This document shows positions 1-64,000 of a stretch of DNA of 64,000 nucleotides, one piece after another; the first letter of the stretch is position 1; the number at the start of each line of letters is the position of its first letter. Below the pieces are notes generated by a model. It was not told the DNA's origin, did not search any database, and worked only from the letters and a program-made list of their open reading frames with translations. Location: the NCBI GenBank assembly GCA_950295325.1, contig OX485805.1:24107501-24171500 (forward strand), read 5' to 3'. A program made the position numbers and the translations under genes. This stretch comes from Polytrichum commune (lineage: Eukaryota; Streptophyta; Polytrichopsida; Polytrichales; Polytrichaceae).

Positions 1-195
1 TTCAAAATCAAACAAGAGGACGATAGAACCAGCTTGGGCAAATTTAGGGCGAGGCCGCAGGGAAATTTTGTCGCCGAGGTTCTCAAAATCATGAAGAAGA
101 AATTAGGACACGATGGCATTTTGCTCGATGACACCACGGAGCTTACTGACACTGATCTACTCACTCCAGGACACCCTTGTCAGTACTTGTAATTT
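1..195 (+). CDS. Possible C-terminal coding tail of an unidentified gene cut by the window edge
   Basis: A frame open from base 1 runs 64 codons to a TAA at 193-195. The predicted tail is charged and contains two lysine-rich stretches and a run of Asp/Thr residues near the end. I do not recognise the family. It could be the last exon of a gene entering from the left, but an open frame of this length at a sequence edge is weak evidence. The non-coding duplicated sequence that starts at about 183 overlaps its end. Function unknown. Confidence 0.2.
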
Positions 196-1060
196 GCGTT
201 CTGCTAAGTGCAGCAACCACAATTTGCAACCGCACACACCCGATGAGAGTTACATTCTACTATTTGCCGTGTGTCTGAATCTAAATCTTTTAAGAGCAGG
301 TGCTACATTGCAAAAATCTTTAGAGGAGCTGCTGTGATGTTCAGCTTGTACGGAAATAGACAATGCACATATATCCTAAACCTACATCTCAAGAGCCATA
401 AACCATAAACCCTCAACCCAAACCTTCAAGCTTGAGTTTATGCGTCCTACAGTTGAATTTCCTCTTCAGTTCTAGTGTGCAAATCCAAATCAACTGTAGA
501 CCAGACCCGCTATCTCATCAATAACTAAGAAATCTCAAGGGTTTGGGGTTTAGTGAGGTAACACATTTTATGAGGGTACAATCATCGTGCCTCTTGAAAA
601 ATCAGCCCATGATACTCTGAGAATTTAATTCAAGGCTTGTTTTGCCTTTAAGCTGCATGCTTGCTTGAGGAATATTACACACGACCAACACCTAGGACAT
701 GAAATGACCCTCGAACTTTATAATCTCTGACTGATAATGACCAGAGAAGGTAATGTCTACTTATAATTTCCGTTCTGCTTGGATACAGCAAGTGCAATTT
801 GCAACTAGAAGTTGAGGATATCCAATGGCACTTACAGTTTTACTATTTGCCGCATGTCAGAATCTTTAGAGCAGGTGCTACACTGCAAAAATCTTTGGAG
901 GCGCCGCTGTGACGTTCAGCTTGTATGGCAAAAGCCAACGCACAAATCCTACCTACATCTCCAGAGCCATAAACCATAAACCTAAAATCTGAACCCATAC
1001 ATTCAAGCTTGATTGTATGCTTCCTAAAGTAGTAATCTCCTCTTCAATTATAGTGTACAA
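183..1060 (+). repeat. Direct duplication, two diverged copies about 575 bp apart
   Basis: The stretch at about 183-487 recurs at about 758-1060 in the same order. Shared blocks include a TAATTT-GTTCTGCT start, TTTACTATTTGCCG, GCAGGTGCTACA-TGCAAAAATCTTT, the motif GAGCCATAAACCATAAACC and TCAAGCTTGA. Copies differ by substitutions and small indels. No long open frame is shared, so this looks like an old tandem duplication of non-coding or pseudogenic sequence. The bases between the copies (488-757) show nothing recognisable. Confidence 0.7.
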
Positions 1061-1104
1061 ACCTCAGGATTCCTCGGCTTCGGGGATCACCTATACTAGC
1101 AACA

Positions 1105-1537
1105 TTACCAATGAGCAAGCTGCCCGCTCAAAATAGGTCGAATTTCACAACATTTCCACACAGTTCTTAGATTTGTAATTTCGCTAATGATGCAGAGCCA
1201 GGAACGGCGACCTCCCATGTCCGAAGCCCACATTGCAGCAAGTTCAGACAGCGCTCCCTCGACAAGCATTCCAAGTCCAATGAAAGAGAGGCATGTACCT
1301 ATGATCTATCGCACATGAAGCACTCACAAACAATCATCACAGACCATACCCCCTACCGTCCTCCCTACGCAGAAAGCCCAAATTCTCAAACATTGTTAAC
1401 CGAGAAACATATATGCAAGCATCATCGTATCACTCACCAGCGACATAACCCCTGAGCAAGCCATCCGGCCCACTGTTACAGCATCCCAGCAATGTGGTCG
1501 CCAGCAAAAGCCCACAAATCAGCTTCGCAGCAGCCAT
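1105..1537 (-). CDS. Hypothetical small secreted or membrane protein, two exons
   Basis: On the minus strand an ATG at 1537-1535 opens 33 codons with a typical signal-peptide shape: short start, hydrophobic Leu/Ala-rich core, then Gly-Cys-Cys. This exon ends at 1438 before a consensus GTGAGT donor. A frame-compatible exon from 1298 (after ATAG) to a TAA at 1105 would give 97 residues in total, with a second hydrophobic Gly/Leu stretch. Seen: start, donor, compatible acceptor and matching phase. Not seen: any family I know. The second exon is a guess and the true acceptor may lie elsewhere. Confidence 0.28.
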
Positions 1538-1655
1538 GGCAAAAGATGGGATCTCCTGCTCCCAAAACACCCACTTCTACTACAAAACACGAAACAATTC
1601 GAACCCACAAATGCTCTCAAATTCCACACTGACTGGACATTTTTTTGTTAAACCA

Positions 1656-1691
1656 CCCACACACACACACACATACACATACACACACACC
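1656..1691. repeat. (CA)n microsatellite
   Basis: About 36 bases of nearly pure CA/TA dinucleotide, interrupted by CATACACATA. It falls about 120 bp upstream of the hypothetical minus-strand gene. No coding meaning; short frames running through it in several phases are artefacts of the repeat. Confidence 0.9.
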
Positions 1692-2241
1692 AGTTCTGGC
1701 TGCAAGAAGCTGGCCGAGGTGCACACTTCCCCGCCACGAAGACGATGAAGCCGAGCTGAGTAGTGCACAGGCTTTCAGTGAAGAAATTGAAGGAATTTTT
1801 TTGCGCAACGGTGCAAAGGAGGCACGCAGGAGCGAGGATTGAGAGGTGCGTGGCTCTTGCAGTGCGAAACAGGAGGTTGAAGAAGAATGTGCCACCACAG
1901 ATGCGGCCCTCGCCATAGCCACCATCATCGTTCCTTACTCCTACCAATTTGTGCTTCTCAAATCTGGCAGGCATGCAGCAATTCCACCCCAACTTTTCGA
2001 CTCTGTGAATGATCCCAGTGCGCCAGGTTAACGTACGCAAGGATTTGTTGATTCCAAAACGCCCTGGCTCCTTAGCAATCTCGGCACTGCGAGCGACGAG
2101 CTCCGACGACGATGCAGGAGGATTATGACCCTAAAACGCCTAACCCTAACCCTAAAACGCCTAGGTGACGTGGACGCAGGAGAGGCCAGCATTTTCGCAG
2201 GCCGCTCTAGGCCTCCTCCTCGATAAGCATTTGTCAAGAAA

Positions 2242-3190
2242 TGTTTGGAAAGTGTTTGGAATTGGACAACTGGATTGCACAGACTTGTCGTCGAGACGCA
2301 CCCCTAGCATTTTTGAGATTTTGTTTTTCTTGATTTATGTGCGCCGCTCTATTTTTTTTATGCATCTATTTATGGAACACCTAATTCCATGAAGCATGGT
2401 CTAGGTACAATTAACCTGGGCGTAAGTTAATTGGATGTGAAGGTTTAAAATGCGAGGAGCAAAATAAAATGTGTACAGAACATGATATATTTAGGATCTA
2501 ACCCTAACATTTAAAAAAAGTATCGATTATAATATGTTTATGGATGAATTCAGAAGGTACGAATTAAGCTTGGCGATAGTTAATTTGATCTGAACAAACT
2601 GGTGTGGGATACAACTGGAACCGAACACAGTTAAGTATGAATCCAAAACATTAGTATTGGGTGGATCCGGTTTTCATTCGTTTAGGAGCAAACACACTGG
2701 TCTCAGATTCAAATCGAACCGAACACACTTATGTCTTAATCCAAAACCCTAAAATAAGTTTTGATGTTGACTTATTTACAAATTTCGGGTCATTTGCGAC
2801 TGGATTGGAAACAGATGTGGATCTTCATCCAATTACGGTTTTCATGCATTTATGACCGGATTAAAAATAGGTCTGGATTTCGTGCTCTTTACGACCGGAT
2901 TGAAAATATGTGTTGGATACAAAGGGAACCGGCTACGTAGGAGCGACTGATAGTACAAGGAGTAAGAGATGTATATCTATGAACGGGGAGTACCGGCATT
3001 TAGTTACGACCTAGCCGGTTGAAATTGAGAATTTCCGAATGAAATAGCAAAGTGTAGGATGAGCTTCCGGATGAATTTTTTTTTGTAGGAAATGGACCGG
3101 TCTAGAAAATTATGTGTAGGAATTTTGCCTTTTACCTTTAGTGTAAGGGGGAAATTTACCTACTGTAAATAATTTTTGTAGGCTAGTAGC
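2242..3190. other. Gene-free stretch with short dispersed repeats
   Basis: No supportable gene. The DNA contains repeated phrases such as GACCGGATTGAAAAT and AACCGAACACA (about 2600-2900) and CCGG-rich phrases with TGTAGGAA (2990-3190). Similar CCGG/TGTAGGAA phrases recur near 4440-4640 and 41240-41400, so this may be decayed repeat sequence. Just upstream (2120-2165) is a run of CCTAACCCTAA/CCTAAAACGCC, a telo-box-like cluster that often marks plant promoters, but no matching gene is evident. Confidence 0.4.
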
Positions 3191-3243
3191 CGGCCAATCT
3201 CATACTTTATAGGAATTAATTTCATACTGGATCTCAAACCAGC

Positions 3244-3648
3244 AAACTGGATCTCTCCTACAATATCCTCCAAGGGAACTTCACAGAAAATGGGTTCGGT
3301 GTCTGCAAGGGGCTGCAAACCCTAAACCTAACAAGCAATGAGCTTGTGGGTAGCAACCGTAGCATACCTGCGGGGATGTACACACAGCTGCCGTCCATCA
3401 AAGTGATCGACCTTTCTCACAATTCTCTCATTGGGACCCTCCCAACTGAGATCAATTGCAGCAGCTTGCAGGTGCTGAGCCTCTCTTTCAACGACTTCAC
3501 CGGCGCTATCCCTACTGGGCTTGGCTGGTGCCCGCAACTCACTCAGATCAAGAAGACCAATTCGTCGGAGCCTGTGGTTGTGTGGTCCAAATCTTACTGC
3601 CCGTATGTCATTCTGGACGATTCTCTCCTGGATTGCTTCTGTGTTTGA
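3244..3648 (+). pseudogene. Leucine-rich-repeat receptor-type fragment
   Basis: The plus frame encodes about 134 residues with successive plant-type LRRs: L-x-x-L-N-L-x-x-N-x-L, then I-x-x-I-D-L-S-H-N-S-L-x-G-x-L-P, then L-x-x-L-S-L-x-x-N-x-F-x-G-x-I-P. This spacing is typical of extracellular LRRs of receptor kinases and receptor-like proteins, which sense ligands at the cell surface. The piece has no start codon, signal peptide, transmembrane segment or kinase, and the frame ends at 3646-3648 soon after the last repeat. It is best read as a displaced, 5'- and 3'-truncated gene fragment. An exon of a larger gene is unlikely because nothing compatible flanks it. Confidence 0.7.
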
Positions 3649-3883
3649 ATGTGTGCGAATTCTTGTGTGCATTCAAGTGACTGCATTGTGTGCAACAGGG
3701 AAATTTGTGGCACTGGCAATTTTGAGATGACAGAATTGAAAAGAAGAAGTGACGACTCCATGTTGCCTCGGTTGTGAATTATGTTGTGAATGCTTCATCT
3801 TTGAGCTTGTTATAGTCTATTTGTAAGCCCAAAATGTTGCTTCATCTTTTCAAGTCGGTCTAATTCTATACGAAATCCCTAAT

Positions 3884-4141
3884 TTGACCTTTAGCATTCA
3901 AAATTTGATTAAAACACGGGTAAGGAATAGATTGGGAAGCAAAAACTTGGAAGCTTTACTCAGAGTTGCTTTAGAAGGGCCTGAAGAGGAGTATGATGCT
4001 ATTTTGATGGATGCCATACCCATGTGGAAGAATGAAACAAAATACAAGTTTCTTTATGCTAACCCAACTACTTATCTGTCTGGTGCAGCCACGGGTCCTA
4101 CAGCTAGCACTTCCACTTCAGTATATGATGATTTGTCTTGA
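3884..4141 (+). pseudogene. hAT-superfamily transposase, C-terminal tail fragment
   Basis: The 85-codon frame begins with F-S-x-Q-N-x-I-K-T-R-x-R-N and continues to a conserved-looking LWKN-type end. The F-S-x-Q-N-x-I-K block is the end of the hAT dimerisation domain of transposases related to ZNF862-like proteins. The fragment at 7410-7943 carries the same block (E-R-G-F-S-T-Q-N-x-I-K), which supports the reading. The fragment starts abruptly, with no upstream coding and no inverted repeats that I can find. A dead remnant is the simplest reading; confidence in the family is moderate to good. Confidence 0.6.
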
Positions 4142-4312
4142 TACCTTGCATTTGGTTGCATCTTATGCTTTCCATTCTCTTCCCACATGTTTTGATTGTT
4201 ATTAGTGGTGGATTGTATGTTCTTTCCTCTATGTTTTTTAACACATGCTTTGATTTTTGCATATGTGTGGGCATGTCGTACTAACCAACTTCCCAAAAAT
4301 GCATGAATCTTA

Positions 4313-4665
4313 TTCTAGGTTTGTGCATTTTTGGGAGGCTGAATCTCTGGCCCTAATTTGGTAGGGGCAAAGCCAGGTTCAAATCCTGACAGAGATATGG
4401 AACAAAACAATACTTTAGAAGTACAAAAAAATCAAAGAATACATGAAAATAAAAAAACCGGCTATATTTTCTAAGTGTAGGAAATTTGCCAATTGAAATT
4501 GGCCAATGGAGGCAATGCCACCGGAAGAAATTGAAATTCTAGGAAATTTTCCGACTACTCTTACCACCTCACTGCCACTTCCGGGCAAATTTTTAAAAAA
4601 CCGGGATGAATGAAAATTTGCAGGAAATCTACCGGTTGCCTCCCAAAACTTCCCAGACTCTGATG
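4313..4665 (+). mobile_element. SINE-like unit with tRNA-related head (copy 1)
   Basis: At about 4350-4390 there is an A-box-like TGGCCCTAATTTGG followed by a good B box GGTTCAAATCC, as in the tRNA-derived head of a plant SINE. An A-rich body follows, then CCGG/ATTGGCC phrases, then an end with AAAACTTCCCAGACTCTG. The same order (B box GGTTCAATTCC, body with ATTGGCC/CCGGCAA, end AAAACTTCCCGAACTCTG) occurs at 41745-42100. That shared order is the main evidence for one repeat family. Boundaries are estimated and no target duplication was found. Confidence 0.42.
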
Positions 4666-5133
4666 TATATATGAACAAATAGATTTGTTGATATTACTAT
4701 CATGTAATAAAGCTGCTGACAGTAATCTCTTTGTATTGTTATTATATTAGGGTTCTGAAGGGCGTAGCATTAGCAGATGCGATGTGTTTGGTATGAGTAT
4801 ATGTTTCATAGTAGACTATGATGTCGTATTCCGTTTTTGCTGTGGTTTAGTGTGTGATGCAAAATAATGGTTTGAAAGAAGAATATTCAGTGTAGGATAT
4901 AACATTAAGCCATGTTCAATGAGCAGTACTATGGCATGAACTCTATTATAATGTACGACACGAGAAAAGTATCAGTTTGATGTACATAAATTGGGATTAG
5001 ACATGAGGTCGTGTTGGATGTATTCGATGCATTGGTACATGGATCTATTCATGGTGGGTGGGCTGAATTCATGAGTTAATTGGATGTTTTCGCAATGCAC
5101 GCAGAAGGGGATGAAGGAAAAGAGAAGTAAATT

Positions 5134-5252
5134 GGATGCAGCACCGGGACTTCCCGGGAGGTCACCCATCCCAGTACTATTCCGGCCCAAAGGCGCTTAA
5201 CTTCAGAGTTCTGATGGGATCTGGTGTAGTAGCCTTGGTATGACCGCATCAC
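5134..5252 (-). rRNA. 5S rRNA (gene or dispersed copy)
   Basis: The minus strand reads as a full-length plant-type 5S rRNA of about 119 nt: GATGCGGTCATACCA at the 5' end, ATCCCATCAGAACTC, the A-box region GAAGTTAAGC, GGGATGGGTGACCTCC, and CCGGGAAGTC toward a 3' end at GCATCC. The internal control boxes needed for RNA polymerase III look intact. It differs from the common angiosperm sequence at several positions, for example in the loop near residues 15-25 and near 85-95. Only one copy is present and there is no clean T-run terminator, so it may be a dispersed or inactive copy rather than part of a 5S array. It lies about 310 bp outside the left arm of the long inverted repeat. Confidence 0.85.
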
Positions 5253-5564
5253 GATGGAGTGGAGAGCGCAGATGGTACTTATATTGGTGCTAATCCGTAG
5301 GGGGGCCTTTCAAGAAAACCGTGTACAAGGAATGGTTAGAAAAGTTTCACTCCCATCCAAAGAAAGTGTCTATCTCATTGAAAGACTCTATTGATGATGT
5401 CAGAATCGCGCATCGTCAAACAACTGTCACTCTCATCCACAGTGATTACCGTGTAAGAAAGATACTAGGCTTTTGTGTTTGTATGCCATCACTCGATAAC
5501 CAATTCAAACATTCTACACAATTCACAAAGAACGCACCATGTTTCACATCACAAACTGCCAGAA

Positions 5565-7120
5565 TATGTTTCTTTCATCATCCCAACAAACCCACACCAC
5601 CACAACTATACATTTCAGAACAAGGTATCGTCAGACAGCTTTCACTCTCATCCACAGTGATTACTGTGTAAGAAGGTGTCCAAAGATTTTGTGTTTGTAT
5701 GTCATTACTCGATACCCAATCCAGATTTCCCCACAATTCAAAGATACTAAAAAAATGCACCATATTTCACATCACTAACTGCCGGAATATGCTTTTTTCA
5801 TCATCATCCGATAACACCGTCGATGAATTACAGCTTCTTTCTTGAAACAAACCTTTTCCTCAGTTCAGGTCTCCAAATAGCTTTCTTCATTGCATTAAGC
5901 ATATAAGTAGAACGAAAGTATTTGTTTCATCATCATCGGAACAAATTCAACAAACCCACCAACGCCAATGACATCGTCACACAACTTTCACTCTCATACT
6001 CAATGTTTCACGCCTAAGAACGTGTTCCCATTCCCTGTTCATATATCATCACTATATTCACCCGATTCACACCTTCTAAATATCATTCAGATTTAGAAAG
6101 AACGCAGCATGTTTCACATCACGGAGTCAGTCCAAGTGTTGGAAATATGTTGATTTCATCATTATCCAATCTCTCATCTAATATTAGCGTCAGATTGTCA
6201 GAGGTGTTTTAAAAGTTTCCACATCTTTACATTCAGCGTGTAGAATAAGATTAACAATCATCATACGCTCTAATCATCATATGCTCTAATCATCAACCCT
6301 ACACACCAGCTTTCAGACACCTAACGGCACAAGCCGAAGGAAATAACAGACATTTCAACATGGCATCATTTCAGTCCGCCCGTCTGCATTTCATCATCAC
6401 CAAGCAACCCTCCCCAAGGAACCAAAACTACACAAATAAAACCTCTTGCTGTAATGCAATGTATACATGTGAGCAGGAACATTTGACACCGTAGTTACAA
6501 ATCACTCCAGGTTGGTAAGATCCATCTCTACTTCCTTCTAGCAACCATATTTAACGCCAACGAGCAAACCTGTATCTCTGTCTTCCCGAGAGAACAACGA
6601 AACACAGCTACCTCAGGCGCTGGTAATGTTTGCACAGTAATCAAATATAACAATGGTACCCAACTCAACATTGAAACCGTTTTGCTCAGATGAATAAACA
6701 CTGTCTCTGCACATACAGCTTCCGCTGACCTCAGATGTCCAGACATAATACGTTTTTTCGTCATCATGGCAACGTTCGTCGCTACATTCAAATCAAATAG
6801 ATGTCAACAACCCTTCGTACCAAGGCCGAGTCATATACACCGGCTCTGGCATAGCGAGGGCCGCATAAGGCTCAAGCGTTTCCTAGGCGCTTCAGACTCT
6901 GCGCTATCGCTTCAGGGAACGGACCCATCGGCACAGCATACCCGACGATCAGTTTATGAAGCCTTCATAAAACCCTAACAACGACAACCTACAATGATCA
7001 CATTGATAAGTCACAAAACCAAGAACTCCGCTCGAGCGCTTATCGCATAAGAGCGTAGAGAGAGCATGAGAGAGAGAGAGATGAGTGGAAGTGGAGAGTG
7101 CAAGTCATTATACATAAGGT
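5565..7120. repeat. Long inverted repeat, left arm
   Basis: This stretch is the reverse complement of about 39345-40797. In the best-conserved part (about 6766-6970 against 39470-39675) only about five bases differ in 205 by eye. Identity falls outward and inward. The arm itself has internal subrepeats: TTTCACTCTCATCCACAGTGA, TGTTTCACATCAC and CTCCAAATAGCTTTC recur. An 87-codon frame (6528-6791, minus) is kept in both arms, but I recognise no family and would not call it a gene. The outer end is ragged: the left arm has one further subunit (about 5390-5565) that the right arm lacks. Confidence 0.8.
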
Positions 7121-7201
7121 CAGCTAACCTAAATTGCGTTACTCGTCCTAAACGGACACCTGTATCTGAGAAGGGGACTCGGAAGGGGATGCCGTTAAGC
7201 C

Positions 7202-8311
7202 CAGGCCATAAATTTGACACCCTAGCCAAATTTCCAAGGGTGTCCCAATGACACCCTGCTCCAATTTTTGGGTGTCGTCATAAATTTCTCTTAAAATTAT
7301 TTTTTTGTCAAAATAGCTACAATTTTGAAAAATATATAATATCATTTCAAAATTTCAATTAAAATTTTAAAAAATCACTACATATCATAACTTGCAATGC
7401 AAATCAAACCTACAAGCGGCGGCCTTTCATAGCACACCACTTTACCCATACTTGTTCAAAGTCAATGGCCTCTATGGGGATTTTTGCCATTGCAACTCTC
7501 ATTTGTGCTTCCAAAGTCTCTAATACCAAACTACACCGTAAAGTAGATTTAATATGATTTTGAGTAGAAAATCCTCTCTCACAAGAAGCTGTACTAGCAG
7601 GAATTACAAGAACAACTTGCCACAACTTTGTCATATGAGGATATCTTCCAACATAGTCCAAATTGGAAGAATAAACCATCCAAGCTTGGTGCATTTTAAG
7701 ACCACCACATGAAATATGAAGTGTATCCAAAAAACCTCGAAGCTCTGATTTTAAACCACGCTCATCAAAAAGATTCCCTCCATTAGTGCAGAAGTGGTCA
7801 ATGAAACTCTGAAGCCATAAACGAGCATTTCGATGAAGAAGTGTCAAGTCTGTTGAAAAATAGACAAGGCTAAATAGCTTAGCTGCATTGAAGAGCTTCA
7901 AATCAGGAAATCGTTGCTGCAATGATTCTATCACCTTAACCACATAGGCCTATGCAATCACCTTGCACCCATGGAGGGTACCATCACCACCAAACTCACC
8001 AAATGTGTGATTTTTTTCTTCACAAGTCACAGTACGTATCAATTTCTAGAATGTGCGTGTCAATTGACGTGCATTTTTTTTTTGTGCAAGTTTTTGCGTG
8101 TCAAAAAAGAAAAACTTGCAAAAACTTTGTCAAACATATACGTTGATAGGCCCTACAAGTACATGGGACACCCTGAATTTTTTTTGGGTGTAAAAAGGAC
8201 ACCCTTGTAGGATTTTGGGGTGTCCTCGGGAACACCCTGTTTGAGATTTGGGTGTCCTAGGACACTCTAGGAAGCGAAATACACCCCCCAGGGTGTCAAT
8301 TTTATGCCATG
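7202..8311. mobile_element. hAT-type transposon with 8-bp target duplication
   Basis: The element is bounded by GTTAAGCC at 7194-7201 and again at 8312-8319, the 8-bp duplication typical of hAT. The ends are inverted repeats: the left starts CAGGCCATAAATTTGACACC, and the right end, reverse complemented, starts CATGGCATAAAATTGACACC (3 differences in 21). Many GGGTGTC/GACACCC motifs sit inside both ends (7230-7275 and 8160-8295), as subterminal transposase-binding repeats do. At 1110 bp it carries only the last part of a transposase and cannot move on its own. Confidence 0.9.
7410..7943 (-). pseudogene. hAT transposase C-terminal (dimerisation) fragment
   Basis: The 177-residue minus-strand frame ends in a classic hAT dimerisation region: P-A-S-T-A-S-C-E-R-G-F-S-T-Q-N, followed by I-K-S-x-L-R. 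This region brings transposase subunits together. The catalytic part of the DDE domain and the N-terminal BED zinc finger are missing. The piece sits inside the 1.1-kb hAT element, consistent with an internally deleted derivative of an autonomous copy. The frame is intact over its length, so the deletion may not be very old. It resembles the ZNF862-like subgroup, as does the fragment at 3884-4141. Confidence 0.8.
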
Positions 8312-9300
8312 GTTAAGCCGCTAGGGCTAGAGCTCATGCCATTTGGCGGGCCCCAGCTGGCCGAGCCATGACCCATCATGAGGAAGAGGATCTCGGGCTT
8401 GGCCCTTGATCAAGCACCCCGGGCAGGCCTGTCAAAAAAAAATTTAATCCCGACCGACAATTGCAATCTGCCCCGCCTGATTCTAAAATAATATCGCCCT
8501 TCCATTCTTGAAGACCGTTTGTTCACAAATTCCATATTAAGAGCACTTCACTTTGAAGGTCCAAAATTCAATATATATTTTCATTTCCCATTAGTAAATA
8601 AGCAATGAACAACGACTTTAGTCTTGACGTGAAATTGAAAGCATGTAAATGAATGTCAATAAAGCATATAAGGAACTTGAAAGTAAAAAATAGTGCAAAA
8701 TTCTCATTAGCATTAAGCTCATAATGTATGGGACTTACCATTTGAAAGGTTCTTTTGTCATTGTAAAATGAAACTTATATTTGCGTTTTGCTTTTAGTTT
8801 GTTTATTTTATGATATTTTAGTTAATGCCTTCTACTTGCACATGTATTCATACATATTCAAACTAATTAAGCGTGATTGAATGTGATTAAGTGTATCAAG
8901 CCTATATAATTATAAGTAACTCAAAAAATATACTTACCAAGGTAATTAAGCTTAATTGTATGTAAAGTGCGCTTACTTGAATTAAGTATGATTTATTACA
9001 TGCAATCACACTTAATAAGTTCAAATATGTATGAATCCGTGTGAGAGCATAATGTGTGAATAAACAACCTTCAAGAATGCAAGGGTGATTTTATTTTGAA
9101 ATCAGGCGGTGCGGGCAACAGTTGTTAGTCATGCTTCAAAAAACCAAATAAAAAAATAGCAGAAATGTCCAAAGTGTTGAATCACACGCCCCATGCATGA
9201 GACAGTCTTCCCCCATGATGGGGTCATGGCTTGGCCAGTTGGGGCTACCCAAACGGCATGAACTCTAGCTGAAACCTTGTTAAGCTTAGGTGCAGAGGAA
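8312..9300. mobile_element. Foldback element with arms of about 230 bp
   Basis: Bases from about 8320 to 8540 match the reverse complement of about 9055-9300. Paired blocks include GCTAGAGCTCATGCC with GCTAGAGTTCATGCC, CCAGCTGGCCGAGCCATGACC with its near match, GCCTGATT-TAAAATAA, and CATTCTTGAAG-C-GTTTGTTCACA. The arms differ by many substitutions, so the element is old. The middle (8540-9055) is AT-rich and codes for nothing evident. The left edge coincides with the hAT target duplication, so the hAT element landed at or near this element's end. Class not determined (MULE-like or foldback). Confidence 0.65.
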
Positions 9301-9724
9301 ATATATAGTGTCTCAGCCGCCACCACGGGATATATCTCCCACACTATTATAGAGGGACGTAGACACAATGATCACCATTGTATTGCAACAAAACTCCCTC
9401 TATATTGATGAATGTATATTTAGAGGCACTAAGACAAAAAGGGAACTTCGTCTTATTGTAGTAATATAGTGGTTTTTTGTTGTCCAAATTTTTGTAATGC
9501 TATAAAATAATCTTATTCAAAGCACTTCATCCTTTATATTCAACTTCACATGGGTACTTTAAGTATATGAGCATGTCATGTCCATTTATTGTCTTACACA
9601 TTTTTGGATTATAATATACGATAATCTCCCGCTCAAGTACACACTCTAAATCGGAGTTGTTGGTGCGCACTTAGTTGGTAGGTGCGTACTTTACTCATAT
9701 CATTTTCTAAGCCTATTTGATTCG

Positions 9725-10167
9725 ATGAATCGTGACAAGAAACGGATGAAACGTGAGATAACCCGCTTGATCGAAGCCTACCAATGTGAAATCATTGCAA
9801 AGTTGAGCAAGCCGAACGCACCAAGCAAGCATGCAACGTTTGATGATGCAAACAATGAAGAATAGTGTGTTGTTATGATGAGGATGTTGATGAAGTTCTA
9901 GAAACGATATGAATTAAAGAAGAACCACCTATTGATGACGAAATCCAGCTTTTCAAGACATTTGGTGAATTTGGAAGTGCTACCGACTTCAAAGGCTTTG
10001 AAGTTCTACACATCACTGTCCTCAACATCAAAGACCAATTGCTTTGCTCCGATGTTCAAATGGAAGCTGGGCATATGTATGATGAATTGCGACGATCGTT
10101 TGAGACGTTTCAGCAAAACATTTACAAATTGACTTTGAATGTCAAGTGTAAAAAATATATGCATATG
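9725..10167 (+). pseudogene. Decayed acidic coding stretch, family unknown
   Basis: An ATG at 9725 opens 46 codons rich in Lys, Arg and Glu. Shortly downstream another frame reads through an acidic segment (D-E-D-V-D-E-V), is broken by a TGA at 9910-9912, then stays open to about 10167 with alternating hydrophobic and charged residues and no low-complexity sequence. Composition and order suggest an old coding region with a frameshift and a stop. I recognise no domain. It may be a relic of another transposon between the foldback element and the U2 gene. Confidence 0.22.
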
Positions 10168-10169
10168 TG

Positions 10170-12228
10170 ACAAATGACTCTGCATGACATGTTCAAACAA
10201 TAAATGTCGAAGAGTGATTTTCTTTGTATGATCATGCCACCGATTAGTGCAATGAAGTGGATACGAACACTTTATGTATTCTAGTGGAAGGTTTCTTTGA
10301 GAGGAGTTGTCTTCTGCAATTCTTATCCCATTTTTTAGCCTTTAAGTTCAATCCCGGCGCAACACAAGGACTACGAACATGATGGAGCCAAGAAAGAAAA
10401 CTGCAACCATCGCAACTACTCTCCCTTACACCTTGTATCATATTTCGCAAGTAAGAGCACCTAAGTTGTGGTTGTGTTTGTCACGAATGCACTTGATCCA
10501 TGCTTGTCCCTCTTAAACATGTTCAAAGAAAATATATTACCACCACCGACCACTAAATCAGTGATTGTGTGTAAAGACACCTTGAAATGAAAATGGATAT
10601 CATAGAAGCAAAGTAGCACAACCTATCCACACATTCATGAATGGACGGAGGAGGCAACCAAGTGGTGGACACAATGTTAGCATTTTACTAGAACCCCATG
10701 GCTGGCAAAGGGAGCTCTAGATTCATCCAAAGTTATGTTTGATACCGCGTCTTCCTCTTTTTTGTTTTACCCACACATGTCAAGCCGTCACGCCTTCTCC
10801 TCTTTTTATTCTTGTTCTTCCTATTCCATTGCTCAAGTTTATTATATTTTATTATATTTTAAAGATAGCACTTTGATGTTTTGTATTGGGAACATGATGA
10901 CCAAATTATTTATGAGGCATATACTAAGTGATCAAGAACTTGTGGATTCACACCATGAAAAAGAAGGAGAGATTGAGAGATGACTTGACATGAATGAGAG
11001 ATGAGTCCACGTTTAGGCATAGATGGAGCTCGTACACAAACTCAACATGGGGTTACATAACTAGGTTGTAGGCCAAGTGCTATTTTGGGGGGGGGGTCCA
11101 TATGACACAGTTGATGGTATGTCAACCATCCTACTCATAAATGAGCCACTGATACATAATACACGTTCACCAAAGATTTCTCGAAGAATTTACCTTGCAT
11201 CACAAATCTCTCATACAAGGAACATATTTCATGTACCTTGCATCCAAATATCAACATTGACTTCACACGATTCAATCACATTAAAGTGCAACACTCAAAC
11301 TAATTGTATACTGGAAATGCAATTTAATTCATCTCACCAATTGATGGTGCATATAATTCACATGATTTTCAAACATATGTATTTGATTAGTGTGTGGATG
11401 AGTTAGATCTAACAACGCAACCAAAGAAGACTTGTGTTTATAAGAGATTGAACTAAGTGCTCAAACTTATTCAACACAATTGGGGGACCTAGGTATTCAC
11501 TCAAATAATAAACACATTCAAATGCATTTTCAACATCAGTACTAAGTCAAAGGAGGTCCGATTTTTTAAATCCAAATATTTGTGATGTTTCATCATAGTC
11601 TTGCTAGTGCAACATGACATTTGTAGTGGTAAATATGATCGGAAAGTTGGAGAACATGAAAAAAGAGACCCACGTAACACTCATGTACCTGTTTTGCTAC
11701 ATCGTTGGTGTGAGATGACCACCTTCATATGAGATGGCTGTTCTTCATTCTACATATATCAACAGTTTCCAACATTCACAAAGCCAGAGATATTGTTGAA
11801 TGGAGGATCTAGCTTGTTCAATTTGGTTCCTCAATGAGCAGCATGTTTAGAGCATTCTTGACGAACTAATTAAATTCCAGTGTCCTGGACATCGGTGGAG
11901 GAATTGAGACTTGGACAACATGTCTGACGAGTTGCTATAAATCTACCTGACCCTGCACTGTGATTTCATCACAAGCATGTGAAATTAGGTCACATACTTG
12001 AGAATCTCACTCGAAAGCATTGAGCAAAATTCAGAGAACGAAGGCAGTCCCTGCATTGAGGATCAGGTTGCTCTGTGTTAATGTTGAGCATGAAGAACTT
12101 CAATCATGTAGTAATCCAGACGAGATGCATGGACAGAGAACGAAAGAAGCTCACTGTTCAACATTGGATTTTGAGCGTGGATGTTGCACTTTCAGCAAGT
12201 GATGTTGCGAAATTCAACAGATTTCTAC
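10170..12228. other. Intergenic stretch with a dispersed repeat, no gene seen
   Basis: No supportable gene. The part from about 11340 to 11760 matches, in reverse complement, about 59100-59500: shared phrases are GAACACAATTGGG-GGACCTA, GGTCCGATTTTT, ATTTCATCATAGT and AAGTTGGAGAACATGAAAAAA. The two are clearly members of one diverged dispersed family of unknown class; the outer limits are unclear. A short run of nine to ten G residues lies near 11088. The rest is AT-rich with only short accidental frames. Confidence 0.5.
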
Positions 12229-12239
12229 TTCCCACATGA
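12229..12239 (+). promoter_or_regulatory. Candidate snRNA upstream sequence element (USE), atypically placed
   Basis: TTCCCACATGA resembles the plant snRNA USE (consensus RTCCCACATCG). In known plant U2 genes the USE is about 70 bp upstream of transcription, with a TATA box near -30. Here the match lies about 145 bp upstream and no TATA-like motif is visible at -30. It may be coincidental or a displaced element. Confidence 0.3.
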
Positions 12240-12382
12240 CAGCCTTCTCAAATTTCTAGAAATGGCCACACTGAGGGAATTTGGAGAGCAGAGCAGGTGA
12301 CGATAGGGTTGATCCCATAGTGATAGGGAAGACAGCAACTCGAAGGCGAGGTACAAGAACGACAGGGATGGAAGGAAGAAGC

Positions 12383-12578
12383 ATACCTTTCTCGGCCTTT
12401 TGGCTAAGATCAAGTGTAGTATCTGTTCTTATCAGTTTAATATCTGATACGAGGCTCATCGAGCCTCACGATATTAATCTAATTTTTTCTCGGGTGCGGG
12501 TTCATTTGGCAGCTTGCTGCCAGAACTCGCGAGCATCGCCTTGGTATTGCACTACCTCCTTGGCAGGCGCAACCCTCC
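12383..12578 (+). ncRNA. U2: U2 spliceosomal snRNA
   Basis: The sequence begins ATACCTTTCTCGGCCTTTTG and contains the branch-point-pairing region GTGTAGTATCTGTTC, as in all U2 RNAs. Stem-loop II is a perfect GAGGCTC/GAGCCTC hairpin. It differs in sequence from the angiosperm version but keeps the pairing, which is evidence of selection at origin. An Sm-type site (AATTTTTTC) follows, then two 3' stem-loops including TGGCAGCTTGCTGCCA. The inferred length of 196 nt matches plant U2. U2 binds the intron branch site in the spliceosome. The RNA looks intact. Its promoter does not look canonical, so it may be an unexpressed copy. It sits between the arms of the long inverted repeat. Confidence 0.9.
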
Positions 12579-13681
12579 CCCTCTAGGGATCCCAGCAACC
12601 GAAAATTGCATATTGACAGGGAAAGAAGTAGAGTTTGAATTCTCTTGAACTGTTCTCAGGTTCGATGACTGAGAACAATGGGCGTCAGGGGAGAAAATTG
12701 AACTTATTCTTGTGTTTTTTTCCCGCCCTTATGTGTATGAATGTATTGCCATTCACGAATTCCATGCAATTTTGTCCTCCTTTCATCGACTACTTTTGAT
12801 TAAAATTAAAAGTAGTTGATCATACCCCTAAAGCCTAAACCCTAAAATCATGTACCATGGATGCATGGCATGAGGTTTTCCTTTGACAACATTGTAAAGA
12901 ATAAGTGTAGAGTATATGGTGGTGTCATTTTGAATTACTTGTCCAATTATCCACTTACATACTTGTTCATACTTGGATACTACAAATACATATTACAAAC
13001 TTGTTAATATCAATTACACAACGTATTAATCTTCATATATCAATGACACATACCGAACTACAATGTTGTATCATTTTTGTGTCACTTGCTCTTGGAAATC
13101 ACATGATCGTACATCTTAAGATTGTATACTTCATTTGTTTACACACAAAATACAAATAGGTATCATGCATATACGAATTAATGTGGAATTGAAGTTGATG
13201 TACCGTGTTAATATCAAGTAATCTCCATGGCTTGTCACATAGCAACAAGTATCATGTGTCACCTTCTTTAGTTGGGCCCCAATAGTAATGCAAGATCATT
13301 TACGTGGGACGATAATCGTAAATAGTGTGGGCTGCACAAAATAAGAGGTACCCTTCACTTTGGAGATTATATCTAGAGCATATATGATATCACTCGATGA
13401 ATAGTTAGTACATTCAAAGTGCATCATAACCCCACATATTTAACCCTCAAAACCATGGCGGTCACAAAGTGGTCAATTTTTGGTGAGAAGGCCCAAATCT
13501 TTGTTGGAAATACTCCTTTCCATAAGATGTTTAAGTTGGGTTATGATGCATCTTCTGACCATCAGGATTGAGCACAAGATCTAATTATAAGTTATAGACC
13601 TTTGAGAAAACTATAATTTGAGTGCCAAAATTATAAACCGAATTCTAGAGATGCTTCAATCACGTGCCTCTTGTAACTATT
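12579..13681. other. AT-rich spacer between U2 and the LINE, no gene seen
   Basis: No open frame of interest. Two short features were seen: AGTAGTTGAT/CTACTTTTGATTAAAATTAAAAGTAG (about 12790-12820), a local palindrome, and TGCATCATAACCC at about 13421 with its inverse GGGTTATGATGCA at about 13538, the possible ends of a very small foldback. Neither supports a named element. Confidence 0.4.
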
Positions 13682-13694
13682 TTCTTTTGCAACT
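13682..13694 (+). repeat. LINE target-site duplication, left copy
   Basis: TTCTTTTGCAACT here is repeated exactly at 38879-38891. It marks the proposed insertion site of the LINE by target-primed reverse transcription. Both copies are T-rich, so some chance of coincidence remains. Confidence 0.55.
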
Positions 13695-14843
13695 ATAGCA
13701 CACAACAGATTGGAGGAATGAGAGAGAGCTGCTGAGAGCTTAGCCTTCCCGGTGAGGTGTGCGACGGTAGAGAAGCCGCTGTAGATTTATGTGCGTACTG
13801 CTAGGAGGTTGGCCTTGCAGTGACCCCGCGCTCACTAGGAAACAGACGGCCAGTGTGTTTGGAGAGGGGCTTGGCAGTGTTGAGGGGTATTGTGTATGCT
13901 CAAGTTTTAGATCTGGTGAATTAGGTATGTGGAAATGTCAGTTGAATCTTAAGAAGTAGAGCACTCTGAAGAGCTGGGACTCTGCTTAATTATGATTAGG
14001 GGAACTGCATTGCTCCACTGATATTCGATTAGATCTGAAAATTGTGTGTATCACATTAGGGGAAGGGAAAACAAGCACCCATGACCCAAGCATACTGACA
14101 CTCTAGATCGCCACACTGAGCCGGGAAATACACCTTCAGAAATAGACAGAGAGTCGAACAAGAGGAGCCAAAGGCTCCTTTTTTCTTTCATTCACATTGC
14201 TACTACATTGTACCTGCTTCTTACACATAGTATAGATGCTTATCAACTAGGTCTAGAAACACACTCCCAGCACAGAGTAGATCTGCAGGTAGCGACATCT
14301 GCCTTACGTGGAGGAAAATCATACAGCACCAACGAACGGAGCAGGGAGGGGGTCGAAACGGAAGATAGGGGAGGCGGCGTTACAGGCGGGGATCCAGCAC
14401 AACATAGCTGCTCAGATCTACACCGAAGGCCTATAGAAACACGAGGAACCAGCAGCATTGGAAAAGAGACTACTCACAACATCAACAAACCAAAATCGAC
14501 AACATGTGCGAACCCACACCAGAGCTGCAACAGGAAGATTGTAGAAACCAAAGGCGACCAACATCAGATCTACTTCAATCCTAACCTCGCAGGTCTACAG
14601 ATCAAGCACCGCCCCCGTAGCGCATCATCACACTCTCAATGCCAACCCAACAAAAACCCGCAGCAGATCTACCTTAATTCTAACCCTGCAGGTCTACAGA
14701 TCAAGTGCCGCCCCCAAGACTCATCGCCGCATTCTCATCGCCGATCCAGCAAGAGTTCGCCTCAAACCTGCCACGATTCTCACCCTATTGCAACACAATG
14801 TCTAACGAATCACCGCTGCTCCCACAACACAGCACAAACCGAA
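13695..14843 (+). other. LINE 5' leader region
   Basis: This is the stretch between the proposed 5' end and the ORF1 start. A frame is open from 14208 in phase with ORF1, so a longer N-terminal extension is possible. It contains an imperfect direct duplication: CAGATCTAC-T-AAT-CTAACC followed by GCAGGTCTACAGATCAAG at about 14567-14610 and again at about 14662-14705. GC content is higher than in ORF2. No promoter motif can be named. Confidence 0.45.
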
Positions 14844-16046
14844 ATGGCCTCAACAAGGGCCCCCCTCCGGGACAGTGGCAACGGGGCAGGAAGGGAGTTG
14901 ATCCCAAAGGCTCTAGCCAAAGTATTTGGGGAAGAGGATGACACCATGGAGATAGACTCCCCGTCGCTAAGTCTGAAAAAAACTGCTGGCAGAGAAGGCT
15001 AAATCAAACTCGAAAGCGGCAGCCAATGGGAAGAGGTCCAGGGACCGGGCAGGAGCTTCCCCGCCTTCAAACACCCAGAAGGTAATCTCCCCCCGAACCG
15101 GGATTTACACCACCGAAACTCCATTAAACCAGAAACTCAAATTGTGGTTAGGCTTTGAAACCATGGAATACCTAGCTATAGAGCAAGGGATTGAGGAATT
15201 ATTTTCAGATGAAACCATTGCTGATAGAGTTACAAGGGGCATCCCTTGTAAGGAAGCCGAGGAGCTTGAAAGCGTAAGCATCTCCTACCCAAGAGTGCCA
15301 CAAATTTTGTATCCAAGTGTGAGAAGTGATGGACTCCCGGGGCAGCACCTTAACCTCACCCAGCTCCCATCCGAAATTGAAATCGACCCCATTTCATGCA
15401 TATCTTTAGATTTTCAAATTGCCATTCATTTTCAGCTCCCTAACAACCCCTTATTCCACAATCACATTAAGGAGCTTGTTAAAGAAAGGCTAATTGACAT
15501 GCACATTCCACTTGGTACTAACCTCATTGAACCTATCTCAGTCTTATGCATGAGTATTAAGAGAGGAGGAGTTAAAGGAGTATGGGCTGGGATAGTTAAA
15601 CTTCACCTCCTTAACCCTCAAACCGACGGAGTAGCCCTACTCACGGGTCTTAGACCCTTCATCCTCCATCTTGAACCTCACTCCAATGTTGGGAGCCTTG
15701 GCAAGGTATGCAAGTCATACCACTCCATTGCTAGGAGCAACAATCTTTCTATCAAAATCTCAAATGATGCACTAATTGGATTGACACCTCATGCTCTCTT
15801 TCTTGATGTCCTAGAAAATAGCTTTAGAAGAGGTCACAATTTTGAGGTTGTTGAAGTTCAAAAGAGCACCGCTAACAATCATGCCTATCTTGTTGCCCCC
15901 ACCCCCCTTCAAGCCAAAAAAATCCAAACTCTTCAAGTAGCTACACACCACCAAATCCTTGAAGGTCAAGTAAAGAATGGCCCCTCTCTCACACTAGAGC
16001 AAAAGGCAAAAAAATAGGCCCTTATTCTAACCTTTTACAACCTCCC
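14844..16046 (+). pseudogene. LINE ORF1, 5' part (frameshifted, cut by CACTA)
   Basis: Chosen start: ATG at 14844, where the composition changes to a normal protein. The frame runs to about 14975, then needs a one-base slip in an A run (14976-14983) to continue through a Lys/Ser-rich basic linker into the main frame at 15142-16017. A second slip in the A run at about 16007-16013 would carry it to the CACTA insertion. The product is a globular ORF1 protein with no zinc knuckle. Known LINE ORF1 proteins bind the element's RNA; that role is inferred here. Both slips are in A homopolymers, so sequencing error is possible. Joins to 28369-28951. Confidence 0.6.
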
Positions 16047-16059
16047 AATATTGATGAAT

Positions 16060-17150
16060 CACTATAAGAAACCCGCGTTTTTGGGGTCGTTTTGGGGAAA
16101 CGAGTGATGTCTTCCGAGATGTCACTATGTTCGGCAATAAACGCCCACAGAATTGCAGATTTTATTGGACGTTGCGTGAAACATGACAAATCATGGGCCA
16201 GGACATGGCGATGTCAGGAAGGATAGCCATGTTCTTGTGGATGTCATTTAAAACATGCTGACGTCCTGCGTCGGGCCGTTTGTAAGGCCGCTAACGCCAC
16301 GTCATCCCCACAGGTCTATCCACGGCATGTATAAAGTTGCGGCGGGCAGACTTAAAGTGCTGCCCGGGAAAAAAAGGTTGGAGAATGTTCAACTATGTGT
16401 GGTTGGCTATAAAAGACAAACTTGTTCCCAAAAATTTGAGGGAATGCCACATAAATTTCTCACGGTGCATCAATATGGTTCTTGGCATGCATGTTATTCT
16501 CCCGAATTCCGTTCAAATATTTGTAGCGGATGAGCCAAAAAACACGGGGGTGGTTGAGTCATTCTCTAATTGCCATAAGGTAGACATGCGGGATCACAAT
16601 TGCATACCGTAGGTTCATATATAGCTGGTTCAACACATGTTAGCCGAATAATTAATTAAAGTGGAAAATTGCCCTTTGGATTAAAATAGAAAAATTATGA
16701 AATTTCAAGTTTTGCTACAAAAGGAATGTTTTCTCATTCACTTGTTTATAATTTAGTTTGTCATATGTTGATTTTGATTTCAAAGGATTTCAAAGGTTAT
16801 ATATTTGTACATTTAGACACGAGGAAATCAAGGGAAGACTTTTGCAAGCAAAATATGGCACTTCATTGCTCTCACAATTCCAAAAATACATGCGCCAAAC
16901 GTGGGAGTGCCCACGTTGGATCTCGTGGCCACATTCCACATATAGACGAGCAACTGCTACTGGAAAATCTTAGTGCCTAGAAAATTATGACCATCCGTCT
17001 GTTTGAACACAAAGGACGTCTCCGCGGACACCCGAGTAGACGTTAGCCTTGACAGTCGGTTCCTCTCCAGCAAGGCGTCCCTTGTGACGCAACCTTATAC
17101 ATTGTATGCCATGTGTGATGTGACGTTGTTGTAGGTGCTTTGGGTTGTAA
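16060..17150. repeat. CACTA left subterminal region
   Basis: After the terminal repeat, short motifs recur in both orientations: GATGTC, GACGTC, GGACATGGCGATGTC, GCTGACGTCC. These match the dense motifs at the right end (27780-28340) and suit binding sites for the TNPA-like protein. No protein gene is supportable here. The part from about 16600 to 16800 is AT-rich and lacks the motif. Confidence 0.6.
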
Positions 17151-17153
17151 CCA

Positions 17154-20100
17154 CTAATACTGTGTTCCTTCGTTTTCTTCTTCCCCACGAACATCCAACG
17201 AGGCTGGGATGTGCATGCCGCCGTCCGTTGCGGGCTCTCTAGTGGGCTCTACATCTTGCATTTGTGGTTGTAAACCCACAAAGTCAGCATCGTGGCCGAC
17301 ATCGATTATGCGCGGTAAGGTCTGGTTGGTTTGTAGTTGCTCACGTCTATCCCTCACGTCCGTGCGACATACAACCTTCCATCCTGGCCTCGTCGGGTCA
17401 TTGGAGAAAAAAACTTGTTGAAAATGCAATGGAAATGCAAAAGAGTTTGAGTGCACTTTGCCATCCATGCGGTTGAAGTTCGCAACGGTGAAACCATATT
17501 GATCCCGTGTGATGTTAGGGTGTCAAGGATCTGCACTTGGGCGAACCCAATCGCACACTAGCACAGTGGTGCAATGATTTCGGTAGTCTAGCTCCAAGAT
17601 CTCTTCGATGTAGCCCACATACTCCTCGGTTGTCTCTATGGGTCGCCCATTTCTCAAGCCCCATGGTACTTGTCGTGTAAATGAGGCCACCACACATGAA
17701 TCGCGCGTGACGAGGCCACCCTCAGCACCTCGTACTCGGAAGTGCATGCCAAACGCATACATTTTCCGGTGTGAGATTACATATCGCTCGGGAGGTTGCG
17801 CGTATTGCACAATATCGACGTCCACAACTTTGCCGGAGGAACGCTGACGTGACAGACGCGACGTCAACCATGTTGCAAAGGGAGGAAGATCGTGTAGTTC
17901 CAACGGATACCGCACTGCCAAAGTTGGATGCCGGCGGCGACACATTTTCCGAAAGGCCTCCCTCTCTTTCCAACGTGAAACTATAGCTGCCATAAACTCC
18001 CTGCACAAGGTTGTGTGCCATTAAATTGTGGTTAGAAATGGCCCTTGCATGTATATAAAGGTGATGCAAAAGTGTGATGGCCATCATCTGCAATATCACA
18101 TGTGACGCGTATATCTCAGAAAGAATGTCATTTGGGACATCATGTCCAATACATCCTCATGCACTGCTGCATGTCACAGTTGACATGGCACAGGTATTTT
18201 GCATTGGGTGACAGTATATATCATCGAGGCTTGAAGTAAAGTAAGTATGGGTTCCACTAACTCTCTGCAACGCTCCAATGACGACGCATTGTCCAAAACA
18301 AAAGCGTGCGCATAGTTGCGGAATTCATCGGACATCTTTCGCTTTTGTTGTGAGTTGCAACGGAGAATCTCATCGTTCATGGTTGCATCCTCTTCAGCGT
18401 CCCATACACGATGTGTAGTTCCTCTGTACTGATGCATGTACTCCGTGCAAAAACCAAGCGTGTCGTCCATTTGATAACCTTCCGCTATGCTACCCTCCGG
18501 ATGTGCAAATGTTCGAACGTAATCTTTCAACGTTTTCATGTACCGTTCTATGGGATACATCCATCGACAATGCACTGGACCGCACGTGTACAACTGCTCC
18601 ACCAAATAGACGGGAAGATGCGTCATGACATTCATAAATATGGGAGGGAACTCCTTCTCCATGACGCACGTCGCCATCACCATATCCAACATTGTGCCCT
18701 CCTTGTCGCCTCTCTTCACCTCCTTGGCGCATAGTCTCTGAAACACTCTACTCAGTTTGATAATAGTTACGCGCACGCTTTCATCCAATAGGTTGCGTAT
18801 AGCCACTGGAAGAATATGGAAGACATATATTTAGAAAGTCAGAGAACGATTGTGTCGCGTCCCCCTGGACATCAGACAGAACATCTAGGAGCGTCATGAA
18901 GAACATGAAGTGCGAGAACAGTTTGAGGATAACGTCCCCCAGGATGTTGACGCGTCAACCATGTTTGGAATGAGGTCTCAGTAGATATCATGCGGTGTGT
19001 GCCTATATTCCTATGACACATTGATACATTGTATTACAACATTGACATCCCCGAGGGTGTCCTTCTTGACTTGCCTGTTGCATGAGAACATGATAGTCGT
19101 GCGTTTTCATGTACTGCAATTTCCCATCCGCTAGGCGCTTATGAATGCTACCCACGTAGTTTGTGGGGGTGCGAATATTGGAGATAATTCCAACAAACTC
19201 CGCGCATTCATGTGGCCTAAAAACATAGGGAGCGTGCGGCATATAGTACCCATCCTGTGGCCGCCGTGGGGGTTGCAACCATATCTCTTCGCGTATTCCC
19301 AGGTCCTTCGCGTCGACCCTGCTTCCAGGACTATCATTCATTCCAAACAATGTCTTCAACAAGTTCTCGTACAAATTCTTCTCACAATGCATAATATTGA
19401 GGATGTGACGCTCTAGCAGGTGCTGCACAAGACACATGGGCAATTTCAGACACATTGCCAGCACTTTCATGGACACATGCATGCCTCGTCTATCCGTATG
19501 AGCAAAGCTGGTAATCATCATGGCCTGAAGCGTCAAGTCAGATGTCTTGGTGGACATCATTACAAACTACGTGACTGAGACGGACGTCGCGATGTCCATT
19601 TCAACATCTGTGGACAGGATGTGTAAACATTAATTGTTATACGGGAATCACCTGCCAGTATTCCAGCTCGAACAACGCACTAAGTCTTTTGACGCCAGTG
19701 ACATGCACAGGATCGTTGGGTCCGTTCTCTCTCCCGCCCATCTGTAGGTATGAATCGCGCCAAGCTATGTATCGAATGATATCATCCCCCGACATCGGTT
19801 TTGGCCTAGGTCGTTCCTCTTCCTCCCCATTGAATCTCCTATTCCGGCGATACGGGTGGTGACGGGGTAAAGAACGACGAATGCCGCCGTAAACAATTTT
19901 GGTGCCCCTAATGCTCCGATTTGGAAGCATGTCTCCGGTTTTTACCATCCTCGCATCGGTGTTTGGTCCACAACAAGGGCACCCCTTGTAGCCCTTACAA
20001 GTAAGACCAGAAATGAGGCCGAAAGCGGGAAAATCGGAAACGGTCCACATAAGTATGGCACGCAAAGTGAAAGTGCGACTCCCTTGTGGTTGGGAGAAAT

Positions 20101-21401
20101 CTAAAGCCTCAACACCATGCCAAAGCTCTTGTAGCTCCTTCAAAAGCGGTCGTATAAGCACATCAATGTTTGAAGAGGACGGCGACTTCTTCCCGGAAAT
20201 CAATATACACAACGAGATAAAAAAACTTTTTGGTCACCAACCATGGCTCGAAATTGTAAATCAAAATCAATACCGGCCATGTCGACCAATTGGTGTTGTT
20301 TAGTTTAAAAGGATTCACTCCGTCCAAAGCGAGAGCCAGTCTCATGTTCCTATCGTCACGCCCAAAGTTGCCAAACGCGACGTCATTGTTGATGTGCTTC
20401 CATGCAGGGCTGTCAACCACAGAACGCATGATGTCATCACTGCTGACATGTTTGGTGTAACCTGTCAATAGACACGCTATCTCAGACGAGCGCCACATCC
20501 GTTTCAACCTAGGAATTAGGGGAAAGTGACGGATTACTCTTGCGGGAATGTTGTTGCTGCCATCCAGCCATCGTCGCGCCGTGCACTTGGGACATAAATC
20601 ATGATTTGCATATTCTTTGTCATATAGAATACAACCATTGGGGCATGCATGGATATTGTTGTAGGTCAATCCAAGTTAACGGATGCTCTTCCGAGCCGCA
20701 TAATGAGTTTTGGGCAACTTGTTGGGCATTGGTAACAAGTCTCCAGACAAAAATCGGAACAACTCATCGGTAAATGTATTGCTCACACGGAACACCGAGC
20801 ACATGATGATCGTGGCGGACACAACACTCATTTTTGAACCCGGGTACACTGGAGTCGTGGCTTCCGTATACAAACCATCCAATTCATCTTCGATGTCGCC
20901 GTCTTCCTCGTTCTCCATATGCAAACGTCCTTCAGCTACGGCCTCTTCGTGGAGTGCATCCCCTCTGCCCAGTGCCTCCAGCACCTGACGTTCAACTTCA
21001 TGGAATTCATCCAAGAGGGGTGGGGGAAGTGCCCCGTTGTCGGCATCCACGGGTTCAGGTAATGTGTTCGAAGGGATGTCTTCTACAACGTCGTTGTCAC
21101 AACAGACGTCCTCCACCCATATTCCAGACGGTGGGTATCCATCGACGGGGTCACCGCCTAGTAAAGACTTGGTTAGAAATGGATCACGGCCAACTGCCGC
21201 GTGGTGTTGCCGTATAACTTGTATGGTTTTTCTGCGTCCACCCTTACAGTCTTTGCAAGGACATCTAAATGTGTACACATTGTTCTCTGTCGCCACGCGG
21301 AGCTCCGTGTGAAGTATCAAATTCCCTATTGGCACGTGACGAAGTGTGCGTCCATCGTCCGTCAAACGAATGGTTGCACCACGACGCACAGCCGAACCCA
21401 T
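17154..21401 (-). pseudogene. CACTA transposase, tnp2 type (decayed)
   Basis: This is the DDE-type transposase that cuts and moves CACTA elements in the nucleus. The N-terminal part has C-P-C-K-D-C. Further on are the tnp2 hallmarks: a Y-N-N-I-H-A-C-P-N-G-C zinc motif, N-M-R-L-A-L-A-L-D-G-V-N-P-F, W-T-V-S-D-F-P-A-F-G-x-x-S-G and C-P-C-C. The later H-x-L-N-I-M-H-C-E-K-N block and a PPIFMN-MTHLP-YLV block (DUF4218 type) complete the core. Likely introns: 19423-19651 and about 18806-19070, with another near 18010-18240. Lesions: TAA at 20676-20678 (Lys expected), one extra base in an A7 run at 20219-20225, and TGA at 17523-17525 in an otherwise open C-terminal frame. The sequence is otherwise well kept, so loss of function looks fairly recent. 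Exon limits after 18.25 kb are unresolved. Confidence 0.88.
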
Positions 21402-21516
21402 GTTGCGTGTCCCGAATTGGAAGATGTTACCTCACTGGGCCGATGTTATACACCCTGCAGCGCTTCCGCAAGGTCTCCGCGTGGTCGTGTTGCGCATGAG
21501 CATTGATATAAACAGA

Positions 21517-21738
21517 GGACACCATTCGTTGACACTATGCGGAGTGTCTCTTCCAGGGTGGATGTCACTGAGAATGTCCATGGGGACATTGCTGTTGATC
21601 TGTCGGCGTCAATTGTGACATCTTCCTGGACACCATTCGTTGACACTATGCGGAGTGTCTCTTCTAGGGTGGATGTCACTGAGAATGTCCATGGGGACAT
21701 TGCTGTTGATCTGTCGGCGTCAATTGTGACATCTTCCT
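21517..21738. repeat. Two tandem 111-bp copies upstream of the CACTA transposase
   Basis: The 111-bp unit starting GGACACCATTCGTTGACACT at 21517 repeats at 21628 with a single difference seen (CTTCCAGGG against CTTCTAGGG), and a third partial copy starts at 21739. It contains GGATGTCACTGAGAATGTCC and TTGTGACATC, the same GATGTC motif as the element's ends. It lies about 115 bp upstream of the transposase start on the minus strand, in promoter position. The near-identity points to a recent duplication. Confidence 0.85.
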
Positions 21739-21769
21739 GGACACCAAAATGAAGGTCACACACTACACG

Positions 21770-22896
21770 GCAGTGTGTTCCATACACACCCACGTGAGGG
21801 ATTTGACTGCTGCAGAACATCGAAACCACAATGGTCACGTCGATGACCTGGATCTTTCATTCCCGCACACAATGGAGAGCGCACAGTGTTCGAATTAAGC
21901 ACATGTCGCATTGGGTGTCTTACATGACGTCCAAGAAAACACTAGTATCTACGACGCCAGTAAAAAAACAATGTAACTGACCTTTTCCCACGTGTCCCAG
22001 AGGGTATTCCAGGCAGTGGATGCCCCAGAGGACCCTGAGAAGGCTCGCCGACATTCTCTAAACCCTAAGTGTTGCGGCTTCACCTTTGTACGCTCATTAC
22101 TTGAACATCCCTTAGCAGCATGGCGGTGTCGTGTTCAGCACGAAAGCCTGGTAGGGTTGTCCGTTTTATAGACACATCACAACATCCGCAAAGGGTGGAT
22201 GCGGATGACTCCGAGGCCGCTGCAGTGTTGTCCACTTTGGTGTTTGAATGCGAAGAGAAGAATGCAATGATGCCATCCCAAAAACCCAACACAATTCAAA
22301 GAACCCAACGTGCACACCATCGCCGCCGTTCACGCTTGCTCAACTTCTTTGGGAGTGAAAATTTCACAACACCCACTGATCATCGAGCATCGCTATCAAC
22401 CCAGTTCCAAAACAGGTAAATCTTCCATCTCATATGCATGCATCACAATTTAGGTCACGGTCAAGTTCAAAATTTGCTGTGTGGCGAAATTTTTCGCCGC
22501 TCTCGGCCACTGGAAGCCGAACTCCGACAATGGCACTGGGAAGCCCGCATGCGGACACGCGGCAGCCCCCGGTTTTAGGTGCCTGTACGGCCTCCAGTGG
22601 GTTGGGCATAGGGTCACAGTCGGCCATAGGTCTTCTCTGATGCCGAGGTGCATAGATCCTCTTACCTACGTCCGCTAGTCTCCATTGTGGTGTCTGCTGC
22701 AACGCCGATGTGTTGCTTTCCCTACGGCGCTGCGCTGCCTTCCCACGCCCTTGTGTTGCTTTTCCGACGCGCTGTGTTGCTTTTGGGTGTCCAAGATGCT
22801 GCGGACACGGGATCGCACTGGGAAGCGCAAGGAGATGTCTCCAGCAACATTGGTAGAACACAGGCGCGCAGTTGGAGAGCGGTGATCCAATGCCAG
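21770..22896. other. Region between the two divergent CACTA genes
   Basis: No gene is clearly supported. From about 22480 to 22990 the DNA is GC-rich compared with the neighbours and includes a loose repeat of TGTTGCTTT-CC-ACGC (22710-22790). Frames of up to 160 codons exist on both strands but none has recognisable motifs, and they overlap each other. This may be the promoter and first exons of the TNPA-like gene, or captured host sequence. Confidence 0.35.
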
Positions 22897-25800
22897 AAAG
22901 GACCCGCGGCATGTGGCTGGGAGGCGTGGCTCACCCCCGGCAAGACGCCGCCGCATAATCGAGGTATCATCGGAGGAGGAGGATGCGGCTGAGGACGTGC
23001 CGGAGCAATCCTGGAGGTAAGTGGGTCTTTCTCCTCCTTTCCTGACCTCTTCCTGGTGTTGATGCTAGCGTAGAACACAACCAGTCTTCATCGTCGCGAT
23101 GTCCGCGTCTGTTCGACCAGTTCAATTGAGCCGCGTCTAGGCCCATAGGGGCGTGGGCATAATCGATATTGCAGTCTGCGCAATTAGTAGACGTCACCTG
23201 TAGTTGTCTCTAGCAGGTCCTAAGAGCGCCCAGGACGCCAAGTTCTAACGTCCACCAGTCGGATGCCAGGAGAGGATAGGGCAGAAAAATGCACAATTTT
23301 GGATCAATGTAGCAACGCACTATGCTAGACACAAACACAAACAACGCCACGCTCCAGCTCCCTGGAGCTCCATGAATTTTTTCCTTTATACCTGCAACTT
23401 GGGGTTTTGACGACGGTTATGGGACCATGAGCTTTTGACCACCCTGATCTGCAGTCACTAAAAGACTGCAGATTTGTTTTGTGGGTTTTACAGCTGAAAT
23501 TTTAAGAATTTGGGGGCATGTTATATACCGTTGGAAAGGTATTGAAAATATCTTTCCAGCGGTATATAACATGCCCCCAAAGTCTTGAAATTGCAGCTGG
23601 AAAACCAAGAAAACAAATCTGCAGTCTTTAAGAACCCATTTCAAGATGGTTTAGGTAGGACGACTCAAACATTAGACCATGTTGTTGTGGTCCATATATT
23701 AATGGGTGACAATAGAAAGTCTCAAATTAACTCATATAGTGATATTAGTGTAATGTTTTATTTCGTGATTGATGAAAATCTAGTATGATTAGTGAATTAG
23801 TTAACGAGGGATTTTAGTATATTTCCGGGTGGAGAACCGAAAGGGATCGGGTAGGGAATCGGGCAACACATCGGGCAAGGCTAATGGAATCGGGCAAGGG
23901 GGTAATACCGGGCGGGGGCCGGCCTCGAAGAGGGGCATGTACCCGAGCTAGTGGGCTCCAACAATATGTCGGGTAAACCCACACTATGCCCGGGGTGCCA
24001 CCGGTGCAATTATGCCCGGGGCGGTGCCCGGTCTAGTGGGGATGCTCTTATGGCTTAGCTCCTATGGCGCACAACCCCCAATTAGTTGATGGAGCCGACA
24101 TTAGGGTTGATCCTTCACACAGGTCAATGTAATTGGCCGCTTTCGACCTCTCAGCAGTGAATTGGTTATCTCTTAAACTCAACCAGTTCATGTCTATGGG
24201 TAATCTTCCTGGACCCTAAACCTATCGAATGGATATACCCTCTTGGACAACCAGGTCATCTATGATGGGTACTCTTCCTGAATTCTCAACCCTCAATTGG
24301 CTATTTCTCAAACTCATCTAGCTCAATTGTAATGGTTCATCTTCCTGAACTCTAAACCTTCCATTACATCTTTCTCACACGTAACCAGTGCATCGTGACT
24401 CGTAATATTCCTGCACTCTGTGACGGCCATTATCCCCTACAATATCGGGTAATATTCCTGCACTCTAAACCTTCAATTGGTTATTTCTCGCACTATTTCA
24501 GTTTCGCGTGATGGGTAATCTTCCTGGGCTCTCAACATCTAGGTTGTTATTTCTTTCACTCAACCAATTCACGTGTGACGGGTAGTTTTTTTGTACTCTG
24601 AACCCTCAGATGGCCATTTCTCACACTCAACCAGCTTGAACATCGTGATTGGTAATCTTCCTGAACTCTGAAATTGCTCGTCCATGCTCTTGACTGCGTG
24701 TATGATTCATAGGGGCAGTAACTGGTTGCAATGTGGCTGCTCAAGCTCAGTGGGTAGTCGCATATGTGTGCACCTGGAGATTCCTTAATTGTGGAATGTG
24801 GTTGTTGTAGCCGAGGATACGCAACCAACTCGGGCACGGAATCAGACGGCGATCAGGAGAACAGTGATGGGATTGAAACATCACATCCACTACCAACACG
24901 TAAGGGAGGGGGGAGCACTGCCTTGAAGAAACGTGTGGAGCTGGATGCGCAAGGGCAGCCTTTTGGCGCCATGAAGGCTGTCCTGTGCGCCGACATCAAG
25001 AAGTATGCAAAGGACCTGGATCCCACGACGGGATGGGAAGGCCAGCCACGGCACGAGAGGAAGCGATTATTCAAACGCCTATACACAGGTAAGGTTTGCA
25101 CATCAATTTTTTGGCATGCATGTGTCGCGTTAATTTGCGATGTGAAACCCGAATCTGACATTTTAAGTACAACCAAACATCATTCTGGACATGAGCAACA
25201 AGGTGTATGTCTATGTAGGCAAGCATGACATTCTCGCTGACGTCAGGGTGGACATGTATTTAGCACAGAGTGTCATGCTGACAATCTGTGAGTGGATGCC
25301 GAACAGGACGTCCGTGCGTTTTTGTGGACATGTGTACTGAAACGCTCGACAATCGCTATCGACGTCCATAGGGACGTCGATGATATCAATTTTCTCTCTT
25401 GTGGTGACATACTGGTTTGTACCCTTTCTAACGTAGGTGTAGTGTGGGCACCCAGTGTTGGTCGCTTGTGAAGTGAATGTGATGGCATTGACGTGTGTGT
25501 CCGGCATGCAGACTGGGAGATGTGCGGGCATTGTGACAAAGTGTGCGAGAAGTGGATGCGGCCTATTATAACAAAGGTACTCATCAACACCCGGTGGAAG
25601 TTAAACCAGCTCATAGACAACAATGCGGGTAAACCAACCGATGTGGATGCAGAGCATTGGAAAACACTTGTAGGTATGCGCGCCACCGAGGTTGCGCATT
25701 TGAAGTCTCAGCACATGCGCTCAATTTCAAAAGGGAAAGGATCGACCACAGCTCAACTGAAAGCTATTGAAAGGGAGGTCGTCTCCCGTCTGGTAAGAGT

Positions 25801-27322
25801 GTCACTATGTCTATGTTGACATGGCTGACAATGTTGCAATTCTCTTTATAAATCTGTGATGGCCCTTATCCCCTACAATGTCAATGTCGACAACAGATGT
25901 CATCCAACACGTTTACTTAGACGTCCGATGAGCCGGCAATGTAACTCTAGTTGTTTGAATTGATGTTCGATGTTAATCATGGCACTTCCAAAGGCGTCAC
26001 GGGACCTGCACCTGTTGGAACGCATTGTTGTCGACGTCCCCTTTCATCCGTAATGATTTTAATGTGCCATGCAGGCGATGTTGAAGAACAGGGCACCGTA
26101 CGATGCGGAGGTTGACGCCGAGGTTGCCAAAGAGTACCAACGCATACAGGAGGAAAAGCGCCGAGCGCGTCCCGATCATGGCTCGGAAATGGAGTCCATG
26201 CGCACTCGAGTGACGGATTTGGAGGGCAGCGTCACACGCCTTGGAGAGAATGTGGCAGCCTCAAACAAGTGCATGGAGGACATTATGCGAATGATTCTTC
26301 AGAATCAGAGTCAGAAACATCCGACTAACATTGATAGCATGACGGAGCCTTCATCGTCTGCGAAGATGCTCGATATTTCGGCATTGACGTCAACGACGGA
26401 GGATCTGGTGATGGTGGCACAGAAACAAGCTCCCACCCCAGTTATCAGCGCGGTGGGCGATGCAGACATGCGTGTGGCATCCGCGATTCCTGTCCCGAGC
26501 GACGTCTCCGAGGATGCTGCGACTGATGCAATCACAGACGTAGAAGCAGTGCCTCCTAGCTCTGAAACCATTATCGCGTCTATAATTGAGGACATTCTCG
26601 AAGTGCCGAAAAAAACGACACAGACACCTGTAATTGATGACCCTGTAGAACCCACCAACGAGGAAGTGCCAGTGCAAGCTATGGAGGACGTCGAGGAAGG
26701 ACACCCTGAGATATCCGGCAATGCGGACGTGCCTGAAGAGATTGCATCTCTGGATCAGGTAACATCAAGTAACACCCACCCATATTAGACATACTGGAAA
26801 CCCTCTCATCGTCGTTTAAAAAATTATACCTTCATGTATTTGTCTGGCATGTTCTTCGTGGTATCATTGAGGATGTCAACATGTACATTAGGTTGGACGT
26901 TTGCCTTGACAGTTTGAATTATCGCAGAACAGAACGACCATAATTTGAAACCTCCGAGTACTAATGCGGAATGCTATTACAGGATGAGGTGCCCGTACCG
27001 GAGGAGTCAGGTGGCCGAACCCGCCGTGCGGGTAGAAGCGCACAAGCGAAATCCTCAATGGCCAAACTCGGTGCACCAAAAGCGGTTGGTTTGCCTAAAC
27101 CTCCCCAAAATCTTGCGAAGGTGAGGGAACTAGTGTTTGCATGCCTACATTGCTTGCATGATTGCAGGAGGAGTGTGGAGCACTCGAATATAGTCACGTC
27201 GTTCGTGTGAGTCCATTTCATGTTCGGATGACCACTAATGTAATTCATGCAGTTTTGTGAATGGTGGTGGAATGGGGCAGGTGGGGACTAGTACGAAGGC
27301 ACAGACACAAAAGAAGAAATGA
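22897..27322 (+). CDS. TNPA-like accessory protein of the CACTA element, multi-exon
   Basis: Proposed exons 22897-23016, 24811-25088, 25512-25792, 26075-26758, 26983-27120 and 27281-27322 (TGA) all join in phase, with GT donors (GTAAGT, GTAAGG, GTAAGA, GTAACA, GTGAGG) and T-rich or TGCAG/TTACAG acceptors. The product has an acidic Glu-rich segment after an Arg4 motif, a middle part with W-M-R-P-I-I-x-K-V-L-I-x-x-R-W-K and a later W-K-x-L-V, which recalls plant Ptta/En/Spm accessory proteins, then a long Ser/Thr/Glu-rich tail with a short coiled coil near the start of the 684-bp exon. TNPA proteins bind subterminal repeats and pair the ends. The first exon and start codon are not resolved. No lesion was found in the five downstream exons. 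Confidence 0.6.
23456..23632. repeat. Near-perfect long hairpin inside the CACTA
   Basis: Two arms of about 85 bases are inverted with a loop of only a few bases near 23546. Paired blocks: AAAGACTGCAGATTTGTTTT with its inverse near 23610-23632, and TTTGGGGGCATGTTATATAC with its inverse at about 23562-23581. The inner 30 bp pair almost perfectly. Size and shape suit a small MITE or a small-RNA precursor. It lies in the intron of the proposed TNPA-like gene, so it would be transcribed. Confidence 0.75.
24150..24670. repeat. Minisatellite, about 70-bp units, seven to eight copies
   Basis: Imperfect units of about 60-75 bp carry GGGTAATCTTCCTG(A/G)ACTCT, then AACC-TCAATTGGTTATTTCTC and CACTCAACCAGTTCA. 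The first clear TAATCTTCCTG is at about 24201, the last at about 24652. Units differ widely, so the array is old. It sits in the same intron as the hairpin at 23456-23632. Confidence 0.75.
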
Positions 27323-28357
27323 GTGGACGTTCTCAATAACGACGCGGCTCTCCATTCGAGTGCTCATGAATTATCCACTTAGTCGTGGAGGTGTAGACTT
27401 GCGACTATAGACATGGATGCCTCGATCATGGACAATGTTTAAGTTTTTGGGCAACTAGCGATTGATGTGTAAATGCAGCCTCTTGGTTGCAATATGTTGT
27501 ATCAATGAAAACGTTGCATTTACGGAATTGGAAAGCATTGGTGTACATTTGTTCCACGCGTTCTTTGTCTCTGTTCCGACTGTCTGGTGGAACAGTTGAC
27601 GTCGGTGTTTGTTCTCGTAGATGGCATAAGTGACGTGCATCTGACATTTGGTCCTGCTAATAGCCAAACAACTTCATGTCAGTAATGTGTTTGAGAATTT
27701 GAGGCAATCAGCCACGTCATGGCGGGCTAAGCTTGAAAACGGCATCATCACTCCCAAACAAGTTGTGGTTTTGGCCAGAGGACATCCCCATAATTTGTAA
27801 TGCCCCATTTGATGTCACACATAACATCCCACTGTCAAAAAGGATGTCCAAGAAAACTAAAAGTCACCCCGAAAACACCCAAAAAATACATGCATACGTC
27901 GAGGAAAATGTCTCATGTGACATTTTCGTGTCGCAGAGGACGTCGGTAACAGCACACATCGCCACATAATGCAATGTCCACGTCAGCAACAACGAATGCC
28001 ACGTCAGTTTTTAATCGCATTCCACGTCATCTCAAGAGGGTCCACGAGGCCATCCACGTCACCGAGGGGGCGGAAAAAAAAGCGTGCCGACGTGGCACTG
28101 CCCGCAAAAAACATGCTTGCGTGGCATGCCGGTGGCGTCCACGTGTCTTCACGTGGACACTATGGAACACCATGTTTTATGTGACGTCACATAAAAACGT
28201 GCTGAAATTCCCCATGTTTTCGCATGTCCACGACGCGTTTTTCTCCTGTTTGACATGATGGATTTTAGGTGACGTCCAAGAGAAGAACCTCCATGTCAAA
28301 GTGAACGCGCACTCCCGTTTTTTTTGACGTCACAAAAAACAGGATTTTCTTATAGTG
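27323..28357. repeat. CACTA right subterminal region
   Basis: From about 27700 the sequence is crowded with CACGTC, GACGTC, GTGACGTCAC, GATGTC and GGACAT motifs in both orientations, spaced 10-30 bp apart, ending in TGTGACGTC-type sequence and TCTTATAGTG. The ACGTCA core recurs more often here than at the left end. No protein gene is supportable. Confidence 0.7.
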
Positions 28358-28368
28358 AATATTGATGA

Positions 28369-28951
28369 CACCTCATTAGAAATTTGCAAAATACTAGGAA
28401 CCAAGAATGTTGTTTCTATATGGTTCCACAAGCAAGACGGTTTGAGACATAATGGAAGTGCCAACGTGGAATGCCTCAACCCCTATGTGTATAGGAAATT
28501 TGTAGGGAAAGAGGTAAAAATCGGAACTTACCATGTTGAAATTACCCCTCACCGCCGGAGTATTGAAGGCATAGACAAACCCTCCAAGGAATTACTATTC
28601 AAATTTGGATTTGAAGACACCAATACGTGTTTGGTAAACACTATTGAAGCCATTCAAAACCAAACTCAAGGGGAGGAAAGTGCTACAAAAGGGGATGTTT
28701 TTACAGTCATGAAAGAAGCTATTGAGGAAGGAAACAAGAAACTCAAACTTGAGCTTCATAAAGACATGAGAGAATTAAAAAATGATATTGTGAGAGAAGC
28801 ACACATATATGTGGACGAAATAAATGACAAAATGAAAAAACAAATGCTAGACATCCAAAATACTCTAACCCTAGCACTTACCGGGATGCAACAAATTACC
28901 GGCTCGGTAAATCCTAACCTCATGCTTAAAGACCAACCAAATGTGGAGTGA
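28369..28951 (+). pseudogene. LINE ORF1, 3' part: RRM-like segment and coiled coil
   Basis: This continues ORF1 after the CACTA. Residues just after the junction have an RRM-like order: short strand, helix with I-C-K-I-L-G, V-V-S-I-W-F, a basic loop, G-S-A-N-V-E-C, Y-R-K-F-V-G-K, V-x-I-x-x-Y-H-V-E-I. A heptad-rich helix of about 90 residues follows (K-L-K-L-E-L-H-K-D-M-R-E-L-K-N-D-I), then a stop TGA at 28949-28951. Known LINE ORF1 proteins combine RRM and coiled coil to coat RNA as oligomers; here the coiled coil follows the RRM-like part. The frame is intact. The next coding frame opens at the same point, so ORF2 may be reached by reinitiation or a frame change. Confidence 0.6.
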
Positions 28952-31620
28952 CCACAAACCGCCAAGCAAAAAAAAAGTATTTACTACAATACTACCCCAA
29001 ATACATAGAAATATATAGAAAAATACAAATACATACTAGAATAAACATACTATACCCTAGTTGCATACAAAGTACCCTACGGTGTCAAAAGACTTATACG
29101 AAATACAATCATACTTCACCTATACCCCAATACGGTAGGCCCCAACAAACCACCCACCCAATACATATACCAGAATACATATACATCCCGTACTACAACC
29201 TCCGTACAATATACAGTCTCTGTATAAAATACAGAATACATACAAGTTACAAAGTACCCCAGCTTCGTCCAAAATATAATTACCACCTAAGGCACTATCC
29301 CCACCCAACAAGCAACCTTCATACCGAGTACGGAAAGTATCCAAAACAATTACACTACCTTTATTCAAGACATAAAGACCATCCGATACACATACTATAC
29401 TCAAAATACATACCTCTCCCAAAACATAACCCACACCATAAACAAGAAACCCATCCTAACCTAACAACACACCAACAAAATAAATTACATCCTAAACATC
29501 ATTCACACCCAAAGTACAAACAATACTCAACAAACAAAATGGCCCTGGCCTACCGGCTTCGCCACAATACTAACCGCAAACTCCACCTCACTAATTGGAA
29601 ACCTACCCCAATAACAAACCAAATATCTAAACACTATGCAAACGCATACCCCTTAACCAAACAACAAGAAAACATAATACCCGCCCAACATCACACTACC
29701 CCTACAATTAACCGTGCACTCATTAAAATACCAAAAATCAAAACAACTAACCTACATAAATACTACCCTTCTACCTCAAGTACAACAAATGTAAATCAAA
29801 TATCTATAAACAAACCAAATTACACTAACCACCCACACAACAACAACCCAAAACATACTCTCCGAACAAAACACACCACACATCCAAACTATACTTCTCA
29901 TCCAAAACACAAAATACAACAGCCCCACTCACAATGTAGGCACCTCACAAGAAACGAACTTCATCCTACATCCAAACCGCATCTAAAATATAGGCTACAC
30001 CCAAAACAAAGGCCACACCCACAACTAAATCCCCCCATCACATCTAAACAATCAAGTAACATTACACACACCCCAAATTACGGAAAGTACCCAAAACACA
30101 TACCACACCCAATGAACTACCTTCATCCAAGACATGGATCCCACTCAAAACACATAAGCCACTCAACACACATATCTCATCCAAAACATAACCCACATCA
30201 TGAACAAGGAACCCACCCTAACCTAAAGGCATGCAAACAAAATAGACTACATCCTAAACATAAACCCCGACAGAAATCCGTACTCTACCCCCACTCACAA
30301 CCCGACCCCTACTCAAAATACAAACAACACCCAACAACAAAATGGCCTCGGCCTACCGGCCTCGCCACAAAACTAACCGAAAAAATCACCTCACCAACTG
30401 GAAACCGACCTTAATGACAAATCAAGTACCTAAATACTATGTGAACTCACACCCCCTACCTAAACAACAAGAAAACATAATACCCACCCTACACCACATC
30501 CCCTCTACAACAAAACTAACATTCATCAAAAATCAAAAACCAAGTAAGACACAACCAAAAACAACTAACCTATATAGATACTTCCCTATTATTTCAAGTA
30601 CATCAAATATAAAACTTATAAATGTACCAAATCACACTAACAACTACACAAAATACAACCCCCGAACACAACACACTACGCATCCAAATTTTACCGCTCA
30701 TCCAAAACAAAAAGTACAATGGCCTCTCTCACAATACAAGTACTCATCAAGAAATAGATTCCACCCTAAACTCAAATCACATCCAAAGCATAGTTTACAT
30801 CCTAACCACAATACACAACCAAAACCTAAACCTCCCCTCACATTTAAACAACCTAGTAACATCACACACACCCCACCCAACCCGATTACCATAATTAAAA
30901 CCAAAAACATGAAAAACCCAAAAACAAACAAAACACGCCCTTTACCCACTCAATTAGGAAATATAACATCCCCCCCACAACAAGATTCCCACCTAAAACA
31001 AAAAATACCCCGGTCCCACCCACAATACTATTCTCATCCAAGATATAGCCCTCACCTAAAGCATAATCTTCATCCAAGGGACAAGCTTCATCCAAATCAT
31101 AGAGTCCACCTAAAACATAAACTTCATCCAAAAACCAAAATATACCCAAAACACAAATACCAACAAGCGTATAGGTACCAACCAAAACAAGCAACCCAAT
31201 CTAACTCAAAATCTCACAAGCCTCACCCTACATACAACTTGTACCTAAAACCCACACCTTACCCCCACTCCAAATACCACCTCCACCCTAAATACAAACC
31301 CTACCAAAAATATAAACACCCATATTCAAAATACAATCCCTACCCAAATAACAAAATGGCCTCGGCCTACCGGCCTCGCCACATAAATAACACATACCAC
31401 TTCATAAAAAATTGGAAACCTAACTCAGTAACAAACCCACTACCTACAAACAATGCAACGTCACACTTCTCACCAGAACTAGTAGAAAAAACCACACCCG
31501 CTATGCCTAACCTCTTTACCACAACCAAATTCACATTTTTGAAATATCTAAAAATAAATATGAGAAAACCAAAAACACTTCAATTCTACGGATATTACTT
31601 CATTGACATACTAGATCTAC
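28952..31620 (+). pseudogene. LINE ORF2 N-terminal region: three His/Pro/Lys-rich tandem units
   Basis: The plus strand is very poor in G and reads as a low-complexity protein with recurring H-P-K-H, H-P-K-Y and T-H-P-N motifs. Three units begin with AACAAAATGGCCTCGGCCTA or a close match at about 29535, 30337 and 31353, encoding N-K-M-A-S-A-Y-R-P-R-H. Each unit has N-W-K-P after about 25 residues. Spacing is about 803 and 1016 bp. The frame is open from 28948 to 30414 and, after one shift, from 30342 to 31730. Frames this long in such a compositionally odd strand could arise by chance, but the unit structure and the 2A at the end of the third unit suggest real coding. Function unknown. Confidence 0.5.
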
Positions 31621-31631
31621 TAAAATGCGGG

Positions 31632-31655
31632 GACATCGAACTTAACCCAGGACCA
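31632..31655 (+). other. 2A-type ribosome-skipping motif (D-I-E-L-N-P-G-P)
   Basis: The frame encodes L-L-K-C-G-D-I-E-L-N-P-G-P, an exact match to the 2A consensus D-(V/I)-E-x-N-P-G-P with the usual hydrophobic, Leu-rich lead and a Gly before the Asp. Such motifs make the ribosome skip one peptide bond, releasing the upstream product at Gly (codon ending 31652) and restarting at Pro. Known in some animal and trypanosome LINEs near the start of ORF2, upstream of the APE domain, which is its place here. Only about 25 residues follow before a stop at 31728-31730, so the link to the APE frame also needs a shift in this copy. Confidence 0.8.
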
Positions 31656-31873
31656 ATGCATGATATTCTGCGAACACACCCTATTACACACAAAAAAGAG
31701 CTAACACGTATTTTATCCCAAATACTATAAAACTACACCCTAAATACCAACACCTAGCAAATACATTCGCCCCTATCCTAAAACACACACACCCACTACA
31801 CCCCTAAGCAATCACCACATACCCACATCTACACCATTATACCCAAACACAAAACCAGTCGCCACCAACCCAT

Positions 31874-33093
31874 ATGCTATACGCCCTAATTATTACCATC
31901 CACCCTGCAATAGACATATGCAATAACATGCTAGCCCAACCCCAAAATTACCACTTTAATAACATATGGACCAACACATTAATCATTAGACTAACTAACC
32001 TCACCAACCCCCCCGAGCGACACATACTGACACCGCACCCCTACACAACGTTCATAGGAAACAATCAACATATAATACTCCCTCAAAACTCAATACATGC
32101 AAAAATATACGAATTCATCCACAACCAAGTAACCACACCTACATCAACCACCCTCAAGAAAGAATTCCCTTTCCTCCCAAACCAGTTGATAACCGAAACA
32201 CTTAGATGTTTAGAAAACATCAGCGAATACTCACACCCATCCCCAATCCTAGCCGCTCCCACACCAATCACAAGAATAAACACCAACACCGAACATGAAA
32301 CGATCATAATAACTTGGAATGCGTCATCACTCAACACATCATTACCAAACCTACAAAGTTTAATAAACAACTCTCTAAACAACACAGCAATCGTACATAT
32401 CCAAGAAACCAAACTTACTGCAAACAAATCTACGAAATACATACAAAATTCATTCCCGGAATTCAAACTCATTTTCAGCAACACACACGCACTCACAAGG
32501 TGCATCCAACAAATGATGCCTTATACCCCCGGAAGAGGTGGCCTACTTACACTTATCCATCACAAATATACATTCCCGGGAAATGTCACCAAAATCCCCA
32601 CACCAGCAAACATCTCCCCATATCTCCAAATAATAAAAATAAATAACCACCCACTAATACCTTGGCTAATCATACACATGTATATGCCTACGCACTTAGA
32701 AGACATATGTCTTATCCCACACCTTAAGAACGAAATCACTAACGAAATTACTACACACCCCAATCACATATATACACTCTGCGGTGACTTTAACAAAGAT
32801 ATTACATTCAGGGGCAAACAAAATAACAACACTAACACCCCCCACAAGAAGAAGACTTCCAATGGAAAAACTTCACCACATCTCTCAACTTAGAATATAT
32901 TCAAACCAACACTAGTATCTCAAGACAAGGTGGCTACAATTACACATCAACAAGCCTAATAGATGGTTTCTACATTCACTCCCCAGACAACAGCAAATTC
33001 ACCTCCACTACAAACACAAACATGAATCTAAATTCTGATCACTATCCGGTTACATTACACATCCCACACAACACACTTATAGCCCCACCAACT
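31874..33093 (+). pseudogene. LINE ORF2: APE-type endonuclease domain
   Basis: The frame shows the ordered motifs of the exonuclease-endonuclease-phosphatase fold: I-I-I-T-W-N-A (32305-32325), I-Q-E-T-K (about 32399-32413), P-G-R-G-G (32530-32544), M-Y-M-P, C-G-D-F-N (about 32779-32793), and S-D-H-Y-P-V (about 33034-33051). This enzyme nicks target DNA to prime reverse transcription. The catalytic Asn, Glu, Asp-Asn and Asp-His positions look present. A one-base slip in the C run at about 32840-32845 separates the first part from the last, which is open into the reverse transcriptase. About 140 residues precede the domain and are unassigned. Confidence 0.85.
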
Positions 33094-35895
33094 AGAATAC
33101 TGAACCCGATACCACCTGAAAACCTAGAAAAATTTAACACAATATTCTTTGAAGAAAACTCCACCCAACTTAAAGAACTTATCACACTACTAGAAAACCA
33201 CCAACACTTAACACCTGATCAATGGCTAGATGCCTGTGCATCACTCGACTACATTATAAACAAAATCTCAGAAACAATCGAAAAAACCTACAAAGCAGAC
33301 CCACTACCCAACCTTACAACCAGAACATCGCAACAAGGCGGTTTTCTACCACGCAAACAAGCTAGAGAATGGAAAAGACACCTCAACACATATCACCTCA
33401 TCAGAAAAGCCATTTACATAGCACAACATGACCCAAGCTGGCTAGTGCACCCCATCCTAACCGATATCCGAAACCACCAACACGTCAACATCCCGCACCC
33501 ACCTGCTACAGCAGCATCCCCTAATGAATGGATTAACACAATAGCGGCCCTCGCAAAAACTGCAAATAAAGAAGCCAGAAAAATCACCACAAAATATACT
33601 AGAGACTGCATTTTAAAAGCTGTATCGAAATACCGCCAAATGTATGAAAAAAGCCCCCAAAAAATAAACCGTAAAGTCTTCAAAAACACTGAAACTTCAC
33701 CTCTTGACTCCATCATTGATAGACAAAATAACATATTAACCAGCCCTGAAGACATTGCATCAGAGATTTACGCACAACAATCCATTAGTAACCGCCCAAC
33801 AGTCCCCACGTGCCACCATCAAAATACACACCCACTTCACTGTACATGTGGAGTCAGACAATACCCATGGCACGACCTAGAAGGGTACACAATTGACAAA
33901 CGAGGAGAACCCCAAATTCCCTTACACACATACTTTGATCAAGAAACCTATGACTTCTGTCTTAAAAATCTAAATAATAACAAAGCCCCAGGCCTAGACA
34001 AAATTTCCAACTCAATTCTAAAAAATATGCCTCCGCGCTTTTACAAACTATTTTTCCTATTTTTTAAGCACTGCTATAAACAAAAGCAAATTCCCGCATC
34101 ATGGAAAACTAGCCTAACAGTTTTATTATACAAAAAAGGCAACCCATCACAACTAACAAATCACAGACCTAATTGCACTAGCTAACACCATATATAAATT
34201 TTACACAAGTACACTAACCTCTATCCTATCAGCATACGGAGAAAGATACCAAATACTACACGATAGCCAAGAAGGGTTCAGAGCAGAAAGAAACACCTCC
34301 AGACAAATCCAAATACTAATCGCAGCGCTTGAAGACGCAAAATTTACAAACCAAGATATATATATTCTTTACATTGACTTCAAAAACGCCTTTGGCTCCA
34401 TTGACCACGCCAGACTCTTAGCCATAATGAAAGACTTGGGTTACCCCACTGACTCAATAAACCTCATAGGAAACATATACTCATAATCTTCAACCATATT
34501 TACTGGCAAACACTTCGGAAAAACCCTACCAATCCATATCCAAAGAGGTACAATACAAGGCGATACCCTTAGCCCATACTTATTCATCATATTTCTAGAG
34601 CCCCTACTCAGATGGCTACAACAAAGAAACAAAGGATATACTTTAGGTACGTCTAGAATCAAAATCTCATCAGCAGCATATGCAGATGATCTTGCAGCAA
34701 TAGCCAACAAACTAGAGACACTACAAACACTATTACATAAACTAGACAAATTCTGCAAATGGGCAGGAATGGATCTAGGAATACCAAAATGCGCAGTAAC
34801 TGGATGTCCAAACAAATCTAAACTTAACCCCACAACCTTCAAGGCCCTAATCCAATCCACCAACATAAACTATAGAAACCAACCTATACCAGTCCTAAAC
34901 CAACACGAACCCTACACATACCTAGGAATAAATCTTGCACCATCACTCAAGTGGAAAACACAAATAAATACCACTACAGCTAAAATAACCAAACAATGTC
35001 AAGCCCTCGTAGCATGCCCAGCCACTATGAAACAAAAAATCAACATGGCTGATACAGTCATACGCGTTGGAATAGTATATAGCTTTTATGCAGTACCATA
35101 CTCCATACCAGCCATAAAAAAACTTGACAAAAAAATCATCGCACTCCATAAAACACTATGCGGAATACCCAAATGCACATCTAATATTGCTACGCAACTC
35201 CCCCACAACCTATTTGGAATTGAAGCATTTTCACTACAAAATGCCTATCTACGGTGTATTGGAGAGCAACTACAAAATGCCCTTAACGACAAAGGCCGTA
35301 TTGGGAAAATTTATACCGGCTTAACACAATTTATACTTGCCAAATACGGAGGTTCTAAAGAAATTACCCGTATTAAATATCACCACTGTGTTAGATCACC
35401 TATTACTAGAACACTATTTCTACTCAAGCATAAAGCCGGAATCCACCTTAAAAGTACAATAAACAACTTCCTCCTACACCCATCCCCACTCGAAAACGCA
35501 TGGATGCAAGAAGCACAAATGCTACAGGGTCTAAACCCCAACACCTCACTTAAACTATTACACAAATTGCTCATACATAATATAACAACACTAGACCAAA
35601 TTACCATGCCTAATGGCTCCACACTAATGAACCTAGATGAATTCAAAATCTACCACTCCACCCCCTCCAAACTCATCCAAAGTGCACTAAACATTGATAA
35701 TCAACTATTTTGCCAACCTCCCTGTAACCACGAATGCCCCCTACCATGCCAACGACACCATCTGCCCAGATCCCTCAAAGACAAATATATACTAAGACAC
35801 CATAACATTCTACCTCACCTACCGACTCCCCCCGTACACCCCCCAAACCCTCCCATCCCCCCTCTACCCCCTCCCCCCAACAACATACTTAAGGA
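33094..35895 (+). pseudogene. LINE ORF2: reverse transcriptase domain and thumb region
   Basis: Recognised RT blocks in order: N-N-K-A-P-G-L-D-K (about 33976-34002), I-P-x-S-W-K and K-K-G-N-P-x-x-L-x-N-H-R-P, I-A-L-A-N-T-I-Y-K, E-G-F-R, Y-I-D-F-K-N-A-F-G-S-I-D (about 34372-34407), Q-G-D-T-L-S-P-Y-L-F (about 34557-34585), catalytic A-Y-A-D-D-L (about 34675-34695), and Y-L-G-I. This copies element RNA at the nicked target. Lesions: one extra A near 34168 (frame change just before I-A-L-A-N-T) and TAA at 34484-34486. The frame is otherwise open. A 300-residue linker precedes the RT core and contains a possible Cys/His knuckle (C-H-H-x-x-x-H-x-x-H-C-x-C near 33812-33850). Confidence 0.92.
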
Positions 35896-36140
35896 CCCTC
35901 GACAATATCCCATATACAAAATACTGGATCACAAACAAAAACAATCTACCGACCATAACGGAATAAAAAGAACAGTCACGTCATACCTATGTCAATGGAC
36001 TACAACAAATAACCATACATACAACAAATGGCAAATCCCAAGGGACCTATACCCCTATTGCGATGCCAACACTTGCAACCACAACACCGCCCTACTTACC
36101 CACTACCACACGGAAAGACAACACAAATACTTCTCAAACA
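35896..36140 (+). other. Chromodomain-like module in LINE ORF2
   Basis: The ORF2 frame here encodes Y-P-I-Y-K-I-L-D-H-K, then after an insert S-Y-L-C-Q-W, then Y-N-K-W, D-L and a helix ending L-L-T-H-Y-H. This follows the chromodomain pattern: Y-x-V/I-E-K-I-L-x-H/K, three strands with Y-L-V-K-W, a second Trp, N-L/D-L and a final helix with L-I-x-x-Y. The first aromatic and the Trp of the methyl-lysine cage are kept. Chromodomains target Ty3/gypsy chromovirus integrases to marked chromatin. I do not know them as a standard LINE module. The insert between strands 1 and 2 is longer than usual (about 13 residues). A Pro-rich linker (35815-35885) precedes it. Confidence 0.6.
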
Positions 36141-37185
36141 TTATTAATGCCTACTTCTCCACAGAACAACAAAGAGACACGAGATATGTCATACCTACCA
36201 ATATAATCCCACTAGCACATATCTCTATTAATGAATGCAACCCAGAAAATGACATCGAAACCAACTCCGATACAATCCAAATACAATTTGACGTCGCTCA
36301 CATACACGAGGATAATGGTAGGCATCTCATCACCATCCCGAAAACTAGACTAATGTAGTTATGGAAACAATACCAATTGGCAAAAAACACCACACATGGG
36401 CTAGAACCGCCCACCCAATCTTTCGAAACCGAAATTGTCTGGTTATATCAAAGATACAAATACCGAATCCCGAAAAGTGACCCACTCAAACGTGCCCAAT
36501 ATACAATACCAACCCCAATATTAGATCTCCTAATAACCACATTCAATATCAACCAGTCATACTTCTCATCCCCAGTGACATGCCCCACACAACTCACCCA
36601 ATTCTACTCGCCATTCTCGCGTGACATAATATTTGGATCCTTAGGGAAAGCATTTGACCACAAATGGCAAGGAATAGGATACGCTTATCCCCACAACGAA
36701 ACAGACCTACAACAAGCCATTCACTGGGCTCGAATGGCGGCCCAAAATGATCCACATACAATCACTATACTTATATCTCCGGATACCGACTGGTACAAAA
36801 ACCCAAACCCGCCCGTAGGTCCATTCCTGGACACACACATCATTGCCCACTTTGCAGCCAATACGATTGCATATGAAGAACCCACAATACCTCCCGAACT
36901 CAATATTACAGGAAAAGAACCGTCTACCCTACAAATATTTTGTATCCACCACCAAAACAATAACATAGGCACCTATGAACAAATGAAACTACTAAAGGAC
37001 ATAGCAGACAATCTCCAAATACTACAAAGTCACACCCAAATTGCACCACCCACCCCTTCAAACATCACAGTGAACTCTAGTAAAAAATGGTCTAAATCAA
37101 ACTACCCGAATATACCCCCAAACAATAACATCCCTACCCCACAACTCCCAAACTACCAAACAAACCTACCACTAAAATTCCACCC
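36141..37185 (+). pseudogene. LINE ORF2: unassigned domain between chromodomain-like module and RNase H
   Basis: The frame is open except for a TAG at 36356-36358, after which it continues in the same phase. From about 36600 to 36970 it reads like a compact globular domain: F-Y-S-P-F-S-R-D-I-I-F-G, W-Q-G-I-G-Y-A-Y-P, L-Q-Q-A-I-H-W-A-R-M-A-A-Q, then I-T-I-L-I-S-P. I do not recognise the family with confidence. The layout faintly recalls nucleotide- or SAM-binding folds (helix after a strand, SPF/YPH motifs), but no DPPY/NPPF-type catalytic motif is visible, so I give no function. Confidence 0.5.
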
Positions 37186-37755
37186 CCAATTCAGCTACTA
37201 CACTGATGGCTCCTTTATGAAACCCAAAGAAATAGCCCCCGGGGAATGGAGAAGAGAAAGAGCTGGATACGGTATCTACAGCCCCAAAGGGCTAAACATC
37301 GCCAATAGATTACATGGACATCAAAACATATTACGAGCAGAAATGATTGCTATACACGAAGCACTAAGCATTATCAACGCACAGTTTCCCAACGAACCCG
37401 CATACATATTCACAGACAGTCTAAATGTATTATACCTACTTAACACTCAAATTAAACACCCCACACTTCATAATAGTCACCCAGACCAAACCACATTAGC
37501 CTCCATGGTTAAAATTCTTCAAAAAAGGACACAACCAATTACACTATACAAAGTTAGAGCACACGTCAACATTGAAGGCAATGAAAAAGCATACAAACTA
37601 GCCAAAAAAGGATTAGAATTAGAGCACAGAACTGCCGCCCACCCATACGAACATGCCCACGCCACCCCTTACTATTACCAAAAAGACGTATGGGCCTCGA
37701 TGGAAGACGTTCCGGACAAAGGCCCAGTTAGATTTCTAGAAGAAAAAAATTAAAA
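37186..37755 (+). pseudogene. LINE ORF2: RNase H domain (one catalytic residue changed)
   Basis: RNase H motifs: Y-Y-T-D-G-S-F (about 37196-37216), G-Y-G-I-Y-S, L-R-A-E-M-I-A-I-H-E-A-L (about 37330-37365), F-T-D-S-L-N-V (about 37408-37428) and V-R-A-H-V-N-I-E-G-N-E-K-A-Y. The usual last motif is N-E-x-A-D; here Asp is Tyr (TAC), so the fourth acidic residue is missing. RNase H removes RNA from the hybrid after first-strand synthesis. The frame closes at a TAA at 37751-37753; one base shift in the adjoining A run restores the downstream frame. Confidence 0.88.
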
Positions 37756-38661
37756 AATATGACAGGGAAACGAACCTAGCAATCATGGCTACACAAACCC
37801 CCAACACCCGTAAATGGACAGAAAACATAGATATAGACAATGAGTTGTCAAACGAATTCTGGACAAATCCCGCTATCACCGACAAACAAAAATCATGCCT
37901 CATCAAATTCCGCACAGGAACCTACATGGGTAATGCGAGAAAACAAATGTTTTTTGGCCACCAAAGATTTCCCACTATCACGTGCCCCATATGCAACTCA
38001 AATGAACCAGATACATGGATACATGTATTACTTACATGTAAACACCAACATATACACTCACTTAGAGTTAAAAGACATAACAAAGCAGTCGGAGAAATTA
38101 GGAAGCTCCTAATCTCATCAGAAAAATCCCGATGCTTTACTCTCATGAATGCTGGCACCTTCAATAACAATCCCCAAGAAAACACAGTCCCCAATTGGCT
38201 ACTCCCCTGCACATGTAGTACACAAAGATGTCACTGTAACGCAAGATTTAGACCTGATATCCTATGTGTTAAAGGACTAACATATCAAAATGCCCCCCCC
38301 CCCCAACGATGTCGACCCTAACCTTACCATACAATTCATTGAATTCACATATTGCAATGACAGATTCTCCCCAGAAGCAATTGGAGCAAAAAATAACAAA
38401 TACAGCCCACTAATTGCCAGCATTGCTTCCAAAGGATGGAAAATCGAACCACTTATTGTCATCACTGCTGGGGCCAGAGCGACTGCCCACACCCCATCTA
38501 TGAAAGCACTAGAGACCAACTTCAAAATACCTATGGCCACCATCAAAAATACCTTCAAAAACATTAACACCATTGCAATACAATATGCTATGTCTATTCT
38601 CCTCCATAAAAGGAGAATTGAAAACCACCAACCACTCCCCCAAAATCCAGACCCCCCATAA
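37756..38661 (+). pseudogene. LINE ORF2 C-terminus: CCHC knuckle and PD-(D/E)XK-like endonuclease domain
   Basis: The frame from 37756 gives C-P-I-C-x9-H-x4-C at about 37983-38039, close to the CCHC motif that precedes the restriction-like endonuclease of R2/CRE-type LINEs. A second Cys cluster (C-T-C-x5-C-x-C, about 38209-38240) leads into R-P-D-I-L (about 38248-38262). After a slip in the C run at 38292-38302 comes I-Q-F-I-E-F-T-Y-C (about 38329-38356), K-x-x-K-Y, and G-A-R-A-T-A-H-T-P-S-M. PD followed by a hydrophobic-strand Glu and then Lys fits a PD-(D/E)XK nuclease, although the PD-to-E spacing is longer than in R2. The domain recurs at 58463-59010. Stop TAA at 38659-38661. Confidence 0.7.
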
Positions 38662-38878
38662 CTCAGAACTTTAAAGTTAGGGTAAGGGGCAAGGGGTATT
38701 ATATTAGGCGTAGTTACATTACTGGTTTCTTGTGTCTAAAGTGTCTACTCTCGAAAGGGGGGAGTAGATCTTCTCCTTCATACCTCTGTCCTGTGGGCTT
38801 GGGATTGAAGGTAGATCGAACAGACACTTAATTCACGTCGGTCTCCTTCGGAGACCGAAGTTGTTTCTCTTCTCTCTC
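38662..38878 (+). other. LINE 3' UTR with terminal hairpin
   Basis: A 217-bp tail with no poly(A). It contains a perfect 9-bp stem with a UUC loop at 38838-38858 (TCGGTCTCC/GGAGACCGA), 20 bp before the proposed 3' end, then a CT-rich tail. LINE reverse transcriptases commonly recognise 3' UTR hairpins; the role here is inferred. Confidence 0.5.
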
Positions 38879-38891
38879 TTCTTTTGCAACT
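38879..38891 (+). repeat. LINE target-site duplication, right copy
   Basis: TTCTTTTGCAACT, identical to 13682-13694. The sequence beyond (TCTTACCTAG...) does not resemble the LINE. Confidence 0.55.
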
Positions 38892-39344
38892 TCTTACCTA
38901 GTATCTCTACCACAAAGGAGAACTTGGATGAAATTTGATGCTCACAAATTCTAAAATTTTGGTTTGCGCACATGCAAAAAACCACAACCAATCCATACAT
39001 GATAAAATCATGTTGAAATTTGTGGTTGTAGCTTCAATATACGTAATCGTTTTTGTGTAAGATTTTATATTAGAATTGCGCTCCTTCAAGTCATCAAAAT
39101 CTACTCGTATGTATTGCAATGACATTTGGAAATTGGACCAGGCACATTTAGGGGTTAAGTGGCAATAAGGCCATCAATAGAATAATGTATATAGAAACGC
39201 TGCACAAAGGTTGGCAAAAGCTCTCATGTGGATTTCACCATGCTCAATGCCGGAGCTTCTAAGATCTAGACGACCGGGATAAAGCAGAAACCCTAACCCT
39301 AACGTTCCGCCTCTCTTCCAAAGCCACCGAGAAGAGAGACTTTC
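38892..39344. other. Short spacer between LINE and right inverted-repeat arm
   Basis: No supportable gene. A telo-box cluster AACCCTAACCCTAACG lies at about 39290-39303, next to pyrimidine-rich sequence, which in plants marks promoters of growth-related genes, but no gene follows. A 69-codon minus-strand frame covers the same bases and has no family resemblance. Confidence 0.35.
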
Positions 39345-40797
39345 TTTTATGTATAATGCCTTCCACTCTTCGTTTGTATCCATCTCTCTCTCTATCTTCT
39401 TCGCTCGAGTTGCGCGCTTGGTCTACAAGTTAGCCATGTGAATATTGTAGGTTATCTTTGTTAGTGTTTGATGACGGCTTCATAAACTGATCGTCGGGTA
39501 TGCTGTGCCGATGGGTCCGTTCCCTGAAGCAATAGCGCAGAGTCTGAAGCGCCTAGGAAACGCTTGAGCCTTATGCGGCCCTCGCTATGCCAGAGCCGGT
39601 GTATACGACTCGGCCTTGGTACGAAGGGTTGTTGACATCTATTTGATTTGAATGTAGCGGCGAACGTTGCCATGATGACGAAAAAACGTATTATGTCTGG
39701 ACATCTGAGGTCAGCGGAAGCTGTATGTGCAGAGACAGTGTTTATTCATCTGAGCAAAACGGTTTCAATGTTGAGTTGGGTACCATTGTTATATTTGATT
39801 ACTGTGCAAACATTACCAGCGCCTGAGGTAGCTGTGTTTCGGTGTTCTCTCGGGAAGACAGAGATGCAGATTTGCTCGTTGGCGTTAAATATGGTTGCTA
39901 GAAGGAAGTAGAGATGGATCTTACCAACCTGGAGTTATTTGTAACTCCGGTGTCAAATGTTCCTGCTTACATGTAACTATCTTTCGTGTAGTTTTGGTTC
40001 CTTGGGGAGGGGTGCTTGGTGATGACGAAATGCAGACGGGCGGACTGAAATGATGCCATGTTGAAATGTCTGTTATTTCCTTCGGCTTGTGCCGTTAGGT
40101 GTCTGAAAGCTGGTGTAGGGTTGTTGATTAGAGCGTATGATGATTGTTAATCTTATTCTACACGCTGAATGAAAAGATGTGGAAACTTTAAAACACCTCT
40201 GACAATCTGATGCTTAAGTTTGGTGAGAGAATGGATAATGATGAGAACAACATATTTCCAACACTTGGACTGACTTCGTGATGTGAAACATGCTGCGTTC
40301 TTTCTGAATCCGAATGATATTTAGAAGGTGTGAATCGGGTGAATATAGTTATGATATATGAACAGGGAATGGGAACACGGTTTTAGACGTGAAACATTGA
40401 GGATGAGAGTGTAAGTTGTGTGACGATTTCATTGGCGTGAGTTTGTTGAATTTGTTCCGATGATGATGAAACAAATACTTTCGTTCTACTTATATGCTTA
40501 ATGCAATGAAGAAAGCTATTTGGAGACCTGAACTGAGGAAAAGGTTTGTTACAAGAAAGAAGCTGAATTCATCGACGGTGTTATCGGACGATAATGAAAG
40601 CAACATATTCCGTTCTTTGTATTGTGTGGAATGTTGGAATAGGGTATCGAGTGATGACATACAAACACAAAATCTTAGGACACCTTCTTACACGGTAATC
40701 ACTGTGGATGAGAGTCAAAGCTGTCTGACGGTACCTTGTTTTGAAATATATTGTTATGGTGGTGAGTGGGTTTGTTGTGATGATTAAAGAAAATAAT
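39345..40797. repeat. Long inverted repeat, right arm
   Basis: Reverse complement of 5565-7120. The inner limit is about 39345, at TATACATAA shared with the left arm near 7110; the outer limit is about 40797. The 87-codon frame at 39648-39911 matches the left-arm frame with two visible amino-acid changes. An extra subunit follows outside (about 40800-40850: ATGCTTGACGGAATGAGGAA), similar to a subrepeat at about 40495-40540. No target duplication could be found at the outer ends. Confidence 0.8.
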
Positions 40798-40850
40798 TTG
40801 GTTTACTTATATGCTTGACGGAATGAGGAAAGCTATTTGGAGATTTGAAG

Positions 40851-41744
40851 TTTGTAATAATGCGTATTCGCAGTTATCCGCAATGATGATTTCAAAGAAT
40901 TATACATGTTAGACTATGGAGATGACCAGCATCATCAGTGAATAACAAACAAATTCTGAGCGGATTTTGTGCCTTGTCAAATTACAAAATTCAAAACAAA
41001 ACGTCACTGACAATCTGCTGCTTAATCTAATTCCATGTAAATAACCATGCGGGATACCTCCCTAATCGACTCTTTAAATCCTAAACACCTCCATCCGCAC
41101 AGTAATGTGAAACTTGGTACTAGCGTTTTTTCTGGACCCAGGACATCATGGAGAAGTCGATTAATCAGATAGAGCCACAAAATTTTCTCGGTGGATAAGA
41201 GAACACTTCCTAGAACTTATGCACTTGGATTTGCAATGTAGAGCACTGTCCGGGGAGAACCGGCCGTCAGTTACAGATGAACCGGTCGAGTTTGAGAAAT
41301 AACCGGTTCAAGACTTCAGAAGAATTACTCATTTTAGAGCAATTTATAGAATATACCTCATGAATAAACAGGAAGATGATATTATGTAACCGGTTTGATT
41401 TTGGGCCGTTTCACGTTGGCCGTCCAAGTCGAGAGCTATGTTCGGGGAAAACCGACGGCTAGTTCATTATCAGCCGATGGATTTCCCCTCATGGCCGGTC
41501 CAAATTTCCAACCATCGGGTGGCAATCCGACTGTAATTTCAATCCTCCGGCAATTAGCCGATGGACTAGAAAATGTCCCGAAAATGTAGCCGATTCTTCT
41601 TGAGTTACTGGATTTCAGCTGGAAGCATCCATAGCGCTAGTTGTCTGGGGCATCTGATGATGCACTTGAGGAAGTACCCTAAACCTTAAACATTTTGAAT
41701 TATGCAACCTTTCCATGTGACCAAATCCAATTGCTTCTATGAAG
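40851..41744. other. Intergenic, CCGG-phrase rich, no gene seen
   Basis: Phrases such as AACCGGTCGAG, GCCGATGG and CCGGTTTGATTTTGGGCC (41260-41600) resemble those near 2990-3120 and the SINE-like units. No open frame has a plausible family. Likely decayed repeat DNA. Confidence 0.35.
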
Positions 41745-42100
41745 AATTGGGGGACCCTTGGCCTTCAAGCGGTGAAGGCATTGCTAGGTTCAATTCCTGC
41801 CAACGATATTAACTCTTCAAATTTAAAGTTTTGAACATGCCTTTCTTTTCACTTATTCAAGATTCTGTACTCAGAAATGATTTCTAATAACTTTTCATAC
41901 ATTTTTAAAGCAATTAGTGCCGATATGAATTCCATTTAATCGGATATTGGCCAATGAAAATATGAAAATATAGGCAATTGGCCGATTGATTTTACAAAAG
42001 ACTGGTTCTTGCCGATGTAAATTGGAAAAAATCCGACCCTTCGTAGCCACTACCGGCAATTAGCCACTAAGGCTTCAAAAACTTCCCGAACTCTGGTCGA
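41745..42100 (+). mobile_element. SINE-like unit with tRNA-related head (copy 2)
   Basis: A-box-like TGGCCTTCAAGCGG and B box GGTTCAATTCC lie 25 bp apart at about 41758-41805, as in a tRNA-derived head. The body has ATTGGCCAATGAAAAT and CCGGCAATTAGCC phrases and the end AAAACTTCCCGAACTCTGG. Layout matches copy 1 at 4313-4665, although the bases have diverged. No target duplication seen. Confidence 0.42.
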
Positions 42101-43764
42101 GAGGCCTTGGGATTGAGTGGCCAAACTCCTTTGAGGAATGAGCTGAAAATAACCAATAAAATATAACAATTGGCTAAGCCTACAGTCCAAATCCATCCCA
42201 GGAAGAAGGATCATCCCATTTTATTCCTGGTCCAAAACAACCCCTCCAATTTAATGGCCATGATCTTGTTAATGATTAATTATTTAATGGGAAAAAACCG
42301 ATAGCCTCTCGACCATAGTTTGGGTTTCCAATCCCGTCCGACCCAAACTTCCTTCAAGAGTCTATCAACCTTCTTCAAAAAGTAATCATTTTAAATTACA
42401 ACAGCCTTTTAGTGTGAAGGGTTTAGAGGCCGAACTCTTGGTTTCTTGCAATCTCATTGGTGGAAATCGACGGCCTCTCAACCTTCGGCCATAGTGTGAA
42501 GCGCCCCTTAGAATCACTAGGATCTTGACCAACTATGCCCAAAATCTTCCCGGGCATTGCAGATAACATATTATTGGAATTTTTCCAAAACATGTCTCCT
42601 CTCATAATTGCTTGTAGGAATCATGCCTGGAACCAATAATGGAGATGAGAAGGGTCACATGGTCTTTCAAAAATGAATCTCCTATTAGAATATCCCACAA
42701 TTGGGGAACATAATGCACTCCAAAAATACTTCCCAATTGTTAACAAGCTTAGGAGGGCCTATATGATCACTTAAAGAGAACAAGATCTTCACTTTGACCT
42801 ATAGTTCTTGTATCTCAACTTGGATCATGAAACTTGAAATGACAATTTACATTATTTGCAATTCATATAGGGTGAGACCATTTCGCTATGCGACCCAATA
42901 TTCAAAATTGTTTGTGGAGTTGGGAGTGCCAGTAACATGGTTGCATTCCTTAGGTTGTGCATTGAGTCCCTTTGACCTTTCATGTTACATTGACATTTAC
43001 ATTTTCTCTCTCTTATGGTTGAGTGGTTCGAGCTTATGACAAATCATAATTTTATTGGTACAATATGAAGTTGTGAATGCATTGAGATTGCAAGTCTGCA
43101 ACCTTCGCGTCTCATGTGGAGTTGTTATTGCATTTAAAAAGGTTTATAACATATTATATATGATAATCTAATTACTATTTATCTTATATATTATATTGTA
43201 GTGGGAAGCAAATAGTGAGGTACATTATGGTACCCTTGGATTTTTAATTCATAACTTTTTGATGTTTTCATTTCTTTTGTAAAAACTCTTGCAAAAGAGG
43301 CATATTATAGTATTCTATTTTAAAAGCAATTTGGATTGTATCTAGCTACAAAAGATGGAGTAATGGTATAAACTTCCTAATGAGCAAGATTATTTGTCAA
43401 TCAAATCTAAATACACTAAAATTCATGACTTAAAAGTTAACAATGTGTTTCAAAAATATTTATAGTTTTTAAGAGTTACACAAAGTTAAGTCATTACAAG
43501 AGTAGACTAAAGGGTAGTTCCCATGTAGGCCACTTGCCCACCAAATTCTACTGAGAACGTAGATTCTACCTTGTGGAATCTACATCCCATATAAAAATCT
43601 ATGATAATTAGTTTATAAGTTGGATATGGATTTGATTTTTCTAGATGTAAGATTAGCAATGATAAGGACACATGTTCAATTTGCAGATTGGATATGTTGC
43701 CCCAGTTGATTTTTGATGACTCGAAGAGAGAGATTCCCTTCCTTTGAGGTTTAGATTATCATAA
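42101..43764. other. Intergenic stretch, no gene seen
   Basis: AT-rich DNA with short accidental frames. A phrase GGCCTCTCGACC-AGTTTGGG at 42305 and GGCCTCTCAACCTTCGGCC at 42470 are repeated, suggesting decayed repeats. Nothing else can be named. Confidence 0.35.
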
Positions 43765-44430
43765 GGCTATTTTTTTTTTCGTTTCTTTTCTTTTTGATAC
43801 AAAATGCCAACAAAGCCAAGGCCAAATGAATTAAGAGCCAAGAAAACGTGCCCACATCGAGGGGAGGCGGGGCCCCTCCGACGTGAAACACCACCACATA
43901 AGAAGTAACGACAACCGACCCCACCAAGGACAACCCACTAGACTCAACAACCAAGGATCACCCCTACCCCACCTACCAAGGACAACCCCAAACTACCAAA
44001 AGGCCCTCAACAGAGAGAAAAACCACCTACCTGCGCTGATGCTTCCAATTCCTCTCACTATGCAAATTATTCCTCCTGCAAAGGACACCCCTGGTGCCCC
44101 AAGTTTTGTCAAACCCTTGGAGCATGGCCACTGCGGAGAAACTACTTATCTTAATTCGCTTGATCACCCTATCCCATACCACTTTGGCAAAAATGATGAG
44201 CTCATCCCAAATTCGGTGTATGACCTTAGACTCATGTCATTGTTCACAGTTGAACACTTTGTCATTGCGTTCAGTCGAAATGGTCCAAAGTGTGATGCCC
44301 CTAAGGAGGTGCCAAATGTTGATCTTTTTACTATACTTCTTAGGAGTCCTTTCCCCAAATTGAACTTGTTTACAATTAAAACTTTCATAATTGCTAGTTC
44401 TAACCCCACATAGTTCATGCATGATAAAAG
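43765..44430 (-). mobile_element. 5'-truncated L1-type LINE fragment
   Basis: On the minus strand, a broken frame reads W-H-L-L-R-G-I-T-L-W-T-I, then E-R-N-D-K-V-F-N, then I-W-D-E-L-I-I-F-A-K-V-V-W-D-R, the C-terminal zf-RVT-type tail found after the RT in plant L1-type LINEs. A pyrimidine-rich 3' UTR and a poly(A)-like end (AAAAAGAAAAGAAACGAAAA at 43775-43800) follow. Stop codons interrupt the coding part. Only the last 650 bp are present, as expected of incomplete reverse transcription. Unrelated to the large LINE at 13.7-38.9 kb. Confidence 0.65.
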
Positions 44431-45042
44431 TTCACCTTTTTATGTGCAGTTGATAAAGGAAATTTAACCTCACGGAGAATTGCAGTCATGTACAGCTCAT
44501 GAATTGAAGAGATTCGCAAGTCATTACGTTGACATGCGAGATTCTTGAAAACTGAAAAAGCACCACCCTTGTCATATACATAGAATATTGATCACCTGGT
44601 ATGCAGATAACTACAGTCTGGATGCAAAGGACCTGCCATCATTTATATATTCCAGAGAAAAAAAGGAAAAGGAGTTCACAATATCTGATCCAAGTTACAA
44701 ACTGCCACACCTTGTAAAACAAGCAAACAAAAACATCTACATACATTAATGGAATGTGCAAAAGTTGTGTTCGTAAATGCAAATGGCCAGTCTTACACTG
44801 ATTACAGTGAGCTCTACCAATGCTACCAAGATATTTGCAATTCATATACACCTCTTGAATACCTGCAGAAGAGATCCTACCTGAACATCTAGTGTACACA
44901 CCTGCAGACCCGCACTTCTAAACTACATGCTGGTTCAAAGCAGGATTTGAATACCGCAAAATTTAGTGCTAGGACGTGTCGGGTCGTCAGTAGCACCAAA
45001 TAATGACAAACAAACCCTGAGGTCCAACTGACATGAGGATGA
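44431..45042. other. 3' flank of the GBPL gene
   Basis: No gene. It probably includes the 3' UTR and transcript end of the minus-strand GBPL gene, but no single polyadenylation signal stands out. Confidence 0.4.
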
Positions 45043-48000
45043 CTATTGCTGTGGTGGCTGTACGGGAGGCTTGTTCAAAATCAGTTTTTCATATAAGCCA
45101 ACAAGTTCCTTCTTATTTGGGTTCCGTGCTTGCAGAACTTCCATCCCAAAACCAGCCTCTGTCAACTTCTGTTTCAATTTTGCAATCGTGAATCTCTTAT
45201 AGTTCATTGGCTCTGACTCTTTTACCACTTCAGTAGAGGTGGCTCCACTCCCTCCTTCCTCAGCTTCCAATCCCCCAGTATACATGCTACTGCTGTTGGC
45301 AAATTGCCACTCCATCTTAGACCTCTTGGACCCCCTCGCATCAATGTCCATCTCTTGTGGTGAATTTTCAATTCCTGTTTCACACACACCACACCTGTCA
45401 GAACCCAAAATCCTCCTGAAGTGTACATTGTTGCAAGGACTAACAAGGCAAACACTAAGTGTTTTGCCAGAAAGTGCCATGTGTCATCATGTGATTGACT
45501 GAAAACATCAAGAGTTTGCTTGGAAATTGGATTTAGGCAGACGTGCCCAATCAGACCTGAACATACTGTACGTATGATTGTTTATCATACACTAGCCACT
45601 ACAATATGCTGAAATAGTGATCTTGGTCTTGTGACTACTGATTATGCAGCCTTGAATCCCTGTGAGGTGAGACAACCGGGCAGAAGTGGAGAATCACCTG
45701 CTTCCTGGTAGGGTCTTTTGTTTCGTGCTGGATTCACTGGTGTTTGATAGCCAGGTGGGGTATGGGTTTCACCAAAAGTCCGCACTCTTGTCTCTAAAGC
45801 AGAGTCATGGTTGCGTGCAGTTGCAAGCTGAGCTTGCAGAACATCCAACTCTCCTCGCAACGTTTGAATTTGCAATGACAAGGACTCAGCCCGTTGGTTT
45901 GCTTCCGCCTTGGCAGCTCTTTCACTGGCCAACAAACTCTCAAAACCTTCTACAGTCTTTGCACGCTGCTCCTGCGAGGAATTCAACAATACTTCCATTT
46001 CTTGTTCCCTTTCCTCCAATCGTCTCTCCAACAATGTTACACGTGATATTGCATCTTTCTCTGTGATCTTCACCTGTTCAAGATCCTGACAGCATTGAAA
46101 ATAACACGAAAATTACCAAGAATTGAGGGCAAGCTTACAAACCTCATAAACACAAGAGACCATTCGACACGTATACAAATACATCTGTTGCGATGAGATA
46201 GAGGATGGATATTATTCATGGGTCCCTCGGGCAGGTTACAGGCTATTTCATGACTTAAAAAATCGATTAGCGCTGCTTCAAGATCTCAGATCCAAACTAA
46301 AGATTATGAATATCTTGTAAAGAGGCCAAGTACCAGCACTACACCTTTTTGTCTAATTAGTGTGGGTTACCATTTGGAGTTACACATTGCTATAACATTT
46401 TACTGAGAGTATCATTTTTTAAACAAATTGAATAAGTGTTAGTATGCACACCAAAGATATAACTTAGTTGGTAAAAAACGATTATGTCAGAAAGAAATTA
46501 TATCAACACGTAACTCCAAATGGTAACCCACACTAATAGGACAAATTAGTGTAGGCACCAAAACAAGCAGTGTCAGGAAAAGTAACTACCTGTGCCAATT
46601 CATCTCTTTCTAGCTCCAATGACTCACAACGCCGTTGAATCCGTTCAACAGCTGCTGATCTCTCTGCAGCCAACCGCTGAGTTTCCAGTTTTTGTTTCTC
46701 CTCGGCGGTTGCCTCAGCACGGGCCTTTTCTGCTGCCTCCAAGGCAAGCCTAGCATTTCGTTCTCCTATTGTTTGCTTGTGCTCAGCTTCCTCCATCCGC
46801 CTTGCAGCCTCATCCATGCGTTGTTCTGCGAGTGCCTTGTCCCTTTGTGCCTTCTCTAGATCTCTCTCTAACCTGACACTGCTAGTTTTTGCATGCTCCA
46901 GTTCTTGCTGAAGAGTCCGCACCTCTGACCGCAAATTCCCCATATTTTCAGATTGATTGGATACTTTAGACTCGAACTCCTGAAAGAAACAGAAAGTGAG
47001 ATGAATAATGACGACCTTAGTTGCCCTGCCAACCATAGATAACACTGAGGCTTTCCTCACCACCCCATCCTCCCCTGCAAAAATAAAATAAAATAATTGC
47101 AATGATTGAGAAATTACTTGCAAGCGAGTTGTGAGGCCAACGATTTGTCGCTCCTCTTGTTCTAGCTTGGCCTTCAGCTCCTTGACCTCTTGATCCTGTC
47201 AGAGAAAAGGTTTTTGGATCTTAGTATACAGCTCCAGAACATCCATATAAAGAGACCTTGCTAAACATGTTGGACATGGAGAATGAGCACCAGGGCTCAC
47301 TCAGTGATTTCACATGTAAAAGTGATTAGCCTTTGAATATGCTACCTATACCTGCAGAACTAACAGCTTTGAATCACAAGATCCAAGTTCCCCTTGCTTG
47401 AATTTACCGCAGCCAAAAGGAAGCAAACTGCTGACTACTCAGAGAAGATAAATATAGGGTAAAATTTGGTGTCAAAACTTGTGCAGGCTGATCCCAAAAA
47501 GAAACAAGGGGAACCAGAAAATCCTCCATAAAGGTGCACAATGCTTCTGTGACAAAATGACACCTCAACATAGACCAAGTCAAGCATCAAAACCTCCAGT
47601 GAGAAAAGTTCGTACCTTCTGAGAAAGTGTGAGAGCATATTCTGCTCGAAGTGTATCCTCACGCAGCTGTGACTGCTTGACGGCTCTTTCCTTCTGACCA
47701 TTTGCCCTCTCAAGAGCAGCCTTTGTACCAGCAGCAACAGCATCATGCTTCCTTTGCCATTCTATGGCCTCTGCTTTGGCAGACTCTGACTGCTCTTTAA
47801 CCGCGGCCAACCTTGCCTCTGCAGTACTGCATCGATTCTGCATTTTAACACAGTATTTGTTTCACAAATCAGTGGCCACTTTAATGAACACGTTTGCATC
47901 TTGTTGACCAGTTTTTAAAGACAGTATGAATCACAACCTTAGGTTTTTCTGTCATTGTTCTGGAAATTACTCCCGAGATGCCTAAATTGACTCTGTAACC

Positions 48001-51000
48001 TACACACTCATATTGACTATGTGAAACTTCACCTAAGACATAAGTAATCACACAACCAGGAAGAAGATCCATTAGGTGACATTTAGTGACATCTCTTTTT
48101 ATATAGAACCTCGTACCTGGAGGGATGCAACATCAGACTTCAGCCTCTCTTCTTCAACACGCCGTGCTGAGAGCAATTGCTCATACTTGCTTTGCCAATT
48201 CCCAGCCTCTACTTTAGCACTCTCAACTTGGGTTGTAAGAGACAACCGCCTTTCTTCCAGAGAAGAGACCTTCTTCTGTAAGGCGGCATTTTGAGCAGTT
48301 GAACTTTCAGTGGCTCTATTGTAATCACTCATAATATTCTCATACCGTTTCTTCCAGTCTTGAGCATCCCGCTGTGCAGCCTCTGTCTGCTTTGCTGAGA
48401 AGGCCAAACGTTCCTCCATTGAACGGCCTTTCAGTTCAAGGCTTGAATAATCCGAAGCAGCTTTGTCACTTGCCCGCTTCACAAGGTCATGTATTGGGCC
48501 AGCCAAACTGCAAGCCAACACAGCTATATCAATAAACTATCTGCACAACTCCACAAATACATTGGACAGATATAGCAGATACATCATGGAAGAACAGGGT
48601 CTTACACATTTGACATTTTTAATAGCCACAGAAAAGCTCCTGTGAAATATAGAACTAGAAAAACAAATGATCTTAACTTCCAGGGCTTCATTTTGAACAG
48701 ACTTTGATAGGTACGCTTTGATTCCAGAAAATATATTGTTCTCCTTATTACATAAAGGTTCAGCAAATCTAGTATTTCCAGTACTCTTATGGAGGTTACA
48801 TTGAACAAGTACAACATTCTATTTGTTCAGTGTCGTAAACAGACTCCAGAAATTTATGGTATACTGAGTGCATAGAAGAACCTTTTCTGTAGAAACTTCA
48901 CCAGCTTTTGGTATTTCAATGAGCCAGATACTTTGGCTTCGTAATCAGCCACCATTGCATCTGACAACTGCAGATTTGACAGTGATAAGATACACATCAA
49001 AGATATTACAACATCATGCCACCAACAACACAATAAGGACTATCTGATCATGTGGAGTTCTTTTAACTTCCACAATAACCAGCCTATCTACCATACTATT
49101 CAAGAAAGTATTAATGCATGGAGGAGTACAAAAAGAAAGTTCCAGTACATATCGATACGTCATATTGGGAAGGATACAACAAATCAGCAAATTACCTTGA
49201 CAATAGAGTCATATGTTGCATCGGGTGCATTGCAGGCGTTCCGCAATCTCTCTTCCATACTGCCCACTTCTTTCAAGCAATTCAACTCTGCTTCCATGAA
49301 TGTCCTCCGCTTGAAATCCTGGAGATCAAGTGACCAACTTATCAGCACCTGTTTAGGTTTTGATGTTTGAAAAGATGCTTCAAAGACTTCACAACAATCC
49401 GCTGCTCAGATAAAGTACCTCAAAATGACGCTTAAGGGTAGTATGCAATTGCTTCTCATACTTCTTCCGCACAGGCCCTGTACCAACCGCCTCGCTGTTG
49501 TACACATCCAATGCTACTTGGGCAGCATCCTCTTGGGCTTTTTGAAGTAACACCTGTAGTCAGAAACTAAGAGCAATTAGTAAGGTTATCAATCATGAAA
49601 AGTTCGTAAAGAACTAACTATGCGCCTGTTGCAATACATAAATTACCAACACCCTACCTCATCTGGAGGTGTCTGCTTTGGAAAGGCTCCACCATATGCC
49701 TGTATTGCCATATCATAAGCGCGTCGACATTCATTTTCCTCCACATTCTGTTCAAAACCATCACATGCTTAGCTGCTGAATTATCTCCCAATCTCCTATC
49801 ACCGCCTGCTACCCTTGAAAAAAACTTCACAAATCGAACAAATAAGTCTCAAATGCTCTATGGGTATAACACTTGATAGTGTAGTGTAAATAGATGCTTG
49901 ATGGATAAAAGGAAGGATGCTTCTTAAAAGCACAGAGACTAACCTGCCAAGAAGTAGCAATAGTGGGTACAGCACCCGCATTAATAGCATCCAGAAAAGA
50001 CTGGGTCAGGCCAGCAAACATGGGGCCGGTCATGACTATAGATCCGAGTTGTTTGGGCCTTGTCCTCTCAAATATGTACTTTGTTAGAGCATCCAATCCT
50101 GCTTTGAATTCTGGTCGCATCTTTTCCATCTGCAACAACAAGAAATAAATCAGACCCACCTGAACATGCTAAGTACAAAGCTGCATGCACTTCTTGATTT
50201 GAATACTGCAAAGAAATGACAAATGCCTCAAATATAATATAGTTGATCAATGCATTGAGTTTCTTCATTCTAATGTGGCAGGGCATGTAGGTCTTACAGG
50301 AATCTGATCGAGTTTCTGCAACTCTTTTTCCTCATGAAGGGGCCGAACCAGAGTGAAGCAATCTCTTTCAGGGAAGAGAGCCCGAATAGAATTTCGAATC
50401 TGAACAGTCAATAACCACAAGAAATGAGATTCTGTTCAGAATGTAGAAAGCCTTCCCAGCAGAAAACAGATCTGCACATTAACTATGCAGAGGTCCAGAG
50501 ATGACGGCATGATCAGACAGCAATCAGACAAATTTTGATGAGAGTAGAAAATATTGACCTCATTCTTGGAAGTAATTGATCTCCCAGAGCCCGGTATAGG
50601 CTGCAGCGCTGACTCTAAGTAGTCTCTTGGTGTGATTCTCCTGCCATCCTCTGTCAAGTCTAGGTAGAAATCCTGCAGAGTATAATCATTGACACTAGTA
50701 AAATGTCTATTGTTGATTGAGGGTGAAGAAATCTGAGACTACAAAGTGCATCGTTGGCTGGCAACAACCTGCAATGTTACACACCCAAAAGGCCACTCAA
50801 TTGCACCCAGCCACTCCAGATTGCTTTGGAACTCAACAACAAACCAATAGTAGTTATACAATAAAATTTCATATCTTGATCACTCAATTCTCTAACCAGG
50901 AAACTACAACCTACACAGCCAAGAGTTGGTTTTAGCAGATGAACTTGGAAAAGAGGCCCAGTTACAAGGTAATGAATTACTAACACGGAGCAACCACAGA

Positions 51001-52643
51001 AAGAGAGGTGAAAATTGTCCAATCTCAGATGCAGACGCTCCTTGTGAAGGTGTTGATGCTCGCACTCGTATGTGCTTAGTCATCTCTGTCACCAGAGATA
51101 GCTTGTCCAATGCAGCCTCATCAATGCCACCCATCTGTACGAATCAATATTTAGTTTCTCATTCCCTTATAAAGTGCAAACACGTTCCTCACTAGCAAGG
51201 ATAATCACAAACTTGTACTAAACAAAATATACATCTTGAATAGGATATTGTACACTTACTCTTTAAAAAATCAAGCAAATACAAAGTAAACAGAAGTGAA
51301 AATAACAGAAAATTTCAAATCCACACAATCAATTTGGCTTCCTTGCAACTGACTTCGCTAAATTGGGACTCCATGACCAATTGGGGGCATCATGCAGCCC
51401 TCAATCTTTAAAATCATCTGACTGTCTAGCTCCAAATGATATCAGGGTTCAAATCTGAGCAAATGGCAAACATATTGTGCATAAAACTTATGACCCACCT
51501 GATTGTATACAAACATACTTGACAGCAGGACTGCCAGAGAGAATATTTGGGTGCTGTATGTTCCCTGTAACATATCCCATCATACATAAGTTTCCTCATT
51601 AGGCAAATCTCCAATAAATGAAGCAAGAAAGTGCAGATGTTCCAACCTTCCAATCTATGGAAATAGCATTGTGCAATATAGTGGACAATCTGAATCTCAA
51701 ACAGCATAAAATATTTCACATTAAGCTTCAGAAGTAGATCTTACTGTCTGATCATAGGCATCAATGCCTTCACTATCTAGTAGCAACAAGCTGTATTCAC
51801 TGCCATCTGGTGCTGTTCTCTTCAGGGGAGCACTCCACATCCATAAACCCTTGGTGCAAGGCCTGTGGGTGGGCGCAACAACAAATCCACTACTCCGTCC
51901 CAGCAACTACATCAATTTCCAACAAGAGCAAGAGTTGGCATGCATATATGCTCAAAAGCTTCTCCCTAACGAACATGACATCATAATCCCATCCCGTTTC
52001 ATCGACAGAGATGTGACACCTACTCATTGAGAAATCTAACATGAACCTACTCATGAATTTGATGCGTTGTCACACTCCTAAGAGCACTACCAAAAGATTC
52101 CATGAATGACTTTTACCTCCCTCAAGGAGACTAGAATTTGGAATTAACACCTCAATTTTTAACCATCTCTAGAAAATACAAAACAAGTCACAAGTTCCCC
52201 ATTTAGCAATTCTTAAGTCAATTATTTAACTGGGCACGCAGGGCCTAACAGCAAAGCAATGGATATTTGAGAATGTAGGTGTTATGTACTGTGAGAAAGC
52301 TCCCGAAAACATAAGCCAAAACGTCTAGATATGATTGAAAACAAACCTGATTTAAGATGAAACTCTTGCCTTGCCGGGCACGTCCACACACAGCAACTAC
52401 ACCAAGTGGTCCTTTGACCCTATGCAGGGCTGCAACTGCTTCTGGATCCATCTTGAAGTTGCCTCTCTCATCAAGGTATACAAGCCGCAGAGGGCGAGCT
52501 GGCCCACCTGGTCCATTCCTGGATGGAATTTCAGCCACGGGTCGACTACTTTGCACTACATCAGGGATTTCTGGCTCCAATTCAGATTCTTCCTCTATTT
52601 TTTGTGGCTTGGGAGGAGTGAGAAAACTAAATCTTTTCAGCAT
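45043..52643 (-). CDS. GBPL3: Guanylate-binding-like large GTPase (GBPL3 type)
   Basis: Seventeen coding exons join in phase to 1103 codons: 52347-52643, 51745-51906, 51499-51564, 50985-51134, 50559-50672, 50298-50399, 49944-50129, 49658-49747, 49419-49553, 49196-49318, 48882-48967, 48117-48507, 47616-47837, 47118-47195, 46590-46979, 45698-46085, 45043-45374. All use GT-AG. The N-terminal third is the GBP GTPase domain: P-loop G-R-A-R-Q-G-K-S, L-D-S-E-G-I-D-A-Y-D (G3) and W-L-L-R-D-F-Y-L (G4). A helical domain follows, then about 450 residues of coiled coil, and a C-terminal SAP-like segment (F-T-I-A-K-L-K-Q-K-L-T-E-A-G-F-G). Arabidopsis GBPL3, about 1080 residues, has the same layout and acts in immune-related nuclear condensates. 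No lesion seen; the start ATG follows a non-conserved stretch and a 5' UTR intron. Confidence 0.95.
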
Positions 52644-54100
52644 TTTGCCTTGCTGGCAAAACTCTGAGATGCCTTTGAAGGAACTCAGGAGATACAGAAG
52701 TCACAGGTATATATCTACAATAAATCTAGAACACCCCTCAATTTCTACTCCGAGCCAGGAACTGCTCCTTCAAGCACCTGCAAACCATGAACAACAGTAA
52801 GAAAAATCCAATGGATCAAAGACCCTACTTTGCACCCTACTTTGGATCATGCTATCAAATTTGACCAATACTGACATGAATCACAAGATGATTCAAATTC
52901 CCCAGTTCTAAATCCCAATCCAAGATTGCAATAAGAGCCCAATACAAAGCCAAAATCTGAGGAGCAGGAACTGTAGAAAAACTGGCAGTACAGAACTTTG
53001 GCCATTTTGGTTGCTTGTCACATTTCTTGAATACCCAAATTGTTCAGCTCACCACTTCAATATACAAAGAAACTCATGACAACCAATCTCACAACTTGAA
53101 AATGGGAAGGAGAAGGATATATTTAATCCTTAAAGCAACGCTACGTCAGTTTTTTTCCTCGCCAACAAGTACCTTACCCATAATTATCCAAGAAACAAAG
53201 CTGTCCGAGTTCAAACACTTCTCGATTGCAACAGCAACAAAAAAACAACGTAGGAAACCAAACAAGCTGATCACTGCCACCTCCTTCAAGGTAAACGGGC
53301 CTAATTCGGTTACTCACCAGCTATATTTGAATGGTGTGTGGTTAAGTGTGGATTAAGAACATACGCCATGAAGACATCATGTGTTTAAAAGACATGGAAC
53401 TACGTATTTGTTAACCATTCTAGGCTCCATAGGCAACAAAATTCGGGACCTATATCATCATTTAATGAGAAAAGCAATCTTCACTTAAATAATGAACAAG
53501 ATACTCTGTATAAGCTCCGAAAACCATGAGAAAAATGGCCGCAGTAACGAATTGGATTTGCCAATCATCTTGAACTAATTGCGTGTTTCGTATCCTACGA
53601 GAAGTGTGCATAGCAAAAAAGTGTCCGTTTAAGACCCGCTCACTTAATCGCCAATTCCACTTCGCAACATCTAATTTACTTCTCCTTAATAGCCCATCCA
53701 GCAAAGAATGGCAGAACTCAAATTTTAAAAATAATTACAGCAAGATCCAACCTACTCGCCCCCTGCCTTCTCCCCGCCTCAAAAAAAAAGAAACTAACAC
53801 CTACGGCCAAAGATGAAGATTGCGCCATCAATCAACGCATTGACAGTAACAAAACGCAAACGTCCCTTGAGCTTCAAACCCTAATGCACCTTTCGCAAGA
53901 AATTATGAAACTGTGAGCTAGAAAAAAAACGAGTACGATATGCAAGTACCTGATGATTCCGATGAATTGCGGCATTTTGATCGGGTGCGCTTGGGGAAAG
54001 GAAGTGGAAGCGATGATGCCGACTCGAGGCGAGCCGGGGGAGGAAACCCTAATTGGAGAATGCTTCGATCGCTACAGACACACGTAGCGAAGCGCGACGA
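52644..54100 (-). other. GBPL 5' UTR with a 1.17-kb intron and a short upstream ORF
   Basis: A non-coding exon ends at 53950 before a GTACTT donor. The next exon starts at 52777 after TTTGCAG and runs into the start codon at 52643, giving a UTR intron of 52778-53949. An ATG in the first exon (about 53976) would read across the junction and stop about 38 bp into the second exon, making a 22-codon upstream ORF. 5' UTR introns are common in plant genes and often raise expression. The transcript start is not determined. Confidence 0.55.
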
Positions 54101-54160
54101 CGAGAGCCCGGGAAAGATAGACAGAGCGCGGAGGGTTCTCATTGGCCGGAGCCTCGGAGA
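54040..54160 (-). promoter_or_regulatory. Probable GBPL promoter: CCAAT box, ACGT motif, telo-box
   Basis: On the minus strand, in order toward the gene: CCACGTCAA (about 54163-54171), GGCCAATGAG (about 54138-54147), a pyrimidine-rich zone, and AATTAGGGTTT (about 54044-54055), a telo-box as in plant 5' leaders. No TATA box is evident. The position about 100-200 bp upstream of the first donor fits a promoter. Confidence 0.45.
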
Positions 54161-54559
54161 GTTGACGTGGCAAGATGTGCGGAAAAGTAGGCTGAAGTGT
54201 TTGCCAAGTATGCAGATATGATAAGCCAAAGTGATGGGAATAATAAGGGTGAGTTTCATTATTTTGCATTTCTCGGGTGGAGGCCCCACACGTTCCAAAA
54301 GCCGGTTTCGAAATGGAGTTCGGTGGGCCAATGTGTAAGAATTCTAGCTTTGACATGTCTAACAAAGAGAGACCAACTTTGAAACCACTCTCCTCAACAT
54401 GAAGACACATGTCAAGGTCAACAAGATATTATTTTGGCCCATCGATCTCAGTTTCGAAACCAGCATGTTCAAATGTGCGTGGTCACCCCTTTCCATGCAA
54501 TGGATGTCCATGTGCTTGCAAAAACAAAAATGAAGTACGGCCTGGTGCTGTGAATGTTT

Positions 54560-55400
54560 TCTTCGTTCACTAGTTCACTAGAATTGTATCCATCCAAATA
54601 ATTATACCATAATAATTATGCAAAAACATGAATCCATAGGAATCAATGGTGGTATGGTATATTAGTGAATGCATGGTATGAATAATCAACATCAATAATT
54701 GTATCAAAGAACCTACCTATAATTATCAAAATTATGACAATAACGAACTATTGATACATATTGATGTGTCAAGGAGAAAGAATATTTTTATAGCTAGGCT
54801 ATTACCAATGTTGGACTGGTATTGTCTTCTTTCTTTACACCATTTGGGTATCTATAATGAGGATTTCATACTTTTTGAGTGTAGGGATTTTTGATGGTAT
54901 TTGACGGTGTTTTGATTTTCAATACCATTCATGTCTATATACTATGCAAGAACTTTCATATCTAGGTAAAACCACCCTAGTTTTAGTATGGTTTAGGAGG
55001 GTATTGACCCAAATAATAACTCGGGTATACAAAGACATATCGATATTTAACTGGTATTACAATTTTGATACCCACGGGTAGGTTCTTTGATACCATTGTA
55101 GATGTTTATTATTGACACCATGCATTCACCTACATACCGGACCGAAATTGGCTATTACCTTTCTAAACCATATTGATGACACTAAGACAATTTTACCCAT
55201 ACCAAGGTTTGGGCATGGTACATAAACCCAAATAATATTGAAAATAATAATAATTGTCAAATACCCTTACCATATTGATGTCTAACAATGTGAACATCCT
55301 CATTATATAGATACCCAAATGGCGTAAAAAAACATGATACCAAACCAACATTGATGTGAACCCTCACAAGGCATAGTGTACATTCCATTTTTACAACTAT
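54560..55400. repeat. Complex inverted repeats
   Basis: Two inverted pairs occur: TATCAAAGAACCTACC (about 54702) with GGTAGGTTCTTTGATACC (about 55077), and CCAATGTTGG-CTGGTAT...CACCATTTGGGTATCTATA-TGAGGAT (54807-54870) with its inverse (about 55288-55370). Left copies lie in the order A-B and right copies A'-B', so this is not one simple hairpin. More likely two foldback-type elements overlap or one is nested. No coding content. Confidence 0.6.
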
Positions 55401-56722
55401 ATGGTTTGATGCATACAACATTATGTAAATTTCAATCGCCTATAACACGAAGAGAGGGATGCAAATGTGCCTCTCATCCATCCAGCATAAAAACTTTACC
55501 CTTTTGATTTGTTGTCGATTCATTCAAAATGGCCTCAAGTATACTAACTAGGGGTCTTTATAGTTGATTTAGGTGTCAAATCAACTGAAGAAAAGAAAAG
55601 GAACAAATATTTGAGTTGTGTACTATTCGAGGACTTTTATGTTGGATGAATGAGAAGTACGCTTATATATGACAATTTCCTCTCTCCCTATGACATCTTT
55701 GAAATGTGGTATAACTGTGTTTACTCTTCAAACTTTGAAGCTAACGCAATTTAAATAAATGAAGGTACCAACAACATTGACAACACTAGCCAAGAGTGAG
55801 ATGTGGTGGATTAACAACTTGATGACTTAATATCCATCATTCATACTCGATCCGAAGTAGTAGTACTAACATGGATACTATCAAGATGTCATGATCGAAC
55901 CATTCCATTTCACATTCCATTCATCAAATCAAGAGGTGGTAATTGAAATTTGAGACAAGAGTGTAATTTTTGCCATAAAGGAGAGTGCGTTGTACTACTT
56001 GACATGTGTGTTCCTTTGCATATCCTAAATGCTTAGGTATCCAATTGTAATGAACACAAAACAAAGTTTTATATCACCCCCCCCCCCCAAACACACACAC
56101 ACATTGCATAACCCATTAATGGTCTCATTCGATTTTCTACGTCACTTCGGGTCAAATCTTAACGTAAGTAATAACAAATATGATTAATTACACATTGTCA
56201 CATGGATGGTCGATCACCATTTCATTCAAAAGAACCGTCACATTTTTTGATGACAAAGCTCCATTCTTTTTTTGAGGGGGGGGGGTTCTCTCATGTTTTC
56301 CTTCTCTCTACATTCAAAGGTTGCAAGAAACAACATATGTTTGATTAATATGTGTACAATGGACAGCGTGATGATGGTGGTGAGGACGTTGCCTTGTTGT
56401 TCCCAATCATTTTGCGTTGTTCTGAGAAAGGTAGGGAAGGAGCAATGTGTCATATATACATGCGCAAAGGACCGGGATGGCACATAGTAGTCTTACACAT
56501 AAGCATGAGTAAAACTTAACATGATGATACGCCCAAAAAAAAGCTATAATATTTGAGTGACTTGCAGTTTGAGACACATCCTCCATCTTTATAAAGTTCA
56601 CAAAGATATAAAATTTGCCGTTGCATTGCAATAGTGTTTCATTCTAGTTACATGTTATATGCAAATTGTCACGGTAACTTGAGGATCAAGCTGAAATCCT
56701 CAAATGCTCACCTCCACACTAA
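55401..56722. other. Intergenic, no gene seen
   Basis: AT-rich DNA with runs of C (56078-56089), CA (56090-56103) and G (56276-56285). Short frames around 56240-56630 occur on both strands and carry no motif. Nothing supportable. Confidence 0.35.
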
Positions 56723-57979
56723 GGGCCACTTTATACTTGGGGTCGGATTGAGGGCCAGCCCAAACTCTCAAAATTTGGGCCAATAGGATTGCTCGATTTC
56801 GTCAAATTGGGCCCAAGGGCTTTATAAATGAAGAAATCGGGACGAGCTTTTCCTCTGCCCGAACTCTCATCTAGGGCTGGATTGGGCTCATCCGTTGGAT
56901 TAAGGTCATCTTGTCCGTCAATCTTTAGGGGGTGAATTTTTTTCCTCTTCTCTCCTCTCCACTCCTCTAATTACACAACAATTAGCATAAATATGATTGC
57001 ATTAGACTAATAAAGCAACAATTAGGGCGTTGATCACACTTAAGATAGAAATGAAACATTCAAGTATTTAATCAAGCATATAGTATGGCTTAGGTTATGG
57101 GTTAGTCTAATAACACAATAATTAGGGTGCTTGTCACACACTTAAGATCAAAACGAAACAATTAAGCATTTCATTCGAGCACATGGTATGGCTTAGGCTA
57201 TGGGTTAGTCTAATAAGATACCAATTAGTATAAGTATGTTAGCCATAACACAACAATTAATGCAGTAATCATACACTTAAGATAAAAATGAAACATTTAG
57301 GTCGTTGATCAAGAATTTGGTGTGCATTAGGCAATGGGTTAGTCCAATAACACAATAATTAGCACAAATATGGTAGCACTAGGCTAATAACACAACAATT
57401 AGGATGCTAATCACACACTTAAGATAAAAACAAAACATTTAAGCATTTAATCAAGCATATGATATGGACTAGGCTATGGGTTAGTCCAATAAGGCAACAT
57501 GTAGTATAAATATGGTAGCATAGACTAATAACACAACAATTAAGGTGCTAATTATACACTTAAGACAAAAATGAACATTTAATTCATTAATCAAGAATTT
57601 GGTGTACCTCCTAACCCGCACCCATCAGTTAATCCATTGAACATGGTAAATAAATTTATAAGAGCATTTTGACTGCATGATAGATTCAAAGGCCCCGATT
57701 TTGTCTAGTGGGACCCAATTTCGATTCACTAACCACAACCCTATAGAGGTCATCTCCTGTTGTAAGTGTTGTGAAACTTAGTTGTCGACAACACATGGCA
57801 TTGACGATGGTAAGCTTCTTGAAACTTAACCCTCAATCTCATGGGGCCCTGGAATCGGGCCTCATCACTTTACATGGGACAAGGTTGGGCCCGAAAAAAG
57901 TTCGGAATGGATTGAGGCCTTAAAAGACATGAATCGGGCCAGTGCTTGGGCCAGCCCCAAGCCATGTATAAAGCCGCCC
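56723..57979. mobile_element. PIF/Harbinger-type non-autonomous element
   Basis: The ends are GGGCCACTTTATAC (56723) and, reverse complemented, GGGCGGCTTTATAC (ending 57979): 12 of 14 match. TAA flanks both sides (56720-56722 and 57980-57982), the standard PIF/Harbinger 3-bp duplication. Subterminal sequence is rich in GGGCCC/TTGGGCC phrases at both ends. There is no transposase, so the 1257-bp element depended on another copy. Confidence 0.72.
56985..57610. repeat. Tandem repeats inside the PIF/Harbinger element
   Basis: Four to five imperfect units of about 115-180 bp contain AATAACACAACAATTAG, CACACTTAAGATAAAAA, TTTAATCAAGCATATGGTATGG and GGCTATGGGTTAGTC. Copies vary in length and bases. 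The array fills most of the element's middle. Confidence 0.8.
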
Positions 57980-58462
57980 TAAGGAGTGAGTCATGTGCAA
58001 AGACATTGTCCAAATTCTTCTCAAGTTTATGTGAGCCCTTGTGGTAGCACGTCAACTGTGAGTGTGTAAGGTTACCATTTGGACCGCGTGGACTTGCAAT
58101 TATAAAGAAAAAAGAAAGAAAGAAAAACTATATAGATTATTTGCATGCCTCAAAAGGAGAAGCCTGTTATGATGATAGGGTCCAATACTTCAGAACAAAT
58201 GCCAATGACATGAGTGACTTTGTCATTGGCTCCTTTGATGGCCTTATCAAGGGGAAGTATTGTGTATTCCAACTCTCACTAACCAAGATATGGTCTTTAT
58301 GGAGATCAACACAATATTGGAAACTAGAATGGTTGATTTAATTACTACTTTAGATCTCAAAACACACGTGTAAACCACACTAAATATTGTATTTAGCGTC
58401 ATTGTTTCTATTTGTCTTGTTCAATACTACTTGTACACCGCCCATGTACTGTCACCAACATG

Positions 58463-59010
58463 TCAAGTGTTTGAATTTGGTTTCGACGTCCTGTTGATTT
58501 GTTTGAATGTACTATTGATTTTCATAACATGGAATTTAAGTTTTGTTTCGAAGCTTTTCATTGATGGGATGTGTGTTGTTGCTCTTGCACTTGTAACAAA
58601 GACCATGAGTGGGACTACGTTTCCTCCTTTTGTTGTGATTTTGTTGATGAGCAGTTGATATTTTGTAGTTTTCTTATCGAGGGCTTCTACAACATATCCA
58701 TCACTGCAAAATGTAAATTCTATGAATTGTATGGTGAATTCTGGTGTAGGGGTTTCTAGTGGGGGGTGGTTGTATGGGTGGCCTATGACACACAATATGT
58801 CATGTTTAAACCTAGCATTACATTGGCATCTTTGGGCACAACATGTGCACGGCAGTAGCCATGTTGGTAGTATGTTTTCTTGAGATAGTCCATTATAAGT
58901 TCATGCGTTCATAAGTGTGTAATGTCTTGATATTTTATTAAATATGATAAGTTTACTTGTAAACAAGCAAATTATTAGCATGAACACCAACAACACCAAC
59001 AACAACAATA
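58463..59010 (-). pseudogene. Second copy of the giant LINE's C-terminal endonuclease-like domain
   Basis: On the minus strand the protein lines up with the C-terminus of the LINE at 37756-38661: L-M-N-A, Q-E-N-x-x-P-x-W-L-L-P-C-T-C, Q-R-C-x-C-N-A-R-F, D-I-L-C-V, then I-Q-F-I-E-F-T-F-C, K-x-x-K-Y, S-A-R-A-T-x-H-I-P-S-M. About two thirds of residues agree by eye. R-P-D is K-H-D here. One TGA replaces a Gly codon (about 58909). The continuity across the position of the C-run slip in the other copy confirms that the domain is a single unit. It is a 5'-truncated fragment of a diverged family member; the 3' end is not defined. Confidence 0.82.
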
Positions 59011-59099
59011 CATGTGATGCTCGTTACCCGGCCTGAATGATTTGTGATATCTTCTTTATAATAGTTTATACCAATGCCTCATCGTCCCCTCCTCAAATT

Positions 59100-59720
59100 T
59101 CACATTTGTAAACCATAAAGTATCTTTGAGTACCATGTTTTGATGGAGAGAAATAAGGTACGTGGGTGCTTTTTGGTTCATTTTTTCATGTTCTCCAACT
59201 TTTATTGTTTAGATTTACACAACAAAACTCGTGTTGCATTAGAAAAACTATGATGAAATATCTACAAAAATCGGACGTCCCCTAATTTAGTTATAGTTAT
59301 CAAAAGTGCATGTTTGTTCATTTCTTAATTGGATACATAGGTCCTCCCAATTGTGTTCATTATTGAGTGTAGAGTAGTTATTCATAGTTGAGGACATAGT
59401 CCAATCTCTTTTGAACATGTGTCTTTATGATGTTTGCTTGTTGATCCTCACTGAACCACATACCAATCGAATCTAGGGGTCCTATTAAGAAAAGTAGCCA
59501 CTAAAGACCCATCTAACCTTAGATGACAACTCCCAGTATGCTCGGGCATGTGTACGTGACATCAAGCAATTAAAATTGTGGATCGTGTGAAATCACATTG
59601 GGACTAAATTGTTCATCCCGAAAGCATTTTCATGCTACTAATATGTGGTTCTTCCTTGAGCCTCTTGTTGTACCTAGTACACCGATTCACATAAGAATAT
59701 TTGTTAAGGTATGGAGGTCT
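59100..59720 (-). repeat. Dispersed repeat matching 11.3-11.8 kb
   Basis: The reverse complement shares ordered blocks with about 11340-11760: AACACAATTGGGAGGACCTA, GTCCGATTTTTGTAGATATTTC, AAGTTGGAGAACATGAAAAA, and more loosely AAAGAGATTGGACTATG. Class unknown and no coding part. The phrase AAAAGAGATTGGACTATGTG recurs at 63644, so a third partial copy may exist. Confidence 0.55.
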
Positions 59721-61581
59721 TAACCCCTGAACGCTCAAGCCTTCACATTCCATTTTCGGGCACCTCTAGCACCAGTGTTGAGAAGTTATGTCATGTAGAG
59801 AACTAGACTATGCTTCCTCCAAATCCAACCATACAAATGTGAACTAGACTACCATATATTCTTGTTGTGAAAATTTGAAGTCAATCTGATGATATTTTCT
59901 AAGTCAAGACGTATGAACATGGCCTTCATCCAAAGGCATTTAGAGAACACTATGATTTTCTTCGTTTTATGACCATTTCGGTCATGCCACAAATTTTAGA
60001 AAGCTTGAAACTTTGCCATAATATGAATGACAAACGAGCTACTCTCAAAAAATTGGATATTTTTGACCAAATTTAGATAAAGTTCGTCACCCTCAAAGTT
60101 GGAGGAGCCACATGAGGTCATTTAGGGAGATTTCCCCTTTTTCATGAAGCAAGCAACATGCGTACTAAATTCTTTCCACATCCATATGGTCAAGTTATGC
60201 ACAACCGCCACCTTGTCCTAAAGAGAAAAAACCCACTCAAATTGGGCATCATATGTGAAAGATATTGGCTCTTACATTTGAGCAACACATGGAACCGCCT
60301 CCCAAAGCAAGCAATGCCAACCTAACAAAAAATCCTACATGCTTGGAGTATGAGGTTTTTATAATATAACATATTATGTTATTTTGGCCCACATGGCAGT
60401 GGGCACCACCCTACACCAATAGATGCCTTTTCCATCCATGTAGATTGCCACCTAGTGGGTCGCAAAACCAATAGAATATTAGGTGGCGACCCATTTTAGG
60501 TTGCTTAAGCATTTAAGGGTTAAAGTAGCACCATCCTTTTGGTGACACCTATTTTCAATCCTTAAGCCGTCAATAAGTGAGTGCAACAATGCCATTAAGG
60601 GTCGGTTCACATCATGGACTTGGAAGATGGCATTTTTCCATGGTCCAACTTGATGGTCCAACTTCCGTGGTCCATTTTCTCAAAAAAACAATTAACAAAG
60701 CCTTTGGGCCCCTCACTAGGTGTAAACTGAATATGAAGCATGCATCAAATAGTGAACGTGTTGTTTTTTTTAACATATGCCCAAAAAAACAATTTTGAAA
60801 AAATTAAAGTCTGACCATTCTCTTGTCCTTTCTTGTCTTCATCTTCTCTGCCCTAAAACAAAATTCATTAAAAATTCATTATAACAATTTTCTTTGCCAT
60901 GGGCCTTTGCCTTTTTCTACTAGATCACCTCTTTTGCCTCTTCAACTGCAAAACCTATTGGACCATGTTAGCGAATAATGTGGGCCTTAAAATATGTCTT
61001 TTGGGGACCTCAAACTCCATGATCACTCTAACATTTGTTCCTTGGTATAAATTGAAGTGGTCTTGGGCTTGAGGAGATCACTCCTTGTAATTTAAGGCAT
61101 ACACTTGAGTTAACATGGTATTTGATGTGGGGCTATTTACCTTAATTATTGTATTTCAGATGATCGTATTTATATACAAGAATCTACAAAGATTGCATTA
61201 AGGATACCCTATGGTTTGATATGAATTCCTTGGTGGTATAAAATATATGAGGGTATTTTACTTATAAATTTTAGGAGTTGGAATTCACAACGCCATTTGA
61301 TTGTCGAGTTGGTGTTCCCCTCTTGCCGGTCGTCAATGTTGGACGTGTGGTCTTTGCATTCTCAACATATTTTAACACTTTCTCATGCCTTGTTTTGCCA
61401 ATTTAACCTTGAACCAAAAGCTCTTAACTTCAACACAATCAGGGTCCCCAACCACCACAAAAGGAACATGGTCCAAAAATACACTACAATTAATACTCTC
61501 TACAATTTTGACACCCTCATTGATCATTACTTTGTGATATGTAGCAACTAATATGATTGTCTTACCTTTGGGCGCAACTGA
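59721..61581. other. Intergenic, no gene seen
   Basis: No frame with a plausible family. A small inverted pair GCCACCTAGTGGGTCGC/AGGTGGCGACCCA occurs near 60448-60495. Otherwise AT-rich sequence without clear structure. Confidence 0.35.
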
Positions 61582-62330
61582 CTAAGGGTGGTTACAAAAA
61601 TCTACACCCTTCCTTCTACACCAACTATGTATGTGTCCATTTAACATTATACGACTCTTGCGGAAATTTGAAAATAGATTAGAAGTAATGATTTTTGAAT
61701 GACCACCGCTCCCACCCCCAAAATCCTTACAACATTCCTCACAATAAACCTTTACAACCCCAACCCTATCTTGATTCCAAGACTTGAGGAACCAATTATG
61801 ATCTTCAAGGGGAAATTTGCCTAAGTTCATTCTTCAATTTCTCCTCCCATTTGAAATACAATTTCATAACCTCTTTAGGAAATTAAAATAAATTTCAGCA
61901 ACAACCTAAATTCTGACCCACTAACCCTAGAGCAGAATGTTGGATCTACAGGGGTTCCCTCAACAACAACATCCTCACAAGCAACAACCTCGAGTTATGT
62001 GGCCTCAGATGGAGCCGATTTAAAGACTTAAGAGTCCCCAGCAACACAACGACGCTTTGTGACATCAACATAATCAAACTCCACATGAATGACATGCATA
62101 TCTACAAAAATGGTATTAATTTTCTCGAGCTTCATTTTAATCTTGAATTTGTTCTCCGCATCCCAAAACAATATCGGCCAATCTACATCGCCATTGTCGT
62201 CCAAGTCTGAGGTCAACATAAAACTCGCCCTCCTTTGCAATAATCGGACCAATCGTCTCCGGATTGTTCCATTCATGCTCTAACGATAAAAATTTAACCT
62301 TCAACAACATTCCGCACCCTCTACCCTAAA
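61582..62330 (-). pseudogene. Hypothetical gene with Cys/His motif, frameshifted
   Basis: On the minus strand, a first block starts with M-L-L-K-V-K-F-L and contains E-H-E-W-N-N-P-E-T-I-G-P. One extra base near 62211 shifts the frame, after which it reads D-L-D-D-N-G-D-V-D-W-P-I-L-F-W, and I-F-V-D-M-H-V-I-H-V-E-F-D-Y, ending 62028. A second block (61830-61582) has K-F-P-L-E-D-H-N-W-F and K-V-Y-C-E-E-C-C-K-D-F-G-G, then H-I-H-S-W-C-R-R-K-G-V, a likely zinc-binding C-x2-C/H/C arrangement. The two may be exons of one gene. I think such proteins occur as multicopy hypothetical families in non-seed plants but cannot name one. Confidence 0.42.
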
Positions 62331-64000
62331 CAACCAACATTCAAGAAAAATCAACATACTTGGAACTTGCACGTTGTTCATATAACCCTAAACCAACATG
62401 AATTAAAAACATGAACATAAAATGCACATGTAGATTGATGGCTGACCAAATCTGCAAGTGTTCACGAAACCATCACAAAATCTTTGCTCAAGAATAGCAA
62501 AGGTAAGCTGCAAAGAATAAATGCAAGGCCCAAGCCAAACTCTAGCCACACACAAATCTCTAGTTTGTTGCACAAAGGTAAGTTGCAAAGGAGAATAACA
62601 ACACCAAATCCAAACCTTAGCTGTACACAACTGAAACAGACGAGATTTGCAAAGGATCTAAACCAACCCTCCAACCCTACCGTAGGGCAATTAAGGTATG
62701 GAAAACCCTCAAATGGGTCTGTCATATAAGCAAAGGGAATGCATGCCTAAGGAAAAAAAAAACCACATGTCATCCACCCTTCATCCTAGAAAATAGCGAC
62801 GACATCATGTTTTTCTCATGCATAAGATATAATCGTTCACAATTGAACTCACCCTAATAAGAAAAAAGATCACGCCCCTTATTTGTCAAGGCTAACTTAT
62901 TAATCAAAATTGATATTACATGATGTTTTTACATAGCCTACTTTATATATAATATATTATGTACCATTTCATGGACCCTATAGTAGCGCTACAAATTGTA
63001 TAAATTTTCTTCACTTCGAATTAAATGGACCCTATATTTCAACTCACGTAGTTTTCTAAAATATTGACAGTGATCTCCCTGGGAGTGAAGATCCTCATGA
63101 AGTCAAATGGTCACACAGGTCCCTCCCTGCCCCCAAAGTGGTTCCTTGCCTTAATGGGCACACTATTAGTATAATAGACCCCCTCAAGAATCTTTACAAA
63201 AAGAAAAACGGAGATAGAAACACATCAACAAAATTCTTTAGCTTTAGAAAGAAAAAAATTTAGACAAGCATTCATCCATAAATGAATAGATATCTATCGA
63301 GAATATCTCATATTCAAACTTCTTGAAGTATGCATCTTCAACAACTCTACAACTACACTATGAATGTGCACAAAGTCAACTATACATAAACTCAACTTTG
63401 CAAAAACTCATGCACACACAACACTTTGTGATTGCAAATACACACTTCTTATTAATATAAAATACACTAGTCATTCTACGCATACTAGGTCATAACAAAT
63501 TATAGAATAGTTGATTTCAATCAAGCCCCTTCACCCAAGATGGAGGACTTGAGGTAGGCATGCATGATTGAGTAACTTATCGTACTAGGACACCTAGTTT
63601 TGGAGTGTTGGATGGTTAGGTGCACGTCTAAAATCACATATTTAAAAGAGATTGGACTATGTGTTCAAAGTTTGTTAACCATTCTAGACGTAATAGTCAG
63701 CATACATGGGGAGAGGGGCCCTATGTAACGTCCTTGATTATAGCTCATTGTCAATGAACTTTGAAAATTCAATTCCGAGATTAACTTCAGAACTTTATAG
63801 GATTGATCATGGCTTCTTCATACACCTTTGCATATGTACAACCCAGTGTTCCAAGAGATCTTTGAGGATAATCGGCCAAATTCCTGGTGTTTCCAAGTCC
63901 AACTGGTTACGTGTCGTGATAGTTCAATTTTCTTTACTAATTTGAGGTATAATAAAAAGATTCCTCTAAATGCTCAAAAATTTTCATCGGGTCTTGAATT
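62331..64000. other. Intergenic to window end, no gene seen
   Basis: At 62495-62640 a roughly 66-bp phrase (AAAGGTAAG-TGCAAAG...CAAA-CTTAGC) is present twice in direct orientation. The rest is AT-rich without recognisable elements, apart from a possible partial copy of the dispersed repeat near 63610-63680. Confidence 0.35.

Follow-up and report, generated by a model that had tools for sequence, protein, structure and literature searches.

A probable land-plant branch of the Dualen/RandI LINEs with a PCIF1/CAPAM-like module in its polyprotein

The window analyzed here, a 64,000-nucleotide stretch of DNA, carries a plus-strand array of retrotransposon domains that a sequence-only reading had described as a very large LINE with two endonuclease types, related to the Dualen/RandI group and equipped with extra modules. 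The locus raises the questions of what kind of element this is, how large it really is and what its additional domains might do. With high confidence in its identity and anatomy, we assign it to the Dualen/RandI kind of LINEs, which have both an APE endonuclease and a restriction-like endonuclease (RLE), as a branch hosted by a land plant, most likely a moss.

Limits of the element and its 5′ half

The LINE spans positions 13695–38878 and is flanked by a 13-bp target-site duplication, TTCTTTTGCAACT, read from the plus strand at 13682–13694 and 38879–38891. Since the matching duplications abut both ends, the limits proposed earlier are exact. The size is not 25 kb, however, because a CACTA transposon foreign to the LINE is inserted inside it on the minus strand (16061–28357), leaving a true LINE of ~12.9 kb. 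The CACTA element has the ends CACTATAAGAAA and a 3-bp target-site duplication, AAT (16058–16060 and 28358–28360), and its minus strand matches Transposase_21 (tnp2 transposase, PF02992; 5.8e-37) and DUF4218 (3.1e-31) in Pfam. The window copy of the LINE is disrupted by frameshifts and stops. For two copies both ends were observed, and their target-site duplications measured 13 bp and 18 bp. Because an intact U2 snRNA gene is found 1.1 kb upstream, a U2-targeted, Utopia-like insertion was considered; it was rejected, since no part of the U2 gene is missing and the copies compared by eye have different flanks. By eye, the 3′ flanks of the compared copies also lack a common target.

The 5′ part of the LINE (13695–16060, plus strand), which matches copy L029 at 98.4%, comprises the 5′ UTR and most of ORF1 in frame-broken open pieces (14085–14999 and 14977–16014). 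These pieces returned no Pfam family at E ≤ 0.1, and ORF1 none above its cut-off. Beyond the CACTA insertion, the 3′ part of ORF1 resumes at 28358–28951, a protein stretch unbroken in L029 and L030. The N-terminal region of ORF2 (28930–31628) is of low complexity, G-poor and rich in H, N, T and P, contains three imperfect repeats of ~204 nt, and is open in L031 and L032. It is followed by the 2A-like peptide GDIELNPGP (31629–31655; motif CGDIELNPGP in the window copy), which reads GDIETNPGP in L031 and GDIKPNPGP in L032 and L033; as the latter departs from the consensus, 2A separation may fail in this near-identical pair of open copies. NPGP is absent from P0001, P0002 and P0003, the related proteins used below. 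For an element hosted by a plant, having a natural 2A peptide is notable, given that a 2026 survey found hardly any in plant viruses (PMC12846837).

Domain order, copies and placement of the reverse transcriptase

All catalytic domains lie downstream on the plus strand. The APE endonuclease (32291–33070), frameshifted in the window copy, was recognized by its WNASSL, QETK, CGDFN, SLIDGF and NSDH motifs. Pfam scored Exo_endo_phos at 0.014 in the window copy and at 1.3e-5, just over the cut-off, in L031, and listed none at E ≤ 0.1 in L032; the assignment draws on Pfam in L031 only and on motifs and homology in the other copies. The reverse transcriptase (RT; 33990–34850, ends approximate) carries AAYADD and matches PF00078 at 1.9e-14, while a DNA pattern for YADD with a single codon choice gave 0 matches. 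Among solved structures, the best RT relatives were of the R2 type (R2 chain, 7e-31, with the L032 homologue). RNase H (37175–37640; PF00075, 7.2e-13) was found in the window copy, L031 and L032. The C-terminal CCHC motif and PD-(D/E)XK RLE (37956–38658) show CPIC..H..C, RHN and RPD..E..K motifs and homology to the C-terminus of P0001; because the RLE profile had 0 PDB matches at E ≤ 1, its identity as a nuclease rests on these motifs and this homology. The element closes with a 3′-terminal hairpin seen by eye (38838–38858), with paired changes in another family, and a pyrimidine-rich tail (38866–38878), replaced by (ATT)n in many sister copies. Among 20 copies, 8 tails were direct (ATT)n, 2 close variants, 5 pyrimidine (as in the window copy) and 5 unreadable.

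Between RT and the module described below lies a chromodomain-like stretch (35879–36090) with a cysteine/histidine cluster just upstream. PF00385 stayed sub-threshold (0.11 and 0.049 for pieces of L009), appearing in 2 of 8 members with a best value of 0.0014, and the corresponding profile retrieved CDYL chromodomains mixed with unrelated PDB chains at E 0.26–1.6. A similar stretch, recognized only by eye, is present in P0001 and P0003, although Pfam returned nothing for the P0001 piece. The stretch may therefore be ancestral rather than the extra plant module it had been taken for. Profile and structure checks, proposed earlier for each domain, matched RT, RNase H and the PCIF1-like module, left RLE without a PDB match and the chromodomain sub-threshold, and yielded one structure model, that of the module.

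The motif order claimed by the sequence-only reading, with ORF1 upstream of APE, RT (YADD), chromodomain-like stretch, RNase H, CCHC and PD-(D/E)XK, held well beyond this copy. The window LINE reads ORF1 pieces, 2A, APE, RT, chromodomain-like stretch, PCIF1/CAPAM-like module, RNase H and RLE. Eight parts (2A, post-2A region, APE, RT, Zn/chromo-like, PCIF1/CAPAM-like module, RNase H and RLE) were all found in 17 of the 23 sequences examined, and the parts present kept their order in 23 of 23; the domain order is not due to chance. A search of the genome for full-length copies, also proposed earlier, gave hundreds of candidate relatives, three of which (L031, L032 and L033) are open single frames of 2,663–2,922 aa, and both nuclease regions are under purifying selection. 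Plant L1s likewise have APE, RT and often RNase H (PMC9033089), so that one could picture a plant L1 joined by chance to an unrelated C-terminal element. We regard this as hardly credible: APE and RLE share one open frame in all three open copies, the C-terminal architecture recurs in P0001, and RT falls outside L1. The open frames and the constant order led us to reject a composite of two elements.

The RT tree set the elements of this genome beside P0001–P0003 (P0003 being from the green alga Parachlorella kessleri, and P0001 alone reaching RLE) and included three of the genome's own L1s, three R2s and human L1. RT joined the APE-bearing P0001–P0003 at 100/99, apart from L1s and R2s, and stood outside L1 at 100/98. 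This placement rules out an ordinary plant L1, at least as judged against L1 and R2 references, and together with APE and RLE in one frame it bears out the proposed kinship with Dualen/RandI as far as a tree of these members can show. The elements of this genome formed their own branch (100/99), which, in such a tree, would suit a separate lineage that gained APE and RLE independently. That history is very unlikely, given that RT is 39–43% identical to P0001–P0003, that P0001 has the same RNase H–CCHC–RLE C-terminus, and that the PCIF1-like module is shared and the tails are of the (ATT)n type.

A PCIF1/CAPAM-like module upstream of RNase H

The main extra module, placed after RT and before RNase H, had escaped the sequence-only reading. 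At 36200–36985 (plus strand, ends approximate), a methyltransferase-fold module matches PF12237 at 1.1e-9, and its profile retrieves CAPAM chains from the PDB at 1.9e-6. Foldseek gave six matches at E ≤ 1e-3, all of them CAPAM, where both Foldseek and VIA-align used a single structure model with a mean pLDDT of 59.9 and parts, including residues 85–100, below 50. As modeled, the module has the PCIF1/CAPAM fold, and it has the family profile. It is conserved across proteins 41–76% identical to that of the window. The catalytic NPPF position, by contrast, reads AYPH in the window copy. Of 29 clade proteins reaching the loop, 27 have AHP, one AFP (P0031) and one another sequence (P0035, apparently frameshifted), so NPP[FYW] occurs in 0 of 29, as it does in 0 of the 26 readable genome copies (28 examined). 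The distant relative P0001 keeps NPP (SNPPP). Because a conserved AHP replaces NPPF, N6-adenosine methylation of the ordinary kind has probably been lost in the host's clade. A protein search from the P0001 module had no match at E ≤ 0.001 among 8000 candidates scored, and none of 131 pattern matches in viral contigs was confirmed. One of 33 related proteins is labeled as an archaeal MAG, probably a contamination. Among the titles and abstract openings listed by a literature search that lacked most subscription journals, we found no report of a PCIF1-type or adenine methyltransferase module in a LINE, and none of two endonucleases combined with an mRNA-cap-methyltransferase-like domain in one land-plant jumping gene.

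In the mechanism we propose, ORF1 would package the element RNA, and the 2A peptide would split the low-complexity N-terminus from the ORF2 polyprotein. One nuclease, probably APE, would nick the target, RT would begin target-primed reverse transcription from the hairpin and the repeats of the tail, RLE would cut the opposite strand and RNase H would clear the template. In this scheme the module would most likely bind the element's own RNA at its capped 5′ end, or else some other RNA end that bears adenosine, although cap binding is a rather speculative role.

Other functions can be set beside it. An active adenosine methyltransferase marking the RNA cap or cDNA, and thereby hiding the element from host sensing or speeding translation, would explain why the fold is retained and conserved and why P0001 keeps NPP, but is unlikely for this clade in view of the missing NPP[FYW] in proteins and genome copies alike. 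A scaffold contacting proteins or chromatin (e.g., RNA polymerase II or nucleosomes, with the chromo-like stretch) to steer integration, its nucleic-acid chemistry gone, is a tentative possibility; it fits the loss of NPPF, the gain of a new conserved motif and the adjoining chromodomain-like stretch, whereas the sub-threshold chromodomain assignment and the 3′ flanks without a common target speak against it. With similar reserve, we propose that dual-endonuclease LINEs may have captured a PCIF1/CAPAM-type domain before the present land-plant branch and that of P0001 separated, and that the land-plant branch may have re-tooled it, from NPPF to AHP, into a part recognizing caps or RNA ends. If this is true, a cap-reading module would reside within a reverse transcriptase polyprotein. 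A cap-methyltransferase fold is unexpected in a retrotransposon polyprotein, and it suggests that some LINEs deal directly with their RNA at its capped 5′ end.

Comparison with known systems

R2 elements have a C-terminal RLE and CCHC, are not known to carry APE or RNase H, and insert into rDNA. The present element shares this C-terminal RLE and CCHC and has its best solved RT relatives there, but its RT lies on a separate branch and APE and RNase H are also present. With plant L1 it shares ORF1 and the APE–RT layout, differing in an RT outside L1 and in the additional RLE and PCIF1-like module. The module resembles PCIF1/CAPAM, an mRNA cap-specific adenosine N6-methyltransferase, in its fold and, until the position of the catalytic loop is reached, in local sequence, yet in this clade it is without the catalytic NPPF and embedded in a retrotransposon polyprotein.

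Dualen/RandI non-LTR retrotransposons were reportedly described from green algae by Kojima and Fujiwara in 2005. In the literature consulted, green algae and cryptophytes are the hosts named for Dualen, which is cited as the intermediate through which LINEs exchanged restriction-like for APE endonucleases (PMC4640811). With a land-plant branch of hundreds of candidate copies, some of them open and near-identical, it would become testable in a bryophyte which nuclease cuts which strand. Our element shares with Dualen/RandI APE and RLE around one RT, RNase H and (ATT)n-type 3′ tails, the last tabulated for algal RandI/Dualen elements in PMC3747384. It differs in its land-plant host, in the 2A that precedes the APE region, in a PCIF1/CAPAM-like module that we found in no description, and in the AHP that this clade has in place of NPPF. 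P0002 stops before the module and P0003 before the catalytic loop. P0001 shares the order APE–RT–PCIF1-like–RNase H–CCHC–RLE, while keeping SNPPP in the module and bearing a long N-terminus with other contents.

Structure and surroundings of the LINE

The sequence-only reading had treated 13695–38878 as one very large LINE. Its outer ends are correct, being flanked by a 13-bp target-site duplication, TTCTTTTGCAACT (13682–13694 and 38879–38891), but its full length is not LINE: nested within it is a CACTA transposon (16061–28357) whose termini are CACTATAAGAAA; it is flanked by a duplicated AAT (3 bp) and encodes a tnp2 transposase on the minus strand (PF02992, 5.8e-37; DUF4218, 3.1e-31). Once the CACTA and one AAT are subtracted, the LINE measures ~12,884 bp; its ORF1 reaches the CACTA and resumes on the far side, and ORF2 of this copy is interrupted by frameshifts and stops. 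The CACTA, which thus interrupts ORF1, has a degraded transposase and an internal 111-nt tandem duplication (21517–21738).

A complete U2 snRNA gene (12383–12577) lies 1.1 kb upstream of the LINE, which leaves it intact. An inverted duplication flanks the LINE (5397–7009 and 39430–40849; pieces 79–98% complementary). Its arms carry C/D snoRNA genes, snoZ159 in both and snoR31 in the right, with snoR64 just past the right arm and a 5S rRNA gene (5133–5251) adjoining the left.

Relatives across the genome

The genome holding the window comprises 407.8 Mb in 64 contigs, seven of which together account for ~406 Mb; n = 7 fits Polytrichaceae. It yielded three LEAFY DNA-binding exons, L039 and L040 being of type II (residues D, C and H) and L038 of type I (H, R and H). 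The passages of PMC6588583 drawn on here place type II primarily in mosses, with a single liverwort example from Plagiochila asplenioides, where it occurs beside type I; they describe both types as widespread in mosses outside Bryopsida and record both in Polytrichum commune. The exons therefore indicate a bryophyte host, in all likelihood a non-Bryopsida moss and less probably a liverwort.

When the genome was searched with part of the RT, 718 first-look candidates emerged. Forty were scored, and the matches listed numbered 41, the window itself and 40 others at 85–98% identity; 20 of these 40 copies were fetched for comparison. A PF12237 (PCIF1/CAPAM) search gave 697 candidates, and all 150 scored exceeded the curated cut-off; the same search found matches in 0 of 14 control genomes. 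Seven loci were fetched from the PF12237 matches.

Using L032 domain queries against 23 sequences (the 20 copies, the window, L031 and L033), we found identical domain order in every one and all eight parts in 17; in the remaining six (L014, L015, L020, L022, L023, L024), outer parts are absent from the fetched stretch. In copy L009, ORF2 from 2A to RLE forms a single frame of ~2,389 aa with two stops. Open frames span 2,917 aa in L031 and 2,922 aa in L032, both beginning right at the limit of the retrieved sequence, and 2,663 aa in L033. L032 and L033, found on separate large contigs, share 99.6% identity across 8,927 columns, which points to recent activity.

Copy L019, judging by its 3′ flank, is inserted in a sequence that looks like the ORF1 of a further element of this type. 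In L030 (minus strand, 3037–5982), ORF1 is open for 982 aa with several near-identical repeats; Pfam returned zero families above cut-off for it.

Domains of ORF2 and their conservation

The N-terminus of ORF2 (28930–31628) is long, low-complexity and G-poor, with three imperfect 204-nt repeats. In L032 this region (aa 27–168) contains three hydrophobic segments potentially able to cross a membrane, and the N-terminus of P0001, an APE-bearing protein with related RT, likewise has such segments; L031 has none at the threshold used for L032. The window and L009 share the 2A peptide GDIELNPGP; that of L031 is GDIETNPGP. The near-identical open pair L032/L033 has GDIKPNPGP, which departs from the 2A consensus at glutamate. 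NPGP was absent from P0001 and its two counterparts, P0002 and P0003. Odon reportedly described 2A in animal APE-type LINEs in 2013.

Pfam detected no APE in L032 at E ≤ 0.1, although both its APE motifs and its homology with L031 are unmistakable. For the proposed chromodomain-like module, matches of the stretch stayed below threshold. The proposed PD-(D/E)XK-like RLE is supported by a CCHC-RHN-RPD/KPD-E-K pattern and by homology to P0001 (RNase H–RLE part, BLAST E 1.3e-35), with zero matches in the PDB. Across four clade sequences and P0001, C33, H46, C51, RHN, PD, E151 and K167 are invariant, and one CCHC cysteine varies.

Pairwise Nei–Gojobori dN/dS between L031 and L032, rough values given high dS, was 0.04 for RT, 0.12 for APE, 0.12 for CCHC+RLE, 0.15 for RNase H, 0.26 for the post-2A region, 0.32 for the Zn/chromo-like part and 0.47 for the low-complexity N-terminus. 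These values indicate that both nucleases have been kept.

For the PCIF1/CAPAM-like module, dN was 0.25 with dS saturated. Common to the window clade and P0001, the module is well supported as a fold; its function is a more tentative matter. Binding of the cap or an RNA end is a conceivable but doubtful role, which we place above active methylation, itself rather unlikely, and beside a scaffold; the latter, taken to cover all non-catalytic, non-RNA roles jointly, is possible, if still improbable.

RT placement, 3′ ends and known relatives

In the main RT tree (14 rows, LG+C20+F+G4), window-type elements group with P0001, P0002 and P0003 at 100/99, and R2 forms a separate branch (97/97). So does L1 (100/98; three L1s of the same genome plus human L1), placing the element's RT outside the plant L1 clade. 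An 11-row tree built earlier, omitting these L1s, is concordant. In the 14-row tree human L1 and R2Bm sit on long branches, and unlike letter make-up was flagged for R2Bm, P0001 and human L1. P0003 comes from Parachlorella kessleri, and the RT grouping suggests that P0001 and P0002 may also be algal.

(ATT)n stands directly at the 3′ end in 8 of 20 copies, with close variants in L015 and L024. Pyrimidine tails like that of the window occur in L009–L013, and TATC-type repeats in L031 and L032; a comparable 3′ end is absent from the sequence of L014, L020, L023, L027 and L028. Before the tail lies a hairpin, in whose stem, compared by eye only, two T-A pairs of the window are C-G in L032; by the same inspection L031 has a variant stem. 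The L029+L009 copy has an 18-bp duplication, TGGTTCAACCCACTTTTT, and the 3′ flanks of the copies compared are dissimilar to each other.

That the element belongs, as first proposed, to the Dualen/RandI kind as a land-plant representative is well supported, short of what named reference sequences in the RT tree would add. In the part of PMC3747384 cited here (Table 3), the 3′ repeats of eight green-algal RandI families are (ATT)n and (CTATTT)n, with (A)n in none.
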